A stretch of DNA of 64,000 nucleotides, from contig NZ_CP066779.1 of assembly GCF_016598535.1 (NCBI RefSeq), forward strand, positions 4,214,053-4,278,052. The letters are read 5' to 3'. The position numbers were made by a program, and so were the translations under genes. Source of the DNA: Rhodococcus sp. P-2 (GTDB taxonomy: Bacteria > Actinomycetota > Actinomycetes > Mycobacteriales > Mycobacteriaceae). Below the pieces are notes generated by a model. It did not search any database. It saw only the letters and a program-made list of their open reading frames with translations, and was not told the DNA's origin. How positions within the stretch are numbered: the first letter of the stretch is position 1; each line of letters opens with the position of its first letter. This document shows positions 1 to 64,000 of this stretch, in pieces.

Positions 1-2
1 GG

Positions 3-248
3 CGATGGGTCATCCCCAACTGGCAGCTCGTCGCCGAGAGCTACACGGGCGTGCATCTCACTGTTATGGGATACCTGGCCGCGGCGGGAACCGCGATCGG
101 AGTCGACGACGAGACGGCCAGCGTCATCGCCGGGTGGGCGCCCGACGCGACATGCTGGCTCACTGACCCCGACCGCCTCGGCGACGAGTCCCGTACCTGG
201 GTGCTCGACGACAGCCGAGAACATCTCGACTGGGTCGAAGAAACGTAA
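3..248 (+). CDS. 3' end of an unknown gene (partial)
   Basis: The frame is open from the window edge to TAA at 246-248 and gives about 81 residues without a stop. The fragment starts RWVIPNWQLV and ends HLDWVEET. It is acidic, with several Trp and Asp, and shows no membrane segment or motif that I recognise. The true start lies upstream of the window, so length and family cannot be judged. A start at the internal ATG (66) is possible but nothing suggests it. The call as coding rests on the open frame and on codon use typical of the neighbours. Confidence 0.5.
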   Translation, partial: RWVIPNWQLVAESYTGVHLTVMGYLAAAGTAIGVDDETASVIAGWAPDATCWLTDPDRLGDESRTWVLDDSREHLDWVEET

Positions 249-554
249 CAATGAGGGACCGCCAATCGTGTTCGCTGTGCAGTGTCCACCCTGAGAGCAT
301 CGCGGAGTGCAAGTCGAGACGGGTAACCCCACCTACGAGGACGAGGTGCGTGGCTCCGAGCTCGAACTTGTGGACGTGGTTGATGCCACGTAATTGGCCT
401 CGGTGAGTGGCTGTGTCCGCTCCAGTCCTTGGTCCCGGTTGAGTGCTTCTATCAATCTCGCAATGCCAACAGCCTTCTCGTCCTCAGCACCGATATCGGG
501 CGTGCTCGGTTACAGTGCCCTGCATGAGCGGGACAGACTGTTGAAGTCGGCTGT
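249..554. other. Intergenic stretch with a putative leaderless promoter
   Basis: No supported gene longer than a few codons. The right part carries TACAGT at 511-516 followed by 7 nt and ATG at 524, the leaderless arrangement seen at many genes of this window. A minus-strand open stretch near 340-505 has no credible start and a Ser/Thr-rich tail, so I do not call it. Confidence 0.5.
524..544 (+). CDS. Putative leaderless six-residue upstream ORF (MSGTDC)
   Basis: ATG at 524 lies 7 nt after a TACAGT -10-like hexamer (511-516), so an mRNA started by that promoter would begin at this codon. The frame reads MSGTDC and stops at 542-544, 10 nt before the first possible start of the following transporter gene. 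This could be a small leader peptide that couples or tunes translation of the exporter. It could also be chance, because the sequence is too short to test by codon use. Confidence 0.3.
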   Translation: MSGTDC

Positions 555-575
555 GTGGCGCCGTGGATGGCTGCG

Positions 576-1802
576 ATGAGTGACGTTTCGCCGCCAAGTC
601 ACCGTTCATCGTTTCGACGCTTTCTCACGGCCGCGGTGATCAGTTCGGCCGGCTCGTCGGTGACAGCTGTGGCGATGCCCATTTTGGTAGTGCAGCTTTT
701 GGACGCGACGCCGTTCGAAGTGGGTGTGGTGAACGCGGCGCAGTTCATCCCGTATGCGGTGCTCGGGTTGGTCGCGGGGGTTTATGTCGATCGGTGGCGG
801 CGCAAGCCAATTCTCGTGTGGGCAAGCGTCGGTCGAGCGGTGGTGCTCGGTGCCGTCCCGCTCCTTTGGCTCGCCGGCCTTCTGCACATCTGGGTTCTGG
901 TCATCGTGTTGCTGTTGTTCGGCTCCTTCTCGGTGTTCGGCTTCGCCGCGATGCAGTCCTTGTTGCCCCGGCTGGTTCCACGCAGCCAACTGGTGAAAGC
1001 AAACGCTCGACTCGACCAAGCTGACGCAGTAGCAACGACATTGGGACCAACGGTCGGAGGCGCACTCGTAGGCCTGCTCGGCGCTCCCGTGGTGATCGCC
1101 GTCGACGCAATCAGCTACGTCATCGATGCCGCACTCAATTTCGGGCTCGACGTCGACGAGCCTCGACCCGCTTCTCGCTCCCGAAACCTGATGAACGAAG
1201 TGCGTGAGGGTCTGCGATTCACGTATCGCCACCACACTCTCAACCCGCTCGCGATATCGACGCACGTGTGGTTCCTTGCCAACGGAGCTGCGTTGACTGT
1301 ATTGTCGCTGTTCGCTCTTCGCTCGCTCGGGTTCAGTGCCTACACCTACGGTTTGCTGTTGACGACGTTCGGTGTCGCCAGCCTCCTCGGCACATCCTGC
1401 GCTCACGCGCTCGGCACGCGCATCGGATCAGGACGAGCAGTCATCCTGGCCCGCACGGTATACCCCGTCACCTGGCTTCTCGTGGCCTGCGCGACGGACA
1501 CAGATGTCGGCCATGTGTTGCCGTTCGCAGCGCTGGGCCTGCAAGGGTTGGCAGCGGGCGCGGAGAACGCGAACGAGATGGGCTATTGGCAAGCTCTCAC
1601 CCCCGATGAGCTTCTCGGGCGTGTCAACGCTGCCCGACGCTCCGTCAACCGCACCATGGCTGCCCTCGGCGCAGTGACAGCGGGTCTGCTGGTCAGCGCA
1701 ATCGGTGAACGCCTAACCCTGCTCGGCGTCACTGTTGTGTTCGCCATCGCTGCAGCCACATTGGGGTTCTCTCCGATGCGACATCCGACGCGCGAACTCT
1801 GA
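576..1802 (+). CDS. MFS exporter (MFS_3 / enterobactin-exporter type)
   Basis: About 408 residues, strongly hydrophobic, with the 10-12 membrane helices of a major facilitator. The cytoplasmic loop after helix 2 holds the MFS signature (GVYVDRWRRKP, near residue 70), and TLGPTVGGALVG in helix 5 is typical of antiporters that expel drugs or siderophores. The substrate cannot be read from sequence. Starts at 555 (GTG), 567 and 576 (ATG) are in frame and none has a clear ribosome site; 576 gives an N-terminus (MSDVSPPSHRSSFRRFL) usual for the family. A possible leader peptide sits just upstream. It is followed by an IS remnant, so the gene lies in an accessory segment. Confidence 0.8.
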   Translation: MSDVSPPSHRSSFRRFLTAAVISSAGSSVTAVAMPILVVQLLDATPFEVGVVNAAQFIPYAVLGLVAGVYVDRWRRKPILVWASVGRAVVLGAVPLLWLAGLLHIWVLVIVLLLFGSFSVFGFAAMQSLLPRLVPRSQLVKANARLDQADAVATTLGPTVGGALVGLLGAPVVIAVDAISYVIDAALNFGLDVDEPRPASRSRNLMNEVREGLRFTYRHHTLNPLAISTHVWFLANGAALTVLSLFALRSLGFSAYTYGLLLTTFGVASLLGTSCAHALGTRIGSGRAVILARTVYPVTWLLVACATDTDVGHVLPFAALGLQGLAAGAENANEMGYWQALTPDELLGRVNAARRSVNRTMAALGAVTAGLLVSAIGERLTLLGVTVVFAIAAATLGFSPMRHPTREL

Positions 1803-1919
1803 CCTCGAGACACGTACCCGCCGCGCCTTGGAACCGTTGTCGAACCCGCCCCGCGGGTGGATGCCCGGTAATCAATTCAATCCTTCAGCTGCGGGAGCCC
1901 CGGCAGTGAGCTCCGCTGA

Positions 1920-2645
1920 AGACTGCCCGAGTTATGCCGCAGCCGAATGTATTTCGCTGCACTGTCGTGAGTGCTCGAGCATTGGCACGCCCACGTCCGG
2001 TAGCGACGTCGAGATCGGACCAACCGGGTATTCGGCCAGGGCTTGATCGAAGCGTGCGGCCGTGTCGCGGCGGGCGACGCGGACGTCGAGCAGTTGACCG
2101 GCAAGGTGTTTGAAGAACAGATCAGCCTGTTCCGCGCCTGGGACACTGACGGTCTGCTCGCTGAGTGCACTGACGGTAGTGTTGTCGACCTTCTTCCACA
2201 GGTCGCGGCGCGAGACCTTCCGCATACGAGTCCAAGTGTCGTCGTGATGCGGCGGCGAACCCGACTGGTCCACCGAACTTCGCGAGCAATCCTGGTCCGA
2301 CCGGGCAGTGCGTCTGCGCGTCGTTCGCGCGTCCGAGTGCCGGATTCACCGAAAACGGTACCGACCGCAGGCCGTTGATCAACCGGTTTTCGTCGACCGC
2401 CAGATCGGCGCCGAATTCGGACAGCATGCGTAGACCCTCGACTAGGTCGCTGGCCTCTCCGATCGGCAACAGCGTATCGGGGAGCGTGCGGGCGGCATGG
2501 GCGATGATGAAAGGATCTTTCGCGTCGGTCTTTCCGTTGCCGGGGTTCAAGGTCCGCGAAACGCCGCATCCGCAGCCCTTGCAGGTATGTCGACTACTCG
2601 CACTTCTCTACCGACCTCGGCACAGAAAACTACTGGATCAGGTAG
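1920..2645 (-). pseudogene. Decayed IS110-family transposase
   Basis: Three minus-strand frames together resemble the middle of an IS110-type (DEDD/RuvC-like) transposase. The order is a segment with REVRVVDIPARAA (about 2560-2640), then GKTDAKDPFIIAHAARTLP (about 2475-2540, the conserved KTDAKDA block), then QALAEYPVGP and LPDVGV (about 1955-2040), equivalent to the helix before the C-terminal transposase_20 domain. Joining them needs at least two frameshifts (near 2555 and near 2270). Both the catalytic N-terminus and the C-terminal domain with its serine are missing. No terminal repeats or target duplications were found. It is a dead relic of an insertion. Confidence 0.75.
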
Positions 2646-3189
2646 CAGGGTCCGGAGCAGAACTGCGCTGTGGAGAGAGATGTTCCCGGCTACGATTTCC
2701 GGTAAACCGGTCTCGGTACTGGATGAGGTGCGGGCCGCCGAGTTGCTCCGGCCAGAGTTGGATGTGGAGTCGTATCTGCGGTTGGGCCTCCGGTGTCCGG
2801 TAGGCGTCCCAGTACTCAGTCCGTCCCCGTGCAAACACTCGCACTCGGCATGGGCCTGGCCTCGGATGGGGAATTGGATGCGATACCTCGCCTGAGAATC
2901 CGTCGAAGCAGAGTTCGTCGCTCTCGATGGTGAACGAACCCTCCGCGATGTCCTCCCACACTGTGAGTAGCGAATCCGTGAGCGGAGGGGCAGGTGTTTC
3001 GGTGGAGGTGACTGTCACGCGTACGAGCCCGCGTCCACCGGTGTGGATGACGAGCCGGCCTGGTCCACCGGTGACGAATTGGGGTTCGGTGGGAAACCAA
3101 TCCGGCGCGAGTGGTTCGTAAACATCCGGTGAGCGCAGGACGATCGTGTTGTAGAAGGCGTCCACTTCGATTGCGAACGGATCCGGCAT
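2638..3189 (-). CDS. Unknown 183-residue protein abutting the IS remnant
   Basis: A soluble protein with no recognised domain. It starts MPDPFAIEVDAFYNT and is mostly beta-like and acidic. The ATG at 3189 follows GGGAGGAG with ideal spacing and is preferred to the upstream GTG at 3207, which lies inside that ribosome site. The last residues (about 2638-2646) overlap DNA that already matches the IS110 remnant, and the C-terminus (REHLSPQRSSAPDPAT) is low in character. The original 3' end may therefore have been replaced when the element inserted. The function is unknown. Confidence 0.55.
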   Translation of the reverse strand: MPDPFAIEVDAFYNTIVLRSPDVYEPLAPDWFPTEPQFVTGGPGRLVIHTGGRGLVRVTVTSTETPAPPLTDSLLTVWEDIAEGSFTIESDELCFDGFSGEVSHPIPHPRPGPCRVRVFARGRTEYWDAYRTPEAQPQIRLHIQLWPEQLGGPHLIQYRDRFTGNRSREHLSPQRSSAPDPAT

Positions 3190-3301
3190 CTGTTGCTCCT
3201 CCCGCACCCAAGTCGGTATCGGTCGAATGTATACCCGATGTAACTCCGCTCAGTTGGGGCTGGGGACATGTGTGGCGGACACATTCGATCGGACCGAAAC
3301 A

Positions 3302-3337
3302 AGTGCACCCGCCCCGCAGACGCGGGACGGGTGCACT
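3302..3337 (-). terminator. Hairpin terminator after glnA
   Basis: A 16-bp inverted repeat (AGTGCACCCGCCCCGC and its complement with one G-T pair) around the loop AGAC, 37 bp beyond the glnA stop. It may also end transcription from the other side. Confidence 0.8.
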
Positions 3338-3373
3338 CGAAACTCACAGGTCTGACTTACGTCAGGATGCGGA

Positions 3374-4810
3374 TCACACGTCGTAGTAGAGCTCGAACTC
3401 GTACGGGTGCGGACGCAGGTTGACCGGAGCGATTTCCTGCTCACGCTTGAGCGAGATCCAGGTCTCGATCAGGTCGGTGGTGAAGACGCCACCCTCGGTC
3501 AGGTACTCGTGATCGGCTTCGAGGCGGTTGATGACCGTCTCGAGGCTGGTCGGAGCCTGCGGGATGTTGCGAGCCTCCTCCGGGGGAAGCTCGTAGAGGT
3601 CCTTGTCGACCGGAGCCATCGGCTCGATCTTGTTCTTGATGCCGTCCAGACCGGCCATCATCTGTGCAGCGAAGTTGAGGTACGGGTTACCCGAGGAGTC
3701 GGGTGCGCGGAACTCGAGACGCTTTGCCTTCGGGTTGTTGCCCGTGATCGGGATACGGACAGCTGCCGAGCGGTTGCGCTGGCTGTACACGAGGTTGATG
3801 GGAGCTTCGTAGCCGGGCACCAGACGGTGGTACGAGTTGATCGTCGGGTTGGTGAAGGCCAACAGCGACGGAGCGTGGTGCAGGATGCCGCCGATGTAGT
3901 GGCGAGCCATGTCCGAGAGGCCTGCGTAGCCCGACTCGTCGTGGAAGAGAGGCTTGCCGTCCTTCCACAGGGACTGGTGGACGTGCATGCCCGAGCCGTT
4001 GTCACCGAAGAGCGGCTTCGGCATGAAGGTTGCGGACTTGCCGTGCTGCCAGCAGGTGTTCTTGACGATGTACTTGAACAGCTGCAGGTCGTCAGCAGCT
4101 GCGAGCAGCGTGTTGAACTTGTAGTTGATCTCCTGCTGTCCGCCGGTGCCGACCTCGTGGTGGCCGCGCTCGAGCTCGAAGCCTGCGTTGGTCAGGTTGG
4201 TGGAGATCTCGTCGCGCAGGTCGACGTAGTGGTCGTACGGAGCGACGGGGAAGTAGCCGCCCTTGGCGCGAACCTTGTAGCCGAGGTTCGGGGAGCCGTC
4301 GGCGTTGGTCTCTGCGCCGGTGTTCCAGGAACCGGAGATGGAATCCAGCTCGTAGAAAGCGGAGTTCATGCCGGAGTCGTAGCGAACCGAGTCGAAGATG
4401 TAGAACTCGGCCTCGGCGCCGAAGAATGCGGTGTCCGCGATGCCGGTGCTGACCAAGTACTCCTCGGCCTTGCGGGCAACGTTGCGCGGGTCGCGGCTGT
4501 AGGACTCACGGGTGAACGGGTCGTGCACGAAGAAGTTGATGTTGAGGGTCTTCGCCTTGCGGAAGGGGTCGATCTGCGCCGTGGTGACGTCGGGAAGCAA
4601 CATCATGTCGGACTCGTGGATCGACTGGAATCCGCGGACCGAAGATCCGTCGAATGCGAGGCCGTCCTCGAACACGTCCTGGTTGAAAGCAGACGCCGGG
4701 ATCGAGAAGTGCTGCTGGACGCCGGGCAGGTCGCTGAACCGAATGTCGACGTACTCGATGTTCTCGTCCGCGATGTACTTGATGACCTCTTCGGCCGTGG
4801 TGAACGCCAC
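3374..4810 (-). CDS. glnA: Glutamine synthetase, type I-beta
   Basis: Condenses ammonia and glutamate with ATP to glutamine; a cytosolic dodecamer and the entry point of nitrogen assimilation. At 478 residues it has the length of M. tuberculosis GlnA1 and is nearly superposable on it. The beta-grasp N-terminus ([15 protein letters not shown]), the ATP and metal sites (EAEFYIFD near 130; GSGMHVHQS near 270) and the adenylylation loop [11 protein letters not shown] with Tyr406 are all present, so GlnE-type control is expected. The start is GTG with AAGGAG 8 nt upstream. A GlnR-type box lies about 96 bp before the start, and a strong hairpin follows the gene. The divergent neighbour is an RDD-family membrane protein. 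Confidence 0.98.
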
Positions 4811-4905
4811 GCTTGTGCTCCTTAAGTCGCTTCAGCCAAGTGATGTCGGTTGAATCCGTCGAGGCAGACGGTAGGGAGCTGGTGTTGCCCGCTCGTCAAC
4901 CCTTT

Positions 4906-4921
4906 GTTTCGGCAGTGTTAC
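4906..4921 (-). promoter_or_regulatory. GlnR-type operator upstream of glnA
   Basis: On the minus strand the sequence reads GTAAC, six bases, GAAAC. This is an exact match to the GTnAC-n6-GaAAC half of the actinobacterial GlnR box. It sits just upstream of a TTGACG (-35-like) and TACCGT (-10-like) pair that points to glnA. Confidence 0.6.
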
Positions 4922-5023
4922 GCGTCGCAGCATCCTGGGGATTTCCGAAGTCCATGTGACCGGCCACACAGTTAAAACCCGGCAAATCTGGACTACGGTG
5001 CTGCGACGCCTATCCTGGACAGC

Positions 5024-5497
5024 ATGGCACGTATCACCGGAACTTGGCTCTCTGGGCCACAAGCAGCTTTGCCGAAGAGCGCGGACGGCCGTGAGCAGTC
5101 GTACCGTGGCGAGCTCCTCGGTTTCCCTCAGGAGGGTCCGGGTTCGCTGGTCGGTTCGGGCCGTCGTATTGCGGCACTGTTGGTGGATTGGGTGATGGCC
5201 GTGGGAGTGGCCTCGCTCATCACCGGTGACTTCTTCGACGGCATGACCTCGACGGTCACGCTGATGGTGTGGTTCGCCGTCGGTGTCGTCACCGTGGCGC
5301 TGTTCAACTTCACCCCGGGGCAGTTCGTCCTCGGACTTCAGGTCGCGCGAATCGAAGGCCCGATCCGAGTGGGCTTCCTGCGCGCGTTGGGACGTCAGGC
5401 GCTGCTGGTGTTCGTCATTCCCGCGACCATCACCGACATCGACGGTCGCGGTATGCAGGATCGCGCGACCGGCACTTTGCTCGTGAAGTCGCGCTGA
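5024..5497 (+). CDS. RDD-family membrane protein
   Basis: 157 residues, counterpart of Rv2219A. The RDD pattern is visible: GSGRRIAALLVDW (about residues 45-57, the Arg and Asp of the family), two or three membrane helices, and a C-terminal DRATGTLLV. The function of RDD proteins is not settled; transport or membrane homeostasis has been proposed. ATG 5024 lies 7 nt after TATCCT (5011-5016), so the mRNA is probably leaderless; no ribosome site is present. It is divergent from glnA and ends at a strong hairpin shared with the convergent DUF4191 gene. Confidence 0.85.
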   Translation: MARITGTWLSGPQAALPKSADGREQSYRGELLGFPQEGPGSLVGSGRRIAALLVDWVMAVGVASLITGDFFDGMTSTVTLMVWFAVGVVTVALFNFTPGQFVLGLQVARIEGPIRVGFLRALGRQALLVFVIPATITDIDGRGMQDRATGTLLVKSR

Positions 5498-5516
5498 CAC
5501 AAACTTCTCGAACGAA

Positions 5517-5550
5517 GAAAGACCCGGGTCCGTATGGGCCCGGGTCTTTC
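5517..5550. terminator. Bidirectional hairpin between RDD and DUF4191 genes
   Basis: A 15-bp stem (GAAAGACCCGGGTCC with its near-exact complement) and a 4-nt loop, with runs of A on the left and T on the right. It can serve both convergent genes. Confidence 0.85.
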
Positions 5551-5569
5551 GTTTTGCTGTGGGGGAGTG

Positions 5570-6325
5570 TCAGCGACGACGAATGGTTCGCTGCATTCCC
5601 TTCATCTTCGCGCCTCCGGGCATCGGGCCCTTGGGAAGCGCTGCTCCGCCGCCGCGTGCGCTCAGCGCAGCGAGGCGACCTTCGATGTTGTCCATACGCT
5701 TTGTGTCGATGTTGCGAGGCAGCTTGTTCAGGTAACGCTGAAGCTGCGAGAGCGGAACTTGGCCCTCGTCGTTGCCGATGATGATGTCGTAGATCGGGGT
5801 GTCGCCGATGAGGCGAGCGGTCTTCTTCTTCTCCTGAGCGAGGAGGCCCTTGACGCGTTGCGGCGAACCCTCGGCGACGAGGATGACACCCGGCCGTCCG
5901 ACGACGCGGTGAACGGCGTCGAGTTGGGTGGTGCCGGCGACGGCGTTCGTGACGCGCCACGCGCCCTGCATGTTGTCGAGGGCCCACGCAGCGGCACCGG
6001 CCTGACCTTCAGCTTTCTTGTACACCGATTTCTGGACGCGGCGACCGAAGATGATGAAGGCACCGAGGAGACCGAGAACGATGCCGATCGGCAGCAGGAA
6101 CCACTGAAGGCCCCAGATGAGACCGACCAGGAAGAAGACCAGAGCCGCACCGACGAGGGTGCCGATCATCAGCGGCAGGAGGAGCTTGTCGTCCTTGCGC
6201 TGCATCTGGAATGCCTGCCAGAGCTGAGTTCTACGTTCCTTGGAAGCCTGCTTGCGGGCAGCCTTCGCTGCAGCCTTTGCCTCTTTGGTGGGTTTGCCCT
6301 TACCGGATTTGCTGCCGTTCGCCAT
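5570..6325 (-). CDS. DUF4191 membrane protein (Rv2219 type)
   Basis: 251 residues. A lysine/alanine-rich N-terminus (about 1-45) precedes two adjacent membrane helices (about 50-93, separated by GLQW), then a soluble C-terminal domain ending in a basic tail (RTIRRR). This matches the DUF4191 family found next to lipA in mycobacteria and relatives; no activity is known. ATG 6325 is 6 nt behind TATCCT (6332-6337, minus strand), a leaderless arrangement, so it has its own promoter although it follows lipA. The 48-bp palindromic repeat lies between the two. Confidence 0.85.
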   Translation of the reverse strand: MANGSKSGKGKPTKEAKAAAKAARKQASKERRTQLWQAFQMQRKDDKLLLPLMIGTLVGAALVFFLVGLIWGLQWFLLPIGIVLGLLGAFIIFGRRVQKSVYKKAEGQAGAAAWALDNMQGAWRVTNAVAGTTQLDAVHRVVGRPGVILVAEGSPQRVKGLLAQEKKKTARLIGDTPIYDIIIGNDEGQVPLSQLQRYLNKLPRNIDTKRMDNIEGRLAALSARGGGAALPKGPMPGGAKMKGMQRTIRRR

Positions 6326-6344
6326 GTACCCAGGATACGTCCAT

Positions 6345-6392
6345 TGCTGTGCGCCTTTACTAACCGCCCGCGGTTAATAAAGGCGCACAGCA
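6345..6392. repeat. 48-bp palindromic repeat, copy A
   Basis: A near-perfect inverted repeat: TGCTGTGCGCCTTTA ... TAAAGGCGCACAGCA with an inner CTAACCG/CGGTTAA arm and a 4-nt centre. It matches copy B at 11748-11795 in 43 of 48 positions. It sits 9 bp beyond the lipA stop and just upstream of the DUF4191 promoter, so it may act as the lipA terminator. Both copies lie immediately after a stop codon. Confidence 0.85.
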
Positions 6393-6401
6393 AAAAGTGG
6401 A

Positions 6402-7412
6402 TCAGCGATTCAGGCGCGCCATGAGCGAGCTGGCTTCCTGGGAGGCGTCTCCGCCCTCGGTGAGATGACGCTGCGCTTCGGGAAGTTCACGGCCGTGATG
6501 TGCCATGGCCTGCGCATACAGGCGCCCGGCGCGGTACGACGAGCGAACCAACGGGCCGGCCATGACGCCGGCGAAGCCCATCTCTTCTGCAGCCTTGGAG
6601 TGTGCGACGAACTCCTCGGGCTTGACCCACCGCTCGACGGGGTGGTGCCGGGGCGAGGGGCGCAGGTACTGGGTGATGGTGAGGATGTCGCAACCGGCGG
6701 CGTGGAGATCTGCCATCGCCTCGGTGACCTCTTCAGGGGTTTCGCCCATACCGAGGATCAGGTTGGACTTGGTGACCAGTCCGTAGTCGCGCGCTGCGGT
6801 GATGACGTCGAGGCTGCGCTGGTACCGGAAGGCCGGACGGATCCGCTTGAAGATACGGGGGACGGTCTCGAGGTTGTGTGCGAGCACCTCGGGGCGTGAG
6901 GCGAAGACCTCGTCGAGCAGTTCGGGCTTGCCGTTGAAGTCCGGAACCAGGTTCTCGACGCCGGTGCCCGGGTTGAGTTCGTGAATCTTGCGGACGGTCT
7001 CGGCGTAGAGCCAGGCGCCGCCGTCGGGGAGGTCGTCGCGGGCGACGCCGGTGATCGTGGAGTACCGAAGTCCCATGGCCTGAACGCTTTCGGCGACGCG
7101 ACGGGGCTCGTCGCGGTCGAGGGCTTCGGGCTTGCCGGTGTCGATCTGGCAGAAGTCGCAGCGGCGTGTGCACTGCTCGCCGCCGATCAGGAAGGTGGCT
7201 TCGCGGTCTTCCCAGCATTCGTAGATGTTGGGGCAGCCTGCTTCCTCGCAGACGGTGTGCAAACCTTCACGCTTGACCAGGCCCTTGAGCTCCGTGTACT
7301 CGGGGCCCATCTTTGCGCGGGTCTTGATCCAGTTGGGTTTGCGTTCGATGGGCGTCTCCGCGTTTCGGATCTCGAGACGGAGCAGCTTACGTCCTTCTGG
7401 GGCGATAGTCAC
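6402..7412 (-). CDS. lipA: Lipoyl synthase
   Basis: A radical-SAM enzyme that inserts two sulfurs into octanoyl groups on lipoyl domains. The 336-residue protein has both iron-sulfur cluster motifs: C55-x4-C60-x5-C66 (auxiliary cluster) and C81-x3-C85-x2-C88 (radical SAM). The C-terminal RSSY serine that binds the auxiliary cluster is also present. Start is GTG 7412, 7 nt after TAGGAT (7420-7425 on the minus strand), so the mRNA should be leaderless. It lies directly behind lipB and near the lipoylated E2 gene, a compact lipoate-assembly block. Confidence 0.97.
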
Positions 7413-7463
7413 GACAGTGATCCTACGCCCGGTGATTACTGCAACGGGGTTCGGGCGAGCCCG

Positions 7464-8225
7464 TCAGCTGTACTGAACGGTAGTAAAAGTCGGAGTAGGC
7501 GAGGCGCTTTCGTAGGTGACGCGCTCGACGTTCCGTTCGGTGACGGGCATGGTTCCGTCGAGAGCAGCGATCACTGCCTCGGTCACGGCGGGAGTGACTT
7601 CGTCCACGGTGACGTCGCGACCGAGTTCCTGCGACAGCGTTGTCACCCCGGCGTCACGGATGCCGCAGGGAATGATGTTGTCGAATCCGGTCAGGACCGA
7701 GTTGCAGTTCAGGGCGAAGCCGTGCAGTGCCACGCCCCGTTGGACGCGCACGCCGATGGCAGACACCTTGCGCTCGGGCTTCCATTGTCCGTTTGCAGTG
7801 TCGGCAGGCAGCCAGACGCCGGAGCGGCCGTCGATGCGCCCGCAGTTCAGGCCGAGGTTCGTGCACACGGTGATCAGTGCTTCTTCGATGCGTCGGACAT
7901 ATCGCACCACGTCGATGGGCTCGGCCAGTTTCACGATCGGATATCCGACCAGCTGGCCGGGGCCGTGCCAGGTGATCTTCCCGCCGCGGTCGACATCGAT
8001 GACAGGTGTGCCGTCGACGGGACGATCTTCGGGTTCCGTGCGTCGTCCTGCCGTGTACACCGGCGGGTGTTCGAGGAGCAGTAGCGTGTCCGGTCCGATG
8101 TCGTCTGCCCGCGCTTCCGCGAGCTCACGCTGGCGGTCCCACGCGGCGTTGTAGTCGATCAAACCGAGTTGCTCGACGGCGATCGGCAGTTTCGAGAACC
8201 GGGCGGAAACGGCAGCGCTGCTCAT
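7464..8225 (-). CDS. lipB: Octanoyl-[ACP] transferase
   Basis: Moves octanoate from acyl carrier protein to lipoyl domains, the step before LipA. Conserved parts are seen: [28 protein letters not shown], the lysine of [11 protein letters not shown] and the catalytic cysteine in IIPCGI. Two starts compete. ATG 8258 overlaps the stop of the upstream SDR gene (ATGA). ATG 8225 lies 8 nt after TAATCT (8234-8239) and gives 253 residues, nearer to the mycobacterial length. I prefer 8225. Neither has a good ribosome site. Confidence 0.95.
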
Positions 8226-8254
8226 GGACGTAGAGATTACGCCCGACTTCGGAA

Positions 8255-9142
8255 TCATCCGAGTGCGGCCGCCAGCGCTTCGCCGATCGTGTTGTGGCGG
8301 AAGGAGAATCCCGCCTTTTCCAAAGCCGCGGGAATGGCTCGCTGGCCACCGAGGATGCCGCTCCTGGCGAATTCTCCGATCAACGCTTCGAGAGCGAACC
8401 CGGGAACGATCCAGGGAGCCGGTCGGTGGACCGCACGGGACATGGCGTCATTGAACTGGGCGTTGGTGACAGGGGCCGGACCAGTCAGGTTGACGGGACC
8501 GGAGAGTTCGGAATTCGTGAGCGCGAACTTGATCGCGTCGCACTCGTCCTCGAGTGAGATCCACGGAAAGTACTGGCGACCGTTGCCCAGTCGTCCGCCG
8601 AGACCGAACGAATAGATGCGTCGAAGCCGACCGAGCATGCCGCCGTGGGGTGAAATCACGACGCCCGAGCGCAGATTGACCACGCGGGCTCCCGCCTTGC
8701 GCGCGGGCTCGGTGGCAAGTTCCCAATCGCGACACGTCGTGGCGAGGAAGTCGGTACCTGCCGGCGAATCCTCGTCGACGATGTTGTCGCCGGTGTCGCC
8801 GTAATAGCCGACGGCGCTTGCGTTGGCGAGTACGGGAACCTTCTGACTTGCGACAGCTTCGGCCAGGACATCGGTCGCGACGATGCGGCTGTCACGAATC
8901 GCTTGCTTGTAGGAACCCGACCACCGTTTGTCGCCGATGCCGACGCCGCAGAGGTTCACGACGGCGTCAGCGCCTTGCAAGACGGAGAGGTCCAGACGGT
9001 CGTGGTCCGGGTCCCAACGCGATTCGTCGGGGCCGGCGGTCGACCGTCGCACCAGACGTACGACGTCGTGGTTGTCGGAGCGCAACGATGACACCAAGGC
9101 CGTTCCGATCAAACCGGACGAGCCGGCGATGACTACTCGCAT
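8255..9142 (-). CDS. TIGR01777-family NAD(P)-binding epimerase-like protein
   Basis: 295 residues, counterpart of Rv2216. The N-terminal nucleotide-binding motif is [16 protein letters not shown], the middle contains [10 protein letters not shown], and the C-terminal DUF1731 segment is [15 protein letters not shown]. It is an atypical short-chain dehydrogenase related to yeast and plant SulA-like proteins; the substrate is unknown. ATG 9142 has AAGGAGG with 9-nt spacing. The stop overlaps a possible lipB start by 4 bp, and the E2 gene lies just upstream, so it is part of the lipoate block by position only. Confidence 0.88.
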
Positions 9143-9209
9143 TCGGAAAGCCTCCTTCGATTCAGCCTGCTTCGATATCCGAACGTATATATCCGACCGT
9201 ACTGAAAAA

Positions 9210-9247
9210 GCCGGGGCGCCACCTCCTGATGGAGATGACGCCCCGGC
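9210..9247 (-). terminator. Intrinsic terminator after sucB/dlaT
   Basis: On the minus strand a 9-bp GC stem (GCCGGGGCG), extended inside by CATCTCC/GGAGGTG pairing, is followed by CTTTTT. This is the classical form, 15 bp after the stop of the E2 gene. Confidence 0.85.
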
Positions 9248-9262
9248 CGGCCGAGCAGATGC

Positions 9263-11029
9263 TTACAAGCCCAGATCAGCTTCGAACGAGGCTTCTTCCA
9301 ACCGCTGCTTCACAGTGGTGAGGAATCGGCCCGCGTCGGCACCGTCGACGAGACGGTGATCGTAGGTGAGCGGCAAGTAGATCATCGAGCGAACGCCGAT
9401 GGACTCGTTGCCGTTCTCGTCGGTGACCACCATCGGACGCTTGACAATGGCGCCGGTTCCGAGCATGGCCGCCTGCGGCGGTACCAGGATCGGGGTGTCG
9501 AACAGCGCGCCCTGGCTGCCGATGTTGGTGATGGTGAAGGTTCCACCCGAGAGCTCGTCCGGCTTCAGGCCACCCGAGCGTGCACGCTTCGCGATGTCGG
9601 CGATGGCGCGGGCCAAGCCGGCAAGGCCGAGATCGCCGGCGTTGTGGATGACGGGGGAGAGCAAGCCCTGATCGGTGTCCACTGCGATGCCGAGGTGCTC
9701 AGCGTCGTAGTAGGTGATCTGCTTGGCAGCCTCGTCGTAGCTGGCGTTGATGTTCGGGTGCGACTTCAGCGCCTCGACGACTGCCTTGGCGAAGAACGGA
9801 AGGAACGTCAGGTTGACGCCTTCGCGCTCGATGAAGCCGGCCTTGGCGCGGGCCCGCAGGGCGACGATCTTGGTGACGTCCACCTCGAAGGTCTGCGTGA
9901 GCTGAGCGGTGTTCTGCAGCGACTCACGTGTCTTGGTGGCCGTGATCTGCCGAATGCGGTTGGCCTTCTGCGTGGTTCCGCGCAGGTGTGCCAGTTCCGG
10001 TCGGACGCCTGCGGCTGCGGTGGCCGCAGGTGCGGCCGCGGGTGCTGCAGCAGCAGGAGCAGCGGCGGCGGGAGCCTTCTTGGCCTCCGCAGCGGCGAGC
10101 ACGTCCTGCTTGCGGATGCGGCCGCCGACGCCGGTGCCGGTGACGGTCGCGAGGTCGACGCCGTTGTCCGTCGCGAGCTTGCGCACGAGCGGGGTGACGT
10201 ACGGGCTGCTGTCGCCGGAAGCTGCGGGGGCAGCTGCCGGTGCGGGAGCTGCAGCAGGCTTCGGAGCGGGTGCAGCCGGTGCGGCAGCAGGCTTGGGTGC
10301 TTCGGCCTTGGGTGCTTCGGCCTTGGGTGCTTCAGCCTTGGGTGCTTCAGCCTTGGGCGCCGGCGGTGCGGCCGGTGCAGCGGGAGCAGCCTTGGGCGCC
10401 GGAGCCGCGGCGGGTGCGCCGGATCCGACGACGGCCAGCTGGCCACCGATTTCGACGGTGTCGTCTTCCTGCGCATTGATCTCGAGCAGGATTCCGGCGA
10501 CGGGAGACGGAATCTCGGTGTCGACCTTGTCGGTCGAGACTTCGAGCAGCGCCTCGTCGACGGCAACTTCGTCGCCGACGGCCTTGAGCCAGCGGGTGAC
10601 GGTGCCTTCGGTGACGGACTCGCCGAGGGCGGGCATCGTCACGGCGGTGCCTTCAGCGGAACCACCGGAAGCAGCGGGTGCCTCGGCAGCGGGAGCTTCT
10701 TCGGCGGGTGCCTCGGCAGCCGGGGCTTCCTCGGCGGGAGCTTCTTCTGCGGCGGGAGCGGGTGCCTCTGCCTCGGGTGCTGCGGCTTCGCCGGCTTCAC
10801 CGATCTGGGCGAGCTCGCCACCGATTTCCACGGTGTCGTCTTCCTGCGCGACGATCTTGGTCAGGACGCCGGCGACGGGAGACGGAATCTCGGTGTCGAC
10901 CTTGTCCGTGGAGACTTCGAGCAAGGGTTCGTCGACTTCGACCGTGTCTCCTTCCTGCTTGAGCCACCGTGTGACAGTTCCCTCGGTGACGCTCTCACCT
11001 AGGGCTGGCATCTGGACGGAGAAGGCCAT
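9263..11029 (-). CDS. sucB: Dihydrolipoamide acyltransferase E2 with two lipoyl domains
   Basis: Also named dlaT. Core acyltransferase of the 2-oxoacid dehydrogenase complexes; in M. tuberculosis the homologue Rv2215 also feeds a peroxidase pathway. Of 588 residues, lipoyl domains cover about 1-78 (lipoyl-Lys43) and 128-205 (Lys168), both with the DKVDTE turn. Long Ala/Pro/Glu/Lys linkers follow, then a peripheral-subunit-binding domain ([15 protein letters not shown]) and the catalytic domain with H558-RLVDG. Start ATG 11029 has AGGAG 9 nt upstream; the frame runs open 47 codons further but those residues are out of character. It lies beside lipB and lipA, whose product it carries. Confidence 0.95.
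10292..10351 (-). repeat. Four 15-bp tandem repeats in the sucB linker
   Basis: Four head-to-tail copies of CTTGGGTGCTTCGGC (the last two differ by one base) encode repeated KAEAP units in the second interdomain linker. The number may vary between strains without breaking the frame. Confidence 0.9.
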
Positions 11030-11394
11030 GTCTTTTGACTCCTCGACAGTTGTGTTCGGGTTGTTGAATTTTTGTCGACTTGTGGTCGTAATGCATTGTG
11101 CTCGAGTGGCGCGCGACGTGCGGCTACTTGTAGCTATTTTGCCGATGTCGACGCGCGGGCGCGGCGTCACCGTCGTTCATCTTTCCATTGATACGCCGGG
11201 CGTGTCCGATGAGGGGGATGCCGTCCGTTTCGGGTGTGTCGGCTACTGGCGAGTAGGTATGCGTCGGGGGTCCGACTGTAACGTCGTAAGCGGACCAAAC
11301 GGTATGTCGTGCGCAGGCACAACGGACATCGCCTGGCAAACTTGACATATCGCCGGGGTGCATCCGCGGCGTCGGTACCGAGGAGGGTACGACC
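11030..11394. other. Divergent intergenic region between sucB and the 116-residue gene
   Basis: No supported gene. It carries the sucB ribosome site, a short palindrome GCTACTTGTAGC (11123-11134) and a TTGACA at 11342-11347 upstream of the plus-strand gene, though no good -10 follows at the right distance. The overlapping open frames here are low-complexity and unsupported. Confidence 0.5.
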
Positions 11395-11745
11395 GTGGGA
11401 CTGTTCGATCGTTTCAAGCGTCCGCCGAGTGCGGCTCAGGCCGCAGCGCAGAGTGATGCGGATCATCTGGCGAATTGGGCGCACTCGCACGAAGGCGTAG
11501 AGGCGTACGTGGAACCTCAGACGACGGTGACCGAGGTGACCGTCGTGCTCGTCGCGAAGGACGGGGAGTGGACTCGTCGCCGAGTCGGCGGCGAGCGCGG
11601 TGCCCGCAAATTGGGACAGGACTTGAAGATCCCGGTCTACGACGTCCGCAAAACGGGATATCCGCAGCGTATGCGCGATCACGACGAGCGTAAGCGCATC
11701 GAGCGCAAGCGTGCTCGCGAGCAGGAATTGCGCGACGGCGCCTGA
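11395..11745 (+). CDS. Small basic protein of unknown function
   Basis: 116 residues. GTG 11395 is preceded by GAGGAGGG with good spacing. The N-terminus MGLFDRFKRP resembles an amphipathic anchor, the middle is a beta-rich stretch (VTEVTVVLVAKDGEW) and the C-terminus is highly charged (DHDERKRIERKRAREQE), likely helical. This suggests a small nucleic-acid- or membrane-associated protein, but I do not recognise a family. It ends just before copy B of the palindromic repeat, convergent with pepA. Confidence 0.7.
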   Translation: MGLFDRFKRPPSAAQAAAQSDADHLANWAHSHEGVEAYVEPQTTVTEVTVVLVAKDGEWTRRRVGGERGARKLGQDLKIPVYDVRKTGYPQRMRDHDERKRIERKRAREQELRDGA

Positions 11746-11747
11746 AC

Positions 11748-11795
11748 TGCTGTGCGCCTTTATTAACCGCGGGGGGTTGATAAAGGCGCACAGCA
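11748..11795. repeat. 48-bp palindromic repeat, copy B
   Basis: Same element as at 6345-6392: outer arms TGCTGTGCGCCTTTA and its exact complement, with an imperfect inner arm. It lies 3 bp after the stop of the small basic gene and 5 bp before the pepA stop, so it is placed to terminate both convergent transcripts. Confidence 0.85.
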
Positions 11796-11800
11796 GGTGG

Positions 11801-13318
11801 TCAGCCGTTGACCGCGATGTCCTCCAGGACCGAGATCATGGTGCGAACCGGAACGCCGGTACCGCCCTTGCCGGTGTAACCCCACGGCCCTGACGTGTTG
11901 TACGCCGGACCTGCGACGTCGATGTGCGCCCACTGGACACCCTCGGGAACGAATTCCTTGAGGTAGTGAGCTGCGACCAGCATGCCGCCCCAGCGGTGCG
12001 GGGTGACGTTGGCCATGTCGGCGACCTTGGAGTCGAGATCTCCGCGCAGTTCTTCGGGCAGGGGCATGGCCCAGCCGTTCTCGCCGACGCTCTGCGAGAT
12101 GGAGGCGACACGGTCACGGAACTCGTCCGTGCCCATGACGCCGGGGGTGCGGTTGCCGAGCGCGACCATCTGCGCACCGGTCAGGGTGGCGGTGTCGATC
12201 ATGTAGTCGGGGTTGTCCTCACCCGCGCGGACCATCGCGTCGGCAAGAATCAAACGGCCCTCGGCGTCGGTGTTGACGACCTCGATGGTGATTCCGCCGT
12301 ACTGGGTCAGCACGTCGCCGGGACGCTGCGCGGTCGCGGACGGCATGTTCTCGGCCATCGGAACGTATGCGACGACGTTGACGGGCAGGCCGAGCTTTGC
12401 GGCAAGCACGACGGTGGAGATGACGGCTGCGGCGCCGCCCATGTCCGAAGTCATGTTCTCCATACCGGCGGCAGGCTTGATGGAGATTCCGCCGGTGTCG
12501 AAGGTGATGCCCTTACCCACCAGCGCGACCTTGCGGGCGCCACGCTTCTTCGACGCGTATTCGAGGCGGACGAGACGAGGCTGGCGTGACGAGCCCTTGC
12601 CGACGCCGATGATTCCGCCGTAGCCACCCTTCTCGAGTGCTTTCTCGTCGAGAACCTGGACGGTGAGCCCGGCTTCGACGCCCAGTGCCTTCGCGCGAGC
12701 GGCGAACTCGGCGGGGTAGAGGTGGCTGGGGGGAGTGTTGACGAACTCGCGTGCGGTGGCGACGGCTTCGGCGATGGCAGCCGACCGTGCCAGCGTTGCC
12801 TTGGTCTCCTTCGTGCGCGGCGAGGGCACCAGGAGTTCGACGCGAGCGAGTGGCTGCGAATCAGGCCCGGGAGCCGTCATCGAGGACTTGAATTCGGTGA
12901 AGCTGTACGCGCCCAACGCAAATCCCTCGGCAGCGGCACCGAGGTCGAGGATCGAGAGCGTGGTTGCGACGGTGTCGATGCCGGACAGCGAGCGAGCTGC
13001 AGCGCCGGCGGACTTGCGGATCTGCTCACTGCCGAGCCTGTCGGCGGAGCCGAGTCCGACGGCGAGGACGCTGGTGACCGACAGCGCGCTCGGTGCCGGG
13101 ACGCGAGTGAGCTGCTCGGGCTTGCCGGTGGCGCCGACGGCGATGAGGCTGTCGAGGATCTCGGCAAGCACGTCCTCGTCGACGATGCCTTCGCTGAGTG
13201 CGATTTCGGGGCCGTCCGGACCCGACGTCAGGCCGACGACCAATATCTCTGCGCGCTTGGCGACTGTGCCGGCGAGAACGAGGTCGGGTCCCAACGATCG
13301 GGCTGTGCGAGTGCTCAA
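11801..13318 (-). CDS. pepA: Leucyl aminopeptidase (M17 family)
   Basis: Cytosolic two-metal aminopeptidase; the mycobacterial name is pepB (Rv2213). Of 505 residues, the C-terminal catalytic domain holds every expected ligand and catalytic residue: K269, D274, K281, D292 (SDMGGAA), D351 and E353 with R355 in NTDAEGRL. The start is TTG 13318, chosen because CAGGAGA lies 6-7 nt upstream and the homologous N-terminus ([15 protein letters not shown]) begins there. It is divergent from gcvT and convergent with the small basic gene across the palindromic repeat. Confidence 0.95.
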
Positions 13319-13476
13319 GGTGTCTCCTGTGAGGTGAGTGTGCGATGCGTCCGGTTCTGGCGGATGCCTGAGTCGATGTTAGGCCCTTTGCAGTTTGCGG
13401 ACGGGCGATCGTCTCGGCCGGGTGAGCTCTCGCTGCGGACATGTTTCGATCGGCGAAGTCCGATAGGTTGTGGGCC

Positions 13477-14577
13477 ATGACCGACGAACAACTGTTGCAG
13501 GGCCCGATCCACCCCGTCCACGTCGAACTCGGTGCGACGTTCGCGCCGTTCGGGGGGTGGCAGATGCCGGTTTCCTACGCCGGCGTCGTGGCCGAACACA
13601 CCTCTGTGCGTGAGAATGTCGGACTCTTCGACGTCAGTCACCTCGGCAAGGCCGTCGTGCGTGGCGCGGGCGCCGCAGAATTCGTGAACTCCGCACTGAC
13701 CAACGATCTGAACAAGATCGGGCCGGGCAAGGCTCAGTACACGTTGTGCTGCAACGAGTCCGGTGGCGTCATCGACGACCTCATCGCGTACTACGTCAGC
13801 GACGACGAGATCTTCCTCGTCCCGAATGCTGCCAATACCGCGGACGTCGTTGCGGCGCTGGTCGCTGTGGCACCGGACGGAATCACCGTCGAGGATCAGC
13901 ATCGTGCCTACGGTGTGCTTGCTGTTCAGGGTCCGAAATCGGTGGCTGTTCTGATGGCGCTGGGACTGCCCACCGAGATCGAGTACATGGCGTACGAAGA
14001 TGCGGAATGGAACGGCGTGCCCGTGCGTGTGTGCCGCAGCGGTTACACCGGTGAGGTCGGCTACGAACTCCTGCCGCGGTGGGAGGACAGCGAGCCGTTG
14101 TTCCGCGCGCTTGTCGAGGCAGTGCGCGCCGAGGGTGGGCAGGCCGCCGGACTCGGCGCCCGTGACACTCTTCGTACCGAGATGGGTTATCCGCTGCACG
14201 GGCATGAGCTTTCGCTCGAGATTTCTCCGCTCGAAGCGCGCTGCGGATGGGCGATCGGTTGGAAGAAGCCGACATTCTGGGGCAAAGAGACCTTGACCGA
14301 CGAGAAGGCTGCCGGCCCGGCTCGCAAACTCTGGGGGATCAAGGCTCTCGATCGCGGTGTGCTGCGGGCCGGCCTCGGTGTTCTGCGTGACGGCGAGGCA
14401 ATCGGCGAGACCACCTCGGGAACGTTTTCACCGTCCCTCAAAGTGGGAATTGCGTTGGCGCTCCTGGATTCCGGAGCCAATGTCGCGGCCGGTGACGAGA
14501 TCGAAGTCGACGTCCGTGGTCGCGCTCTTCGGTGCGTCGTGGTCTCTCCTCCGTTCGTGGAGACCAACACCAAGTAG
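13477..14577 (+). CDS. gcvT: Aminomethyltransferase, glycine cleavage T protein
   Basis: Transfers the methylene group from the lipoylated H protein to tetrahydrofolate. The 366 residues begin [40 protein letters not shown] and the folate-site region [15 protein letters not shown] are as expected. ATG 13477 is 7 nt behind TAGGTT (13464-13469), so it is probably leaderless; the frame runs 12 codons further upstream without support. No glycine riboswitch was found. gcvP and gcvH are not in the window. Confidence 0.95.
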
Positions 14578-14609
14578 AGAGCTTTTTCACGTTCGATAGG
14601 ATTGCGCCC

Positions 14610-15713
14610 ATGACAGGTGCCGCCGATTTCGTTCGTGTTCAGAGCTCGTCCCCGAAGTCCGACGCCGAGCGCCGCGACATTTTGGCGGCGCCCGGCTTCG
14701 GGCGGCACTTCACCGACCACATGGTCTCGATCGACTACACCGCGGGCAAGGGCTGGCACGACGCCCAGGTGTTGCCGTACGGAAACATCGAGCTCGATCC
14801 AGCCGCAATGGTTTTGCACTACGGACAGGCCATCTTCGAGGGCCTCAAGGCATACCGCCAGCCGGGTGGCGAGATCAGCTCGTTCCGCGTCGAGGCCAAC
14901 GCCGAGCGTTTCGCAGCATCTGCGCGCCGTCTCGCCATGCCCGAACTGCCGGCGCAGATGTTCATCGATTCCATCACCGAACTGATCGACGTCGATCTCG
15001 ACTGGGTTCCCGCTGCCGGCGGCGAGGACGCGCTCTACCTCCGTCCGTTCATGTTCTCCACCGAAGCCGGACTCGGCGTCCGTCCCGCCGACGAGTACCG
15101 CTACCTGCTGATCGCCTCGCCCGCCGGGGCGTACTTCCCGCGTGGGGTGAAGCCGGTCAGTGTGTGGCTGTCCACCGAATACGTTCGCGCAGCCCCCGGC
15201 GGGACCGGCGCAGCCAAGTTCGCAGGCAACTACGCCGCTTCGCTCCTCGCCCAGGCGCAAGCTGCCGACGAGGGTTGCGACCAGGTGGTCTGGCTCGACG
15301 CGATCGAGCGCACGTACGTCGAGGAAATGGGTGGAATGAACCTGTTCTTCGTCTTCGGTTCCGGTCCCGACGCTCGCCTCGTGACGCCGTCGCTGTCCGG
15401 TTCGTTGCTGCCCGGCATCACGCGCAACTCGCTGCTCGCCCTCGCTGCCGATTCCGGCTTTGCCGTCGAAGAGCGCAAGATCAGCACCGACGAATGGCGG
15501 ACCAAGTGCAAGAGCGGAGAAATCACCGAGGTCTTCGCTTGTGGCACAGCAGCAGTCATCACCCCCGTCGGACGCGTGAAGTCCGCCGAGGGTGAGTTCA
15601 CCATCGCCGACGGCGAGCCGGGTGAAGTGACGATGGCACTGCGCGACACCCTCACGGGTATTCAGCGCGGCACCTTCGCCGACACTCACGGCTGGATGAC
15701 CAAGCTTCACTGA
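14610..15713 (+). CDS. ilvE: Branched-chain amino acid aminotransferase
   Basis: Pyridoxal-phosphate enzyme for the last step of Val, Leu and Ile synthesis. Fold type IV, 367 residues, with catalytic Lys203 in [19 protein letters not shown] after it, and [11 protein letters not shown] near the phosphate site. ATG 14610 is 7 nt after TAGGAT (14597-14602), a leaderless layout independent of gcvT 32 bp upstream. The last 7 bp overlap the end of the convergent hydrolase gene. Confidence 0.96.
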
Positions 15714-16543
15714 TCGCTGGTTCGTTCCGCGAGCAATCGCTCGCGGAAGAACAGCAGAATCTCGTCTCGAGCGACGGTGGTGGGCGACCCTGCCTCGTCG
15801 ACGAGATGAGCCGTCACCACGCTGTGTGGATTGGCGATGACGTGTTCGAAGAACGGTGACGTTGTCGCGTTGGCCGCTTCGTCGGGGAGCACCGTCCCGA
15901 CGAAGCGCTCGCCCAAGGCCTTCGAGTAGGCCGCGAATCGTTGTGCGCGGCAGAACGGGTCACCTTGAAAGCGGTATGCCAGCACCGTGAGGTCTTCGGC
16001 CTCGAGTCTGGAGCGCACGGCTTCGAGTTCTTCTGGCCCGCTGTCGGTTTCGTCCGGTCGATCGAGCGGTAACGACGGTTGGGCGAGAACCGGTGCAACG
16101 ACCGAAGGTTCTAGCATCATCGACAACGCGAAGTTACCGGTGAAGCACATCCCGATCACGCCGACGCCAGGGCCTCCGCATTCCGCATGGGCCGAAGCGG
16201 CGAGTGAACGCAGCCAACGGACCGCCGGGCTCGGTTCGTCGGCAGCGAGGGCGCGAAACTCCGCACTGACGCAGGCCCTCTTGAATACCGTCAGACCCTC
16301 GTCCACTGTGGGGACTGCTCCGTCGCGGCCGAACAGTGACGGAACAAAGACAGTGAAGCCGGCGTCGCGCACCCAGCGGGCGAATCGTGCAACATGCGGG
16401 CTGATGCCTGGCATTTCCGGCATGACGATTACTGCGGGACCGGTGCCGGCCACGTACACGGACTTCGACACTGCGCCGATCGTGATCGTTCGACGGTCGA
16501 AGTCTTCGAGTGGATCATCTTTTGTCATACTTCGGTTCGGCAC
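15707..16543 (-). CDS. Dienelactone hydrolase-family protein
   Basis: An alpha/beta hydrolase with a cysteine nucleophile: [13 protein letters not shown] (the G-x-C-x-G elbow), an early VIVMPEMPG strand and a late acid/His pair ([15 protein letters not shown]). About 278 residues with GTG 16543, which has GGGAGG about 7 nt upstream; an ATG 15 bases later is the alternative. The substrate is unknown; many such proteins in Rhodococcus act on lactones or esters outside the chlorocatechol pathway. It is absent from the mycobacterial block, so it is an insertion here. Its stop overlaps the ilvE end. Confidence 0.82.
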
Positions 16544-16655
16544 GATGAGCCCTCCCAAGTAGTCGAAGTAATTCCTCTGCACAGTCTTTCGGTGCGGGAT
16601 CAACTACAGAAGAGGGCGGTTCGCCACGTTTTCGGGCGGGCTCGCCACGCAAGGC

Positions 16656-17630
16656 CTATCCGGCGCCGCCGTTGCGGAATCGCTTTCGATAGTCGGCCGG
16701 GCTGATGCCGACGCGGTCGGTGAACAGGCGACGGAAGGTTCCAGGATCCTGATAGCCGATGTGCCTCAGGATCTTTCCGAGAGACCAGTCGGTCGATTCC
16801 AACAACCGTTTCGCTTTTCGGATCCGTGCACGCTGCAGATAACTGCGCGGCGATTCCCCGGTCTCGTCCTTGAACTTCCGAAGCATGGTTCGGGTGCTGA
16901 GGTGAAAAGCATCCGACAGCAGATCCAAGTCGTATGGCTCCGCGATCCGTTCGACCAACCAACTTCCGACGTCGTCGGCGAACTGTGTGTGATTGACGGG
17001 CAGCATCGAGTCGACGATGTACGGAGATTGACTGGTTCGATTTTCCGGCGCCAGAGTGATTCTTGCAGTCGTTCGCGCAATCTTGTCGCCGAGAAGCTCG
17101 CGCACGAGTGCTGTTGCGAGGTCGAGCGCGGCAGTGAACGCCGCAGTGGTGGTGACGCCGTCGTCCTGGACGATCAACGAGTCGGTTCGAACCGTCGCAC
17201 CGGGGTACCGACTCGCGAGGTCGGTACCGTACAGCCACGACGTCGTACATCGGCGTCCGTCGAGCAGTCCGGCCTCACCCAGGAGATACGCGCCGACGCA
17301 GACCGACGACACCCGAACGCCGCGAGCCTCGCTGGCACGGATGAACTCGATTTCTCTGTCCCACAGGGACAAACGCGTCGCGGGGTCTTCGGACGGTACG
17401 AGCTCGAACCCTGGCACCACCAGGTGATCGAAGTCGTGATGCCACTCCTGTGCGCCGATCGAAAATCCGCCTGCCGCAACGACGGACGTGCCGGACGCCG
17501 AGATGACCGATACCGCGAAGGGGTCCGTGGACGCTCCGTCAGCGACGCGATTGGCGATCAGGAGAAGGTCGGTGAGAACGAAGATCTCGGCCGCCAGGCA
17601 ACCTTCGTACGCAAGGACTCCGACTCGCAC
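16656..17630 (-). CDS. GlxA-type AraC transcription regulator
   Basis: 324 residues: an N-terminal DJ-1/PfpI-like domain (about 1-185, with the nucleophile-elbow-like VSSVCVGAYLLGEAGLLDG) and a C-terminal AraC/XylS double helix-turn-helix (about 215-320, with LSTRTMLRKFKDETGESP and GYQDPGTFRRLF). GTG 17630 lies 9 bp beyond the cobS stop on the same strand, with no clear ribosome site or own promoter. It may be read with the cobalamin operon. Effector and targets are unknown. Confidence 0.85.
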   Translation of the reverse strand: MRVGVLAYEGCLAAEIFVLTDLLLIANRVADGASTDPFAVSVISASGTSVVAAGGFSIGAQEWHHDFDHLVVPGFELVPSEDPATRLSLWDREIEFIRASEARGVRVSSVCVGAYLLGEAGLLDGRRCTTSWLYGTDLASRYPGATVRTDSLIVQDDGVTTTAAFTAALDLATALVRELLGDKIARTTARITLAPENRTSQSPYIVDSMLPVNHTQFADDVGSWLVERIAEPYDLDLLSDAFHLSTRTMLRKFKDETGESPRSYLQRARIRKAKRLLESTDWSLGKILRHIGYQDPGTFRRLFTDRVGISPADYRKRFRNGGAG

Positions 17631-17639
17631 GACGTCGGA

Positions 17640-18413
17640 TCACAGTCCGAGAGTGAGGCCGACGGCCGTCAGCGTCACCGTGAGTTCGAGCGCGAATCCG
17701 AGAACATCTCCGTTGAGTCCGCCGAATCTGCGGACGCAGTGACGCACGCACAGCACACTGACCAGCAGCGCCGACGCGGTCACGAGAGGGCCGAGCCACC
17801 ACCGGTCGGTGGCAAAGGCAGAAGCGGCGATCAGCGGAACCGACCATACGATTGCGACCCACAGCGGTTGCGAATTGGCGACGAGCGCACCGAATCCGCT
17901 CGGGCTCGACGCGAGAATGCCTCGGCGGCAGGCGAACACGACGGCCACACGACCCGCGGCGACAGATACGAGCACCGCGATCCACTGCGTGGGGGAGTCG
18001 GCAACAGCGAGGACGCCGAAGGAGACCGATTGCAGCCCGAGGAAGATGAACAGTGCCGCGACCCCGAACGGTCCGGCACCGCCGCTGTGCATGACCTCGC
18101 GGGCGCGCTCCGGGGGACCGTAACAACCCAGTCCGTCGACGGAGTCTGCCAGTCCGTCCACGTGCATCCCGCGGGTACCGAGAGCGAGCGCACCTACCGT
18201 CAGCAAGCCTGCGAGATAGGGATTCAGGCCGATACTTGTTGTGCCCCAGAGGACAAACGCCGCGGCAATGCCGAGAGCGATTCCGGTGAGCGGAGCTGCC
18301 GCGATGGCGCGACGACCGGCCGTGCGATCGATGTCGGAGGGGCCGCGAACCGGAAGAACCGTCAGCCACGAGAATGCGAGCGGCACTCCGGACAGCGGGC
18401 CCGCCACGCTCAC
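17640..18413 (-). CDS. cobS: Adenosylcobinamide-GDP ribazoletransferase
   Basis: Membrane enzyme that joins alpha-ribazole to adenosylcobinamide-GDP, finishing cobalamin. 257 residues, several membrane helices, with the N-terminal FSWLTVLPV and the conserved acidic signature [18 protein letters not shown] (about residues 70-87). GTG 18413 overlaps the cobT stop as GTGA, with GGCGGA just before it, so translation is coupled. A longer open frame upstream lies entirely inside cobT and is rejected. Confidence 0.93.
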
Positions 18414-19558
18414 TCCGCCGTATCGGTCTTGGTCAGGTCGATCGACTCGGATTCGTCGGCAGGTGCGCTGCCCTGAGTGCTGACACCGGCTTCGGAGAAT
18501 GTCGCCATCTTGCTCAGGATTGCCACGGCGCCCTGAAGAATCGGGAGCGCAGTCACTGCACCTGAACCCTCGCCGAGTCGCATGTCGAACTCGACGATCG
18601 GGTCGAGACCCATTCGCGTCAATGCGATGGTGTGTGCGGGTTCGGTGGAGCGATGCCCGGCAACCCACCATTCACGTGCGCCGAAAGCCAACTCGTCGGC
18701 GACCATGGCGGCTGCGGTGACGACAACACCGTCGAGGATCACCGGTGTACGACGCGAAGCTGCCTGGGCCAGGAAGCCGGCCATTGCAGCGAGGTCCGCA
18801 CCCGAAGACGTGCGCAGCAGCGCGACTGTGTCGCGAACGTGCGGACGGGCGCGCCGGAGAGCGTCGCGAATTGCGGCGGTCTTGCGGATCCAGCTGGCGT
18901 CGTCGATACCGGTACCTCGACCCACGACCGCGACAGGTTCGCTGTCCGTGAGGGCGGCGATGAGTACGGTGGCGGGCGTCGTGTTGCCGATGCCCATGTC
19001 ACCGGCGATGAGAAGATCTGCGCCCCCGTCGATTTCCTCGTCCGCGATCGCTCGGCCGGCGGCGATGGCCTGGAGTGTTTCCTCGTTCGACATGGCGTCT
19101 TCGCGGTCGATGGACCCGGAAGATCTGCGTACCTTGTGGTTCGAGACGGACGGATCGGTATCGCCGTCCACTGCGATGTCGACGACGCGAACAGTGGCGC
19201 CGGCAACCTCGGCGAGGACGTTGACTGCCGCGCCGCCCCCGAGGAAGTTCGCGACCATCTGTGCGGTCACTTCCGGGGGATAGGCGGAGACACCGTTGCG
19301 GGCGATTCCGTGATCGCCGGCGAAGACGACGACGCGAGGCCGGGTGAAAGCATGTGGGGGACAAACACCTTGGCAGGCTGATGCCCAACCGGCGAGTGCC
19401 TCCAATCGGCCCAACGAGCCGGCCGGCTTGGTCAGATCACGCTGTCGTGCGTCGGCCTGCGCGCGCACGTCACGGTCGGGTGGGGTGACGGGTTCGAAGT
19501 CGGCGCTACTGACAGGAGCGACGTCAGGGTTGGCATCTGGACTGGCCTCGGTACTCAC
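18410..19558 (-). CDS. cobT: Nicotinate-nucleotide-dimethylbenzimidazole phosphoribosyltransferase
   Basis: Makes alpha-ribazole phosphate for the lower ligand of cobalamin. 382 residues; the first 30-40 ([20 protein letters not shown]) form a disordered extension, followed by the usual fold. [28 protein letters not shown] and the catalytic-Glu region [12 protein letters not shown] are seen. GTG 19558 overlaps the cobU stop as GTGA. The gene order cobU-cobT-cobS puts the whole nucleotide-loop assembly in one transcript. Confidence 0.95.
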
Positions 19559-20142
19559 ATCGCGCCTTCCGGTTGTGCAGCAGTATCTTTCAAGATGAGC
19601 GGTAACCCCGCAACCACTAGTACGACACGATCGCACACCGCGGCGATACGAGCGTTGAGGGTGCCGATCTCGTCGCGGAACAATCGTCCCGACCGAGTCT
19701 CGGGGATGACGGCCAAACCCACTTCGGGGCTGACCAGCACCAGGGGACCGCGGTAGTTCTCGACGCTGGCGACAAGGCTGTCCGCCGCGGGAGTGATGGT
19801 GCCGCGCGGTGCGTCCCAGGCGCTCTGACGATCAAGTTCCGTGGTCAGCCACGTTCCCAGATCGTCGACCAACGTCGCTGTGTGTGAATCGCTTTCGAGT
19901 TGCGCCGCGAGGTCACCTGAGTCTGCGGTTTCGACCGTCGACCAATGAGAAGGCCGTCTGTTGCGGTGCTGGTCGATCCGGCTTTCCCAGTCTGCGTCGG
20001 AGACATCGCGTCTGGCTGTCGCCAGGTACCGGATCGGCACCGAACGCTCGGGTAATTGGCCTGCACAAACCAAATCCTCGGCGTGCGCGGACTTACCAGA
20101 CCGCGCGCCGCCGAGGACCAAGGTTCTATACGTGTTCGTCAC
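19555..20142 (-). CDS. cobU: Adenosylcobinamide kinase / guanylyltransferase
   Basis: Bifunctional enzyme that phosphorylates adenosylcobinamide and adds GMP. 195 residues with the P-loop [12 protein letters not shown] at 12-23 and a late [23 protein letters not shown] that includes the conserved Glu/Val block. It begins 2 bp after the DUF3043 gene and ends in the GTGA overlap with cobT. In M. tuberculosis cobU lies elsewhere, so this grouping differs from the mycobacterial block. Confidence 0.94.
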
Positions 20143-20144
20143 GC

Positions 20145-20801
20145 TCAGATTGCGTCGCCCGGCCCCACACGAGGCTTCGGTGCGCGCAGCTTACGGATCT
20201 GCGACGCGCGAACGAATGCGTACCAGCCGAGCTTGAATCCGCCGTCGGTGCTGTCGGGGAAGCGCTCGGCGACGCGGTTGTTGATCATGCGACCGAGCCA
20301 GATGCCTTCACCGACCATGAAGAGCATCATCACGAGCATTGCCAGCGTGACGATCTGCTGGAGCGCCGGCGTGACGAACATCGTCATGATGAGGATCAAC
20401 GCGAGCGGCATGAACAGCCCGACGAGGTTGCGGCGAGCGTCGATGAAATCACGGACGTAGGCGCGAACCGGTCCCTTGTCGCGGGGGAGCAGGTACTTGT
20501 CCTCGCCGGCGAGCATGCGGGCGCGGCGGTCTGCCGACGAAGCGCGACGCTCGGCGGCTTCGGCCTTGCGGTCCTCCTTGGAGCCGCGGGTCGCCTTGCG
20601 GCGGGCGCGGGCTTCCTTCGCGGTCAGCGGGGCAGGAGCAACGGGGCCACGCCTCTTCGCCTCGGCGTCGCGACGCTTGGGTGTAGGGCGGCCCTTGCCC
20701 ACCTGCTCGATGGGCGCCTCTTCGGAGGCCGAGGATGCCTCAGTGCCCTCGACGTCACGTTTGTCGGAGTTGTCTGAGTCACCGCGGCGTAGCAATTTCA
20801 C
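20145..20801 (-). CDS. DUF3043 membrane protein (Rv2206 type)
   Basis: 218 residues: a charged Arg/Lys/Ala-rich N-terminal half (about 1-105), then a helical hairpin of two membrane segments (about 135-178, LVGLFMPLALILIMT and IVTLAMLVMMLFMV) and a short tail. Family DUF3043, with no known activity. GTG 20801 is 6 nt behind TAGCCT (20808-20813, minus strand), a leaderless layout; the GGAGGT between them touches the start codon and is too close to work as a ribosome site. It leads the cobU-cobT-cobS run. Confidence 0.85.
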   Translation of the reverse strand: MKLLRRGDSDNSDKRDVEGTEASSASEEAPIEQVGKGRPTPKRRDAEAKRRGPVAPAPLTAKEARARRKATRGSKEDRKAEAAERRASSADRRARMLAGEDKYLLPRDKGPVRAYVRDFIDARRNLVGLFMPLALILIMTMFVTPALQQIVTLAMLVMMLFMVGEGIWLGRMINNRVAERFPDSTDGGFKLGWYAFVRASQIRKLRAPKPRVGPGDAI

Positions 20802-20935
20802 ACCTCCAGGCTATTGGATAAGTGCATGGTCTGGGAAACCGACCTCGGTCTTTCTGAAAAACTCGATCGCCCGAGACGTTGAAACGCGCGAGATCGTGAA
20901 ACATCGGGGTCATTCGGGACTCTTAGACTTCGGTT

Positions 20936-22003
20936 ATGCGGGTAATAGTTGCTCCGGATTCATTCGGCGAAACCCTGACTGCCGTCGCGGCGGCCGAGTC
21001 CATTTCTGCCGGTTGGCGGCGCGGTCGACCCGGCGACGACGTCGTCACCGCGCCACAATCCGACGGCGGACCGGGATTCGTCGACGTGTTGGCAACAGCC
21101 GGAGGGGCCGTCCGGTCCGCGCGGGTGTCCGGACCGTTGACCTCGAGCGTCGACGCGCAGTGGCTGTTCGATTCGGGCACGGCATACATCGAGTCCGCTC
21201 AGGCCGTCGGGCTCGGTCTACTCGAAGGACCGCCGACGCGCGAGAGTGCGCTCGCAGCGCACAGTCGCGGTGTCGGAGAACTGATCGCGCTCGCCCTCGA
21301 TGCCGGCGTGAGGACGATTGTGGTCGGACTCGGCGGGAGTTGCTGCACGGATGGGGGACGTGGACTGGTGGAGGCGCTGGGCGGCTTGGAGGCGGCGACG
21401 GCGGCCACGGAGGGCGTTCGGTTGGTCGCAGCCACCGACGTCGAGCACGTTCTTCTCGGCGAGCATGGTGCGGCAGCGGTGTTCGGCCCGCAAAAAGGTG
21501 CCGACGCCGCGGCTGTTGCCGTTCTCGAAGCGCGGAATGCGACGTGGGCCGAGCAATTGGAGTCCGTCACCGGACAGCGAGTGTCGGAATTTCCGGGTGC
21601 CGGCGCCGCGGGTGGTATCGGTGCTGCGTTGTTCGCGCTCGGTGCACAGCGGCGATCCGGGGCCGACGTCGTCGCCGAGCGCACCGGGCAGGCAGCGCTA
21701 TTGGCATCGGCTGACCTGGTGATCACTGGTGAAGGTAAGTTCGACCACCAATCTCTGCGAGGCAAACTCGTCACTGCGCTCGCGTCGGCCGGGGCGGCGC
21801 ATAGCGTTCCGACGCTCGTCTTTGCCGGTCAGGTGACGCTCGACGAGACGGACTATGGGTCGACCTCGATAGCCGCGGCGAAATCGGTGACGGAGTTCGC
21901 CGGGTCGGTGGACCGTGCGATGAAGGAAGCGTCGGCGTGTCTCGAGGGACTCGCCGAACACACGGCACGCGAGTGGAACATCTGGCGTGGCGCCCCGAGC
22001 TGA
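20936..22003 (+). CDS. Glycerate kinase (GK1 family)
   Basis: 355 residues, counterpart of Rv2205c. The family pattern is clear: MRVIVAPDSFGETLTA at the N-terminus, VTAPQSDGGPGF, VVGLGGSCCTDGGRG, the GAGAAGGIGAALFALGA loop near 220 and VITGEGKFDHQSLRGK near 265. It phosphorylates glycerate with ATP. ATG 20936 follows TAGACT (20924-20929) by 6 nt, so it is probably leaderless. It is divergent from the DUF3043/cobalamin operon; 134 bp carry both promoters. Confidence 0.93.
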   Translation: MRVIVAPDSFGETLTAVAAAESISAGWRRGRPGDDVVTAPQSDGGPGFVDVLATAGGAVRSARVSGPLTSSVDAQWLFDSGTAYIESAQAVGLGLLEGPPTRESALAAHSRGVGELIALALDAGVRTIVVGLGGSCCTDGGRGLVEALGGLEAATAATEGVRLVAATDVEHVLLGEHGAAAVFGPQKGADAAAVAVLEARNATWAEQLESVTGQRVSEFPGAGAAGGIGAALFALGAQRRSGADVVAERTGQAALLASADLVITGEGKFDHQSLRGKLVTALASAGAAHSVPTLVFAGQVTLDETDYGSTSIAAAKSVTEFAGSVDRAMKEASACLEGLAEHTAREWNIWRGAPS

Positions 22004-22152
22004 GGATCCACGAGCGTCGACGCGCCGTTGCCGTGTCGGGAAGACCGGATAGGATGAAGACGAATCGCACCCGGTAAGGACTGGCGGGAATAAGTCGGCA
22101 GCGGCGTACCGTTGAAGCGTTCACGGGTTGGTACGAACATTAGGGAGAGCCC

Positions 22153-22503
22153 ATGACTGTGCAGAACGAGACCGCCACCCACGGCGTCAAGATGACCGAG
22201 GCCGCATCCGCCAAGGCGAAGGCCCTCTTCGATCAGGAGGGGCGCGACGACCTCGCGCTGCGTATCGCAGTGCAGCCCGGCGGCTGTGCCGGACTGAAGT
22301 ACCAGCTGTTCTTCGACGACCGCACACTCGACGGTGACCTCACCGTCGACTTCAACGGCGTCAACCTGGTTGTCGACCGGATGAGCGCGCCGTACGTCGA
22401 AGGTGCGTCCATCGACTTCCTCGACACCATCGAGCAGCAGGGCTTCTCGATCGACAACCCCAATGCAACAGGCTCTTGTGCCTGCGGTGACTCGTTCAAC
22501 TGA
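22153..22503 (+). CDS. A-type iron-sulfur carrier (HesB/IscA, Rv2204c type)
   Basis: 116 residues with the three conserved cysteines C45 (GGCAGLKY), C109 and C111 (GSCACGDSF). These proteins take up and hand on Fe-S clusters; here likely clients are LipA, the Rieske protein QcrA and others in the window. ATG 22153 has TAGGGAGA with good spacing. A TAGGAT at 22050-22055 is a possible -10 that would give a leader of roughly 90 nt. A hairpin follows the gene. Confidence 0.95.
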   Translation: MTVQNETATHGVKMTEAASAKAKALFDQEGRDDLALRIAVQPGGCAGLKYQLFFDDRTLDGDLTVDFNGVNLVVDRMSAPYVEGASIDFLDTIEQQGFSIDNPNATGSCACGDSFN

Positions 22504-22530
22504 GTCCGTCGATCACAACTCAATTCACGA

Positions 22531-22571
22531 ACAACTGACGCGGAACCGACATTCGGTTTCGCGTCAGTTGT
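22531..22571 (+). terminator. Hairpin after the Fe-S carrier gene
   Basis: A 17-bp stem (ACAACTGACGCGGAACC against its near-complement, one mismatch) with a 7-nt loop, followed by TTGT; 27 bp after the stop. Confidence 0.8.
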
Positions 22572-22642
22572 TTGTGGTGACTCGTACGTAGACCGTTCCG
22601 AACTGACGGCTCGGGCGCCGAAGACGGCGCTACGGGCGGTAA

Positions 22643-23677
<1,035 letters not shown>

Positions 23678-23683
23678 CGCTCC

Positions 23684-23733
23684 GCCCCGTGAGTGGTTGA
23701 GGAGTCCGGAGACTCCCTAACCGCTCACGGGGC
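23684..23733. terminator. Long hairpin between adoK and asnB
   Basis: A 23-bp stem with three mismatches, beginning GCCCCGTGAG and ending CTCACGGGGC, around a 4-nt loop. It lies 6 bp from each of the two convergent stops. Confidence 0.9.
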
Positions 23734-23740
23734 CGAAGGC

Positions 23741-25666
23741 CTAGATGTTGACCGGGTACACCGGTTCCTGGATCTGCGGCACGATGCGCTTCTCGACGAA
23801 GATTCCGTGCCAGACCATGAAAGTCAGGACGGTCCACAGGCGTCGGCTGTGGTCGGACACGCCCTCTCGGTGATCGTTGAGCATCTTCACCACGGCCTGC
23901 TTGTCGAAGATGTGGTCGGTTCCCGACTCCTCGATCTGCAGATGTGCCCAGTCGAAAAGCTCGGTGCCGCGCAGCCAGTGGCGAAGCGGAACCGGGAATC
24001 CGAGCTTGGCGCGGTGCAGAACATGGTGCGGCACAATGCCTTCCAAGGCCTGACGCAGCGCGTACTTGGTTGTGTCCTTCGTGATCTTCTGATCGAGCGG
24101 TACGCGTGACGCGACGTCGAAGACCTCGGGATCGAGGAACGGCACACGCAGCTCCAGCGAGTTGGCCATCGTCATCTTGTCGGCCTTGACGAGGATGTCG
24201 CCTCGCAGCCACGTGAACAGGTCGAGATGCTGCATCCGGGCAACCGGATCCCAGTCCCGGGACTGCGCGTAGATCGGCGCGGTGACGTCCTGGTGAGTCC
24301 ACTCGGGACGGAAATCGCGCAGGACGGCGCGGAGCTGAGCGTCGTTGAAGCTACGAGCGTTGCCGTAGTAGCGCTCCTCGAGGGTTAACGAACCGCGGTT
24401 GAGCAGACTCTTGCCGCGGGTGCCGTCCGGGATGCGTTCGGACAACTTGCCCGCAGCCCGACGCAATCCCTTGGGAAGGTACTCGAAAGGCTTGAGCGAC
24501 AACGGCTCACGGTAGATCGTGTAACCGCCGAACAGCTCGTCGGCGCCCTCGCCGGACAGCACGACCTTGACGTGCTTGCGTGCTTCCTTCGCGATGAACC
24601 ACAGCGGAATCAATGCCGGATCGGCCACCGGGTCGTCGAGGTACCAGACGATCTCGGGAATGGCAGCGGCGAACTCGGCGGGGGAGACCACCTTGACGAC
24701 GTGCTTCGCGCCGATCGCTGCGGCGGATTCGGCCGCGACGTCGACCTCGGAATAGCCCTCACGTTCGAAACCGGTCGTGAAGGTGATCAGGTTTGGGTTG
24801 TGGCGCATCGCCAATGCCGCGATCGCGGTGGAGTCGATACCGCCGGAGAGGAACGAGCCGACGGTGACGTCGGCGCGCATGTGCTTGGCGACCGAATCCT
24901 CGAGTGCTTCGGCGATTTCCTGGTAGCGCGCCTTCTCGGTGCCCGGTGCGAAAGGCTTGGCCGGGAACTTCGGCGTGAAGTACCGCGTGAACGTGGGCTC
25001 CTCGCCCGGACGCACCCGAGCGAAGCTGCCCGACTCCAGGCGTCGGATCTCCTTGTGCAGTGTTTCCGGCTCCGGTACGTACTGCAGAACGGTGTAGTGC
25101 TCGATGGCTCGCGGATCCAGCTCGGTGCCGATGCCGATCAGATCGGTGAGTTCGAGCAGACTCTTCTTCTCACTGCCGAACGCGGTGCCGCCCGCTCCGG
25201 TGGCAATGAAGAGTGGCTTGATACCGAACGGATCGCGTGCGATGAACAGCTCGCGTGTGTCGGTGTCCCAGATCGCGAACGCGAACATTCCGCGCAGGCG
25301 CCGGACCGCATCCTCACCCCAGTAGTGGAATGCAGCGACGATGGCCTCGGAGTCGCCCTCGGTGAAGAACTTGGCGTCGTGGTCCTTGACCAGTTCGGCA
25401 CGGATCTCCAAGTAGTTGTAGATCTCGCCGTTGAACGTGAGCGCATAACGCTCCGGGTTCTCCGGCGGGCCCCAACGCAGCGGCTGGTGGGAATGAGCGA
25501 TGTCGATGATCGCCAGGCGGTTGAACCCGAAGACGAGGTGGTCGTCATTCCACGTCCCGTGTTCGTCCGGCCCGCGGTGACGAAGGCAATGCATCGCCTG
25601 GTCGACCCGCGAGACGGCGTCCTCGCTGGTTCCGCCAGATGTCAGTAGCCCGAGCAGTCCACACAC
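23741..25666 (-). CDS. asnB: Asparagine synthase (glutamine-hydrolysing)
   Basis: 641 residues, counterpart of Rv2201. The N-terminal class II glutaminase begins with Cys2 (MCGLLGLL), RHRGPDEHGTW and NGEIYNY follow; the C-terminal synthetase holds the pyrophosphate loop SGGIDSTAIAAL near 270. It makes asparagine from aspartate, or amidates another carboxylate; homologues of this branch may act on wall precursors, which sequence alone cannot exclude. GTG 25666 is preceded by AGGAA, about 11 nt away. It is divergent from ctaC. Confidence 0.93.
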   Translation of the reverse strand: MCGLLGLLTSGGTSEDAVSRVDQAMHCLRHRGPDEHGTWNDDHLVFGFNRLAIIDIAHSHQPLRWGPPENPERYALTFNGEIYNYLEIRAELVKDHDAKFFTEGDSEAIVAAFHYWGEDAVRRLRGMFAFAIWDTDTRELFIARDPFGIKPLFIATGAGGTAFGSEKKSLLELTDLIGIGTELDPRAIEHYTVLQYVPEPETLHKEIRRLESGSFARVRPGEEPTFTRYFTPKFPAKPFAPGTEKARYQEIAEALEDSVAKHMRADVTVGSFLSGGIDSTAIAALAMRHNPNLITFTTGFEREGYSEVDVAAESAAAIGAKHVVKVVSPAEFAAAIPEIVWYLDDPVADPALIPLWFIAKEARKHVKVVLSGEGADELFGGYTIYREPLSLKPFEYLPKGLRRAAGKLSERIPDGTRGKSLLNRGSLTLEERYYGNARSFNDAQLRAVLRDFRPEWTHQDVTAPIYAQSRDWDPVARMQHLDLFTWLRGDILVKADKMTMANSLELRVPFLDPEVFDVASRVPLDQKITKDTTKYALRQALEGIVPHHVLHRAKLGFPVPLRHWLRGTELFDWAHLQIEESGTDHIFDKQAVVKMLNDHREGVSDHSRRLWTVLTFMVWHGIFVEKRIVPQIQEPVYPVNI

Positions 25667-25991
25667 AGCGTCCGGTTCCTCGATTCAGAATTTTTGTACA
25701 GAAGGCTCCCGGACACGAGTGTCGGGGAGAGGTCAACGAACTCTTGTCGAAAGTATGCCGCAGATCGACGTCCCTGCCGATCGCGGCGGAACGAATCGAC
25801 GTGATGTGCGTCGCCGAAACGACCTGAGCCGTTCCTGAGCAGCACCTGAGAGAGCTGTGTGACGTCCGCCGCGACACGGGCGAGGACCCGAGGATGGATA
25901 GCGCCCGGCTTTGGTCTACGCTGCGTAGTAATTGGGCCTTCCCTCCGGGCATGCCCTAGTTGAATTTTGTGGCGATCAGGAAGGCGTGAAC
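25667..25991. other. Divergent promoter region, asnB / ctaC
   Basis: No gene. It contains a short palindrome CTACGCTGCGTAG (25917-25929) that includes TACGCT, a possible -10 for ctaC with a leader of about 60 nt, and the ctaC ribosome site AGGAAGG (25978-25984). Confidence 0.5.
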
Positions 25992-27050
25992 GTGGCGCAA
26001 GGTCGGATCCTTCGGCGAGCGGGGCTGGCAGTATCTCTGGGCATTGCTGCCTTGCTGCTGTCGGGTTGCTCCATCGACAACGAAGTGCTTCGTTTCGGGT
26101 GGCCTTCGGGCATCACCCCGGAGGCGACGCGCATGCGTGAGCTGTGGACGTGGTCGGTTGTAGCCGCCCTCGTCATGGGTGTGCTGGTGTGGGGGCTGGT
26201 CTTCTGGGCCGTCATCTTCCACCGTAAGAAGAAGGACTCGCCGGAATTCCCGCGCCAGACGGCATACAACGTGCCGCTCGAACTCGGTTACACGGCAGTT
26301 CCCTTCGTCATCATCGCGGTTCTCTTCTACTTCACCGTCATCGTTCAGAACCATGTTCTGGACAAGACGGACAATCCTGACGTCGTCGTAGACGTCACGG
26401 CCTTCCAGTGGAACTGGAAGTTCGGCTACCGCTCCATCGAGTTCGGTGACGGCTCCGCCAAGTACAACGGAATCGACGTCGAGGCCGAAGAGGCTGCCAA
26501 GACCGAGGGCTCCACTGTCAACGATCACGGCGAAGAAGTTCCCGGCCCGATCCACGGCAACAGCACCGAGGACCTGAGCTACCTGCACTACGACAAGATC
26601 GAGACCGTCGGCTCCAGCCAGGAGATCCCGATCCTCGTTCTGCCCACCGGCAAGCGGATCCAGTTCGAACTCGCTTCCTCGGACGTCATCCACGCTTTCT
26701 GGGTGCCTGAGTTCCTGTTCAAGCGCGACGTTCTCCCGAACCCCAAGGAGAACCACTCGGACAACATCTTCCAGATCAGTGAGATCGAGAAGGAAGGCGC
26801 GTTCGTCGGGCGTTGTGCAGAAATGTGTGGCACGTTCCACGCGATGATGAACTTCGAGGTTCGTGCGGTTTCGCCCGAGGACTTCGCCAAGTACATCGAA
26901 CTGCGCAAGGGTGACGCGGAGGGCAAGGGTGGTCTGACGACCGCTGAGGCTCTGCAGGCAATCGGTCAGTCGCCGGTGGCTACGTCGACCACGCCGTTCA
27001 ACACCGACCGCGAGTACCGTCAGGCAACCGTCGCCACTGCAGGCAACTGA
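25992..27050 (+). CDS. ctaC: Cytochrome c oxidase subunit II
   Basis: Takes electrons from the cytochrome c domain of QcrC at its CuA site. 352 residues: a lipoprotein signal with LLLSGC (Cys26), two membrane helices (about 45-70 and 90-115), then the periplasmic cupredoxin domain with the CuA ligands: the His of [10 protein letters not shown], and [12 protein letters not shown]. The start is GTG 25992, because AGGAAGG sits 7 nt before it; GTG 25986 and TTG 25932 are in frame but badly placed. An extra acidic loop (about 155-190) typical of actinobacterial subunits is present. It begins the respiratory block. Confidence 0.96.
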
Positions 27051-27089
27051 GCCGGCCAGCCTCTTCACTGAACAAGGACAAGTGCTGAT

Positions 27090-27506
27090 ATGAAGATCGA
27101 AGCCAAGCTCTTCGAGATCCTGACGATGTTCTTCATTCTCGTCGCGATCATCTACGGAGTGTTCACCGCTCTGTCACGCACAGGTATCGAGTGGGCCGGA
27201 CTGACGGCCATCGTCCTGTCTGCAGGTCTGACGCTCATCGTGGGTACCTACTTCCGCTTCGTCGCTCGTCGTCTGGACACCCGTCCCGAGGACTACGACG
27301 ACGCTGAAATCTCGGATGGTGCAGGAGAACTGGGCTTCTTCAGCCCCGGTAGCTTCTGGCCGATCCTGCTTGCTGCCGCCGCTGCACTCGCAGCAGTGTC
27401 GCTGGCCTACTTCCAGCCGTGGCTCATCGCAGTCGCAGTTGTCTGTGTGCTGGCCGCCGCTGCAGGCCTGGTGTTCGAGTACTACACCGGACCCGAGAAG
27501 CACTAG
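27090..27506 (+). CDS. ctaF: Cytochrome c oxidase subunit IV, actinobacterial
   Basis: 138 residues, counterpart of Rv2199c, with four membrane helices in two pairs (about 5-55 and 85-130) and a short polar loop ([15 protein letters not shown]). It is a structural subunit of the aa3 oxidase in the bcc-aa3 supercomplex. ATG 27090 is preceded by AAGGAC, and it follows ctaC by 39 bp in the same operon. A hairpin ends the unit. Confidence 0.92.
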
Positions 27507-27522
27507 TTTCACCCGCACTTGA

Positions 27523-27560
27523 ACAGAGGCGCCGCACCCACCCGGGTACGGCGCCTCTGT
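27523..27560 (+). terminator. Hairpin after ctaF
   Basis: A 17-bp stem (ACAGAGGCGCCGCACCC and its complement with one G-T pair), short loop, then TGT; 16 bp after the ctaF stop. Confidence 0.85.
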
Positions 27561-27608
27561 TGTCGTATATGAGAGTTTCGGTGGTACGAGGGTGCGATCG
27601 ACAACCGC

Positions 27609-27998
27609 TCAATGGTGGAGCACGTATTCGAGGTCGTAGCGATGCAGCCCGTCGACGATCTCGAGCTCGAGAGTGCCCGAGATACCCTTCAGCTCACCGG
27701 TTCCGGACCCCGGCACGATCTCGTACAGAAGCTTCTGCGTTCCGTCGATCATCTGACCGAACTGCTGCAGTGCGAACGATCCCACAGCTTCGTCGACCTG
27801 CCCGGTGACTACCTCCAGGGCGACGTAGCCGGCTTCACCGCTGCTCGGATCGCCGGCGGACAGCATGAGGCCGGTCGATGTACCTTCGATGCCGCCGATG
27901 AACGTCTTGTCGAACTCGAAGCGCCCGACGCGCCCGGAGAGCTCAGGATCGGCAGGTCGAAGATCGATCTCGAAGGTGCCGCGTGCATGAGATGTCAT
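27609..27998 (-). CDS. DUF3224 domain protein
   Basis: 129 residues that match the small beta-barrel family DUF3224: HARGTFEIDLRP at the N-terminus, the central GTSTGLMLSAG and YVALEVVTG, and LKGISGTLELEIVDGLHRYDLEY at the end. Such proteins are related in fold to allene-oxide-cyclase-like barrels; no activity is known. The start ATG 27998 follows GATACT by 6 nt, a weaker form of the leaderless layout. It replaces the mmpS3 region found here in mycobacteria. Confidence 0.75.
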   Translation of the reverse strand: MTSHARGTFEIDLRPADPELSGRVGRFEFDKTFIGGIEGTSTGLMLSAGDPSSGEAGYVALEVVTGQVDEAVGSFALQQFGQMIDGTQKLLYEIVPGSGTGELKGISGTLELEIVDGLHRYDLEYVLHH

Positions 27999-28064
27999 GG
28001 TCCGAGTATCTCACCAGCCGGCAAGGCTTCGAGGGGACTCGAGAGAACGTGCAACACTCCGTAG

Positions 28065-28361
28065 ATGATCCTCGAACATGCCGTCCTGCAGGTCGATCCG
28101 TCGCAGTCAGCGCAATTCGAGGCCGCGTTCGACGTGGCCCGAACCATCATCGCCGAGGTTCCCGGATTCATCAGGCTGCGGCTCTCGCACTGTCTGGAAG
28201 CGCCGGAGCGGTATCTCCTGCTCGTCGAGTGGAGCGACCTGGAATCGCACACTGTCGGGTTCCGTCAGTCCGCGGGCTACCAGCGGTGGCGAGAACTCCT
28301 CCATCACTTCTACGAGCCGTTCCCGACAGTGGAGCACTATTCGCCGGTGCTCGAAGCCTAG
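28065..28361 (+). CDS. Antibiotic biosynthesis monooxygenase-domain protein
   Basis: 98 residues in a single ferredoxin-like ABM domain: ILEHAVLQVDPSQSAQFEAAF, VPGFIRLRLSHCLEAPERYLLLVEW and a C-terminal HHFYEPFPTVEHY. These form dimers and range from small oxygenases to heme- or quinol-binding proteins; which applies is not visible. It is divergent from the DUF3224 gene with only 66 bp between. A weak AACACT lies 6 nt before ATG 28065. Confidence 0.8.
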   Translation: MILEHAVLQVDPSQSAQFEAAFDVARTIIAEVPGFIRLRLSHCLEAPERYLLLVEWSDLESHTVGFRQSAGYQRWRELLHHFYEPFPTVEHYSPVLEA

Positions 28362-28458
28362 AAGGGTGTAAATCCCGCTGCTGCCGGGACTCAGACGTCG
28401 CGGCGGGGGAGTGGTGACCCACTGGGGGTCGTCCATACCGAATTGCTCAGAGAACGAG

Positions 28459-28493
28459 TGAGGCCCCGAACCGGATTCCGGTTCGGGGCCTCA
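28459..28493. terminator. Perfect hairpin downstream of qcrB
   Basis: A 16-bp perfect stem (TGAGGCCCCGAACCGG and complement) with a 3-nt loop, 17 bp from the qcrB stop and also downstream of the ABM gene; it can serve both. Confidence 0.9.
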
Positions 28494-28510
28494 CTGGTCA
28501 GCTGTCGTTC

Positions 28511-30178
28511 CTAGTGGAGTTCTCCACTGGAACCATCGGACTTGCCGTTGGTTCGGTTCTGGTAGTCAAGAAGGATCTGAAGCTGCTCGTGCTCAGCTTC
28601 GTGATGAGCGGCTTCGAGAGCCTCGCTCTCCTCGACTGGGTCAGCGGTGATCAGGCTACCGCTGCCGGGCTTGCCGGCGAGGCCGAGCTTGTTCATCTTC
28701 TTCGGGACGGCAGCACCCTGGTACTCGAGCGGGATCGGGTGTCCGTGCTCGTCGACGGGGCCGAGCGGCTGGTGGATCTCGATGTACTGGCCGTTCGGCA
28801 TCCGCTTGATGATGCCGGTCTCGATGCCGTGCTCGAGTACTGCACGGTCACTGCGCTGCAGGCCGATGCAGAACCGGTACGTCACGAAGTACGCGATGGG
28901 CGGAAGGATGACCATGCCGATACGGCCGATCCACGTCATTGCGTTCAGCGAGATGTGCAGGTGGTACGCGATGATGTCGTTGATGCAGGAGATCGTGAGC
29001 ACCAGGTAGAACGCGATGGACATCGCACCGATAGCGGTACGGACCGGCACGTCGCGCGGGCGCTGCAGGATGTTGTGGTGAGCGTCGTCTCCGGTGAGAC
29101 GCTTCTCGATCCACGGGTACGCGATCAACAGTGCGAAGACGAGACCCATGATCAGGGCGACGGCGAACACCGCGGGGATCGTGTAGCGGTTGAACAGGTA
29201 GATCTCCCACGCCGGCCACAGTCGAGCGAGGCCGTCCGTCCACATCATGTAGATATCGGGCTGGGAACCAGCCGAGACCTGAGACGGGTTGTACGGACCG
29301 ATGTTCCACACGGGGTTGATCTGGAACAGACCACCGAGCAGTGCGAGCACGCCGAAGGTCATGGCGAAGAACGCGCCACCCTTCATTGCGAAGACCGGGA
29401 GGATGCGGACGCCTACGACGTTCTGTTCCGTACGGCCGGGGCCGGGGAACTGCGTGTGCTTCTGGTACCAGACCAACGCGAGGTGGCCGGCGATCAGGGC
29501 CAGGATGATGCCCGGGAACAGCAGCACGTGAGCGACGTAGAGGCGCGGAATGATGAGGTCGCCGGGGAAGTCGCCGTCGAAGATCAGCCAGTGCATCCAG
29601 GTACCGACGATCGGGATACTCATCGTGATACCACCGAAGGCGGCGCGAAGGCCGGTGCCCGAGAGCAGGTCGTCGGGGATGGTGTAGCCGAAGAAGCCTT
29701 CGAACATCGCCAGGATGAGCAGCAGGCAGCCGATGACCCAGTTCGCTTCACGCGGGCGACGGAATGCGCCGGTGAAGAAGATGCGAGCGAGGTGAACGAT
29801 GATCGACGCCGCGAACATCAGTGCAGCCCAGTGGTGAATCTGGCGAACGAAGAGACCGCCGCGCACCTCGAAGGAGATGTTCAGGGTCGTCTCGTAGGCG
29901 CGAGACATCGTGACACCGCGAAGCGGCTGGTACGCGCCCTGGTAGACGACGTGTGCCATCGACGGATCGAAGAACAGCGTCAGGAACACACCGGAGATCA
30001 GCAGGATCACGAAGCTGTAGAGCGCGATCTCGCCGAGCATGAAGGACCAGTGCGTCGGGAAGACCTTGTTGATCTGCCGGCGCATGCCTGCAGCGAGGTG
30101 GTAGCGGGAGTCCATAGCCTCCGCTTGTCCAGCCGCTGCCGCGCTGATCTTGGACGGTTTGGTTGTTGTTGTGGTCAC
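28511..30178 (-). CDS. qcrB: Cytochrome bc1 complex cytochrome b subunit
   Basis: Membrane core of the menaquinol oxidase, binding two b hemes and both quinone sites; target of Q203-type inhibitors in mycobacteria. 555 residues: N-terminal [10 protein letters not shown], eight or nine membrane helices, histidine ligands in the helices with [20 protein letters not shown] and [21 protein letters not shown], and an actinobacterial C-terminal extension ending [15 protein letters not shown] 30178 overlaps the qcrA stop (GTGA) with GGGAGC about 7 nt before. Last gene of ctaE-qcrC-qcrA-qcrB. Confidence 0.96.
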
Positions 30179-31317
30179 GGTCGACGCTCCCAAAATGCCG
30201 GGCCGAGTGCTTCGATGAAGTCACCGTCGGCGACCAGGAAGCCCTCTTCGTTCACTGTAATAGGCAACTGCGGAAGTGCGCGAGCAGCGGGACCGAAGAT
30301 CGGCTTGCCGTAGGTCAGTGCGTCGAACTGCGACTGGTGGCAGGGGCACAGAATACGGTTGCTCTGCTGTTCGTAGAGCGAGGTGGGGCAACCCAGGTGG
30401 GTGCAGATCTTCGAGTACGCGAAGTAGTCGCCGTAGTTGAAGCTTTCCTGGCCCTTGCGCTTGGTGACACGTGCGGTGTCTTCCGTGCGGAGGCGGATGA
30501 GCATCACCGAGTTACGAATGCCGCGCAGTGCTGCGAGCAGGGCATGCTCGTCGCCACGGTCGGACTCGCGGAACGGGAAGACCGTTTCCATCGAACCGGC
30601 ATCGAGATCTTCCGGGCGAACGAGGACGATGTCCTCGGGACGGCCGGTGTCACGACGCAGGTAGATGGTCTCTCCCGGGTAGTTCGGGGTCCAGCCGGAC
30701 ACCCACAGTGGTGAGTCGTCGCCCTTGGCCCACGGGTTCTTGATGAGTCCGCCGAGAGGCATGACCATCATGACGCCGAGTGCGCCACCACCGAACATCA
30801 AGCTGCGCTTGATGGCCTTGCGGCGGGGGAGGGTGGACGTCTCGAGGGTGTCGCCGAGTTCGGCGACGATCGTGCGACGATCGACCTCGGTGGAACCACC
30901 GTCGTGGCGGTCCTGGATCGAGACCTCTTCGGGGATGAACTTCTTGGTGAACTGAACGGCACCGATGCCGACGCCGAGGATGGCAAGACCCATGGTCAAG
31001 CCGATCAGCGGGGTGTACAGGCTGTACTTGCCGTAGTTCTCGTCACCGGCGCCTGCGTACTCCCAGGGCCAGAACAGGTAGATCGCGATGAACGCGATCG
31101 CCGAAACGCCGGCGAGGCCGAACCAGAAGGCGACGTTGCGCTCGGCGCGCTTTTCCGCCCTGGTGCCCTTTACCGACCAACGATCACGGCGGTAGACGAC
31201 GTCGACGCCATCGAGATTGGTACCCAGCTTGACCAGGTCGTCGCGTGACATCGCGTCGAGCTCTTCATCTGTGTACTTCTTAGGCGTATCGCCGCCATGC
31301 TGGCCAGCGTCGCTCAT
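30175..31317 (-). CDS. qcrA: Rieske iron-sulfur subunit of cytochrome bc1
   Basis: 380 residues with three membrane helices (about 61-85, 100-123 and 173-192), as in actinobacteria, and a C-terminal Rieske domain. Ligands C305, H307 (CTHLGCP) and C324, H327 (CPCHQS) hold the 2Fe-2S cluster; C310 and C326 should form the disulfide. ATG 31317 overlaps the qcrC stop as ATGA, so translation is coupled. The open frame extends 19 codons into qcrC and is not used. Confidence 0.96.
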
Positions 31318-32165
31318 GACCTTGCTCCGATCCACAATGCTGCACCGACGACAGCGATGATTCCGACGGCCCACATGGCGAGACCCTCAGAGGCCGGACC
31401 GAGGCCACCGAGCCCGTACCCACCGGGGTCCTTCGACTCGCCCGACGACTTGACGTAGGCGATGATGTCCTTCTTCTCCTCGATCGTCAGCTGACGATCC
31501 GAGAACTTCGGCATGTTCTGGGGGCCGGTAACCATGGCAGCGTAGATCTGCTGCTCGCTGGCCGGATCCAGGACCGGGGCGTACTTGCCCGAGGACAGTG
31601 CGCCACCGCGGCCGGTGAAGTTGTGGCACGACGCGCAGTTGAGCCGGAAGAGCTCACTGCCGCGTCCGACGTCGCCACCGCGCAGCGAGGACTGGGCGAT
31701 TTCGCCGTTCTCGTCGCGGATGAGCGTCGGGCCGCCGCCGTTGGCCTGGATGAAAGCGCCGAGGGCGTCGGTCTGCGCAGCATCGAACTTGGGGTCCTTG
31801 CGTGCAGCCTGGGCCTCGTTGCGAGCTGCGGGCATACGACCAGAGGAGACCTGGAAGTACACGGCTGCTTCGCCGACGCCGATGAGGCTGGGACCGCGGT
31901 CCTGCACGCCCTGCAAGTTCGCGCCGTGGCACGTGATGCATGACGTGTCGTACAGCTGCTTGCCTTCACGAATCAGGGCTGCTGAATCGTCACTGGCGGT
32001 CGCAACCTGCGGAGCTGGTGTCAACGCCGAAGCGAGGAAACCTGCGCTGATCAATCCCATCATCAATACGAGCGCGCCAGTGACGCGCCGGCGGATTTTC
32101 CGCTGGCGACGCGACTTCGCGGCATTCGCTGAGTTATCGGATGCGGGAGGGGGGGATGAACTCAT
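31314..32165 (-). CDS. qcrC: Diheme cytochrome c subunit of cytochrome bc1
   Basis: 283 residues. A cytoplasmic basic N-terminus and a membrane anchor or signal (about 28-48) precede two heme c domains, CITCH (C76-H80) and CASCH (C177-H181), and a C-terminal membrane helix (about 262-280). It replaces a soluble cytochrome c and passes electrons directly to CtaC. ATG 32165 has AAAGGG at 7 nt. It lies 64 bp after ctaE. Confidence 0.97.
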
Positions 32166-32229
32166 CTGTATCCCTTTGGTATGTCGGGACGGAACTGGAC
32201 GTCAGGGGCTGCCTGGGGCGTACAGCTGA

Positions 32230-32841
32230 TTAACGGATGAAATAAATCGTGGCAAACAGCGCGATCCACACGATGTCGACAAAGTGCCAGTAGTACGAAA
32301 CAACGATCGCGGCGGTGGCCTGGGCGGGCGTGAACTTGCTGACCCGGGTACGTGCGATCAAGAAGACGAAGGCGATGAGACCGCCGATGACGTGCAGACC
32401 GTGGAAGCCGGTGGTCATGTAGAACACCGAGCCGTACACGCTGCTCGAAATCGTGGTGCCCTCGTGCACGAGGTGGTAGTACTCGTAACCCTGGCCGGTG
32501 ACGAAGAACGCCCCCATGACCAAGGTGATGGTGTACCAGCGACGAAGTCCGAAGACGTCGCCACGCTCAGCCGCGAAGACACCCATCTGGCAGGTGAACG
32601 ACGATGCGATAAGCACCAAAGTCACCGGCACGGCCAGATACAAGTTCAATTCGGTTGGCTCCGGCGGCCAATTTCCGTTCGCCTGAGCTCGTGCCACGAA
32701 GTACATGGCAAAGAGCCCTGCGAAGAACATGAGCTCACTTGACAACCACACGATGGTGCCAACGCTGACCATATTCGGCCGGTTCAGCGAGTGCACGCGT
32801 TGGGTGATTGCCGATCCTGAAGTCCCTACTGCGCTCGTCAC
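32230..32841 (-). CDS. ctaE: Cytochrome c oxidase subunit III
   Basis: 203 residues, five membrane helices, very similar to mycobacterial CtaE ([12 protein letters not shown] at the N-terminus, [19 protein letters not shown], and the end [18 protein letters not shown]). The start is GTG 32841: homology begins exactly there although the frame is open for another 124 codons. CATACT lies 7 nt before it, a weak leaderless-type -10. It heads the qcrCAB operon; 127 bp separate it from the divergent unknown gene. Confidence 0.95.
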
Positions 32842-32968
32842 AGACAGAAGTATGACGCTTCGTCGTAAGAGACGACCACTCGGGTCCACCATCGGCGCGT
32901 CGCTCGGCTCGAGTTCGCGGGATCGGGCGGCGAACGCGCTGGTGGCGTGGTCGGAATATGCTGGCGCG

Positions 32969-33457
32969 ATGGCAGCTACACACAAGAGTAGACCGTGGTT
33001 CCTGAGAATTTTCGGCACGAAGATTCCGACACCGCTCGATGCAGGGCGGTCGGATCTGGTCGTCGTCGCCGAAGGCTTCGACGACGCCGAGGCGAGCTCG
33101 ACGGCTCTCGAACGTGCCGCCTCCACCGAGCCGGAGTTCATGGCGGAGTCCGAAGTGGTTCTGCGGCACCATCTCGACCTTCCGGAGGACTTGGTTGCCG
33201 ATGCCGAGAGCATCGTCGCCCAGGACGGATACGTGCGAGGCGCGAGTCGGCCCGAGGACGTGGCTCAGGCGGTCGAGAATTCGGTTCGCGTCATCTTCGA
33301 GCGGGTCCAGGTGCTCGACGCGCTGCATTGCTCCCAGGAGCGTTCACGAATGGCCGGTCTGGCGCAGCGGCTCGGTGGTTCGGTCGCCGGGTGGGACGCG
33401 CTCCAGCCCCCGGTTCTCGCGGAGGCGCCGCCCAAACGCGGTCGCCGAAAGTCCTGA
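32969..33457 (+). CDS. Unknown 162-residue protein divergent from ctaE
   Basis: It starts [18 protein letters not shown], has an acidic central region ([15 protein letters not shown]) and ends in a basic tail (PPKRGRRKS). No membrane segment is visible. Its alternating acidic helices vaguely recall small regulators that pair two halves of one sequence, but I do not recognise a family. ATG 32969 is 6 nt after TATGCT (32957-32962), a clean leaderless layout, which argues that it is expressed. The open frame runs 88 codons further upstream into the ctaE region and is not supported. Confidence 0.72.
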
Positions 33458-33569
33458 GCGGCCCTATTCGGTTTCCTCGCTACCTCACTGACTAGGCTGC
33501 GAGGGTCATCGACAGCTCGAAATGACAGCACGAACACAGCCCACATGGACGACAGGGGACCAAGGCACT

Positions 33570-34661
33570 ATGGCCGGCACCGACGCAACCAACGCCGTGA
33601 ACGTCGATTCGAGTGCAGTGGTGCGGTCATGGCCGATGATTCTCGGATTGCTCACGGACGGCAGTGACTTGTCGGAAGCCGACAGTCGCTGGGCGATGGG
33701 CGAAATCATGTCGGACAATGCCACCTCCGCTCAGATCGCTGCTTTCGGCGTCGGCTTGAAGATGAAGGGCGAAACCCCCGCGGAGTTGGAAGGGCTCGCC
33801 GCCGCGATGCTCGAACACTCCAGACGCGTGCCGGTCGATTCCGACGTCGTCGACATCGTCGGCACGGGTGGTGACCGCTCCAACACGGTGAACATCTCGA
33901 CGATGGCCTCGATCGTGGTTGCCGCGTCCGGTGTGCGAGTCGTCAAGCACGGCAACCGCGCTGCTTCGTCCAAGAGTGGTGGCGCTGACGTGCTCGAGGC
34001 GCTCGGAGTTCGCATCAACCTCGGGCCGGAGCAGGTTGCGAGGTGCGTCGAAGAGGTCGGCATCGGCTTCTGTTTCGCGCCGGTCTTCCATCCCGCACTG
34101 CGCTTTGCGGCGGTACCTCGCAAGGAAATCGGCATCCCGACGGCATTCAACGTGCTCGGTCCGCTGACCAATCCGGCTCGTCCGCGTGCCGGGCTGATCG
34201 GGTGCGCATTTCCGAAGCTGATCTCGGTCGTCGCGGGAGTCCTTGCGCAGCGCGGTAATTCGGCGTTGGTGGTGCGTGGCGACGACGGACTCGACGAACT
34301 GACCACATCGACGACTTCGACGGTTCACATCGTCGGAGGTGGAAGTGTGCGAACTGTCACGCTGGATCCGCGTGACCTCGGAATCGACCGCGTTCCTCTC
34401 GAAGAGTTACGCGGAGGAGACGCCGACGTCAACGCCACCGTCGCTCGAACGCTGCTGTCCGGGCAGAAGGGGCCGGTCCGGGACGCGGTCTTGCTGAACG
34501 CGGGAGCCGCCATCGCGGCGTTCAACGGTGTCGGTGACGATCTCGAGGGTGCGATCTCGGCCGGGATGACTGCAGCCGCTGCCGCGATCGACAGCGGCGC
34601 GGGCGCTGAACTGCTTCACAAGTGGGCGGCACTCACCGCCCAGCTGGCCGACCAAGCCTGA
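33570..34661 (+). CDS. trpD: Anthranilate phosphoribosyltransferase
   Basis: Second step of tryptophan synthesis: anthranilate and PRPP to phosphoribosyl-anthranilate. About 363 residues. The PRPP loop [15 protein letters not shown] and [20 protein letters not shown] (anthranilate and metal sites) are intact, as is [16 protein letters not shown] 33570 with AAGG close by is preferred; ATG 33522 is in frame. It stands alone, as in mycobacteria, away from the other trp genes, and is convergent with the AsnC-domain gene 8 bp away. Confidence 0.93.
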
Positions 34662-34669
34662 TCGACGGA

Positions 34670-34945
34670 CTATTCACCCAGAGAGAATCCGGCCTCGACG
34701 TCTGCGCTGGAAAATGACTGGAAGGCAATGTGTGTGGCGGTTCGGAGAACGCCGGGCACCTTGTTGATTCCTCCGGTGACGACGTCGGCGATCTGGGCGT
34801 GGTCACGTACCTTCACGATGGCGATCAAGTCGACGTCACCTGCGCACGAGTAGACCTCCGTCACCCCGGACAGGTCGGCGACGGCCTGCGCGGTTTCCGG
34901 GATCCGAGCGGACTCGGCGTGAATCATGACGATGGCGTTGATCAT
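34670..34945 (-). CDS. Stand-alone AsnC/Lrp ligand-sensing (RAM) domain
   Basis: 91 residues consisting only of the C-terminal RAM domain of Lrp/AsnC regulators (INAIVMIHAESARIP, VTEVYSCAGDVDLIAIVKV, GVLRTATHIAFQSF), with no helix-turn-helix. Such proteins bind amino acids as oligomers and may modulate full-length Lrp partners. ATG 34945 is behind GAGGAGAGAA, which decides the start; the 23 residues the frame offers upstream are out of character. Confidence 0.9.
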   Translation of the reverse strand: MINAIVMIHAESARIPETAQAVADLSGVTEVYSCAGDVDLIAIVKVRDHAQIADVVTGGINKVPGVLRTATHIAFQSFSSADVEAGFSLGE

Positions 34946-35023
34946 TTCTCTCCTCGATTTCCCGGTGGGTTGTGATGACCCGGTGGTTTCGATCGAGCTT
35001 AGGGGTGCCGCCACCTCGTTACG

Positions 35024-36784
35024 TCATCGATGTTCGGATTCGGTACCGGCCCGCGCGAGTCGGCACCAGGCTTCCCACTTGCCGGCGCCGCCTACAGGTT
35101 CGACGTAGCCGGACGTCGCCGACACGATTCGGACACCGTCCGACGCGAGCCACCGTGCGATCAGTCCCAGTTCTTCGGGTGACGCGCCGCGAAACGGTGC
35201 GTCGTCCGGTAGGACGGTTTCGGCCGCCGCGGTGATGGCGTCGACGACGGGCATCGGGTGAGTCCCACGTCTGGCGAGCCCGGCCGACGCGAGACGCCCG
35301 GAACGGATCACCGACAGCTCCCAGCCGCCGTCCCCGGTGGGTCGGGCGAGTACGAGTTGTTCGATCGCAGCGACTGCGGCGAGTCGCTGAGTGCGCCGCA
35401 CCGCGGTAGCGACTGCGACCGTTCGGTCACGCAGACGAGCAGCATTCTCGAACAACGCGTGTGCGGACAGCTCGTCTATCCGGGCCTGCATCTGTCGAAG
35501 GGGAGCGTCGTTTGATCCTCGAAAGAAACCACGCACGGCCTCAGGGGCGGCCGCGTAGTCCTCTGCGTTGATTTCCGGGGTCCAGGAGGCCGGACACGCC
35601 CCCAGCTCACGAGCGGGGCAGTCAGGGCCGTGAACGGCGCCGCGCCCGAGGCGCTTGGTGCACGTGCGGAGACGACTGAACTCTGCGACGGTGTCCGCGA
35701 CGTCGACTGCGTCGGCGCGAGAGGTGAACGGGCCGATCGAATCGGTCGTGGGCGTGCGAACCACGGACAGTCTCGGAAACGCCTCGTCGGTGAGGGTGAT
35801 CCACCAACCTCGCTTGGGAAACTTGGAGCGACGGTTGTACGGCGGCGCATGCGCGCTCAGCAGTCGTAGTTCACGCACCCCGGCTTCGAGAGCGTGCGCG
35901 CACTCGACATGGTCCACACGGGTGGCCAGCGCGACCATTTCCTTCATTCGGCCGCGGGTCTCCGAACCGGTGAAGTAGTTGCGGACGCGGCGTCGAAGGT
36001 CGGTAGCAGTTCCTATATAGAGGGCTTCGTCGGAAGGGCCTCGGAAAAGGTAGACACCGGGGCTTCGCGGCAGATTTGCGGCGAAGGACCGTTTGGCCCG
36101 CTGATGTGAGGAAATGTTGGGCAGGTAGTCGACGAGTTCGCTGTAACTGTGGACGCCTTGGTTCCCGACTCTGTCGATCAACCCGTGGAGGACATCGACT
36201 GTCGCACGCGCGTCGTCGAGCGCGCGGTGCGTCGGTTGGGTGGTTACCTGGAAGAGATGGGCGAGTGCGGAGAGTTTGACCGAAGGCGCCTCGTCGCGGG
36301 TAAGCACGCGCCTGGCGAGCTTGACAGTGCACAGCACACGGAACGCAGGCCACGGGCGCGCGCTGCGTGACGCCGCTGCTTTGAGAAAGCCGATGTCGAA
36401 GGGCGCGTTGTGTGCCACCAGCACCGCGCCCTCGGCGAATTCGAGAAAAGCGGGTAGGACACGTTCGATGGGAGGTGCGCCGATCAGCATGGCCGTGGTG
36501 ATTCCGGTCAGTTCGACGATGTACGGCGGAATGGACCGGCCTGGATCGACGAGGGTTGCCATTTCACCGAGTACCTCGCCACCGCGGATCTTGACGGCGC
36601 CGATCTCGGTGATGGAGTCCTGGTCGGCGCTTCCACCTGTGGTCTCGAGGTCGACGACGACGAACGTCGTCTCGCTCAGCGGTGTGTCCAGCTCGTCGAA
36701 GCTCAGTTGCCGCCCGACGTCTACTTTCTCCCCGTCGGAGAACGGGGGCGGAGACGGAAATTCTCGGGCCGAGGCGGGACTCAC
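35024..36784 (-). CDS. DEDDh exonuclease fused to a UvrC-like GIY-YIG domain
   Basis: 586 residues, counterpart of Rv2191. The N-terminal DnaQ-like exonuclease (about 38-205) has VVDLETTG with D45 and E47, and [10 protein letters not shown]; the middle holds a GIY-YIG nuclease domain (about 235-320, [31 protein letters not shown]). A C-terminal part with an UVR-like helix pair ([23 protein letters not shown]) follows. GTG 36784 is 7 nt after TACTGT (36792-36797, minus strand), so it is probably leaderless. A role in DNA repair is inferred from the domains. Confidence 0.9.
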
Positions 36785-37252
36785 ATCGCAGACAGTAGAA
36801 GGACCCCCCGACAGGAATTGGAGAATGCCGACGCGGAATCCGGCTCACTCCGACTTCCATTGCGAAAGCAGCGGATCGGCCCCCGACAAAAGTATGAGAG
36901 ACGAGGATCACACTTGCGGTGGGAACTCGCGAATGCGGACTCCTGCCTACTTGCCGGTAGGGCGATTCGGAGGGCCTTTGCTGCGTTGATCGGTGGCTGA
37001 CTTCGCGCCCGTGAACGGAACAGGTTCTAGTTTCAAGTAATTGTCGTTGAACTGCGCGGAAGATCGGATTGTCGGGTTTGGTGAGCCTTGGCAGTGGGTA
37101 ACGGGTGCACGTTTGCGGGCCGAGGGTGGGGCGCCGAACCGACCTGTTGTTATCTCCTCGTGACCCGCCGGGCGTATCGCGGGCGCGGCACCACGATTTC
37201 CGGCGAATCGGGCGCGATTGTCACGAAGCGGTCGACATCGTCGCGATCATTT

Positions 37253-37275
37253 CGTAACCTTCCTGAGACCTAACG
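37253..37275 (+). promoter_or_regulatory. Box shared with the second NlpC/P60 gene (MtrA-like)
   Basis: CGTAACCTT, then a 3-nt variable part and GAGAC, ending ACG. It matches 38261-38283 in 18 of 23 positions. GTAACC followed by GAGAC at 11-nt periodicity resembles the loose direct repeats bound by the response regulator MtrA, which controls wall hydrolases in actinobacteria. The factor is inferred. Confidence 0.45.
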
Positions 37276-37307
37276 AAGTCTTGCCGGACCAAACAGGACC
37301 GGCATCG

Positions 37308-37470
37308 TCAGGAACCGCCTAATCGGGATCTCCGCGAGGAACCCGAACCGGGAACCCAAGTTTCCACTGGGGTGAATCCCGCCTGGGGTGCAGCACGCAG
37401 GATCGCTGCAGACCACGCGGGTAGGGCTGATCTTCCCAGCCCGAACCCGTCAGCTAACTCGGTCGGCGGA
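37308..37470 (+). promoter_or_regulatory. ydaO/yuaA (c-di-AMP) riboswitch
   Basis: The conserved blocks appear in order: GGAACCGC-like entry and CGAACCGGGAAC, GGGGTGAATCCCGCC near 37369, then GCGGGTAGGG near 37418 and CCCGAACCCGTCAGCTAAC near 37439, closing with CGGTCGGCGG. This is the ydaO architecture, a class known to precede NlpC/P60 and Rpf wall-lysis genes in actinobacteria. It ends about 30 nt before the coding start. c-di-AMP binding generally lowers expression. Edges are approximate. Confidence 0.88.
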
Positions 37471-37498
37471 TGAATGGAAGAAATGGAGCACCCCTTAA

Positions 37499-38056
37499 GT
37501 GGCGTCACAGAGTTTCAAGCGTTCAGCGCAGTTGGCGGTAGCCGGCGCGCTCGCAGTCGGAGCATTCGCTGCAACCGCTGCACCTGCCTCGGCAGACCCC
37601 ATCACCATCCCCGGCGTCGGCACGTTCGAGGTTCCGGGCGTTTCTATTCCTCAGTTGCCGGTCATTCCGGGCATCACCGACATCGCACCGGCTGCACCGG
37701 CCGCTCCCATCTCCAGTGTTGGTGAGCAGGCAGTTCGCGCCGCAGAGAGCAAGCTGGGCTCCCCGTACGTGTACGGCGCAGCCGGCCCGGACGCATTCGA
37801 CTGCTCCGGTCTCGTCCAGTGGGCATACAAGCAGGCCGGCCTGAACCTGCCTCGCACGAGCTACGACCAGGCTGCAGCCGGCGTCGCCGTCGCACAGTCC
37901 GATCTTCAGGTCGGCGACGTGATCTCCTTCTACGGCGGATCGCACTCGGGCATCTACGCCGGCAACGGCAATGTCATCCACGCGTCGACCGCTGGTCAGC
38001 CCGTGAAGCTCGCTCCGGTGTCCTCGATGCCGTACGACGGTGCTCGCCGTTACTGA
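37499..38056 (+). CDS. Secreted NlpC/P60 peptidoglycan hydrolase
   Basis: 185 residues. A Sec signal peptide (about 1-32, ends APASA), a short Pro-rich stretch, then an NlpC/P60 domain with the triad C102 (FDCSGLVQWAY), H149 (GGSHSGIYAG) and H161 (NVIHAST). It cuts the D-Glu to mDAP bond of wall stem peptides. GTG 37499 has GGAG 10 nt upstream. Expression should be under the ydaO riboswitch and the shared box upstream. A strong hairpin follows; the second NlpC/P60 gene is a probable relative by duplication. Confidence 0.93.
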   Translation: MASQSFKRSAQLAVAGALAVGAFAATAAPASADPITIPGVGTFEVPGVSIPQLPVIPGITDIAPAAPAAPISSVGEQAVRAAESKLGSPYVYGAAGPDAFDCSGLVQWAYKQAGLNLPRTSYDQAAAGVAVAQSDLQVGDVISFYGGSHSGIYAGNGNVIHASTAGQPVKLAPVSSMPYDGARRY

Positions 38057-38149
38057 TTTCTGATCACGCTCGACGGCTGTCTCCGGTAGGCAGTCGGAAC
38101 GATCCGCCGCTGCAAGGTGGCGGAGCTCGGGGGAGCTCCGGATCTTCGA

Positions 38150-38184
38150 ATGTGGGCCTCGAATCTTCGATTCGAGGCCCACAT
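38150..38184 (+). terminator. Hairpin after the first NlpC/P60 gene
   Basis: A 14-bp perfect stem (ATGTGGGCCTCGAA and its complement) with a 7-nt loop, followed by TTCTATTTCT. About 94 bp after the stop. Confidence 0.85.
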
Positions 38185-38260
38185 TTCTATTTCTCGACAA
38201 TTCGCCCGGTACTTCACCCCGACACGCCTACCGGCGAGTAGACACAAACGTATGCCGTTC

Positions 38261-38283
38261 CGTAACCTTATCGAGACATTACG
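38261..38283 (+). promoter_or_regulatory. Second copy of the shared NlpC box (MtrA-like)
   Basis: CGTAACCTTATCGAGACATT and ACG; see the copy at 37253-37275. It lies about 98 bp before the second NlpC/P60 start, with TACTGT (-10-like) at 38298-38303 just downstream. Confidence 0.45.
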
Positions 38284-38380
38284 CGGGCGAGACAGGTACT
38301 GTAGATAGTTGACAGCGAGCTAACAGATCGTCGACCGGTCCCGGTCGACGTCGCTTCACCGAGACGGAGAGTTGCATTCC

Positions 38381-39433
38381 GTGGTTTCATCGAAAAACAA
38401 CAGTCGAGTACGCGCCGCAGTGACCGTGGGAGTGCTGGCGTTCGGACTCGTCGCAGGGCCTTCGATGCAGGCCGGTGCCGACCCCGTCATCACCAACCCG
38501 ACCGAGGCACTCGACAAGCTCGGTGAACTCTCCCGGGTATCCGAGCAGACCAACGAAGCGCTGCACAACGCGCAGATCGATCTCGACGCGAAGCTGGGCG
38601 TCGCCAACGATGCGGACGCGCGATCGGCAGCCGATCAGGGTGTTCTCGACGAGGCTTCGGCGCGTGTCGCCGAATTCGCTCCGGCGGTAAACCGCATTGC
38701 CACAGCGAATTACCAGGGTGCACGAACCAATCGCCTCTTTGCGTTGATGGTCAGCGATTCGCCGCAGCAGTTGCTCGACCAGATGTCGGCGCTCGACGTG
38801 ATTTCCAACGACGCGGCAGTGCAGGTCTCCCAGTTCAACGAAGCCACTGCCGCTGCCCGTGCGGCCTCGGAAGCATCGAAGCGCTCGGCCGAAGAAGCGC
38901 GGACCGCCGCCGATCAAGCCCGCGCACTCAGTGACGACTTGCAGCGCAAGCAGAGTGAACTGCAGACGCAGATCGCCGACGTGACCAAAGCGTTCCAGAA
39001 CCTCACCGACGACGAGCGTAACCAACTGAGCGGTACGCCGTTCCCTCCTGACGTCGATCTCAGCAAAATTCTAGCTAACCTTACGCCCGGCTCCGGTGCT
39101 GCAGCGCTTCAGGCAGGCCTCACGCGGATCGGTGACCCGTACGTCTGGGGCGCGACCGGCCCGAACGAGTTCGACTGCTCAGGTCTGGTCGTGTGGGCCT
39201 ACAAGCAGATCGGAAAGACTCTGCCGCGTTCGAGCCAAGCGCAGGCGCAGGGCGGTGTACCGGTGTCGCGGGATCAACTACAGCCCGGTGACGTCGTGAC
39301 TTTCTACAGCGACAACTCGCATGTCGGTATCTATGCCGGCGACGGAAACATTCTGCATGCGTCGACGTTCGGCGTACCGGTGAAGGTTCAGTCGATGGCA
39401 GGCATGGAGTTCTCCACTGCGCGTCGTTACTGA
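38381..39433 (+). CDS. Secreted coiled-coil NlpC/P60 hydrolase (Rv2190c type)
   Basis: 350 residues: signal peptide (about 1-34), a long helical coiled-coil region (about 40-215, rich in Ala, Glu, Gln), then NlpC/P60 with FDCSGLVVWAYKQ, SHVGIYAGDG and ILHAST as triad. This is the RipA-like plan in which the helices keep the enzyme tethered or inhibited. GTG 38381 has GGAG 11 nt away; TTG 38372 is too close to it. The catalytic domain is closely related to that of the preceding gene. Confidence 0.92.
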   Translation: MVSSKNNSRVRAAVTVGVLAFGLVAGPSMQAGADPVITNPTEALDKLGELSRVSEQTNEALHNAQIDLDAKLGVANDADARSAADQGVLDEASARVAEFAPAVNRIATANYQGARTNRLFALMVSDSPQQLLDQMSALDVISNDAAVQVSQFNEATAAARAASEASKRSAEEARTAADQARALSDDLQRKQSELQTQIADVTKAFQNLTDDERNQLSGTPFPPDVDLSKILANLTPGSGAAALQAGLTRIGDPYVWGATGPNEFDCSGLVVWAYKQIGKTLPRSSQAQAQGGVPVSRDQLQPGDVVTFYSDNSHVGIYAGDGNILHASTFGVPVKVQSMAGMEFSTARRY

Positions 39434-39507
39434 CGGCTTGCTGCGCCCGAGCGGCGTGTGGCCAGCCGCCGTGAAGCGTCGAGTCGAGTTCTCCTACACT
39501 CGGCACC

Positions 39508-40866
39508 GTGCCGACTGAACCGATGACGACGCCCGACGTCGGCGCAGATCGACCACGCCGTTGGGAGTATTCGGCCCTCGTGGCGCTCGGCGTAGCCGTG
39601 GTGCTCGTTCTCGGTTTGACGATCTTCCTGACGAACAGGTCCGATTCCGACGAAAGTGCGGCCAGCGAGCAGGACGCCGAACGAACCGCGCAGGTACAGG
39701 CATTTCTCGACGCATGGGCTGCAGCGCAGATGTCCGACGATCCGTCGGGGCTGGCGAAGTTCGTCGACAATGCTGCCGCCCCCGGTGTGCTCGAGGCGGA
39801 AATTCGACGAGCCACTGCAGCGGGAGCGCTCGATTTCTCCGACTGGGGATACGAGATCCCCAGCGGCGGCCTGACTCCGGCGCCGCGAACCGGTGCACCG
39901 GACGGAGACGTCGAAGTCTGGAATGCGCAAGTTCTGTTTCGGTACGCCCTCGACGGCGTCGACGCATTGCCCACTCGCAAGGCAGTGTCCATGACGCTCG
40001 CGAAACGCGGCGATCAGTGGTCGGTTCTTGCGGACGGGTCGATCGTCGGACTGGACGGCGCCCGAACGGCAGGCGAATCCTGGAACGGCCCCTGGGACTT
40101 CGGCCCGCTGGCCGTCGCCGAAAACACCGCGCGCAATGCACTCGTGATCGGTCACCCGGGTCAGCAGGCGTTCGTCGACGCTTTGGCTGCAGATGTGGAC
40201 TCAGCCATCGAGAACACAACGCAGTTGTGGGGGCCGTGGTGGTCCGAGCGCGCGGTGCTCATGGTGGCGGGGTCCTCGGAGGAATTCACCGCACTGGTCG
40301 GCTCTCATCACGACGGCGCTTCGATTGCCGCAGTGTCGGTCGCGGATGCAACGACGGACGGGTCTTCCGACGTGAGCGGCCAGCGGGTGGTCTTCTCACC
40401 CGCCGCGGCTTCGAGGTTGACCGACATCACCAGGCGAACGGTATTGCGCCACGAACTCATGCACATAGCCGCCCGATCGAAAACCCGTGACGGGTCGCCG
40501 ATGTGGGTGTTGGAAGGGTTCGCCGAGTACGCGGGAAATCGTGGATCCTCGCGGGCCTGGGGTGAGATCGCGCCGACTCTGGCAGCAGCGGTCCGTGCCG
40601 GCGACACACCGACGGAGTTTCCGGACGACACACAGTTCGGCGGTGTCCCGGTTGTGAGTTCGCTGGCGTACGAATCGGCGTGGTCTGTCAACGCGTATAT
40701 CGCCGATCGATTCGGCGAGGCCAAGCTGACCGACCTCTTTCGCGCCCTCGCTTCCGGAAAGATGACGGCCGAAGATCTCGACTCGCGAATCCGAGCGGTC
40801 CTGGGCGTCGGAACCGAGGAACTGCGACTCGGATGGGTCGACTGGACCGACAGCCATCTGGGCTGA
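39508..40866 (+). CDS. Membrane-anchored HExxH protein (peptidase MA-like)
   Basis: 452 residues: a short cytoplasmic N-terminus, one membrane helix (about 22-43), an extracellular NTF2-like region (about 55-190) and a C-terminal zinc-protease-like domain. It has H315-ELM-H319 and, 17 residues on, E336 in WVLEGFAEY, the gluzincin pattern. So it is probably an active surface metalloprotease; the substrate is unknown. GTG 39508 follows TACACT (39495-39500) by 7 nt (leaderless). It lies between wall hydrolases and pimB'. Confidence 0.82.
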   Translation: MPTEPMTTPDVGADRPRRWEYSALVALGVAVVLVLGLTIFLTNRSDSDESAASEQDAERTAQVQAFLDAWAAAQMSDDPSGLAKFVDNAAAPGVLEAEIRRATAAGALDFSDWGYEIPSGGLTPAPRTGAPDGDVEVWNAQVLFRYALDGVDALPTRKAVSMTLAKRGDQWSVLADGSIVGLDGARTAGESWNGPWDFGPLAVAENTARNALVIGHPGQQAFVDALAADVDSAIENTTQLWGPWWSERAVLMVAGSSEEFTALVGSHHDGASIAAVSVADATTDGSSDVSGQRVVFSPAAASRLTDITRRTVLRHELMHIAARSKTRDGSPMWVLEGFAEYAGNRGSSRAWGEIAPTLAAAVRAGDTPTEFPDDTQFGGVPVVSSLAYESAWSVNAYIADRFGEAKLTDLFRALASGKMTAEDLDSRIRAVLGVGTEELRLGWVDWTDSHLG

Positions 40867-40911
40867 GCAGTTCGCGGCTGGTTGACAGCAGCGGCGGAGT
40901 GACCCTGGCAT

Positions 40912-40989
40912 GTCTCGAAGCGCAGCGTGCCCTTGTCACGTCTCGATGCGCAGCGTGCCCTTGTCACGTCTCGAAGCGCAGCGTGCCCT
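40912..40989. repeat. 28-bp tandem repeat, 2.8 copies
   Basis: Units begin GTCTCGAAGCGCAGCGTGCC at 40912, 40940 and 40968; unit 2 differs by one base in the first 22 and unit 3 is cut short. The last unit runs into TACGGT, the -10-like hexamer of pimB'. No spacers are present, so it is not a CRISPR. Confidence 0.9.
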
Positions 40990-41000
40990 ACGGTGGACGA

Positions 41001-42128
41001 ATGCGCCGGACCCTCTTGGTGACCAACGACTTTCCTCCTCGCCCCGGAGGTATCCAGTCTTATCTCCACACGTTCGCCGGGCATCTGCCGCCGGACAAGT
41101 TGGTGGTGTACGCACCGCGGTGGCGGGGCGACTCGCACAAGAAGTTCGATGCGGCACAGCCTTTCGAGGTCGTTCGGCACCCGACGACACTGATGTTGCC
41201 GTCGCCCTTCGTCGCTCGTCGGGCTGCGAAGCTGGTCAAGAAGCACGACTGCGAGTCGGTCTGGTTCGGTGCGGCAGCGCCGTTGGCGTTGTTGGCGCCG
41301 GTTGTTCGGCGCGCCGGAGCGAGCCGAGTGATCGCGAGTACTCACGGCCACGAGGTCGGATGGTCGATGATTCCCGGTGCGCGGCAGTCGTTGCGTGTGA
41401 TCGGTGATCACACAGATGCGGTGACGTTTGTCAGCAAGTACACCCGTGGGCGGTTCTCGGCGGCTTTCGGCCCGCAAGCGGCGCTCGAGCACCTTCCATC
41501 CGGAGTGGACACGTCGGTGTTCCACCCGGACTCGGTTGCCCGTGCAAAACTGCGTAAGCGATACGGGTTGGGAGAGCGGCCCACGATCCTGTGCCTGTCG
41601 CGGCTCGTGCCACGCAAGGGGCAGGACATGCTCATCAAAGCGCTGCCGACGATTCGGAAGAGCATCGACGGAGCAGTGCTGGTGATCGTCGGGGGTGGGC
41701 CGTACGAGGACCATCTCCGTCAATTGGCGCGCAAGACCGGCATGGACGATCACGTCGTCTTCACCGGCACGGTGCCTGCCGCAGAGTTGGCGGCTCACCA
41801 CACTGTTGCCGACGTGTTCGCCATGCCGTGCCGCACCCGAGGCGCCGGATTGGACGTCGAAGGACTGGGAATCGTCTACCTCGAGGCCTCGGCTACCGGT
41901 GTGCCGGTCATCGCCGGGCGCAGTGGTGGCGCTCCGGAAACCGTGCAGCAGAACAAGACCGGGCTCGTGGTCGACGGCACCTCTGTTCGTGACGTCGCCG
42001 AATCCGTGATCGAGGTGCTGTCCGATCGTGATCGAGCGGCCGCGATGGGAGCAGCCGGCCGGGCGTGGGTTGCCGAGGAATGGAAGTGGGACACGCTCGC
42101 TTCGAAGCTGCGTAATCTCCTCGGCTGA
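41001..42128 (+). CDS. pimB: Mannosyltransferase of the PimB' type
   Basis: Adds the second mannose to phosphatidylinositol mannoside (Rv2188c). 375 residues, GT4 GT-B fold: the N-terminal LLVTNDFPPRPGGIQSYL loop, STHGHEVGWS, the lysine of LSRLVPRKGQDML, and the EX7E motif EGLGIVYLEASA (donor site). ATG 41001 lies 6 nt after TACGGT (40989-40994), a leaderless layout; the frame open upstream is a shadow of the preceding gene. A perfect 17-bp palindrome ends the unit. Confidence 0.93.
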   Translation: MRRTLLVTNDFPPRPGGIQSYLHTFAGHLPPDKLVVYAPRWRGDSHKKFDAAQPFEVVRHPTTLMLPSPFVARRAAKLVKKHDCESVWFGAAAPLALLAPVVRRAGASRVIASTHGHEVGWSMIPGARQSLRVIGDHTDAVTFVSKYTRGRFSAAFGPQAALEHLPSGVDTSVFHPDSVARAKLRKRYGLGERPTILCLSRLVPRKGQDMLIKALPTIRKSIDGAVLVIVGGGPYEDHLRQLARKTGMDDHVVFTGTVPAAELAAHHTVADVFAMPCRTRGAGLDVEGLGIVYLEASATGVPVIAGRSGGAPETVQQNKTGLVVDGTSVRDVAESVIEVLSDRDRAAAMGAAGRAWVAEEWKWDTLASKLRNLLG

Positions 42129-42147
42129 GCTACCGGGACTCGAACGC

Positions 42148-42181
42148 GAACGGCCCGCACCGAATTCGGTGCGGGCCGTTC
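42148..42181. terminator. Perfect palindromic terminator between pimB' and fadD15
   Basis: GAACGGCCCGCACCGAA and its exact complement form a 34-bp palindrome, 20 bp after pimB' and 30 bp from the convergent fadD15 stop. Confidence 0.9.
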
Positions 42182-42210
42182 CTGTCGGCAGAGGACTGAT
42201 CGACGAAAGG

Positions 42211-44022
42211 CTACTTGGCGTAGATCTTTTCGATGTCGGCGGCAAAGCTCTCGTGCACGACGTTGCGCTTGAGCTTCATCGTGGGCGTGAGTTCGCCTGT
42301 GTCCTCGGAGAAGTCGACCGGAAGAATGCGGAACTTCTTGATCGCCTCGGCGTGTGAGACGAGCTTGTTGGCCTCGTCGATGGCGTCCTGGATTTCGCCG
42401 ACCAGTTCGCCGTCCGAAACCAGGTCGGCAGCTGTGGTTCCCGCGGCCTTGTTGTTGCGCTCGTTCCAAGCGGGAAGAGCTTCGGCGTCGATGGTGATGA
42501 GGGCGCCGATGAAAGGCTTCTGGTCGCCGACCACGATGGCCTGGCTGATCAGTGGGTGGGCGCGAAGGGAATCTTCGAGCTGAGCGGGGGAGACGTTCTT
42601 GCCGCCCGCCGTGACGATGATTTCCTTCTTGCGGCCGGTGATGGTGATGTAGCCGTCCTTGTCGACGGTGCCGAGGTCGCCGGTGTGGAACCAGCCGTTC
42701 TCGATCGACTCGGCAGTCGCCTTCTCGTTGCGCCAGTAACCGGTGAAGACCACCGGTCCCGAGAGGAGGATTTCGCCGTCTTCGGCGATGCGAACGGAGT
42801 TGCCGGCCAACGGCTTTCCGACCGAGCCGACCTTCTGTGCGCCGATGGTGTTGACGGCGAACGCTGCGGTGGTCTCGGTCAGTCCGTAGCCCTCGTAGAT
42901 CGTGACGCCGATACCGCGGAAGAAGTGGCCGAGTCGAGCGCCCAGAGGTGCACCACCGGAAATGGCCAGCTGGCACTGCCCGCCGAGTGCAGCGCGAAGC
43001 TTCGAGTACACGAGCTTGTCGAAGAGAGCGTGCTTGGCCTTGAGAACGATGCCGGCGCCGCCTTTGTCCTGCGCCTCGCTCCAGGCAACAGCGGTGTCTG
43101 CGGCCGCGTCGAAGATCTTTCCCTTGCCGTCGCCGTGCGCCTTGGCACGTGCGCTGTTGTAGACCTTCTCGAACACTCGCGGCACCGAGAGGATGAAGTC
43201 GGGCTTGAACTCGCCGAACGTCGGAACGAGGTTCGGGATGTCGCTCGTGTGCCCCAACGTTGCACCGGCGTCGAACGACGCGATGCTGACTGCGCGAGCG
43301 AGAACGTGCGCGAGCGGCAAGAACATCAGGGTGCTGACGCCGGGAGTCTTGAGCAGCGTGCCGAGGTTGGAGTCGAGGATGCCCTTCGACTCGGCAATGA
43401 GGTTGGAATGCGTCAGCTGGCAGCCCTTGGGTCGGCCTGTGGTGCCCGACGTGTAGATCAGGGTCGCGGGATCGGATGCCTTCAGTGCAGCGACGCGGGC
43501 GTGGACGTCCTCGTCGGAGATGTCGGCGCCCAGTGCGGTCAATTCCTCGACAACACCTTTACCGCCTGCCGCCGCATCGATCTGGTAGACCGTACGCAGC
43601 GCGGGTGCCGCTGCAGCGACGTCCTTCACGGTCGCGGCATGCGCGTCGTTCTCGACGATGAGGTCGATTGCTTCGGAGTCCTCGAGAATCCAGCGAACCT
43701 GCTCGGCTGCGGAGGTTTCGTAGATCGGAACCGTCACGCCGCCGGCCGCCCAGATGGCGTAGTCGACGAGCGGCCATTCGAAGCGAGTCGCCGACATGAG
43801 GCCGACGCGATCGCCCTGCTTGACTCCGATCGCGATCAGGCCCTTGGCGACGGCAGTCACCTGAGCGGCGAAATCGCCTGCAGTGACATCGACCCATGCA
43901 TTTCCGACTTTGCGCTTGTAGACAACCGCCGCCGGCTTCGTCTTCGCGAAGGCGAAGACCGAGTCGACCGCGGAGGCATCCTCGGGAATGGTGAACGTCT
44001 GGGGTGCGCTGAACTCAGGCAC
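42211..44022 (-). CDS. fadD15: Long-chain fatty acid-CoA ligase (FadD15 type)
   Basis: 603 residues, counterpart of Rv2187. ATP-dependent activation of long-chain fatty acids; ANL family. The P-loop TLIYTSGTTGRPKG (187-200), the YEGYGLTETTAAF A5 motif, the W-F-H-T-G-D-L-G region and the C-terminal lysine-bearing GRKKEIIVTAGGKNVSP are all intact. GTG 44022 has GGAGG with 6-7-nt spacing. It probably supplies acyl-CoA to the acyltransferase steps of envelope lipids nearby. Confidence 0.95.
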   Translation of the reverse strand: MPEFSAPQTFTIPEDASAVDSVFAFAKTKPAAVVYKRKVGNAWVDVTAGDFAAQVTAVAKGLIAIGVKQGDRVGLMSATRFEWPLVDYAIWAAGGVTVPIYETSAAEQVRWILEDSEAIDLIVENDAHAATVKDVAAAAPALRTVYQIDAAAGGKGVVEELTALGADISDEDVHARVAALKASDPATLIYTSGTTGRPKGCQLTHSNLIAESKGILDSNLGTLLKTPGVSTLMFLPLAHVLARAVSIASFDAGATLGHTSDIPNLVPTFGEFKPDFILSVPRVFEKVYNSARAKAHGDGKGKIFDAAADTAVAWSEAQDKGGAGIVLKAKHALFDKLVYSKLRAALGGQCQLAISGGAPLGARLGHFFRGIGVTIYEGYGLTETTAAFAVNTIGAQKVGSVGKPLAGNSVRIAEDGEILLSGPVVFTGYWRNEKATAESIENGWFHTGDLGTVDKDGYITITGRKKEIIVTAGGKNVSPAQLEDSLRAHPLISQAIVVGDQKPFIGALITIDAEALPAWNERNNKAAGTTAADLVSDGELVGEIQDAIDEANKLVSHAEAIKKFRILPVDFSEDTGELTPTMKLKRNVVHESFAADIEKIYAK

Positions 44023-44181
44023 GAAATACCTCCGACACTGCGAAATACTGACGAGTAGGGTTTTCGTCTCCTACTGTAGTCGCATGTCCGACGCAGTTGT
44101 GGCCAGGCTTACAGTCTGTCCGGTATGTAGTGTTGCGACACCCCTCGACGCTTCGCCGACGCGATATGTGAAGCTACTTCG

Positions 44182-44568
44182 GTGAGCAGCATTCAGGTCG
44201 CAGACCAGACTTTCATCGCCGCCCCGCCCGAGCGGGTCGCCGAACTGTTGTCCTCGCGCGCGCAGTGGCGTCGCTGGTTCAGTGATCTTGCGCTCGAAGT
44301 CCGGGAAGATCGCGGTCCCGCGGGATTCCGGTGGGGAGTGTCCGGTCAGCTGGTCGGCACCATGGAGGTGTGGCTCGAACCGGTGATGGACGGGACGATC
44401 GCGCACTACTTCCTGCACTGTGAACCGGTCGGCGTATCACCGTCCGATCTGGCGAACCTCGACCTCGCCGGGATGAACCGCAAGCGTCGGGTCGACGGCA
44501 AGGTCATGTCGTTCCAGCTCAAGCGCGAACTCGAAGCGGGACGCGCCGCCGGCGTAGCACCGGACTGA
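44182..44568 (+). CDS. Rv2186c-type START-like protein
   Basis: 128 residues: SIQVADQTFIAAPPERVAELLSSR and AQWRRWFSDL are the opening helix-strand of a START/SRPBCC fold, followed by RWGVSGQLVGTMEVWLEPV and a late long helix. The ligand is unknown. GTG 44182 has no ribosome site; a weak GAAGCT lies 6 nt before it. It heads a run with a second SRPBCC protein, an ArsA-like ATPase and a small Cys protein, the same order as in mycobacteria. Confidence 0.78.
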   Translation: MSSIQVADQTFIAAPPERVAELLSSRAQWRRWFSDLALEVREDRGPAGFRWGVSGQLVGTMEVWLEPVMDGTIAHYFLHCEPVGVSPSDLANLDLAGMNRKRRVDGKVMSFQLKRELEAGRAAGVAPD

Positions 44569-44631
44569 TAATCGAAGCAGTGCACGTTGTGCAGGTTCTG
44601 GACTCTTGACGAAGGAAGGTAGCGCAGTCGT

Positions 44632-45069
44632 ATGGCCGAGAAGACCAAGGGGTTGATCAGCATCGACGCTCCTGCCGACGCCGTGATGGACGTCATCGCC
44701 GATTTCGAGCGATACCCCGAATGGGTGGCCGCGGCGAAGTCCGTCGAGGTGACGGCGCCGGGGCAGGGCGGCCGCGCGGACCGAGTACGTTTCGTCCTCG
44801 ACGCGGGGATGGTGAAGGACACCTACGAACTGCAGTATTCGTGGGCACCGGACGGTATGGCGGTGAGTTGGGAGCTGATATCGGGTGAGATTCAGAAGTC
44901 CCAATTCGGTTCGTACACACTCGAGCCCGGCCCGAACGGCACCACGTCGGTCACCTACGAGTTGACGGTCGACCTGACGATTCCGATGATCGGTCTCTTC
45001 AAGCGGAAGGCCGAGAAGATCATCACCGACACAGCTCTGAAAGAACTGAAGAAGCGAGTCGAGGGCTGA
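44632..45069 (+). CDS. SRPBCC (polyketide cyclase/dehydrase) protein, Rv2185c type
   Basis: 145 residues, classical SRPBCC: ISIDAPADAVMDVIADFERYPEWVAAAKSVEV at the N-terminus, the central beta-sheet, and the C-terminal helix KRKAEKIITDTALKELKKRV. These proteins hold hydrophobic ligands in a deep pocket; the ligand here is unknown. A ribosome site (GAAGGTAG) precedes ATG 44632, and the stop codon is followed directly by the start of the ArsA-like gene. Confidence 0.88.
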   Translation: MAEKTKGLISIDAPADAVMDVIADFERYPEWVAAAKSVEVTAPGQGGRADRVRFVLDAGMVKDTYELQYSWAPDGMAVSWELISGEIQKSQFGSYTLEPGPNGTTSVTYELTVDLTIPMIGLFKRKAEKIITDTALKELKKRVEG

Positions 45070-46320
45070 GTGCCGGAGCAACGATCGCGCGTCCAACTGT
45101 TCGTCGGTAAAGGTGGAGTAGGCACGACGACGCTTGCCGCGGCGACGGCTGTGTCGGCGGCGACCTCCGGGGCCCGAGTGCTGCTGGTGTCGATCGACCA
45201 GGCAGGTTCTCTCGCGGATGTCCTGGGCGTGCCGAATCCGCGAACGACTACACCTCTCACCGAGCGCCTCTACGTCCGGCAACTCGACACGTCAGCGCTC
45301 CTCGAGGACAAGTTCCGAGGATTGTCGGGTTTGATCGATGCTGCAGGAACTTTCGGAGCGGGAGATCACGAACACGGTTCGTCGTTCGAGGGGTTGGAAC
45401 CGGAAGAGTTGACGGGATCCCTGGGAATCCAGGACATGCTCGGGCTCGCCGAAATCGTCGACTTCTCGGACAGCGGTGACTACGACCTCGTGATCGTGGA
45501 CTGTCCGGCTGCAGCCGAAGCGCTTCGGATACTGGGTTCGCCGTCGATGGTGTCGGAGTATCTCGAGCGATTGTGGCCGCGGCACAGGCGGATGGTCGCT
45601 GTGACGGGTACGGACATGCGGTTGCTCTTACTCGTGTCCGTCGTCGAACGTGTGCTCGCGTCGGTGGATCGAATCGCGGCTCACCTCTCGGATCGCGCGA
45701 ACACCAGCGTGAGTGTGGTGACGTCGGCCGATGGCGTGTCGGTCGCGGCGACTCGTCGGACGTTGTCCGGGCTGGCTCTTGCCGGTCTGCGAGTAGGCGG
45801 GATTGTGGTCAACAACCTTGTCCCGCAGTTCAACTCGCCGGCTGGGAAGGCGGTCGACGATTCGCCGGCGGCGCGGTGGCTCGCTTCGATCCAGGCGTCA
45901 CAGGCGCTCGTCGTCGACGAATTGCGTAAATCAACCGATGGAATGTCCGTCACAACGGTCGAACGCGTCTGCGCCGAACCGGTAGGGTTGGCCGCTCTGG
46001 GTGAGATCGCGGCCACGTTCGAGGGTGGAACGGGCACGGATTCGGGCACCGTCGGCACCGCGGACAACATCGTGGTGTCCTTGGAGTCGGGGACCGGAGT
46101 CGATTCGGTGTACGTGATGCGGATGTACCTTCCGCTCGTGGATCCGTCGTCGTTGTCGTTGGGCCGGGTGGAGGACGATGTGCTGGTGGGAGCAGACGGC
46201 GTACGACGCAGAGTTCGTTTGGCGTCGGTGCTGCGTCGTTGTGTCGTGAACGGGGCGGAGTTGGACGGCAGTTACCTGATCATTCGGTTCAGCCCGGATC
46301 CCGCGGTGTGGCCGGTATGA
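45070..46320 (+). CDS. ArsA-like ATPase (Rv2184c type)
   Basis: 416 residues. A deviant Walker A GKGGVGTTTLAAATA near residue 13, a switch-like SIDQAGSLADVLGV, and Walker B YDLVIVDCPAAAEALR. It belongs to the ArsA/Get3/MinD group but lacks the arsenite cysteines, so arsenic resistance is unlikely; targeting or a chaperone role is inferred. GTG 45070 abuts the previous stop, and the end overlaps the next gene as ATGA, so the three are coupled. Confidence 0.85.
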   Translation: MPEQRSRVQLFVGKGGVGTTTLAAATAVSAATSGARVLLVSIDQAGSLADVLGVPNPRTTTPLTERLYVRQLDTSALLEDKFRGLSGLIDAAGTFGAGDHEHGSSFEGLEPEELTGSLGIQDMLGLAEIVDFSDSGDYDLVIVDCPAAAEALRILGSPSMVSEYLERLWPRHRRMVAVTGTDMRLLLLVSVVERVLASVDRIAAHLSDRANTSVSVVTSADGVSVAATRRTLSGLALAGLRVGGIVVNNLVPQFNSPAGKAVDDSPAARWLASIQASQALVVDELRKSTDGMSVTTVERVCAEPVGLAALGEIAATFEGGTGTDSGTVGTADNIVVSLESGTGVDSVYVMRMYLPLVDPSSLSLGRVEDDVLVGADGVRRRVRLASVLRRCVVNGAELDGSYLIIRFSPDPAVWPV

Positions 46321-46712
46321 GCGAAGAGCACGAGCGCCTCGTCGCGGAATTTCGCGCGCTGGCGGAAACCGTTCTGACGCGCCTGGAACCGGTGTTGCTC
46401 AAGGCCGCAGCAGCGACGGCCGATGTTGCGAGTGACTCGGCGTCAGCGGACACGCAGCCGGTGTTCACTGGCTGCAGTTGGTGCCCGGTGTGCGCCCTCG
46501 CTGCACTGGTTCGCGGTGAGCACCACGAACTGTTGGCATTCCTCGCGGGTCAAGCAGCGGTATTCCTTGCGTTGCTTCGCGAGATTCTCGACGAGTTTCT
46601 CGGGGGGCCGTCAGGCCCCGATCGTGGACCGGACAGCGGCCCGACGGCGCCGGGTGCGGAGCGAACTCGGACTGCGGCATTTGTCCCGATCAACGTGACG
46701 GTCAAGGACTGA
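46317..46712 (+). CDS. Small Cys-motif protein coupled to the ArsA-like ATPase (Rv2183c type)
   Basis: 131 residues. The N-terminal helix (EEHERLVAEFRALAETVLTRL) is followed by GCSWCPVCALAALVRGEHHELLAFL, where three cysteines in C-x2-C-x2-C could hold a metal or cluster, and an amphipathic helix. The C-terminus is Pro/Gly-rich. ATG 46317 overlaps the ATPase stop as ATGA. A joint role with the ATPase is inferred from this coupling, which is kept in mycobacteria. Confidence 0.8.
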   Translation: MSEEHERLVAEFRALAETVLTRLEPVLLKAAAATADVASDSASADTQPVFTGCSWCPVCALAALVRGEHHELLAFLAGQAAVFLALLREILDEFLGGPSGPDRGPDSGPTAPGAERTRTAAFVPINVTVKD

Positions 46713-46836
46713 CTTCGTACCCCGGGTAGAGCGAACGGTCCGCGATGAGCACAATCGACACAATGGTCACCGACGCACGAGGCACCGATACAGGGTGCGC
46801 ACTCCAGCGGGCGACGCTCGCGCGGGAATTGTCGCG

Positions 46837-47877
46837 ATGAGCGCGCGCCGCTTGAAAGCGGTCTCCGAGTCCACCATGGACGACATCTTGACGGTCGGCA
46901 TCGACGTCGGCGGGACGAGCATCAGAGCCTCCGTCGTGGACGTGGACGGACAAGTGCTCGAGATGATTCAAGCCCCGACCCCGCAGTCGGCCAGGGCACT
47001 CGAAGACGGTCTCGATCGCGTCGTGCGCGAATTGGTCACCAGGCACGAGGTGTCGGCCGTGGGATTGGCGGTCGCCGGCTTCATCACCTCCGATCGAAGC
47101 TCTGTACGGTTCGCGCCGCACTTGCCGTGGGTGGACGCGCCGGTCGGAAGTGACCTGAGCAAGCGACTCGGGCTGCCGGTCGTGCTCGAACACGACGCCA
47201 ACGCAGCAGCCTTCGCGGAGCACCGATTCGGAGCGGCCGCCGGGGGCCGCAATGTCGTGATGGTGGCAATCGGGACCGGAATCGGTGGTGCGCTGCTGAT
47301 CAACGGTGAGCTGTACCGGGGGAGTCACGGCGTCGCCCCCGAACTGGGCCACATCCAGGTCGTGCCAGGCGGGCGTCAGTGCGCGTGTGGCAAACGTGGG
47401 TGTTGGGAGCGCTATTGCAGCGGAACGGCGCTCGTCGACACGGCCATCGAACTGCTCGCCGCCGACCCCGCCGCGTCGACCGTTCTGGCGCGTGAGGTAG
47501 CGGTGGATCCAGGTTCCCTCACCGGCCGCCGGATCGCGAATGCCGCGCAGGACGGTGACCCACTCGCGCTGGCAACCATCGCCGAGTTCACCCGTTGGCT
47601 GGCCGTCGGACTCGCCATGGTCGGTGACGTCTACGATCCCGATCTGGTGGTGATCGCCGGTGGCGTCGCGAGTTCTGCCCCACTGTTTCTCGACGACGCC
47701 CGTGAGCAGTACGCGACATTGCTGACCGGGGCGAAGCACCGACCACTGGCCCGAATCCGTTCCGCTCAGCTGGGCGAAGCTGCGGGCATGGTCGGCGCCG
47801 CCGCTTTGGCCCGATCGGTGGTGCCTCAGGATCTCGGTGGGGTCGACGGCGCTGGAACCACGTCTGCCGGACTGTGA
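46837..47877 (+). CDS. ROK-family sugar kinase (glucokinase type)
   Basis: About 346 residues. ATP site GIDVGGTSIRASVVD, catalytic EHDANAAAFAEHRFG, ROK signature GIGGALLINGELYRGSHGVAPELGH, and the zinc-binding CACGKRGCWERY. Polyphosphate/ATP glucokinases of actinobacteria look like this; the exact sugar is unknown. Starts at 46795 (GTG), 46837 (ATG, GGGAA upstream) and 46876 (ATG) are all possible. It is not in the mycobacterial order here, so it is an insertion between the Rv2183c and Rv2182c counterparts. Confidence 0.88.
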   Translation: MSARRLKAVSESTMDDILTVGIDVGGTSIRASVVDVDGQVLEMIQAPTPQSARALEDGLDRVVRELVTRHEVSAVGLAVAGFITSDRSSVRFAPHLPWVDAPVGSDLSKRLGLPVVLEHDANAAAFAEHRFGAAAGGRNVVMVAIGTGIGGALLINGELYRGSHGVAPELGHIQVVPGGRQCACGKRGCWERYCSGTALVDTAIELLAADPAASTVLAREVAVDPGSLTGRRIANAAQDGDPLALATIAEFTRWLAVGLAMVGDVYDPDLVVIAGGVASSAPLFLDDAREQYATLLTGAKHRPLARIRSAQLGEAAGMVGAAALARSVVPQDLGGVDGAGTTSAGL

Positions 47878-47971
47878 TCGGGTCGATCCTGCAGGGGCGT
47901 GTGTAGCGGGGGTTACGGGTCGGCAGTAAGGTCGTACTCAGCGAAATTCAGCTGTGAATGGGAGGGACGCC

Positions 47972-48778
47972 GTGTGGTATTGGCTCTTCAAGTATGTGTT
48001 GCTGGGGCCGATTCTCTGGCTGCTCGGGCGTCCGACGGTCAAGGGTCACGAGAACATTCCGACTGACGGGGCGGCCATCCTGGCCAGCAATCACCAGGCG
48101 GTTCTGGACTCGTTCTACCTTCCACTTCGCGTCAACCGCCGCATCACGTTCCTTGCCAAGAGCGAGTACTTCACCGGTTCCGGTCTCAAAGGCGCATTCC
48201 AGAAGTGGTTCTTCACCGCGGTCGGACAGGTCCCCATCGACCGAACCGGCGCGGACGCAGCGCAGGATGCGCTCAACGCCGGTCTCAAGGTTCTCGGTTC
48301 GGGCAGTCTGCTGGGTATCTACCCCGAGGGAACGCGTTCGCCTGACGGTCGCCTCTACAAGGGCAAGACCGGAATGGCGCGCCTCGCGCTCGAATCGGGC
48401 GTCAAGGTGATCCCGGTTGCGATGGTCGGTACCGACAAGATGAATCCGATCGGCTCTCGGATGTGGCGTCCGGCCAAGGTCACCGTGATCGTCGGCGAAC
48501 CTATCGATTTCTCCCGCTTCGAAGGCATGGGCGGGAACCGCTTCGTCGAGCGCGCTGTGACCGACGAGGTGATGTACAAGCTGATGAAACTCTCCGGCCA
48601 GGAGTACGTGGACATCTACGCGGCCAGTCTCAAGAACCAGGCACCCACGAAACCCGAAGCTGCCGTCGACGTTCCGGCGGAAAGCGGCGAGTCGGTTGTC
48701 GATCTCGTGGCCTCGGCCGAGTCCAAGGAATCCGCGAAGACCGACAAGGATTCGCTCCCGGACGCACAGGCCAGCTAG
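47972..48778 (+). CDS. 1-acyl-glycerol-3-phosphate acyltransferase (PlsC type)
   Basis: 268 residues, counterpart of Rv2182c. A membrane helix at the N-terminus (YWLFKYVLLGPILWLLG), acceptor site SNHQAVLDSF (the H-x4-D motif), FFTAVGQVPIDRTG, and YPEGTRSPDG. GTG 47972 is 6 nt behind GGGAGG, which places the start there and not at GTG 47954. The C-terminal 60 residues are acidic and low-complexity. It makes phosphatidic acid for phospholipids and PIMs. Confidence 0.92.
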   Translation: MWYWLFKYVLLGPILWLLGRPTVKGHENIPTDGAAILASNHQAVLDSFYLPLRVNRRITFLAKSEYFTGSGLKGAFQKWFFTAVGQVPIDRTGADAAQDALNAGLKVLGSGSLLGIYPEGTRSPDGRLYKGKTGMARLALESGVKVIPVAMVGTDKMNPIGSRMWRPAKVTVIVGEPIDFSRFEGMGGNRFVERAVTDEVMYKLMKLSGQEYVDIYAASLKNQAPTKPEAAVDVPAESGESVVDLVASAESKESAKTDKDSLPDAQAS

Positions 48779-48792
48779 AGATTTCCCACACC

Positions 48793-48832
48793 TGCCGCAC
48801 GCGCATTGGCCCCAGAGCCTGCGCGTGCGGCA
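48793..48832 (+). terminator. Terminator after plsC, overlapping the next promoter
   Basis: A 13-bp perfect stem (TGCCGCACGCGCA and complement), 14-nt loop, followed by TAGTTTT. The same TAGTTT is the -10-like hexamer of the following gene. Confidence 0.85.
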
Positions 48833-48844
48833 TAGTTTTCGGAC

Positions 48845-49336
48845 GTGCGCTACTTCTACGACTGCGAATTCATCGAAGACGGTCGAACCATCGATCTCGT
48901 GTCCATCGGCGTCGTCTGCGAGGACGGCCGTGAGTACTACGCGGTCTCGACCGAGTTCGATCCTGCCCGCGCCGGTAGTTGGGTGCGCAAGAACGTGCTG
49001 CCGAAATTGCCGCAGCCGTCGTCTCCGCTGTGGAAATCACGCGAGAAGATCCGCGACGATCTCTTGAAGTTCTTCGTTCCGCGGCCGATGGTCGTTCCGG
49101 AGCTCTGGGCGTGGGTCGCCGCCTACGACCATGTCGCGCTGTGCCAATTGTGGGGCGATATGACCGAACTACCGCAGTCGATGCCTCGGTACACCCGCGA
49201 ACTCCGACAGTTCTGGGAAGACAACGGCAGTCCTGCCCTCCCGTCAGCGCCCGCCGACGCACACGACGCACTTGCCGACGCCAGGCACAACCTCGTGAAG
49301 TTCGACGCGATTTCGGCAGCTCGTTCACTTCGCTGA
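48845..49336 (+). CDS. DEDDh 3'-5' exoribonuclease (Rv2179c type)
   Basis: 163 residues, a short RNase T-like fold. D6 and E8 (YDCEFIEDG) form motif I; the last motif has HDALADARHN. The M. tuberculosis homologue trims RNA 3' overhangs. GTG 48845 is 6 nt after TAGTTT (48833-48838), so it should be leaderless and start immediately at the end of the plsC terminator. Confidence 0.9.
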   Translation: MRYFYDCEFIEDGRTIDLVSIGVVCEDGREYYAVSTEFDPARAGSWVRKNVLPKLPQPSSPLWKSREKIRDDLLKFFVPRPMVVPELWAWVAAYDHVALCQLWGDMTELPQSMPRYTRELRQFWEDNGSPALPSAPADAHDALADARHNLVKFDAISAARSLR

Positions 49337-50812
<1,476 letters not shown>

Positions 50813-50857
50813 CACTGCGGTCCGGCGAATCTGATTCGCGACGCTGATTTTTCAGTA

Positions 50858-50891
50858 AACGCCCTCACCTGCTCGCGCAGGTGGGGGCGTT
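50858..50891 (+). terminator. Hairpin terminator after aroG
   Basis: A 15-bp stem (AACGCCCTCACCTGC against GCAGGTGGGGGCGTT, with one mismatch) and a 4-nt loop, 46 bp past the aroG stop and next to the convergent stop at 50894. Confidence 0.85.
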
Positions 50892-50893
50892 CG

Positions 50894-51322
50894 TCATGGT
50901 GTGAATCGTGTGACGAATCGGCGCTGCCAGGGCATTTCGACGGCGCGGGGTGAGTAGTGTGCGCGAACGTACGCGGTGGCGTCCTTACTCGACACACCGC
51001 CCATGATGGCGAGAGCAGCCAAAGCTGTCCCGGTGCGGCCGTATCCACCTCCGCACGCGATCTCGACTCTTTCGCTTTCCGAACGCACCCACACTTCGTG
51101 CAGGGCGCTGCGCAGCGCATCGGGATCGCTGGGCAACCAGAAATCGCGCCAGCGGACCCACACCGAATCCCACACGGTGGTGGGGGGTTCTTTACCGGTC
51201 AGGTAGACGCCGAAGGTGGGGAGGGGTCCGGAAGGAAGTGGATTGCGGAGCCCTCGACCCCGAATCGATCTTCCCGACGGCAAGTCGAGTATCCCGAGGC
51301 TCTCGGGTTCCCACGTGGCCAT
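50894..51322 (-). CDS. Protein-tyrosine-phosphatase-like protein
   Basis: 142 residues. The P-loop CGGGYGRTG fits C-x5-R-(S/T), with the catalytic Cys after VEIA and Arg before TG; the general-acid Asp may lie in the stretch WRDFWLPSDPDALR. It is a compact dual-specificity-type phosphatase, substrate unknown. ATG 51322 is 6 nt after TAGTCT (51329-51334, minus strand), a leaderless start. It lies directly behind pknL on the same strand, a kinase-phosphatase pair by position. Confidence 0.8.
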   Translation of the reverse strand: MATWEPESLGILDLPSGRSIRGRGLRNPLPSGPLPTFGVYLTGKEPPTTVWDSVWVRWRDFWLPSDPDALRSALHEVWVRSESERVEIACGGGYGRTGTALAALAIMGGVSSKDATAYVRAHYSPRAVEMPWQRRFVTRFTP

Positions 51323-51349
51323 GAATTCAGACTAGGCCGAAGCGGACTG

Positions 51350-53413
51350 TCAGGGAATTGCGACGACGCTGATATCGGTGCCCTTGGCAACCAGGTCGTT
51401 CTTCACGCTCTGGCTGATGATGACCGAGCTGTCGTTCTGGGTGAGCTGACGCACGGTGATCTCGAGGCCGAGGCGGCCGAGTTCTTCGCGTGCGGAGGAG
51501 ACGGAGCGTCCGATCAGGGAGGGGACCTTCACGGAGTCGGAGATCAGGAGAACTACGGAGGTGCCGGCGTTGACGGAGGAGCCGACTGCGGGATCGGTGC
51601 CGATCACGTTCCCGCCCTCGACGGCGTCGTCGAACGTAGTTCTTGTGGTGCTGACGGAGATGCCAACCTTGTCGAGGGCGGCGCGTGCAGCGTTCTCGGA
51701 CATGCCCTTCACATCGGGAATGTCCACGGGCGGTGACCCTTTGGACGTGATGACCTTGACCGAGGAGCCCACGGCAACCTCGGTTCCCGGTGCCGGGTCG
51801 AGCGCTGCCACGCCGCCGATCGGGATCTTGGAGCTGAAGGTGTCTCCGCCGTCGACCGCGACGAGAGTGCGGTCGGCGAGTTGTGCGCCCAGCGCCGAGA
51901 CGTCACCGCCCGCCGGAATGGGCGGAACAGTCGGACGCCCGAGCGACGTCAGCAGCGCGACGGTCGAGCCTTTGGTGACCCTGGAGCCGGAGGCCGGATC
52001 TGTCCCGATCACCGTGTCGATGGGTTGAGCGTCGGAATACTGACCCTGGACGTCGGGGGAGAGCCCGGCGTCCTGCAGTGCGGTGACCGCAGTGTCCTTG
52101 GTCAGGCCGTCGATCGAGGGAACAGCTGTATAGCGGCCCGAGCCCATCCACCATCCGCCGAAGCCCAACGCAAGCGCCAGGACCGCGATGACGAGCAGCC
52201 AGATCAGAGTGGCTCTTCGCGATTTGCGTCGTGCCTCGACAAAATGAGCGTGCGGATCGTCGGGCACCAGTTGGTCGTCGCCGAAATCGGAACCGTCGTC
52301 GAAATCCGAGTCGCCGCCGACAGTCGCCGGACGAGCAGTTTGTGCGGTGACCGCGCGAGTGTGCTGAATGCCGCCAGGGGGAGGAGAGGCCGTCCCGAGT
52401 GCCGTGGTGGCTGCCGCAGCCGGGGCCACGCCGGACGCCAATACCGTCGTGGCAGCAGGGTTCGGGCGCGCAGCAGAGTTCGGGTGTACATCCGTGGGGG
52501 GCGCAGGCGCCGGTTGTGGCCGGGCCGGCGCAACCTGCGCGCTCTGGTGCTGGGCGCTTCGACGCGGAGCCGGAACACGGTACGACGGAAGTTCCAGCTG
52601 CTCGCTCACACTGCGAAGTGCAGCTGCCATCTCACCGGCGTCGGCGAAACGATGTGCCGGCTCACGGTGAGTGGCTTCGGCAACCAGACGATCGAACTGC
52701 GCCGGTACACCAGGGATACGTGAACCTGGGCGCGGGACATCGTCGTGGATGCGTTGGTAGGCGATGGAGAGTGACGTATCGCCGGTGAACGGTGTTGTAC
52801 CAGTGAGAAGTTCGAACATCAACACGCCGGTGGAGTAGACGTCGCTTCGAGTGTCGGCAATTCCTGACGTCACCTGTTCCGGCGACAGATAGGCCGCGGT
52901 GCCGAGAATCACGCTGTTGGAGGTGGTGGTTGCTGCCGCAGCTGCACGCACCAATCCGAAGTCGGCGATCTTCACCTCGCCTGTGTCCGAGATCAAGATG
53001 TTCTCGGGTTTGACGTCACGGTGAACCAGTCCCGCTCGATGCGCCACCGCCAACGCGTCCAGGACAGGTGCCACGACTGCAGCGACGGCGTGTGGCGGCA
53101 TCGGTCCGCGCTCACGAAGGAGCTCACGCAAGGTTCCACCGTCGACGAGTTCCATCACGAGGAACACGTGATTGCGATCGCTGCCTTGGTCGTAGACGGC
53201 CACAAGGGCCGGATGCTTGAGTCGGGCCACGGCCCGGGCCTCGAACTCGAAACGAGTCAGGAACGCTGGATCGCCGGCGAATTGCGGGTCCATCACCTTG
53301 ATCGCGACAGGTCGATCCAACCGTGTATCGAGGCCTCGATACACGGTCGACATACCGCCGCGCGCGATCGGTGCGTCCACTCGATAGCGGCGCTCGAGCA
53401 TTTCGCCGATCAA
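51350..53413 (-). CDS. pknL: Ser/Thr protein kinase with four PASTA domains
   Basis: 687 residues. Kinase domain (about 8-275): glycine loop ARGGMSTVYRG, K39 in VAIKV, HRDVKPEN (131-138), DFG (151-153). A Pro/Ala-rich juxtamembrane stretch follows, then one membrane helix (about 402-423), then four extracellular PASTA units beginning near 428, 494, 561 and 628 (the second is degenerate). TTG 53413 has GGAGG at 6-7 nt. M. tuberculosis PknL, as I recall, has no PASTA units, so this one can sense wall fragments where that one cannot. Confidence 0.93.
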   Translation of the reverse strand: MIGEMLERRYRVDAPIARGGMSTVYRGLDTRLDRPVAIKVMDPQFAGDPAFLTRFEFEARAVARLKHPALVAVYDQGSDRNHVFLVMELVDGGTLRELLRERGPMPPHAVAAVVAPVLDALAVAHRAGLVHRDVKPENILISDTGEVKIADFGLVRAAAAATTTSNSVILGTAAYLSPEQVTSGIADTRSDVYSTGVLMFELLTGTTPFTGDTSLSIAYQRIHDDVPRPGSRIPGVPAQFDRLVAEATHREPAHRFADAGEMAAALRSVSEQLELPSYRVPAPRRSAQHQSAQVAPARPQPAPAPPTDVHPNSAARPNPAATTVLASGVAPAAAATTALGTASPPPGGIQHTRAVTAQTARPATVGGDSDFDDGSDFGDDQLVPDDPHAHFVEARRKSRRATLIWLLVIAVLALALGFGGWWMGSGRYTAVPSIDGLTKDTAVTALQDAGLSPDVQGQYSDAQPIDTVIGTDPASGSRVTKGSTVALLTSLGRPTVPPIPAGGDVSALGAQLADRTLVAVDGGDTFSSKIPIGGVAALDPAPGTEVAVGSSVKVITSKGSPPVDIPDVKGMSENAARAALDKVGISVSTTRTTFDDAVEGGNVIGTDPAVGSSVNAGTSVVLLISDSVKVPSLIGRSVSSAREELGRLGLEITVRQLTQNDSSVIISQSVKNDLVAKGTDISVVAIP

Positions 53414-53731
53414 CCCTCGACCTCCGTAATGACTATTCCTCCGTGCTTGCGATCTGCGTGCTTGCGATCTGTCTGCTTGCGGTCTGGGTGGTAGCTGTCA
53501 GCAATGTGGGTGGTTGTATACCGCGTACTGGCTCCCGCAGTGAGGCACCGATTCACATCCACCGCGAAATCCCGGTTACTGATACGCCGCATCCCGTCCA
53601 TCGTAGCCAGCGATACCGACGCGGAAGTCTCGAGAACGTCACAGAGCATGGTGGCCGTACCGGAGTGGCGGTTTCGAGCACTGCACCGGGCGGTACACAG
53701 CGGGCTCGTCGGACCGGATAAACTTCTCGCG

Positions 53732-54100
53732 GTGAGCGCGATTCCTTATTGTGATGATGTCCTGGATTCTTCGGTGTCCCTGTTCCAACTGGTGGATGTG
53801 GCGAAGAACGTCGGGTTGCCGGTGAGCAAGGTTCACCAGCTACTTCGCGATCACAAGATCATCGCAGTCAAGCGTCACGGTGTTCTCGGCGTTCCCGAAG
53901 TGTTCTTCGGTGAGGACGGCCAGATCGTCAAGTGGCTGCCCGGTCTCCTGGCGGTGCTGCACGACGGCGGCTACACCGACGTCGAAATCCTTCGCTGGTT
54001 GTTCCTGGCCGACGACTCCCTGCCCGGTCGCCCGGTAGACGCACTGCACGGCCATCTCGCGCGTGAGGTCATCCGCCGCGCACAGGCCATGGCTTTCTGA
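53732..54100 (+). CDS. Rv2175c-type DNA-binding protein
   Basis: 122 residues: SAIPYCDDVLDSS, a helix-turn-helix (LVDVAKNVGLPVSKVHQLLRDHKIIAVKR), VPEVFF and the end RPVDALHGHLAREVIRRAQAMAF. In M. tuberculosis the homologue is a PknL substrate phosphorylated on an N-terminal threonine that reduces DNA binding. The start is GTG 53732, 7 nt after TAAACT (53719-53724); the frame is open 76 codons further but without homology. With this start the N-terminal tail and its threonine are absent. Divergent from pknL. Confidence 0.88.
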   Translation: MSAIPYCDDVLDSSVSLFQLVDVAKNVGLPVSKVHQLLRDHKIIAVKRHGVLGVPEVFFGEDGQIVKWLPGLLAVLHDGGYTDVEILRWLFLADDSLPGRPVDALHGHLAREVIRRAQAMAF

Positions 54101-54120
54101 GATGCCGGCCTTCTGACAAC

Positions 54121-55065
54121 TCACCTCATGCGGTTTTTCGCCGCGTAGGTTGCCGACCGGACCAGACCCGGCGCAGCGACTCGAAGTCGCGTGCGTCCGG
54201 GAACGGACACACGTCGATGCAGTATCCGGAAGTCGGCGCGCTCGACCTGGTCGAGAATTGCTCCGTACAACACGAAAGCCGTGCGGATCGACGGCTGGAC
54301 CCGCCGATCGAGCATCGGGATGCCGGATTCGGCGGACCGATACCGCCCCCGCGTCACGGCAATGAAGTGTGCCAGCGCGCGCTTGACCCGAACGTCCACA
54401 GTTCCGGTTCTGCGCCCGTGCTCGAGCATCTCGATGTCGACCCCGAATGCAGCGAACTCGCCCGCCGGGAGATACAGACGTCCCCGGTCGAAGTCTTCAC
54501 CGACGTCGCGGATGAAGTTGGTCAGCTGAAATGCCTCACCGAGATTCGACGCGGGCACTACAGCTTCTTGCTGCGGGACGCTCACTCCGAGAATCGGAAG
54601 CATCTGCAAACCGATGACGACGGCGGAGCCGTACATGTACTCGGTAAGCTCGTCCATCGTGTTGTAGACGGGTCGAAACTTCGCCGTGTCGGGGGCGTCC
54701 ATTCGCATGGACTCGAAGAAGGCGTCGAAATATGCGCGCGGGATGTCGAACGTCTTCACGGCATCGGCGAATGCCGGGAGTACGCGTGTCAGGGCGGCGG
54801 GAACCGTCGACGGAAATTCAACTGTCACAGTGGCGTTGTCGAGTGCGGTGACGGCTGCACGTTCGACGTCGGCGAGCACCGTGCCGCGTTCATGCGGACC
54901 CGACGGTTCGTCGACGATGTCGTCGACGACGCGAGCAAATGCGTAGAGTGCGTGAACTGCGCGGCGTCGAGGCTCGGGTAGCAACCGCGCGGCCAGATAG
55001 TACGTTCGGCCGTGTTCCCTCGTCACGCCCTCGCAGAATCCGTAGGACGCGGACAGCGCGTTCAT
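54121..55065 (-). CDS. crtB: Phytoene/squalene synthase
   Basis: Condenses two geranylgeranyl (or farnesyl) diphosphates head to head. 314 residues with the two acidic motifs: DDIVDE in YAFARVVDDIVDEPSG (about 45-60) and DVGEDFDRGRLYLP. The N-terminus NALSASYGFCEGVTREHG is typical of phytoene synthases. ATG 55065 lies 19 bp after the mptA stop; the frame runs further but would overlap mptA. It is absent from the mycobacterial block, and together with crtI it makes a carotenoid pair around mptA. Confidence 0.9.
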   Translation of the reverse strand: MNALSASYGFCEGVTREHGRTYYLAARLLPEPRRRAVHALYAFARVVDDIVDEPSGPHERGTVLADVERAAVTALDNATVTVEFPSTVPAALTRVLPAFADAVKTFDIPRAYFDAFFESMRMDAPDTAKFRPVYNTMDELTEYMYGSAVVIGLQMLPILGVSVPQQEAVVPASNLGEAFQLTNFIRDVGEDFDRGRLYLPAGEFAAFGVDIEMLEHGRRTGTVDVRVKRALAHFIAVTRGRYRSAESGIPMLDRRVQPSIRTAFVLYGAILDQVERADFRILHRRVSVPGRTRLRVAAPGLVRSATYAAKNRMR

Positions 55066-55084
55066 GACACGTGAATCACGCGGA

Positions 55085-56659
55085 TCATGACGTCGACGTC
55101 GACGTCGCCGAGGCCGCTGTCGGGACTTCGACCGGCTTTTCATGCCGGCGACCACGAAGCCGGAGTGGATCTTCCGTCTGCAAGGACATCGCCGCGACCA
55201 CAGCGGCGAAGACGGCCAGAGCCACGTGCGGGAACGTGTAAAGGCCGATGGATCCGTCCGGCTGGAATACCAGCATGAGCCAAGTGGACAGTCCGGTCAG
55301 GACTGCGAGGGTGGTCGGCGACATTGCGAAGCCGGCCGCTACTGCCAGCGGCCAGGAGTAGTACCAGGGGAGTGCGGCGGGGGAGAGAACGACGATGGCG
55401 ACCATCACGATCACGATGCCCATGACGGCGTCGCGCTCGGTCTTGCGGTAACGCCACCACACGACGGCGATGATCGCGATCAACACAACCGCCGAGATGG
55501 TCCGGGAGACTTCGAGGATGTCGTTGAAATGGTCACCGGCGAACCAGGAGGTGGCCATGGTTCCGATGTGCGCCACGATCGTGGGCAGCGAGAGCCAGTT
55601 GATGATCTTTGCCGAACCCGAGAGTGCCGTCGTCCAGCCGAGGCCGACTCCGGCGATCAGTGAGGTGGATCCGAGTACCGCCACGAACACGGCAAAACCA
55701 GCACCGGCCGTCTTGACGAACGAGCGGATCGGTGACGCCGGTTCCCGCCCGGCGGCCGCGGCATCCTCCCGTTCGTGGATCATCCAGATCCAGACGATGA
55801 AGGGAAGTGCGACGCCCGCGGTTGCCTTGATCGCGACGGCGAGCGCGATGAGCCCTATTCCGAACAGGTGCTTACGTTCGAGAGCGAGCGCAATGCCCGC
55901 GGCCATGAGGCCGACCATGAGCATCTCGTTGTGAACGCCGCCGATCAGGTGGATCAGAACGAGGGGATTGAGTACTGCGAGCCACAGCGCGATCGAGGTG
56001 TTTCCGCCGAGCTTCGTTGCGAGATGGGGGACCGCCCACATCATCAGGGCAAGTCCCGGGAGCATCGTGATCCGCAACAGCATCGTGCCGGCGATGACGT
56101 TCTCGCCGGTCAGGCGAACGATGGCGTCGGCAAGGAGAAGGTGAACCGGACCGTACGGAGTCGTTGTCGTCGTCCACACGTTGGAGACGTTGTCGAGCAG
56201 GATTCCCGGATTGACGACCGGCCCGACGGCGTACGGGTCGAAGCCGTTGCGCAACAATGCGCCCTGTGCCAGGTAGGAGTAGGCGTCGCGGCTGAACATG
56301 GGAACCGCGAACAGGAGCGGAAACGTCCAGACCGGAACGACGTAACGCAGACCGCGCAACGAGACGTCACCGCGCAGAGTCGAGCGACCCAGCCGAACCC
56401 AGGCGCCGATCATGCACAGGACGCCGATCCAGACGATCGCTGCCGACAGAATCGATCCGTGTCCGAATCGGAGCCAGGACAGATGCATCGACTCGAGCAG
56501 CGGATCCTGGCGCCGGACGCTCCCGGCACCGAATCCGCCGAAAGTGATCATGGCGGCGCCGACGAAGCCGAGCAGTGCACTGTGACCTTCGGGGGTCCGA
56601 AGGAAGTTGGCGGCCCTTAGGTGCCACGGTCTTTCAGTGGCTGCGGCAGAGGACGTCAT
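55085..56659 (-). CDS. mptA: Alpha-(1->6)-mannopyranosyltransferase
   Basis: GT-C polyprenyl-phosphate-mannose-dependent transferase that extends the lipomannan backbone (Rv2174). 524 residues, about 12 membrane helices; the first outer loop carries the diagnostic MFSRDAYSYLAQG (R124, D125). ATG 56659 has GGAGGA upstream. The C-terminus is a short Ser/Thr-Ala tail. It lies between crtI and crtB on the same strand, so expression may be linked with carotenoid synthesis. Confidence 0.92.
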   Translation of the reverse strand: MTSSAAATERPWHLRAANFLRTPEGHSALLGFVGAAMITFGGFGAGSVRRQDPLLESMHLSWLRFGHGSILSAAIVWIGVLCMIGAWVRLGRSTLRGDVSLRGLRYVVPVWTFPLLFAVPMFSRDAYSYLAQGALLRNGFDPYAVGPVVNPGILLDNVSNVWTTTTTPYGPVHLLLADAIVRLTGENVIAGTMLLRITMLPGLALMMWAVPHLATKLGGNTSIALWLAVLNPLVLIHLIGGVHNEMLMVGLMAAGIALALERKHLFGIGLIALAVAIKATAGVALPFIVWIWMIHEREDAAAAGREPASPIRSFVKTAGAGFAVFVAVLGSTSLIAGVGLGWTTALSGSAKIINWLSLPTIVAHIGTMATSWFAGDHFNDILEVSRTISAVVLIAIIAVVWWRYRKTERDAVMGIVIVMVAIVVLSPAALPWYYSWPLAVAAGFAMSPTTLAVLTGLSTWLMLVFQPDGSIGLYTFPHVALAVFAAVVAAMSLQTEDPLRLRGRRHEKPVEVPTAASATSTSTS

Positions 56660-56757
56660 CGGTGCAGGTTCCTCCCCCGAGGAGATCGGTGTCGATCGGC
56701 GCGTGCAGCGCCCGAGTCGGTGAATCGTGGATGAATGGTCGGTTACGAGGGGCTAGT

Positions 56758-58350
56758 TTAGTTGCTCGCACGAGTGCTCACCGCGCTGGCTCGCTCGCGT
56801 GTACCGGTAATACGTTCGGCAGCGAGCCGTCCGGACAGCAGAACGGTCGGTACCCCTACCCCCGGAACGGTTCCCGATCCGGCGAGTACGACGTTCTCGA
56901 ATCCCCGGGCGAGGTTCTTGCGTCGGAACGGCCCCGTCTGGGTGAAGGTGTGTGCTGCCGCGAACGGACTACCAGCGGCCATGCCCTTCTCGAGCCAGGT
57001 CTGTGGGGTGTCGACGTGATCGATCTCGAACCCCTCGACCAGTCCCGTATAGCCACGTTCTTGCAGCGTGAGGATGATTTCGCGCACGTAGGCCGGGCCG
57101 AGAGTCGACCAGTCGAGCGGCGCACTGTCCAGATTCGGGCACGGCGCGAGGACTGACAGCGGTTCACGGATCCGGCCGTCTCGCGAGAAGGCCAGACTCG
57201 GATCGGTCTGTGCCGGTCGGGTGACGAGCAGTGACGGATCACTCATCAATTGCCCGCGGCCGCGGCGTGCCGTGATCTCGGCGAAGGTGCGCTTCCACGC
57301 CTCGCCGAAGTCGATCATGTGGTGTCGCTGCGCGGGCCATCCGTCGGCGACCGCAGAGGAAACAGTGCCGTGAATCACGACAGCCGACGGCGATGTCCGC
57401 ACCGGGCGTGGTCGCAATCGCGTATGGGGACGCAGGAGCGAGTTCGTGACGGCCATGTCGGGAGTCAGCACCGCGGCGTCACAGTGGAAGCGCTCACCGT
57501 CGCGTGTGTGGACGGCACGCACGCGACGATCGCTCACTTCGAGGCGTTCGACCGTGCGGCCGAGATGCAGAACCCCACCGGCGTCGGTGAAGGCGTCGGC
57601 CATCGACTCGGCGATCGTGTGCATCCCACCTTCGGGGAAGTAGACGCCGAGTGAGGTGTCCATGTGAGCGATCGCGCCGTACACCGCGAGGGCTCGAGAC
57701 GGAGCAACGCCCGCATACAGCGCTTGGAAGGTGAAGATCCGCCGGAGGCGAGGGTCGCGGATCTTGCGATCCACCTGCCCGCCCAGTTTCCCGAATCCGC
57801 CCAGCGCGACGAGTCGGCTCAGATCCTTGATTGCGTCACGCGAATTGACCAGTCCGAGGGGAGAATCGAAGTCGGCGTCCATGAAGCGATCGAATTCGGC
57901 GTCGAAGATACGGCTCAGCCATCGGCGCAAGGCGCGGTATCGCTGCGCTTCTTCCGGCCCGCAAACACGGGAGACTTCGGCAGCCATGTCTTCGGGGTCG
58001 GCATGAACATCGAGAGCGGTGCCGTCTGCGAATCGCGCGTGGTACGTCGGATCGAGCTTGTGCACAACGAATTTGGGGTTCGTCGAGTCGGGGTCGGCGC
58101 CCACGGCCGCGAGGGCGTCGTCGACGAGTTCGGGCATCGTGAGCACCGTTGCGCCGTTGTCGATGCTGTAGTCGCTGCCCTGGTAGACACCGACCCGCCC
58201 GCCGACCGAGCTGTTGCTCTCGAGAATCGTGACGTCGCGTCCGGCGCCTCGCAGATACAACCCGGCGGAGAGTCCCGCGAGTCCCGCACCGACGATCACG
58301 ACTCGATCGGTCGGCGAGCTGACGGTTCGAGTGCGGTGCACGTCTGCCAC
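56758..58350 (-). CDS. crtI: Phytoene desaturase-type FAD enzyme
   Basis: Oxidises phytoene toward lycopene. 530 residues: FAD-binding VIVGAGLAGLSAGLYLRGAG near 18, SVGGRVGVYQ, and the C-terminal bacterial-type phytoene-dehydrogenase signature NVVLAGSGTVPGVGVPTVLLSGRLAAERI. The start GTG 58350 lies 2 nt after the idsA2 stop; the open frame upstream (about 280 codons) is the shadow of idsA2. It is the second gene in idsA2-crtI-mptA-crtB. Confidence 0.92.
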   Translation of the reverse strand: MADVHRTRTVSSPTDRVVIVGAGLAGLSAGLYLRGAGRDVTILESNSSVGGRVGVYQGSDYSIDNGATVLTMPELVDDALAAVGADPDSTNPKFVVHKLDPTYHARFADGTALDVHADPEDMAAEVSRVCGPEEAQRYRALRRWLSRIFDAEFDRFMDADFDSPLGLVNSRDAIKDLSRLVALGGFGKLGGQVDRKIRDPRLRRIFTFQALYAGVAPSRALAVYGAIAHMDTSLGVYFPEGGMHTIAESMADAFTDAGGVLHLGRTVERLEVSDRRVRAVHTRDGERFHCDAAVLTPDMAVTNSLLRPHTRLRPRPVRTSPSAVVIHGTVSSAVADGWPAQRHHMIDFGEAWKRTFAEITARRGRGQLMSDPSLLVTRPAQTDPSLAFSRDGRIREPLSVLAPCPNLDSAPLDWSTLGPAYVREIILTLQERGYTGLVEGFEIDHVDTPQTWLEKGMAAGSPFAAAHTFTQTGPFRRKNLARGFENVVLAGSGTVPGVGVPTVLLSGRLAAERITGTRERASAVSTRASN

Positions 58351-58352
58351 GG

Positions 58353-59492
58353 TCAGTAGCTTCGCTTCGTGGCCGCGATCGCCATGTCGGTCAGACGTGA
58401 CTTGGCTTCTGCCGTTGCCGTGCTCGCGTCGAGGGCGTTCGCAGCTGCCTCGACGAGGGCGTCGATCTGCGTTTCGACGTCGGTGACGGCGCCGAGATCG
58501 GTGATCGCCTGGCGCAGGCTGTCGACCTCGTTGTCGGTCAACTGGGTGCCGATTCCGTTGCGGAGCAGTTGTGCGGAGGCCGGGTCTGCGGCGTCGGCGC
58601 GGGCGAGCGCCATCGCGAACAGCACCGTCCGCTTGCCGGCAATGAGATCGTCGCCCGACGGTTTGCCCGTGACGGACGGATCTCCGAAGACACCGAGCAG
58701 GTCGTCGCGAAGTTGGAAAGCGACACCGATGTCGGTGCCGAACGTCCGGTAGGCATCGATCAACTCGGCGTCTGCACCGAACAGTGCGGCGCCGAGGTGC
58801 AGTGGGCGTTCGATCGTGTACGCGGCGGTTTTGTAGCGGTTGACCCGCATGGCTGCCTCGACGGTCTCGTCTCCTCGGGCTTCGTTGCTGATGTCGAGGA
58901 ATTGGCCACCGAGAACCTCGGTGCGCATTGCCGACCAGACCGGACTGACTCGAGCGGCCGCCTCGGGGCTGATCCCGGATTCTCGGATCATGTCGTCCGC
59001 CCAGGCCAAGGCCAGATCGCCGAGAAGTATGGCGACGGCCTCGCCGAAGTGCGCGGAGTCGCCGCTCCACTCCTGGCCTCGGTGCTGGTCTTCGAATTCG
59101 ACGTGAACGGTCGGGAAGCCGCGCCTGGTCGTTGATGCGTCGATGATGTCGTCGTGGACGAGCGCGCAGGCCTGCACCAGTTCGAGGGCGGCGCACGCAC
59201 GAATCACAGCGTCTGCGTCCTTACCGTTCGGGTCGCCTCCGGCACCGAGCCATCCCGTCCAGGCAAAGGACGGCCGAACGCGCTTTCCTCCGCGCAGGAC
59301 GAAGGCCTCGAGGGTACTGACGGCCTTCTCGTAACCACCGCCGATGGTCGAGACGAGTTCGCGGCGTGAATCGAAGAAGTCGCGGAGCGCTCCTTCGAAC
59401 AGGCCCGGCAGTTCGAGTGAGGTCGGATGCGGTGCGGTGTTGGTCGAACTCTGTCCAACGCGCGCGGTTCCTGCGGACAGGGTGGCCTCCAA
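58353..59492 (-). CDS. idsA2: Polyprenyl (geranylgeranyl-type) diphosphate synthase
   Basis: 379 residues, counterpart of Rv2173. GGKRVRP, the first aspartate motif DDIID (after ALVHDD) and the second DDLLGVFGD are intact, so it should be active. It likely makes the C15-C20 diphosphate used by crtB next door. TTG 59492 is the best available start; GAACAT lies 7 nt before it and no ribosome site is clear, so the N-terminus is uncertain. The first 30 residues are disordered. Confidence 0.9.
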   Translation of the reverse strand: MEATLSAGTARVGQSSTNTAPHPTSLELPGLFEGALRDFFDSRRELVSTIGGGYEKAVSTLEAFVLRGGKRVRPSFAWTGWLGAGGDPNGKDADAVIRACAALELVQACALVHDDIIDASTTRRGFPTVHVEFEDQHRGQEWSGDSAHFGEAVAILLGDLALAWADDMIRESGISPEAAARVSPVWSAMRTEVLGGQFLDISNEARGDETVEAAMRVNRYKTAAYTIERPLHLGAALFGADAELIDAYRTFGTDIGVAFQLRDDLLGVFGDPSVTGKPSGDDLIAGKRTVLFAMALARADAADPASAQLLRNGIGTQLTDNEVDSLRQAITDLGAVTDVETQIDALVEAAANALDASTATAEAKSRLTDMAIAATKRSY

Positions 59493-59662
59493 GATCGGTA
59501 TGTTCTCGCGCCGGAGGGTTACACGGAAGCGAGCTTGGGGCCCAGCTTAGTGGGGGTTGGAATCAACGGCGGTTCGGGCCGTGAACTGCGTGATCCTGAC
59601 ATTCGGGATACGCAGTCCTGGGCGATGAGCTTGTTTGCAGGTGGAAAACATATGCTTGACCG

Positions 59663-60652
59663 GTGACATTCGATCCAGTCAGGGGCCGCTCCAGCGAGGG
59701 GTGGGCCACCCGAACACCGTCGATCGTCGATCGGATCGCTTCCTCGACAGGTAGCCGTATTCCGTTCTCGGTCGAGTTTTCGCCGCCGCGTGACGCGGAC
59801 GCCGAAGCGCGCCTGTGGCGTGCGGTGCGTACCTTCGAGCGGCTCGGACCGGCGTTCGTCTCGATGACCTACGGCGCAGGTGGCTCGACGCGCGATCGTA
59901 CGGTGCGCGTCACCGGTGAACTGGCCGAAGAGACGACCCTGCTGCCGGTTGCTCACCTGACTGCCGTGTCGCACAGCACCGAAGAACTTCGCGCCATGGT
60001 CGGTGCCTACGCCGATCGTGGCATCAGCAACATCCTCGTGTTGCGCGGCGATCCGCCCGGCGATCCCCTCGGCGAGTGGAAGAAGCATCCCGAAGGCGTC
60101 GAGTACGCCGAGGAACTCGTGCGGATGGTCCGTGACCTGGGCGACTTCCACGTCGGCGTCGCATCGTTCCCGGAGGGGCACTACCGCGCTCCGGACTTGG
60201 CATACGACACGAAGTACCTGGTGTCGAAGTTGCGTGCCGGCGCCGAGTACTCGATCACTCAGATGTTCTTCGACGTGGAGGACTACCTGCGTCTTCGTGA
60301 CCGGGTGAGTGCTTACGACGCAGAACAGGGCGCCAAGCCGATCATCCCGGAAATCATGCCGGTGACGTCGCTGCGCTCGGTGCGGCGCATGCTCGAGCTG
60401 TCGGGCTCGTCGTTGCCCCCCGCTCTCGAGCGTCGATTCGACGCCGCGGCCGGAAGCGGCCCGGAAGAGAACCGTGCAGCCGTCCGAGAGCTCGGCATCG
60501 ATCTGGCCACCGAGATGGGAGAGCGGTTGATCGCCGAAGGCGCTCCGTGCCTGCACTTCATCACGTTGAATTTCGCGCGTGCAACCAGTGAAGTCCTCGA
60601 GCGCCTCGGTCTCACCCCCGACACCTCTGTCGGGACAGCCCAAGCCGTCTGA
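59663..60652 (+). CDS. Methylenetetrahydrofolate reductase (MetF fold)
   Basis: 329 residues. PFSVEFSPPRDADAEARLWRAV holds the conserved Glu; FVSMTYGAGGSTRDRT, TAVSHSTEELRAMVGAYADRGISNILVLRGDPPG and ITQMFFDVEDY follow the MTHFR barrel. It makes methyl-folate for methionine. Counterpart of Rv2172c by position. GTG 59663 is 6 nt after TATGCT (59651-59656), a leaderless start. Divergent from idsA2; a hairpin follows. Confidence 0.92.
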   Translation: MTFDPVRGRSSEGWATRTPSIVDRIASSTGSRIPFSVEFSPPRDADAEARLWRAVRTFERLGPAFVSMTYGAGGSTRDRTVRVTGELAEETTLLPVAHLTAVSHSTEELRAMVGAYADRGISNILVLRGDPPGDPLGEWKKHPEGVEYAEELVRMVRDLGDFHVGVASFPEGHYRAPDLAYDTKYLVSKLRAGAEYSITQMFFDVEDYLRLRDRVSAYDAEQGAKPIIPEIMPVTSLRSVRRMLELSGSSLPPALERRFDAAAGSGPEENRAAVRELGIDLATEMGERLIAEGAPCLHFITLNFARATSEVLERLGLTPDTSVGTAQAV

Positions 60653-60656
60653 TCTC

Positions 60657-60688
60657 CGGTTGCCCGATCGACGACATTCGGGCAACCG
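60657..60688. terminator. Hairpin between metF-type gene and lppM
   Basis: An 11-bp perfect stem (CGGTTGCCCGA and complement) with a 10-nt loop, 4 bp past one stop and 7 bp from the other; bidirectional. Confidence 0.85.
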
Positions 60689-60695
60689 CCAGAGG

Positions 60696-61475
60696 CTACT
60701 TCGTGGTGTTTTTTGGATTCTCGGGGTCAGCGTGCTTCGTGACAGGTGACTTCATGGCCGGTGCTTTCGCGGCGGACGCGCGCTTGATCGGTGCTCGATT
60801 GCGCGCCATCCAGGCCATTGCGCCGACGATAATCGCGACACCGAGCGCCAGCCCGGCCATGATTCCCGCCCACCCGGCGAAGCTTCGGGTGCTGGGGTCC
60901 GCGTAGTTGACCTCGGCGCGCATCGTCGACACCTCGCCGGCGGGCAAGGTCCACGACACCCGGGAATCGCCGTCTCGTGTTCCGTTGGTCGTGCCGACCC
61001 GTGACGGGAAGGCGATGCTGACCTGGACGTCGGCGCCCTGAGTTGGGACCGTCTTCAGGTCTGCCTTGCCGTCGAGCGTGACGGTGTCCCCGGATCGCTT
61101 GAGGGTGATCTGGAACGACCCGGATCCCTCGGCATACATGGAGCCCAGTTGGGCGACGTCACCGAAGGACAGGTCGCTGAAGAACGCCTGGCTGCCGACG
61201 TATCCGTCCTTCTTGTATTCCTGAACCCGTATCTTGTCCTCGAGTGACGAAGGCGGGGTCAGCTGCGGACCCTTGTCCGCCTCGTTCGCCGGAATAGCGG
61301 CAGCTACCACCTGTCCGGTCACACGATCGTTCGCGGACACTCCCATCGACACCTGCACGCGAATACACCCTGCAAGCAAGGGAACAAGCATGAGGGCGAG
61401 CGCGGCAACCGTCAGGAAACGTTTCCGACTGGTCGGCTTGGCGGCGGGATCGGTGGACTGTTGCACAGTGGTCAT
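60696..61475 (-). CDS. lppM: LppM-type lipoprotein
   Basis: 259 residues, counterpart of Rv2171. A signal peptide with lipobox LLAGC (about residue 37), an extracellular beta-rich domain, one C-terminal membrane helix (about 202-224, IMAGLALGVAIIVGAMAWM) and a cytoplasmic basic tail. The mycobacterial protein is linked with lipid handling in infection; here only envelope location can be inferred. ATG 61475; the open frame continues 59 codons upstream without signal-peptide logic. Confidence 0.88.
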   Translation of the reverse strand: MTTVQQSTDPAAKPTSRKRFLTVAALALMLVPLLAGCIRVQVSMGVSANDRVTGQVVAAAIPANEADKGPQLTPPSSLEDKIRVQEYKKDGYVGSQAFFSDLSFGDVAQLGSMYAEGSGSFQITLKRSGDTVTLDGKADLKTVPTQGADVQVSIAFPSRVGTTNGTRDGDSRVSWTLPAGEVSTMRAEVNYADPSTRSFAGWAGIMAGLALGVAIIVGAMAWMARNRAPIKRASAAKAPAMKSPVTKHADPENPKNTTK

Positions 61476-61545
61476 CGTGCCAGCCGTGGCGTAGCCAGTC
61501 GTCGAGGCGGGGGCGTGTCGGCGGGTGAAGTTCGGCGGGTGACCT

Positions 61546-63144
61546 TCACGACCTGCTCGAACGACGCAGCCACTGACTCGCTTTACCCCGGCGGCTGTCG
61601 GACAGTGCGATTCGAGCCGCACTGCGACCACTGGCTCCGGACACACCACCACCGGGATGCGTCGATGCTCCGGTCAGATACAACCCGTCTGCTCCCGGAA
61701 CGCGATGGCCGGACAGTTCGGGAAGCGGTCGCCACAACATCATCTGATCGAGTGACATCTCGACGTGCATGACATTTCCGCCGATCATCCCCAATTCCGA
61801 CTCGATGTCTCGTGGAGTTTGAATGAAGCGGTCGAGGACGGAATCGGCGAATCCGGGTGCACAAGCCTCCATCTCGCCGACGATCCGGTCGGCCTCCGCC
61901 TCGGCGACCGACGCCCAATCGCGATGACCGCTGAGGCGATACGGCTGCCACTGTGACCACAGCGTCACCTGATGCCGACCGGCCGGGGCGATCGTGGGAT
62001 CGATTCCGCTGAAACTCATTCCGAGAACCGCAGGGCGAGGAGGAAGTTCCCCCGCCAGCGCTGCGCCGTGTGCAGTGCGCAAGTGGGCGCGATCGGAAAC
62101 GAGCAATTGCAATCCCGAGGTAGCGTCCCGTGTCGTGGCGTCGCCGCGGTACGACGGAAGCGCAGAAGTCGCCAATCGCAGTACCGCACCGATGCCGGGG
62201 CCGACCCTGATTTTCCGCCGCCAGTGATCGAGCGTGGTTCGGTCGAAGCCCCCGCGGCCCAGGAGGTCGAGCGTGGTCAGGATGTGGCACCCGGCGATCA
62301 CCTTGCGAGCGTGAACTTCTCGACCGCTCTCGGTTGTGGCGGTCCAGTGATTCGAGTTCGGGCGGATCGACGTCACGCCGTCACCGAGCGCGACGGTGGC
62401 GCCGTCGACGGCCATACGGGAGGCCAACGCAGCACTCAGTGCGCCGCTCCCACCGACTGCTCGCCCTGGCGGCAAGACGTGCATGAGGGCCGCGAAGCCG
62501 ACCATCGGAGCGGTTCCCGGTTCCGACATCGGAGGCCCGGACTGGGCGCCGAACCACGCCAGCGCAGCCTTGAGTGCCTCGCTGTCGAAATACTCGTCCA
62601 GCAGTGCGTCGCCAGGCGCGAGGAACTGCCGCGACAGTTCGCTGTTGCCGCGTGCGGTGGCAAGACCTCCGAACGCACCGATCAGGTTCGATCCTGTGGG
62701 CGGTGCGGAAAACGCTTTCATGACATGTCGACTGCGCTCCGACCAGACGGCGACGAATCGCCGGTAGGAGTCGGCGTCCTTTGTCCCGCATGCTCGTTCG
62801 ATGGACCGGCAGGTTGCGTCGAGGTCGCGGTGAAACACGATGCCCGGCCCGTCGGTGCCCGGAGCGGGCGGCGCGAACGCCCACGGGTCACAGTCGATGT
62901 AGCGCAGTCCGTGCGCGCCGAGTCCGAGTTCCTCGATGATGCCGCTGTGTCGGATCATGAGGTGCGCCGACGAACCCCGGTCCACCTTGTATCCGGGAAA
63001 TCGCTCGACGGTCGAGACGGCTCCGCCGAGAACCGTGTCCTTCTCCAGAACCTCGACCGACCAACCCTCGCGTGCGAGGTAGGCGGCCGAAACGAGCGCG
63101 TTGTGTCCGGAGCCGACGACGACGGCGTCGAGAAGCGCGCTCAC
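61546..63144 (-). CDS. crtO: CrtO-like carotenoid ketolase
   Basis: 532 residues of the CrtI/CrtO FAD family: VVVGSGHNALVSAAYLAREGWSVEVLEKD at the N-terminus, the long interdomain part, and a C-terminal GLYLTGASTHPGGGVSGASGRSAAR. This head and tail fit the CrtO ketolases (beta/gamma-carotene 4-ketolase described in R. erythropolis) more than desaturases. GTG 63144 overlaps the GNAT stop as GTGA, so translation is coupled. The ring cyclase it would need is not in the window. Confidence 0.82.
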   Translation of the reverse strand: MSALLDAVVVGSGHNALVSAAYLAREGWSVEVLEKDTVLGGAVSTVERFPGYKVDRGSSAHLMIRHSGIIEELGLGAHGLRYIDCDPWAFAPPAPGTDGPGIVFHRDLDATCRSIERACGTKDADSYRRFVAVWSERSRHVMKAFSAPPTGSNLIGAFGGLATARGNSELSRQFLAPGDALLDEYFDSEALKAALAWFGAQSGPPMSEPGTAPMVGFAALMHVLPPGRAVGGSGALSAALASRMAVDGATVALGDGVTSIRPNSNHWTATTESGREVHARKVIAGCHILTTLDLLGRGGFDRTTLDHWRRKIRVGPGIGAVLRLATSALPSYRGDATTRDATSGLQLLVSDRAHLRTAHGAALAGELPPRPAVLGMSFSGIDPTIAPAGRHQVTLWSQWQPYRLSGHRDWASVAEAEADRIVGEMEACAPGFADSVLDRFIQTPRDIESELGMIGGNVMHVEMSLDQMMLWRPLPELSGHRVPGADGLYLTGASTHPGGGVSGASGRSAARIALSDSRRGKASQWLRRSSRS

Positions 63145-63746
63145 AGCGGTAGTCCACGGCCGAGGACTGCGAACGGTCGGTTGTCGCCGGCGAAACGAAA
63201 TCTGCGGAGCACGTCACGAAAGCCGAGACGGCGGTACAGCCGCCAGGCACGATTGTCCTCGTCGAACACCTCAGGTGTCGACAACAGAACGCTACGTTCG
63301 GGTCGATCGACGAGGAGATGACGTAAGAGCGACTCGCCCAATCGGTGACCTTGTCCGTTCGGATGCACGTGAAGTTCGGTGAGTTCGAAGTAGTCGCTCA
63401 GAATTGCGTCGATCTCGCTCTGAGGGCGACCCGAGCGCCGAAGCCCGTGCAGTACCTGTTGATGCCACCATTGGTCCGGGCTCCCGCGATACCCGTAAGC
63501 GATCCCCACCAGCGGCAGATTTTCGTGTGACGGTTGCTGGGGAACCGCCAATGCGCCGACGGCCTTCCAGCCAGGCCGGTTCGCGTGCTCCTGCCACATC
63601 GGTGCGCGATGGAACTCGGTTCCTCGCGGATAGTCCATCGCAGTGACGTACACGGCCAGTGCCTCGTGGAGTCGACTCGCGAATTCTACGCGATCGAGGT
63701 CGACCGTATGTGGTGTCCAGGCGATCTGCGGGTCGACCGGTCTCAC
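63141..63746 (-). CDS. GNAT acetyltransferase (Rv2170 type)
   Basis: 201 residues with GTG 63746. Motif A is visible as LTELHVHPNGQGHRLGESLLRHLL, followed by LLSTPEVFDEDNRAWRLYRRLGFRDVLRRFRF. The acyl acceptor is unknown; the M. tuberculosis homologue is reported as a lysine acetyltransferase. The start is uncertain: the purine run AAGAGAAGAG lies directly before this GTG, and the frame is open 62 codons more. It is followed, with a 4-bp overlap, by the CrtO-like gene. Confidence 0.85.
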   Translation of the reverse strand: MRPVDPQIAWTPHTVDLDRVEFASRLHEALAVYVTAMDYPRGTEFHRAPMWQEHANRPGWKAVGALAVPQQPSHENLPLVGIAYGYRGSPDQWWHQQVLHGLRRSGRPQSEIDAILSDYFELTELHVHPNGQGHRLGESLLRHLLVDRPERSVLLSTPEVFDEDNRAWRLYRRLGFRDVLRRFRFAGDNRPFAVLGRGLPL

Positions 63747-63820
63747 CTCTTCTCTTGACGGCGTGTCGGTGGGTGCAGCTATATTGAATAGGTCGAACAG
63801 ATGTTCGATGTGGGTGATCC

Positions 63821-63850
63821 GGAGATGCCCGAAGGGAAGCGGGCATCTCC
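63821..63850 (+). other. Stable hairpin in the leader of the last gene
   Basis: An 11-bp perfect stem (GGAGATGCCCG and its complement) with an 8-nt loop, 44 nt before the start codon. TATATT at 63779-63784 could be the -10, so the hairpin would lie in the 5' untranslated region. No T-run follows. Confidence 0.6.
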
Positions 63851-63893
63851 GGCCCACCTGGTCTTGGATCCTTACGGTGCAGGAGGTGCCCCG

Positions 63894-64000
63894 ATGTCCG
63901 AGCGTGTGAAGCCTGAACGTGTGAAGTGCCAACGAACTCTTCCTGCCGAATTGTCGAGTCCGTCGGATGCCGCAATTTCTCGATTGCCGATGTCGGCGAG
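63894..64000 (+). CDS. 5' end of an unidentified gene (partial)
   Basis: ATG 63894 is preceded by AGGAGG with about 7 nt spacing and opens a frame to the window edge (35 codons, MSERVKPERVKCQRTLPAEL...). The fragment is too short to identify. By comparison with related genomes a small HEPN- or DUF3040-type gene is often found here before mraZ, but the visible residues neither support nor exclude it. Confidence 0.55.
   Translation, partial: MSERVKPERVKCQRTLPAELSSPSDAAISRLPMSA

Follow-up and report, generated by a model that had tools for sequence, protein, structure and literature searches.

Probable leaderless promoters in the window

In the window, the 64,000-nt stretch of Rhodococcus sp. 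P-2 DNA that we analyzed, 17 accepted gene starts follow a TANNNT hexamer at a distance of 6–8 nt. We put at roughly 0.92 the probability that these hexamers are the −10 elements of SigA-like promoters, with transcription predicted to start at the RTG codon and to yield a leaderless mRNA. The preliminary description of this DNA had proposed such promoters at 18 sites. Seventeen of these are best read in that way, on the strength of a spacing peak limited to RTG codons, the avoidance of Shine-Dalgarno sites, scarcity behind co-directional genes and conservation in relatives. Under this scheme the hexamer would serve as the −10 element of a promoter of the housekeeping type, presumably read by a SigA-like factor; the first transcribed base would be the A or G of the ATG or GTG start codon, the mRNA would carry neither a 5′ leader nor a Shine-Dalgarno site, and the ribosome would initiate at the 5′-terminal RTG.

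All 18 hexamers were found where they had been described, on both strands, and the distance of 6–8 nt to an ATG (10 sites) or GTG (8 sites) held at every one of them, with a gap of 6 nt at nine, 7 nt at eight and 8 nt at one. That the hexamers stand at genes was borne out for 17 sites and failed at 511, whose ATG opens a six-codon open reading frame (ORF). Sixteen of the 17 accepted starts belong to genes called by our gene finder; the gene at 51329 was uncalled and is accepted on a Pfam match and a single ortholog.

On the forward strand, the site at 511 (511..544) consists of TACAGT, a gap of 7 nt and ATG 524, ahead of a major facilitator superfamily (MFS) gene. An RDD-like protein (5011..5497; Pfam RDD slightly below its cut-off) follows TATCCT, gap 7, ATG 5024; gcvT (13464..14577; NCBIfam gcvT) follows TAGGTT, gap 7, ATG 13477; and ilvE (14597..15713; NCBIfam ilvE_II) follows TAGGAT, gap 7, ATG 14610. 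Glycerate kinase (20924..22003; NCBIfam TIGR00045) has TAGACT, gap 6, ATG 20936, and the protein at 32957..33457, which found no match in the NCBIfam or Pfam profile searches, has TATGCT, gap 6, ATG 32969. A protein with a weak peptidase-MA match (39495..40866; Pfam, under its cut-off) is preceded by TACACT, gap 7, GTG 39508, and a glycosyltransferase-like protein (40989..42128; the NCBIfam matches listed fall under their cut-offs) by TACGGT, gap 6, ATG 41001. RNase AS (48833..49336; NCBIfam RNase_AS) shows TAGTTT, gap 6, GTG 48845, and aroG, for a class II DAHP synthase (49415..50812; NCBIfam DAHP_synth_II), shows TATCCT, gap 6, GTG 49427. The Rv2175c-type DNA-binding protein (53719..54100; Pfam Rv2175c_wHTH and Rv2175c_C) starts behind TAAACT, gap 7, at GTG 53732, and the methylenetetrahydrofolate-reductase-like protein (59651..60652; NCBIfam fadh2 slightly below its cut-off) behind TATGCT, gap 6, at GTG 59663.

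On the reverse strand lie the genes for a DUF4191 protein (5570..6337; TATCCT at 6337-6332, gap 6, ATG 6325; Pfam DUF4191), lipA (6402..7425; TAGGAT at 7425-7420, gap 7, GTG 7412; NCBIfam lipA over its cut-off), lipB (7464..8239; TAATCT at 8239-8234, gap 8, ATG 8225; NCBIfam LipB), a DUF3043 protein (20145..20813; TAGCCT at 20813-20808, gap 6, GTG 20801; Pfam DUF3043), a DEDD exonuclease with a UvrC-like part (35024..36797; TACTGT at 36797-36792, gap 7, GTG 36784) and a tyrosine-phosphatase-like protein (50894..51334; TAGTCT at 51334-51329, gap 6, ATG 51322; Pfam Y_phosphatase over its cut-off). The starts proposed earlier for lipA, lipB, aroG, the Rv2175c type and the uvrC-like gene are supported by conservation, and the identities by profile matches; in the last of these the NCBIfam DEDD exonuclease profile scores over its cut-off, with UvrC and GIY-YIG below theirs.

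Spacing, ribosome sites and promoter letters

The excess of hexamers is one of spacing and location, not of raw number. The window holds 31 TANNNT-N6-8-RTG strings, and 30 dinucleotide shuffles gave a mean of 29.8 (range 19–44). When the starts of the 53 called window genes were picked by coding potential alone, 11 had a hexamer at gaps 6–8 and the other 27 gaps combined gave three; for all RTG triplets of the window on both strands, the counts at gaps 6, 7 and 8 were 13, 12 and 6, with a mean of 4.7 elsewhere. A sample of 864 kb of the same genome (685 genes called with a home-made gene finder whose start calls are imprecise; genes at locus ends dropped, leaving 669 for the gap profile and 663 for the Shine-Dalgarno test) gave 51, 27 and 10 TANNNT per 1000 called starts at gaps 6, 7 and 8, and 0–7 at other gaps. 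Over all candidate starts of this sample the counts at gaps 6 and 7 were 34 and 22 for ATG, 17 and 18 for GTG, 3 and 1 for TTG, and 0 and 1 for CTG, so that TTG and CTG starts have no TANNNT spacing peak upstream. A start-agnostic count found the hexamer at 102 of 663 genes, with 10–20 of 663 for control gap triples. In a post hoc comparison, the share of hexamer genes was higher in the window (16/53) than in the rest of the sample (86/610; p = 0.004).

A Shine-Dalgarno motif of at least 4 nt precedes 3 of 59 hexamer genes (one of which starts with TTG) and 282 of 604 others in the genome sample (p = 1.7e-11). The earlier statement that hexamer genes lack a ribosome site is upheld in the window, where a 4-nt AGGA occurs at only 2 of 17 genes, both times within the hexamer itself. 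Its counterpart, that an AGGAGG-like site is usual at genes with no hexamer, was overstated for called starts: in the window 16 of 37 such genes have a motif of at least 4 nt and 9 of 37 one of at least 5 nt, figures that, like the 282/604 of the sample, are depressed by start-calling errors. Only 3 of 58 hexamer genes follow a co-directional gene at a distance of 20 bp or less, compared with 119 of 568 others (37 genes with no upstream neighbor in their locus left out), and hexamer genes are first genes of transcription units in this statistical sense only. Ahead of the hexamer, C reaches 0.52 at −4 and G 0.48 at −3 (58 called hexamer genes). In the 102 hexamer genes the best matches to a −35 element at 15–19 nt did not exceed those at a control offset.

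In the four-relative comparison detailed below we also considered a leaderless-specific signal downstream of the start and rejected it: synonymous codons 2–7 are more conserved than bulk in hexamer genes (0.75 vs. 0.57), and even more so in Shine-Dalgarno genes (0.83 vs. 0.59). Over codons 8–13 conservation is lower in hexamer genes (80/194 vs. 172/269; p = 1.4e-6). In a small sample, ACT was the second codon in 8 of 58 called and 11 of all 102 hexamer genes, in 3 of 95 Shine-Dalgarno genes and at 0.006 in bulk.

Conservation across relatives

Across ten relatives, hexamer and gap are retained in 149 of 155 gene-by-relative cases (omitting site 511, relatives with no ortholog and alignments starting past residue 90), and seven control gap triples gave 0–9 of 155. 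The hexamer is kept in 10 of 10 relatives for the RDD-like, DUF4191, lipA, lipB, ilvE, DUF3043 and 40989 glycosyltransferase-like genes, and in 9 of 9 for gcvT, glycerate kinase, RNase AS, aroG, the Rv2175c type and the gene at 59651. Among named loci (80 of 482 kept), the motif was found in 76 of 79 for the RDD-like gene (nine-gap control 16/79), 80 of 80 for the DUF4191 gene (control gaps 0/80) and 48 of 49 for lipB (control 1/49); for lipA it was found in 52 of 52, yet the nine-gap control also reached 33 of 52. For the gene at 51329 an ortholog was found in only one of the ten relatives, and its upstream DNA is almost the same.

Not all genes hold to this mode: for RNase AS the strict motif occurs in just 8 of 27 loci from other genera (3 of 30 dropped: two without the gene and one at an edge), the aroG start motif has three second copies that lack the hexamer, and the 32957 hexamer is present in 5 of 10 relatives, namely all five near and none of the five far ones. 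By eye, one of these far orthologs carries GGAGGAG. The initiation type of this gene appears to differ between clades.

Identity to far relatives (four relatives, 39 and 57 gene-by-relative pairs; all with an aligned start codon and at least 50% identity in the first 30 codons) is 0.56–0.95 at −7 to −20, mostly 0.15–0.4 at −21 to −35, and up slightly again at −36 to −45. Of the 37 genes with no hexamer, 20 were chosen by hand for this comparison, and their upstream DNA may be partly coding, which raises identity.

Start codon and promoter position in aroG

The most interesting detail is a start codon that tracks its promoter. The start motif of aroG was found in 165 of 201 family genomes (the other 36 were left out), and all 165 have the hexamer with its spacing; the start behind the hexamer is the same codon in 120, one codon earlier in 31 and two codons earlier in 14, and the number of added codons (0, 1 or 2) distinguishes whole genera. 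An extra in-frame GTG lies 6–8 nt behind the hexamer in 45 of 45 genomes with the upstream shift, from seven genera only. Because the hexamer spacing of aroG holds as the start shifts by 0–2 codons, the start codon apparently moves with the promoter. Similarly, the 36792 hexamer is found in 10 of 10 relatives if an in-frame start shift is allowed (18–75 nt in seven, the genome G014 being the least sure), the 39495 hexamer is kept in 9 of 10 with the start shifted by 6–12 nt in four and the gap retained, and lipA and the DUF4191 gene each show a shifted start with the gap kept in one of ten relatives. We lean towards the view that leaderless start codons are anchored to the promoter and not to the protein: as the −10 element moves in frame, the RTG at the fixed spacing would become the start and the N-terminus would grow or shrink. 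Judging from the example of aroG, the position of the promoter may set the beginning of a protein, which bears on annotation and N-terminal evolution in leaderless-rich lineages. An internal RTG with a hexamer at 49781, within aroG, was taken as chance; four of nine relatives have CTG there.

Alternative explanations

An artefact, arising from in-frame TAA or TAG stops upstream of the start or from chance strings picked by the reader, could draw on the shuffle-like raw count and on the fact that gap 6 sets TA in frame with the start. This idea is contradicted by the enrichment at gap 7, which is out of frame, by the CG ahead of the hexamer, which is unrelated to stops, and by conservation across ten relatives, and we give it practically no credence. 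The promoters could instead be real and the transcript have a leader of 1–5 nt, or a 5′ end slightly inside the gene, with translation from another codon. Such small offsets are finer than sequence resolves, and gaps of 8 nt occur in the genome sample; nonetheless, gaps of 9 nt or more are at background, the peak occurs only before ATG and GTG, and the extra GTG of the shifted aroG genomes, though from seven genera only, would be needless if short leaders were freely allowed. We therefore regard offset transcripts as very improbable.

Genes with additional upstream promoters are known from mapped bacteria, and the leaderless mRNA could be a minor isoform beside transcripts from promoters further upstream. 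The slight rise in identity at −36 to −45 would fit this; in the same comparison, which reaches 45 nt upstream, identity is near background at −21 to −35, so that hardly anything points to another conserved promoter nearby, and we consider a minor role unlikely.

Relation to known systems

The pattern belongs to the leaderless mode already known from Actinobacteria (Zheng 2011; Cortes 2013; Shell 2015) and is ordinary in kind. As in TA-led genes, the first T of TANNNT lies ~12 bp ahead of the start, starts are ATG or GTG only, there is no Shine-Dalgarno site, SRN/CGN precedes the hexamer and there is no −35 consensus. The whole-genome survey of TA-led genes in Actinobacteria by Zheng et al. 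(2011; PMC3160421), whose main text does not contain the word "Rhodococcus", reports in its available sections that the initiation type switches among orthologs, likewise here; a start codon shifting with its promoter was not found in those sections. According to the accessible text of Cortes et al. (2013; PMC3898074), 26% of the M. tuberculosis genes with a primary transcription start site (TSS) are leaderless; TANNNT with no −35 element, SRN/CGN ahead of it, a preference for purine starts and the use of ATG and GTG are common to both studies, theirs by TSS mapping and ours by sequence inference, with 102 of 663 genes in our start-agnostic count set beside their 26%. A 5′-end RTG is published as necessary and sufficient in M. 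smegmatis, with TTG and CTG poor; the available part of Shell et al. (2015; PMC4633059) states the RTG requirement and sufficiency for mycobacteria and describes leaderless small ORFs ahead of genes. Within Rhodococcus, leaderless starts were proposed from promoter closeness and the lack of a Shine-Dalgarno site for kstD3 of R. ruber (PMC5348764) and, on the same grounds, for the pen operon promoter (by context R. jostii; PMC11998424); the accessible portions of both papers concern single genes, and no window- or genome-wide pattern was found in them. Attenuator work on cysteine-rich ORFs (Canestrari 2020) is cited in the available text of PMC9094748.

Leaderless starts in Rhodococcus can be placed by sequence and comparison, which settles several start calls, and comparative spacing is a cheap substitute where a TSS map is absent.

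The site at 511

At 511 a promoter of this design seems to lead into an upstream ORF of six codons and not into the gene, and the likely main start of the MFS gene, which ends at 1802, is ATG 576 (by eye). Cysteine-rich leaderless ORFs reportedly act as attenuators; the 511 ORF, which has one Cys codon and not several, does not fit that class. The region had no DNA match among 27 other genomes of the genus. The hexamer, the gap of 7 nt and the ATG are all present in a paralogue (89% over 612 aligned letters); the peptide is not preserved there. Both copies have the sequence features of a leaderless upstream small ORF, and 511 is perhaps a promoter with such an ORF ahead of the MFS gene. An example in the accessible part of PMC4633059 likewise keeps the start of a small ORF and not its peptide; the likeness of 511 to it is one of sequence alone.

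Probable leaderless-type starts in the window

According to the preliminary description, leaderless promoters are a habit of the whole window, which comes from a single-contig genome of 6.34 Mb and encodes one protein 100% identical to Rhodococcus qingshengii and R. erythropolis records. All 18 strings have, as claimed, a −10-like TANNNT hexamer 6, 7 or 8 nt ahead of ATG or GTG (RTG), and at 17 of them this codon begins an ORF of 122 to 586 codons. The observation is real and was well read, with two exceptions: 511 is not a gene start, as its ATG opens only six codons, and there is little to support 51329 (tyrosine-phosphatase-like) as a leaderless gene start.

To set this spacing against chance, 685 genes were called in 864 kb, made up of the window and 40 further 20-kb stretches at roughly even spacing, using a coding-potential model blind to upstream signals. 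In this sample, TANNNT preceded called starts at 51, 27 and 10 per 1000 at gaps (nt from hexamer to start codon) of 6, 7 and 8 and at 0–7 per 1000 at the remaining gaps, while ahead of internal RTG codons it occurred at 0–2 per 1000 at every gap. Among all candidate starts, the peak was present for ATG and GTG and absent for TTG and CTG. Of the 53 genes called in the window, 11 carried the hexamer at gaps 6–8, and the other 27 gaps together gave three hits. When any ATG or GTG start in the ORF was counted, the hexamer was found in 16/53 window genes and 86/610 others (control gap triples, 0–4 and 10–18, respectively); hexamer starts are thus about twice as frequent in the window as in the remaining sample, perhaps owing to a core-genome location. 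The raw number of strings in the window showed no excess (31 versus a mean of 29.8 in 30 dinucleotide shuffles), but the counts were uneven, with 13, 12 and 6 at gaps 6, 7 and 8 against a mean of 4.7. Since the number equals that of the shuffles and the gap profile is not flat, the signal lies in the location of the strings.

Shine-Dalgarno motifs of at least 4 nt were found in 3/59 hexamer genes versus 282/604 others in the genome sample, and in 2/17 hexamer genes (both within the hexamer) and 16/37 other genes in the window. Similarly, only 3/58 hexamer genes lie at most 20 bp behind a co-directional gene, compared with 119/568 others. The latter scarcity fits promoters at first genes. Alignment on the hexamer revealed enrichment of C and G 4 and 3 nt ahead of it and no prominent −35 signal; the mapped promoters of Cortes et al. 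(2013; PMC3898074) read SRN/CGN-TANNNT without a −35. Separately, ACT is codon 2 in 8/58 called hexamer genes (bulk frequency, 0.006).

The pattern in the window is best read as the known actinobacterial leaderless mode. Such a promoter would rely on its −10 element, transcription would start at the RTG and the ribosome would initiate at the mRNA 5′ end. The −10-like element and its spacing are read from the sequence; that transcription and translation start at the RTG we infer from published mycobacterial work. The open-licence papers listed in the literature searches included neither a genome-wide transcription start map of Rhodococcus nor a description of leaderless start codons shifting with their promoter, although both may be in print elsewhere.

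Conservation among relatives

In the syntenic DNA of ten relatives, TANNNT at gaps 6–8 before an in-frame RTG was kept in 149/155 gene-by-genome cells, whereas seven control gap triples gave 0–9 of 155 apiece. The five far relatives kept hexamer and gap in 68/74 cells (controls, 0–9). The six missing cells correspond to 32957 in 5/5 far relatives and 39495 (a weak peptidase-MA match) in one. The start had moved in frame with the gap retained in 15 cells; seven of these belong to 36792 (DEDD exonuclease with a UvrC-like part), whose shifts are large (18–75 nt), the case in genome G014 being the least sure. Identity to four far relatives was 0.56–0.95 at −7 to −20 and mostly 0.15–0.4 at −21 to −35, rising slightly at −36 to −45; upstream of Shine-Dalgarno genes, conservation began at −1.

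Among the best 80 of 482 named loci, the hexamer was kept in 80/80 for DUF4191 (nine-gap control, 0), 76/79 for RDD (16), 48/49 for lipB (1) and 52/52 for lipA, a count that is weak on its own because the control reached 33. In three relatives (G002, G023 and G018) lipA (site 7420) seems to be lengthened by about ten codons at its N-terminus, while the promoter remains at gap 7.

The gene at 32957–33457, which lacks a family hit, has the hexamer in near orthologs and not in far ones, one of which shows a GGAGGAG site; this makes it a candidate for a natural switch between initiation types.

For aroG, we searched 201 family genomes for the start motif RTG-AAY-TGG-ACN-GTN-GAY and found it in 165 (28/31 genera). 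The hexamer lies 6–8 nt before the motif RTG in 120 genomes, 6–8 nt before a second RTG directly ahead of the motif in 31 (six genera; 13 read individually), and 7 nt before a GTG that lies two codons upstream of the motif in 14 (one genus), giving 165/165 motif-bearing genomes, although congeneric genomes do not count as independent and few evolutionary events stand behind these counts. Second motif copies in G090, G153 and G172 matched neither the motif-RTG nor the second-RTG pattern. The RNase AS gene, which ends 90 bp ahead of aroG in the window, differs from it in keeping the strict motif in only 8/27 loci of other genera. By eye, two loci have a Shine-Dalgarno-like GAGGAG. Several of the RNase AS loci L200–L210 also have, by eye, near-hexamers one base off TANNNT close to the start; with the strict motif, leaderless starts may be undercounted.

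Site 511 and a palindromic repeat

The MFS transporter gene behind 511 most likely starts at ATG 576, judged by eye, and 524–544 may be a six-codon leaderless upstream ORF ahead of it. By its sequence, it resembles the leaderless upstream ORFs of Shell et al. (2015; PMC4633059), which include one example with the start kept and the peptide not. A paralogue elsewhere in the genome (locus L193) keeps hexamer, gap 7 and ATG, with indels in the region before the MFS gene; by eye, its short ORF differs and is longer. The 511 DNA had no match in 27 other genomes of the genus.

Finally, a near-perfect palindrome of ~50 bp occurs twice in the window, between the lipA end and the DUF4191 promoter (6344–6393) and between convergent genes (11748–11795), with further copies in 3/40 sampled stretches. 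These are possibly terminators or a REP-like element. Among the matches listed, a query containing the palindrome gave 18–20 in ten genomes of the genus and 1–5 in others.
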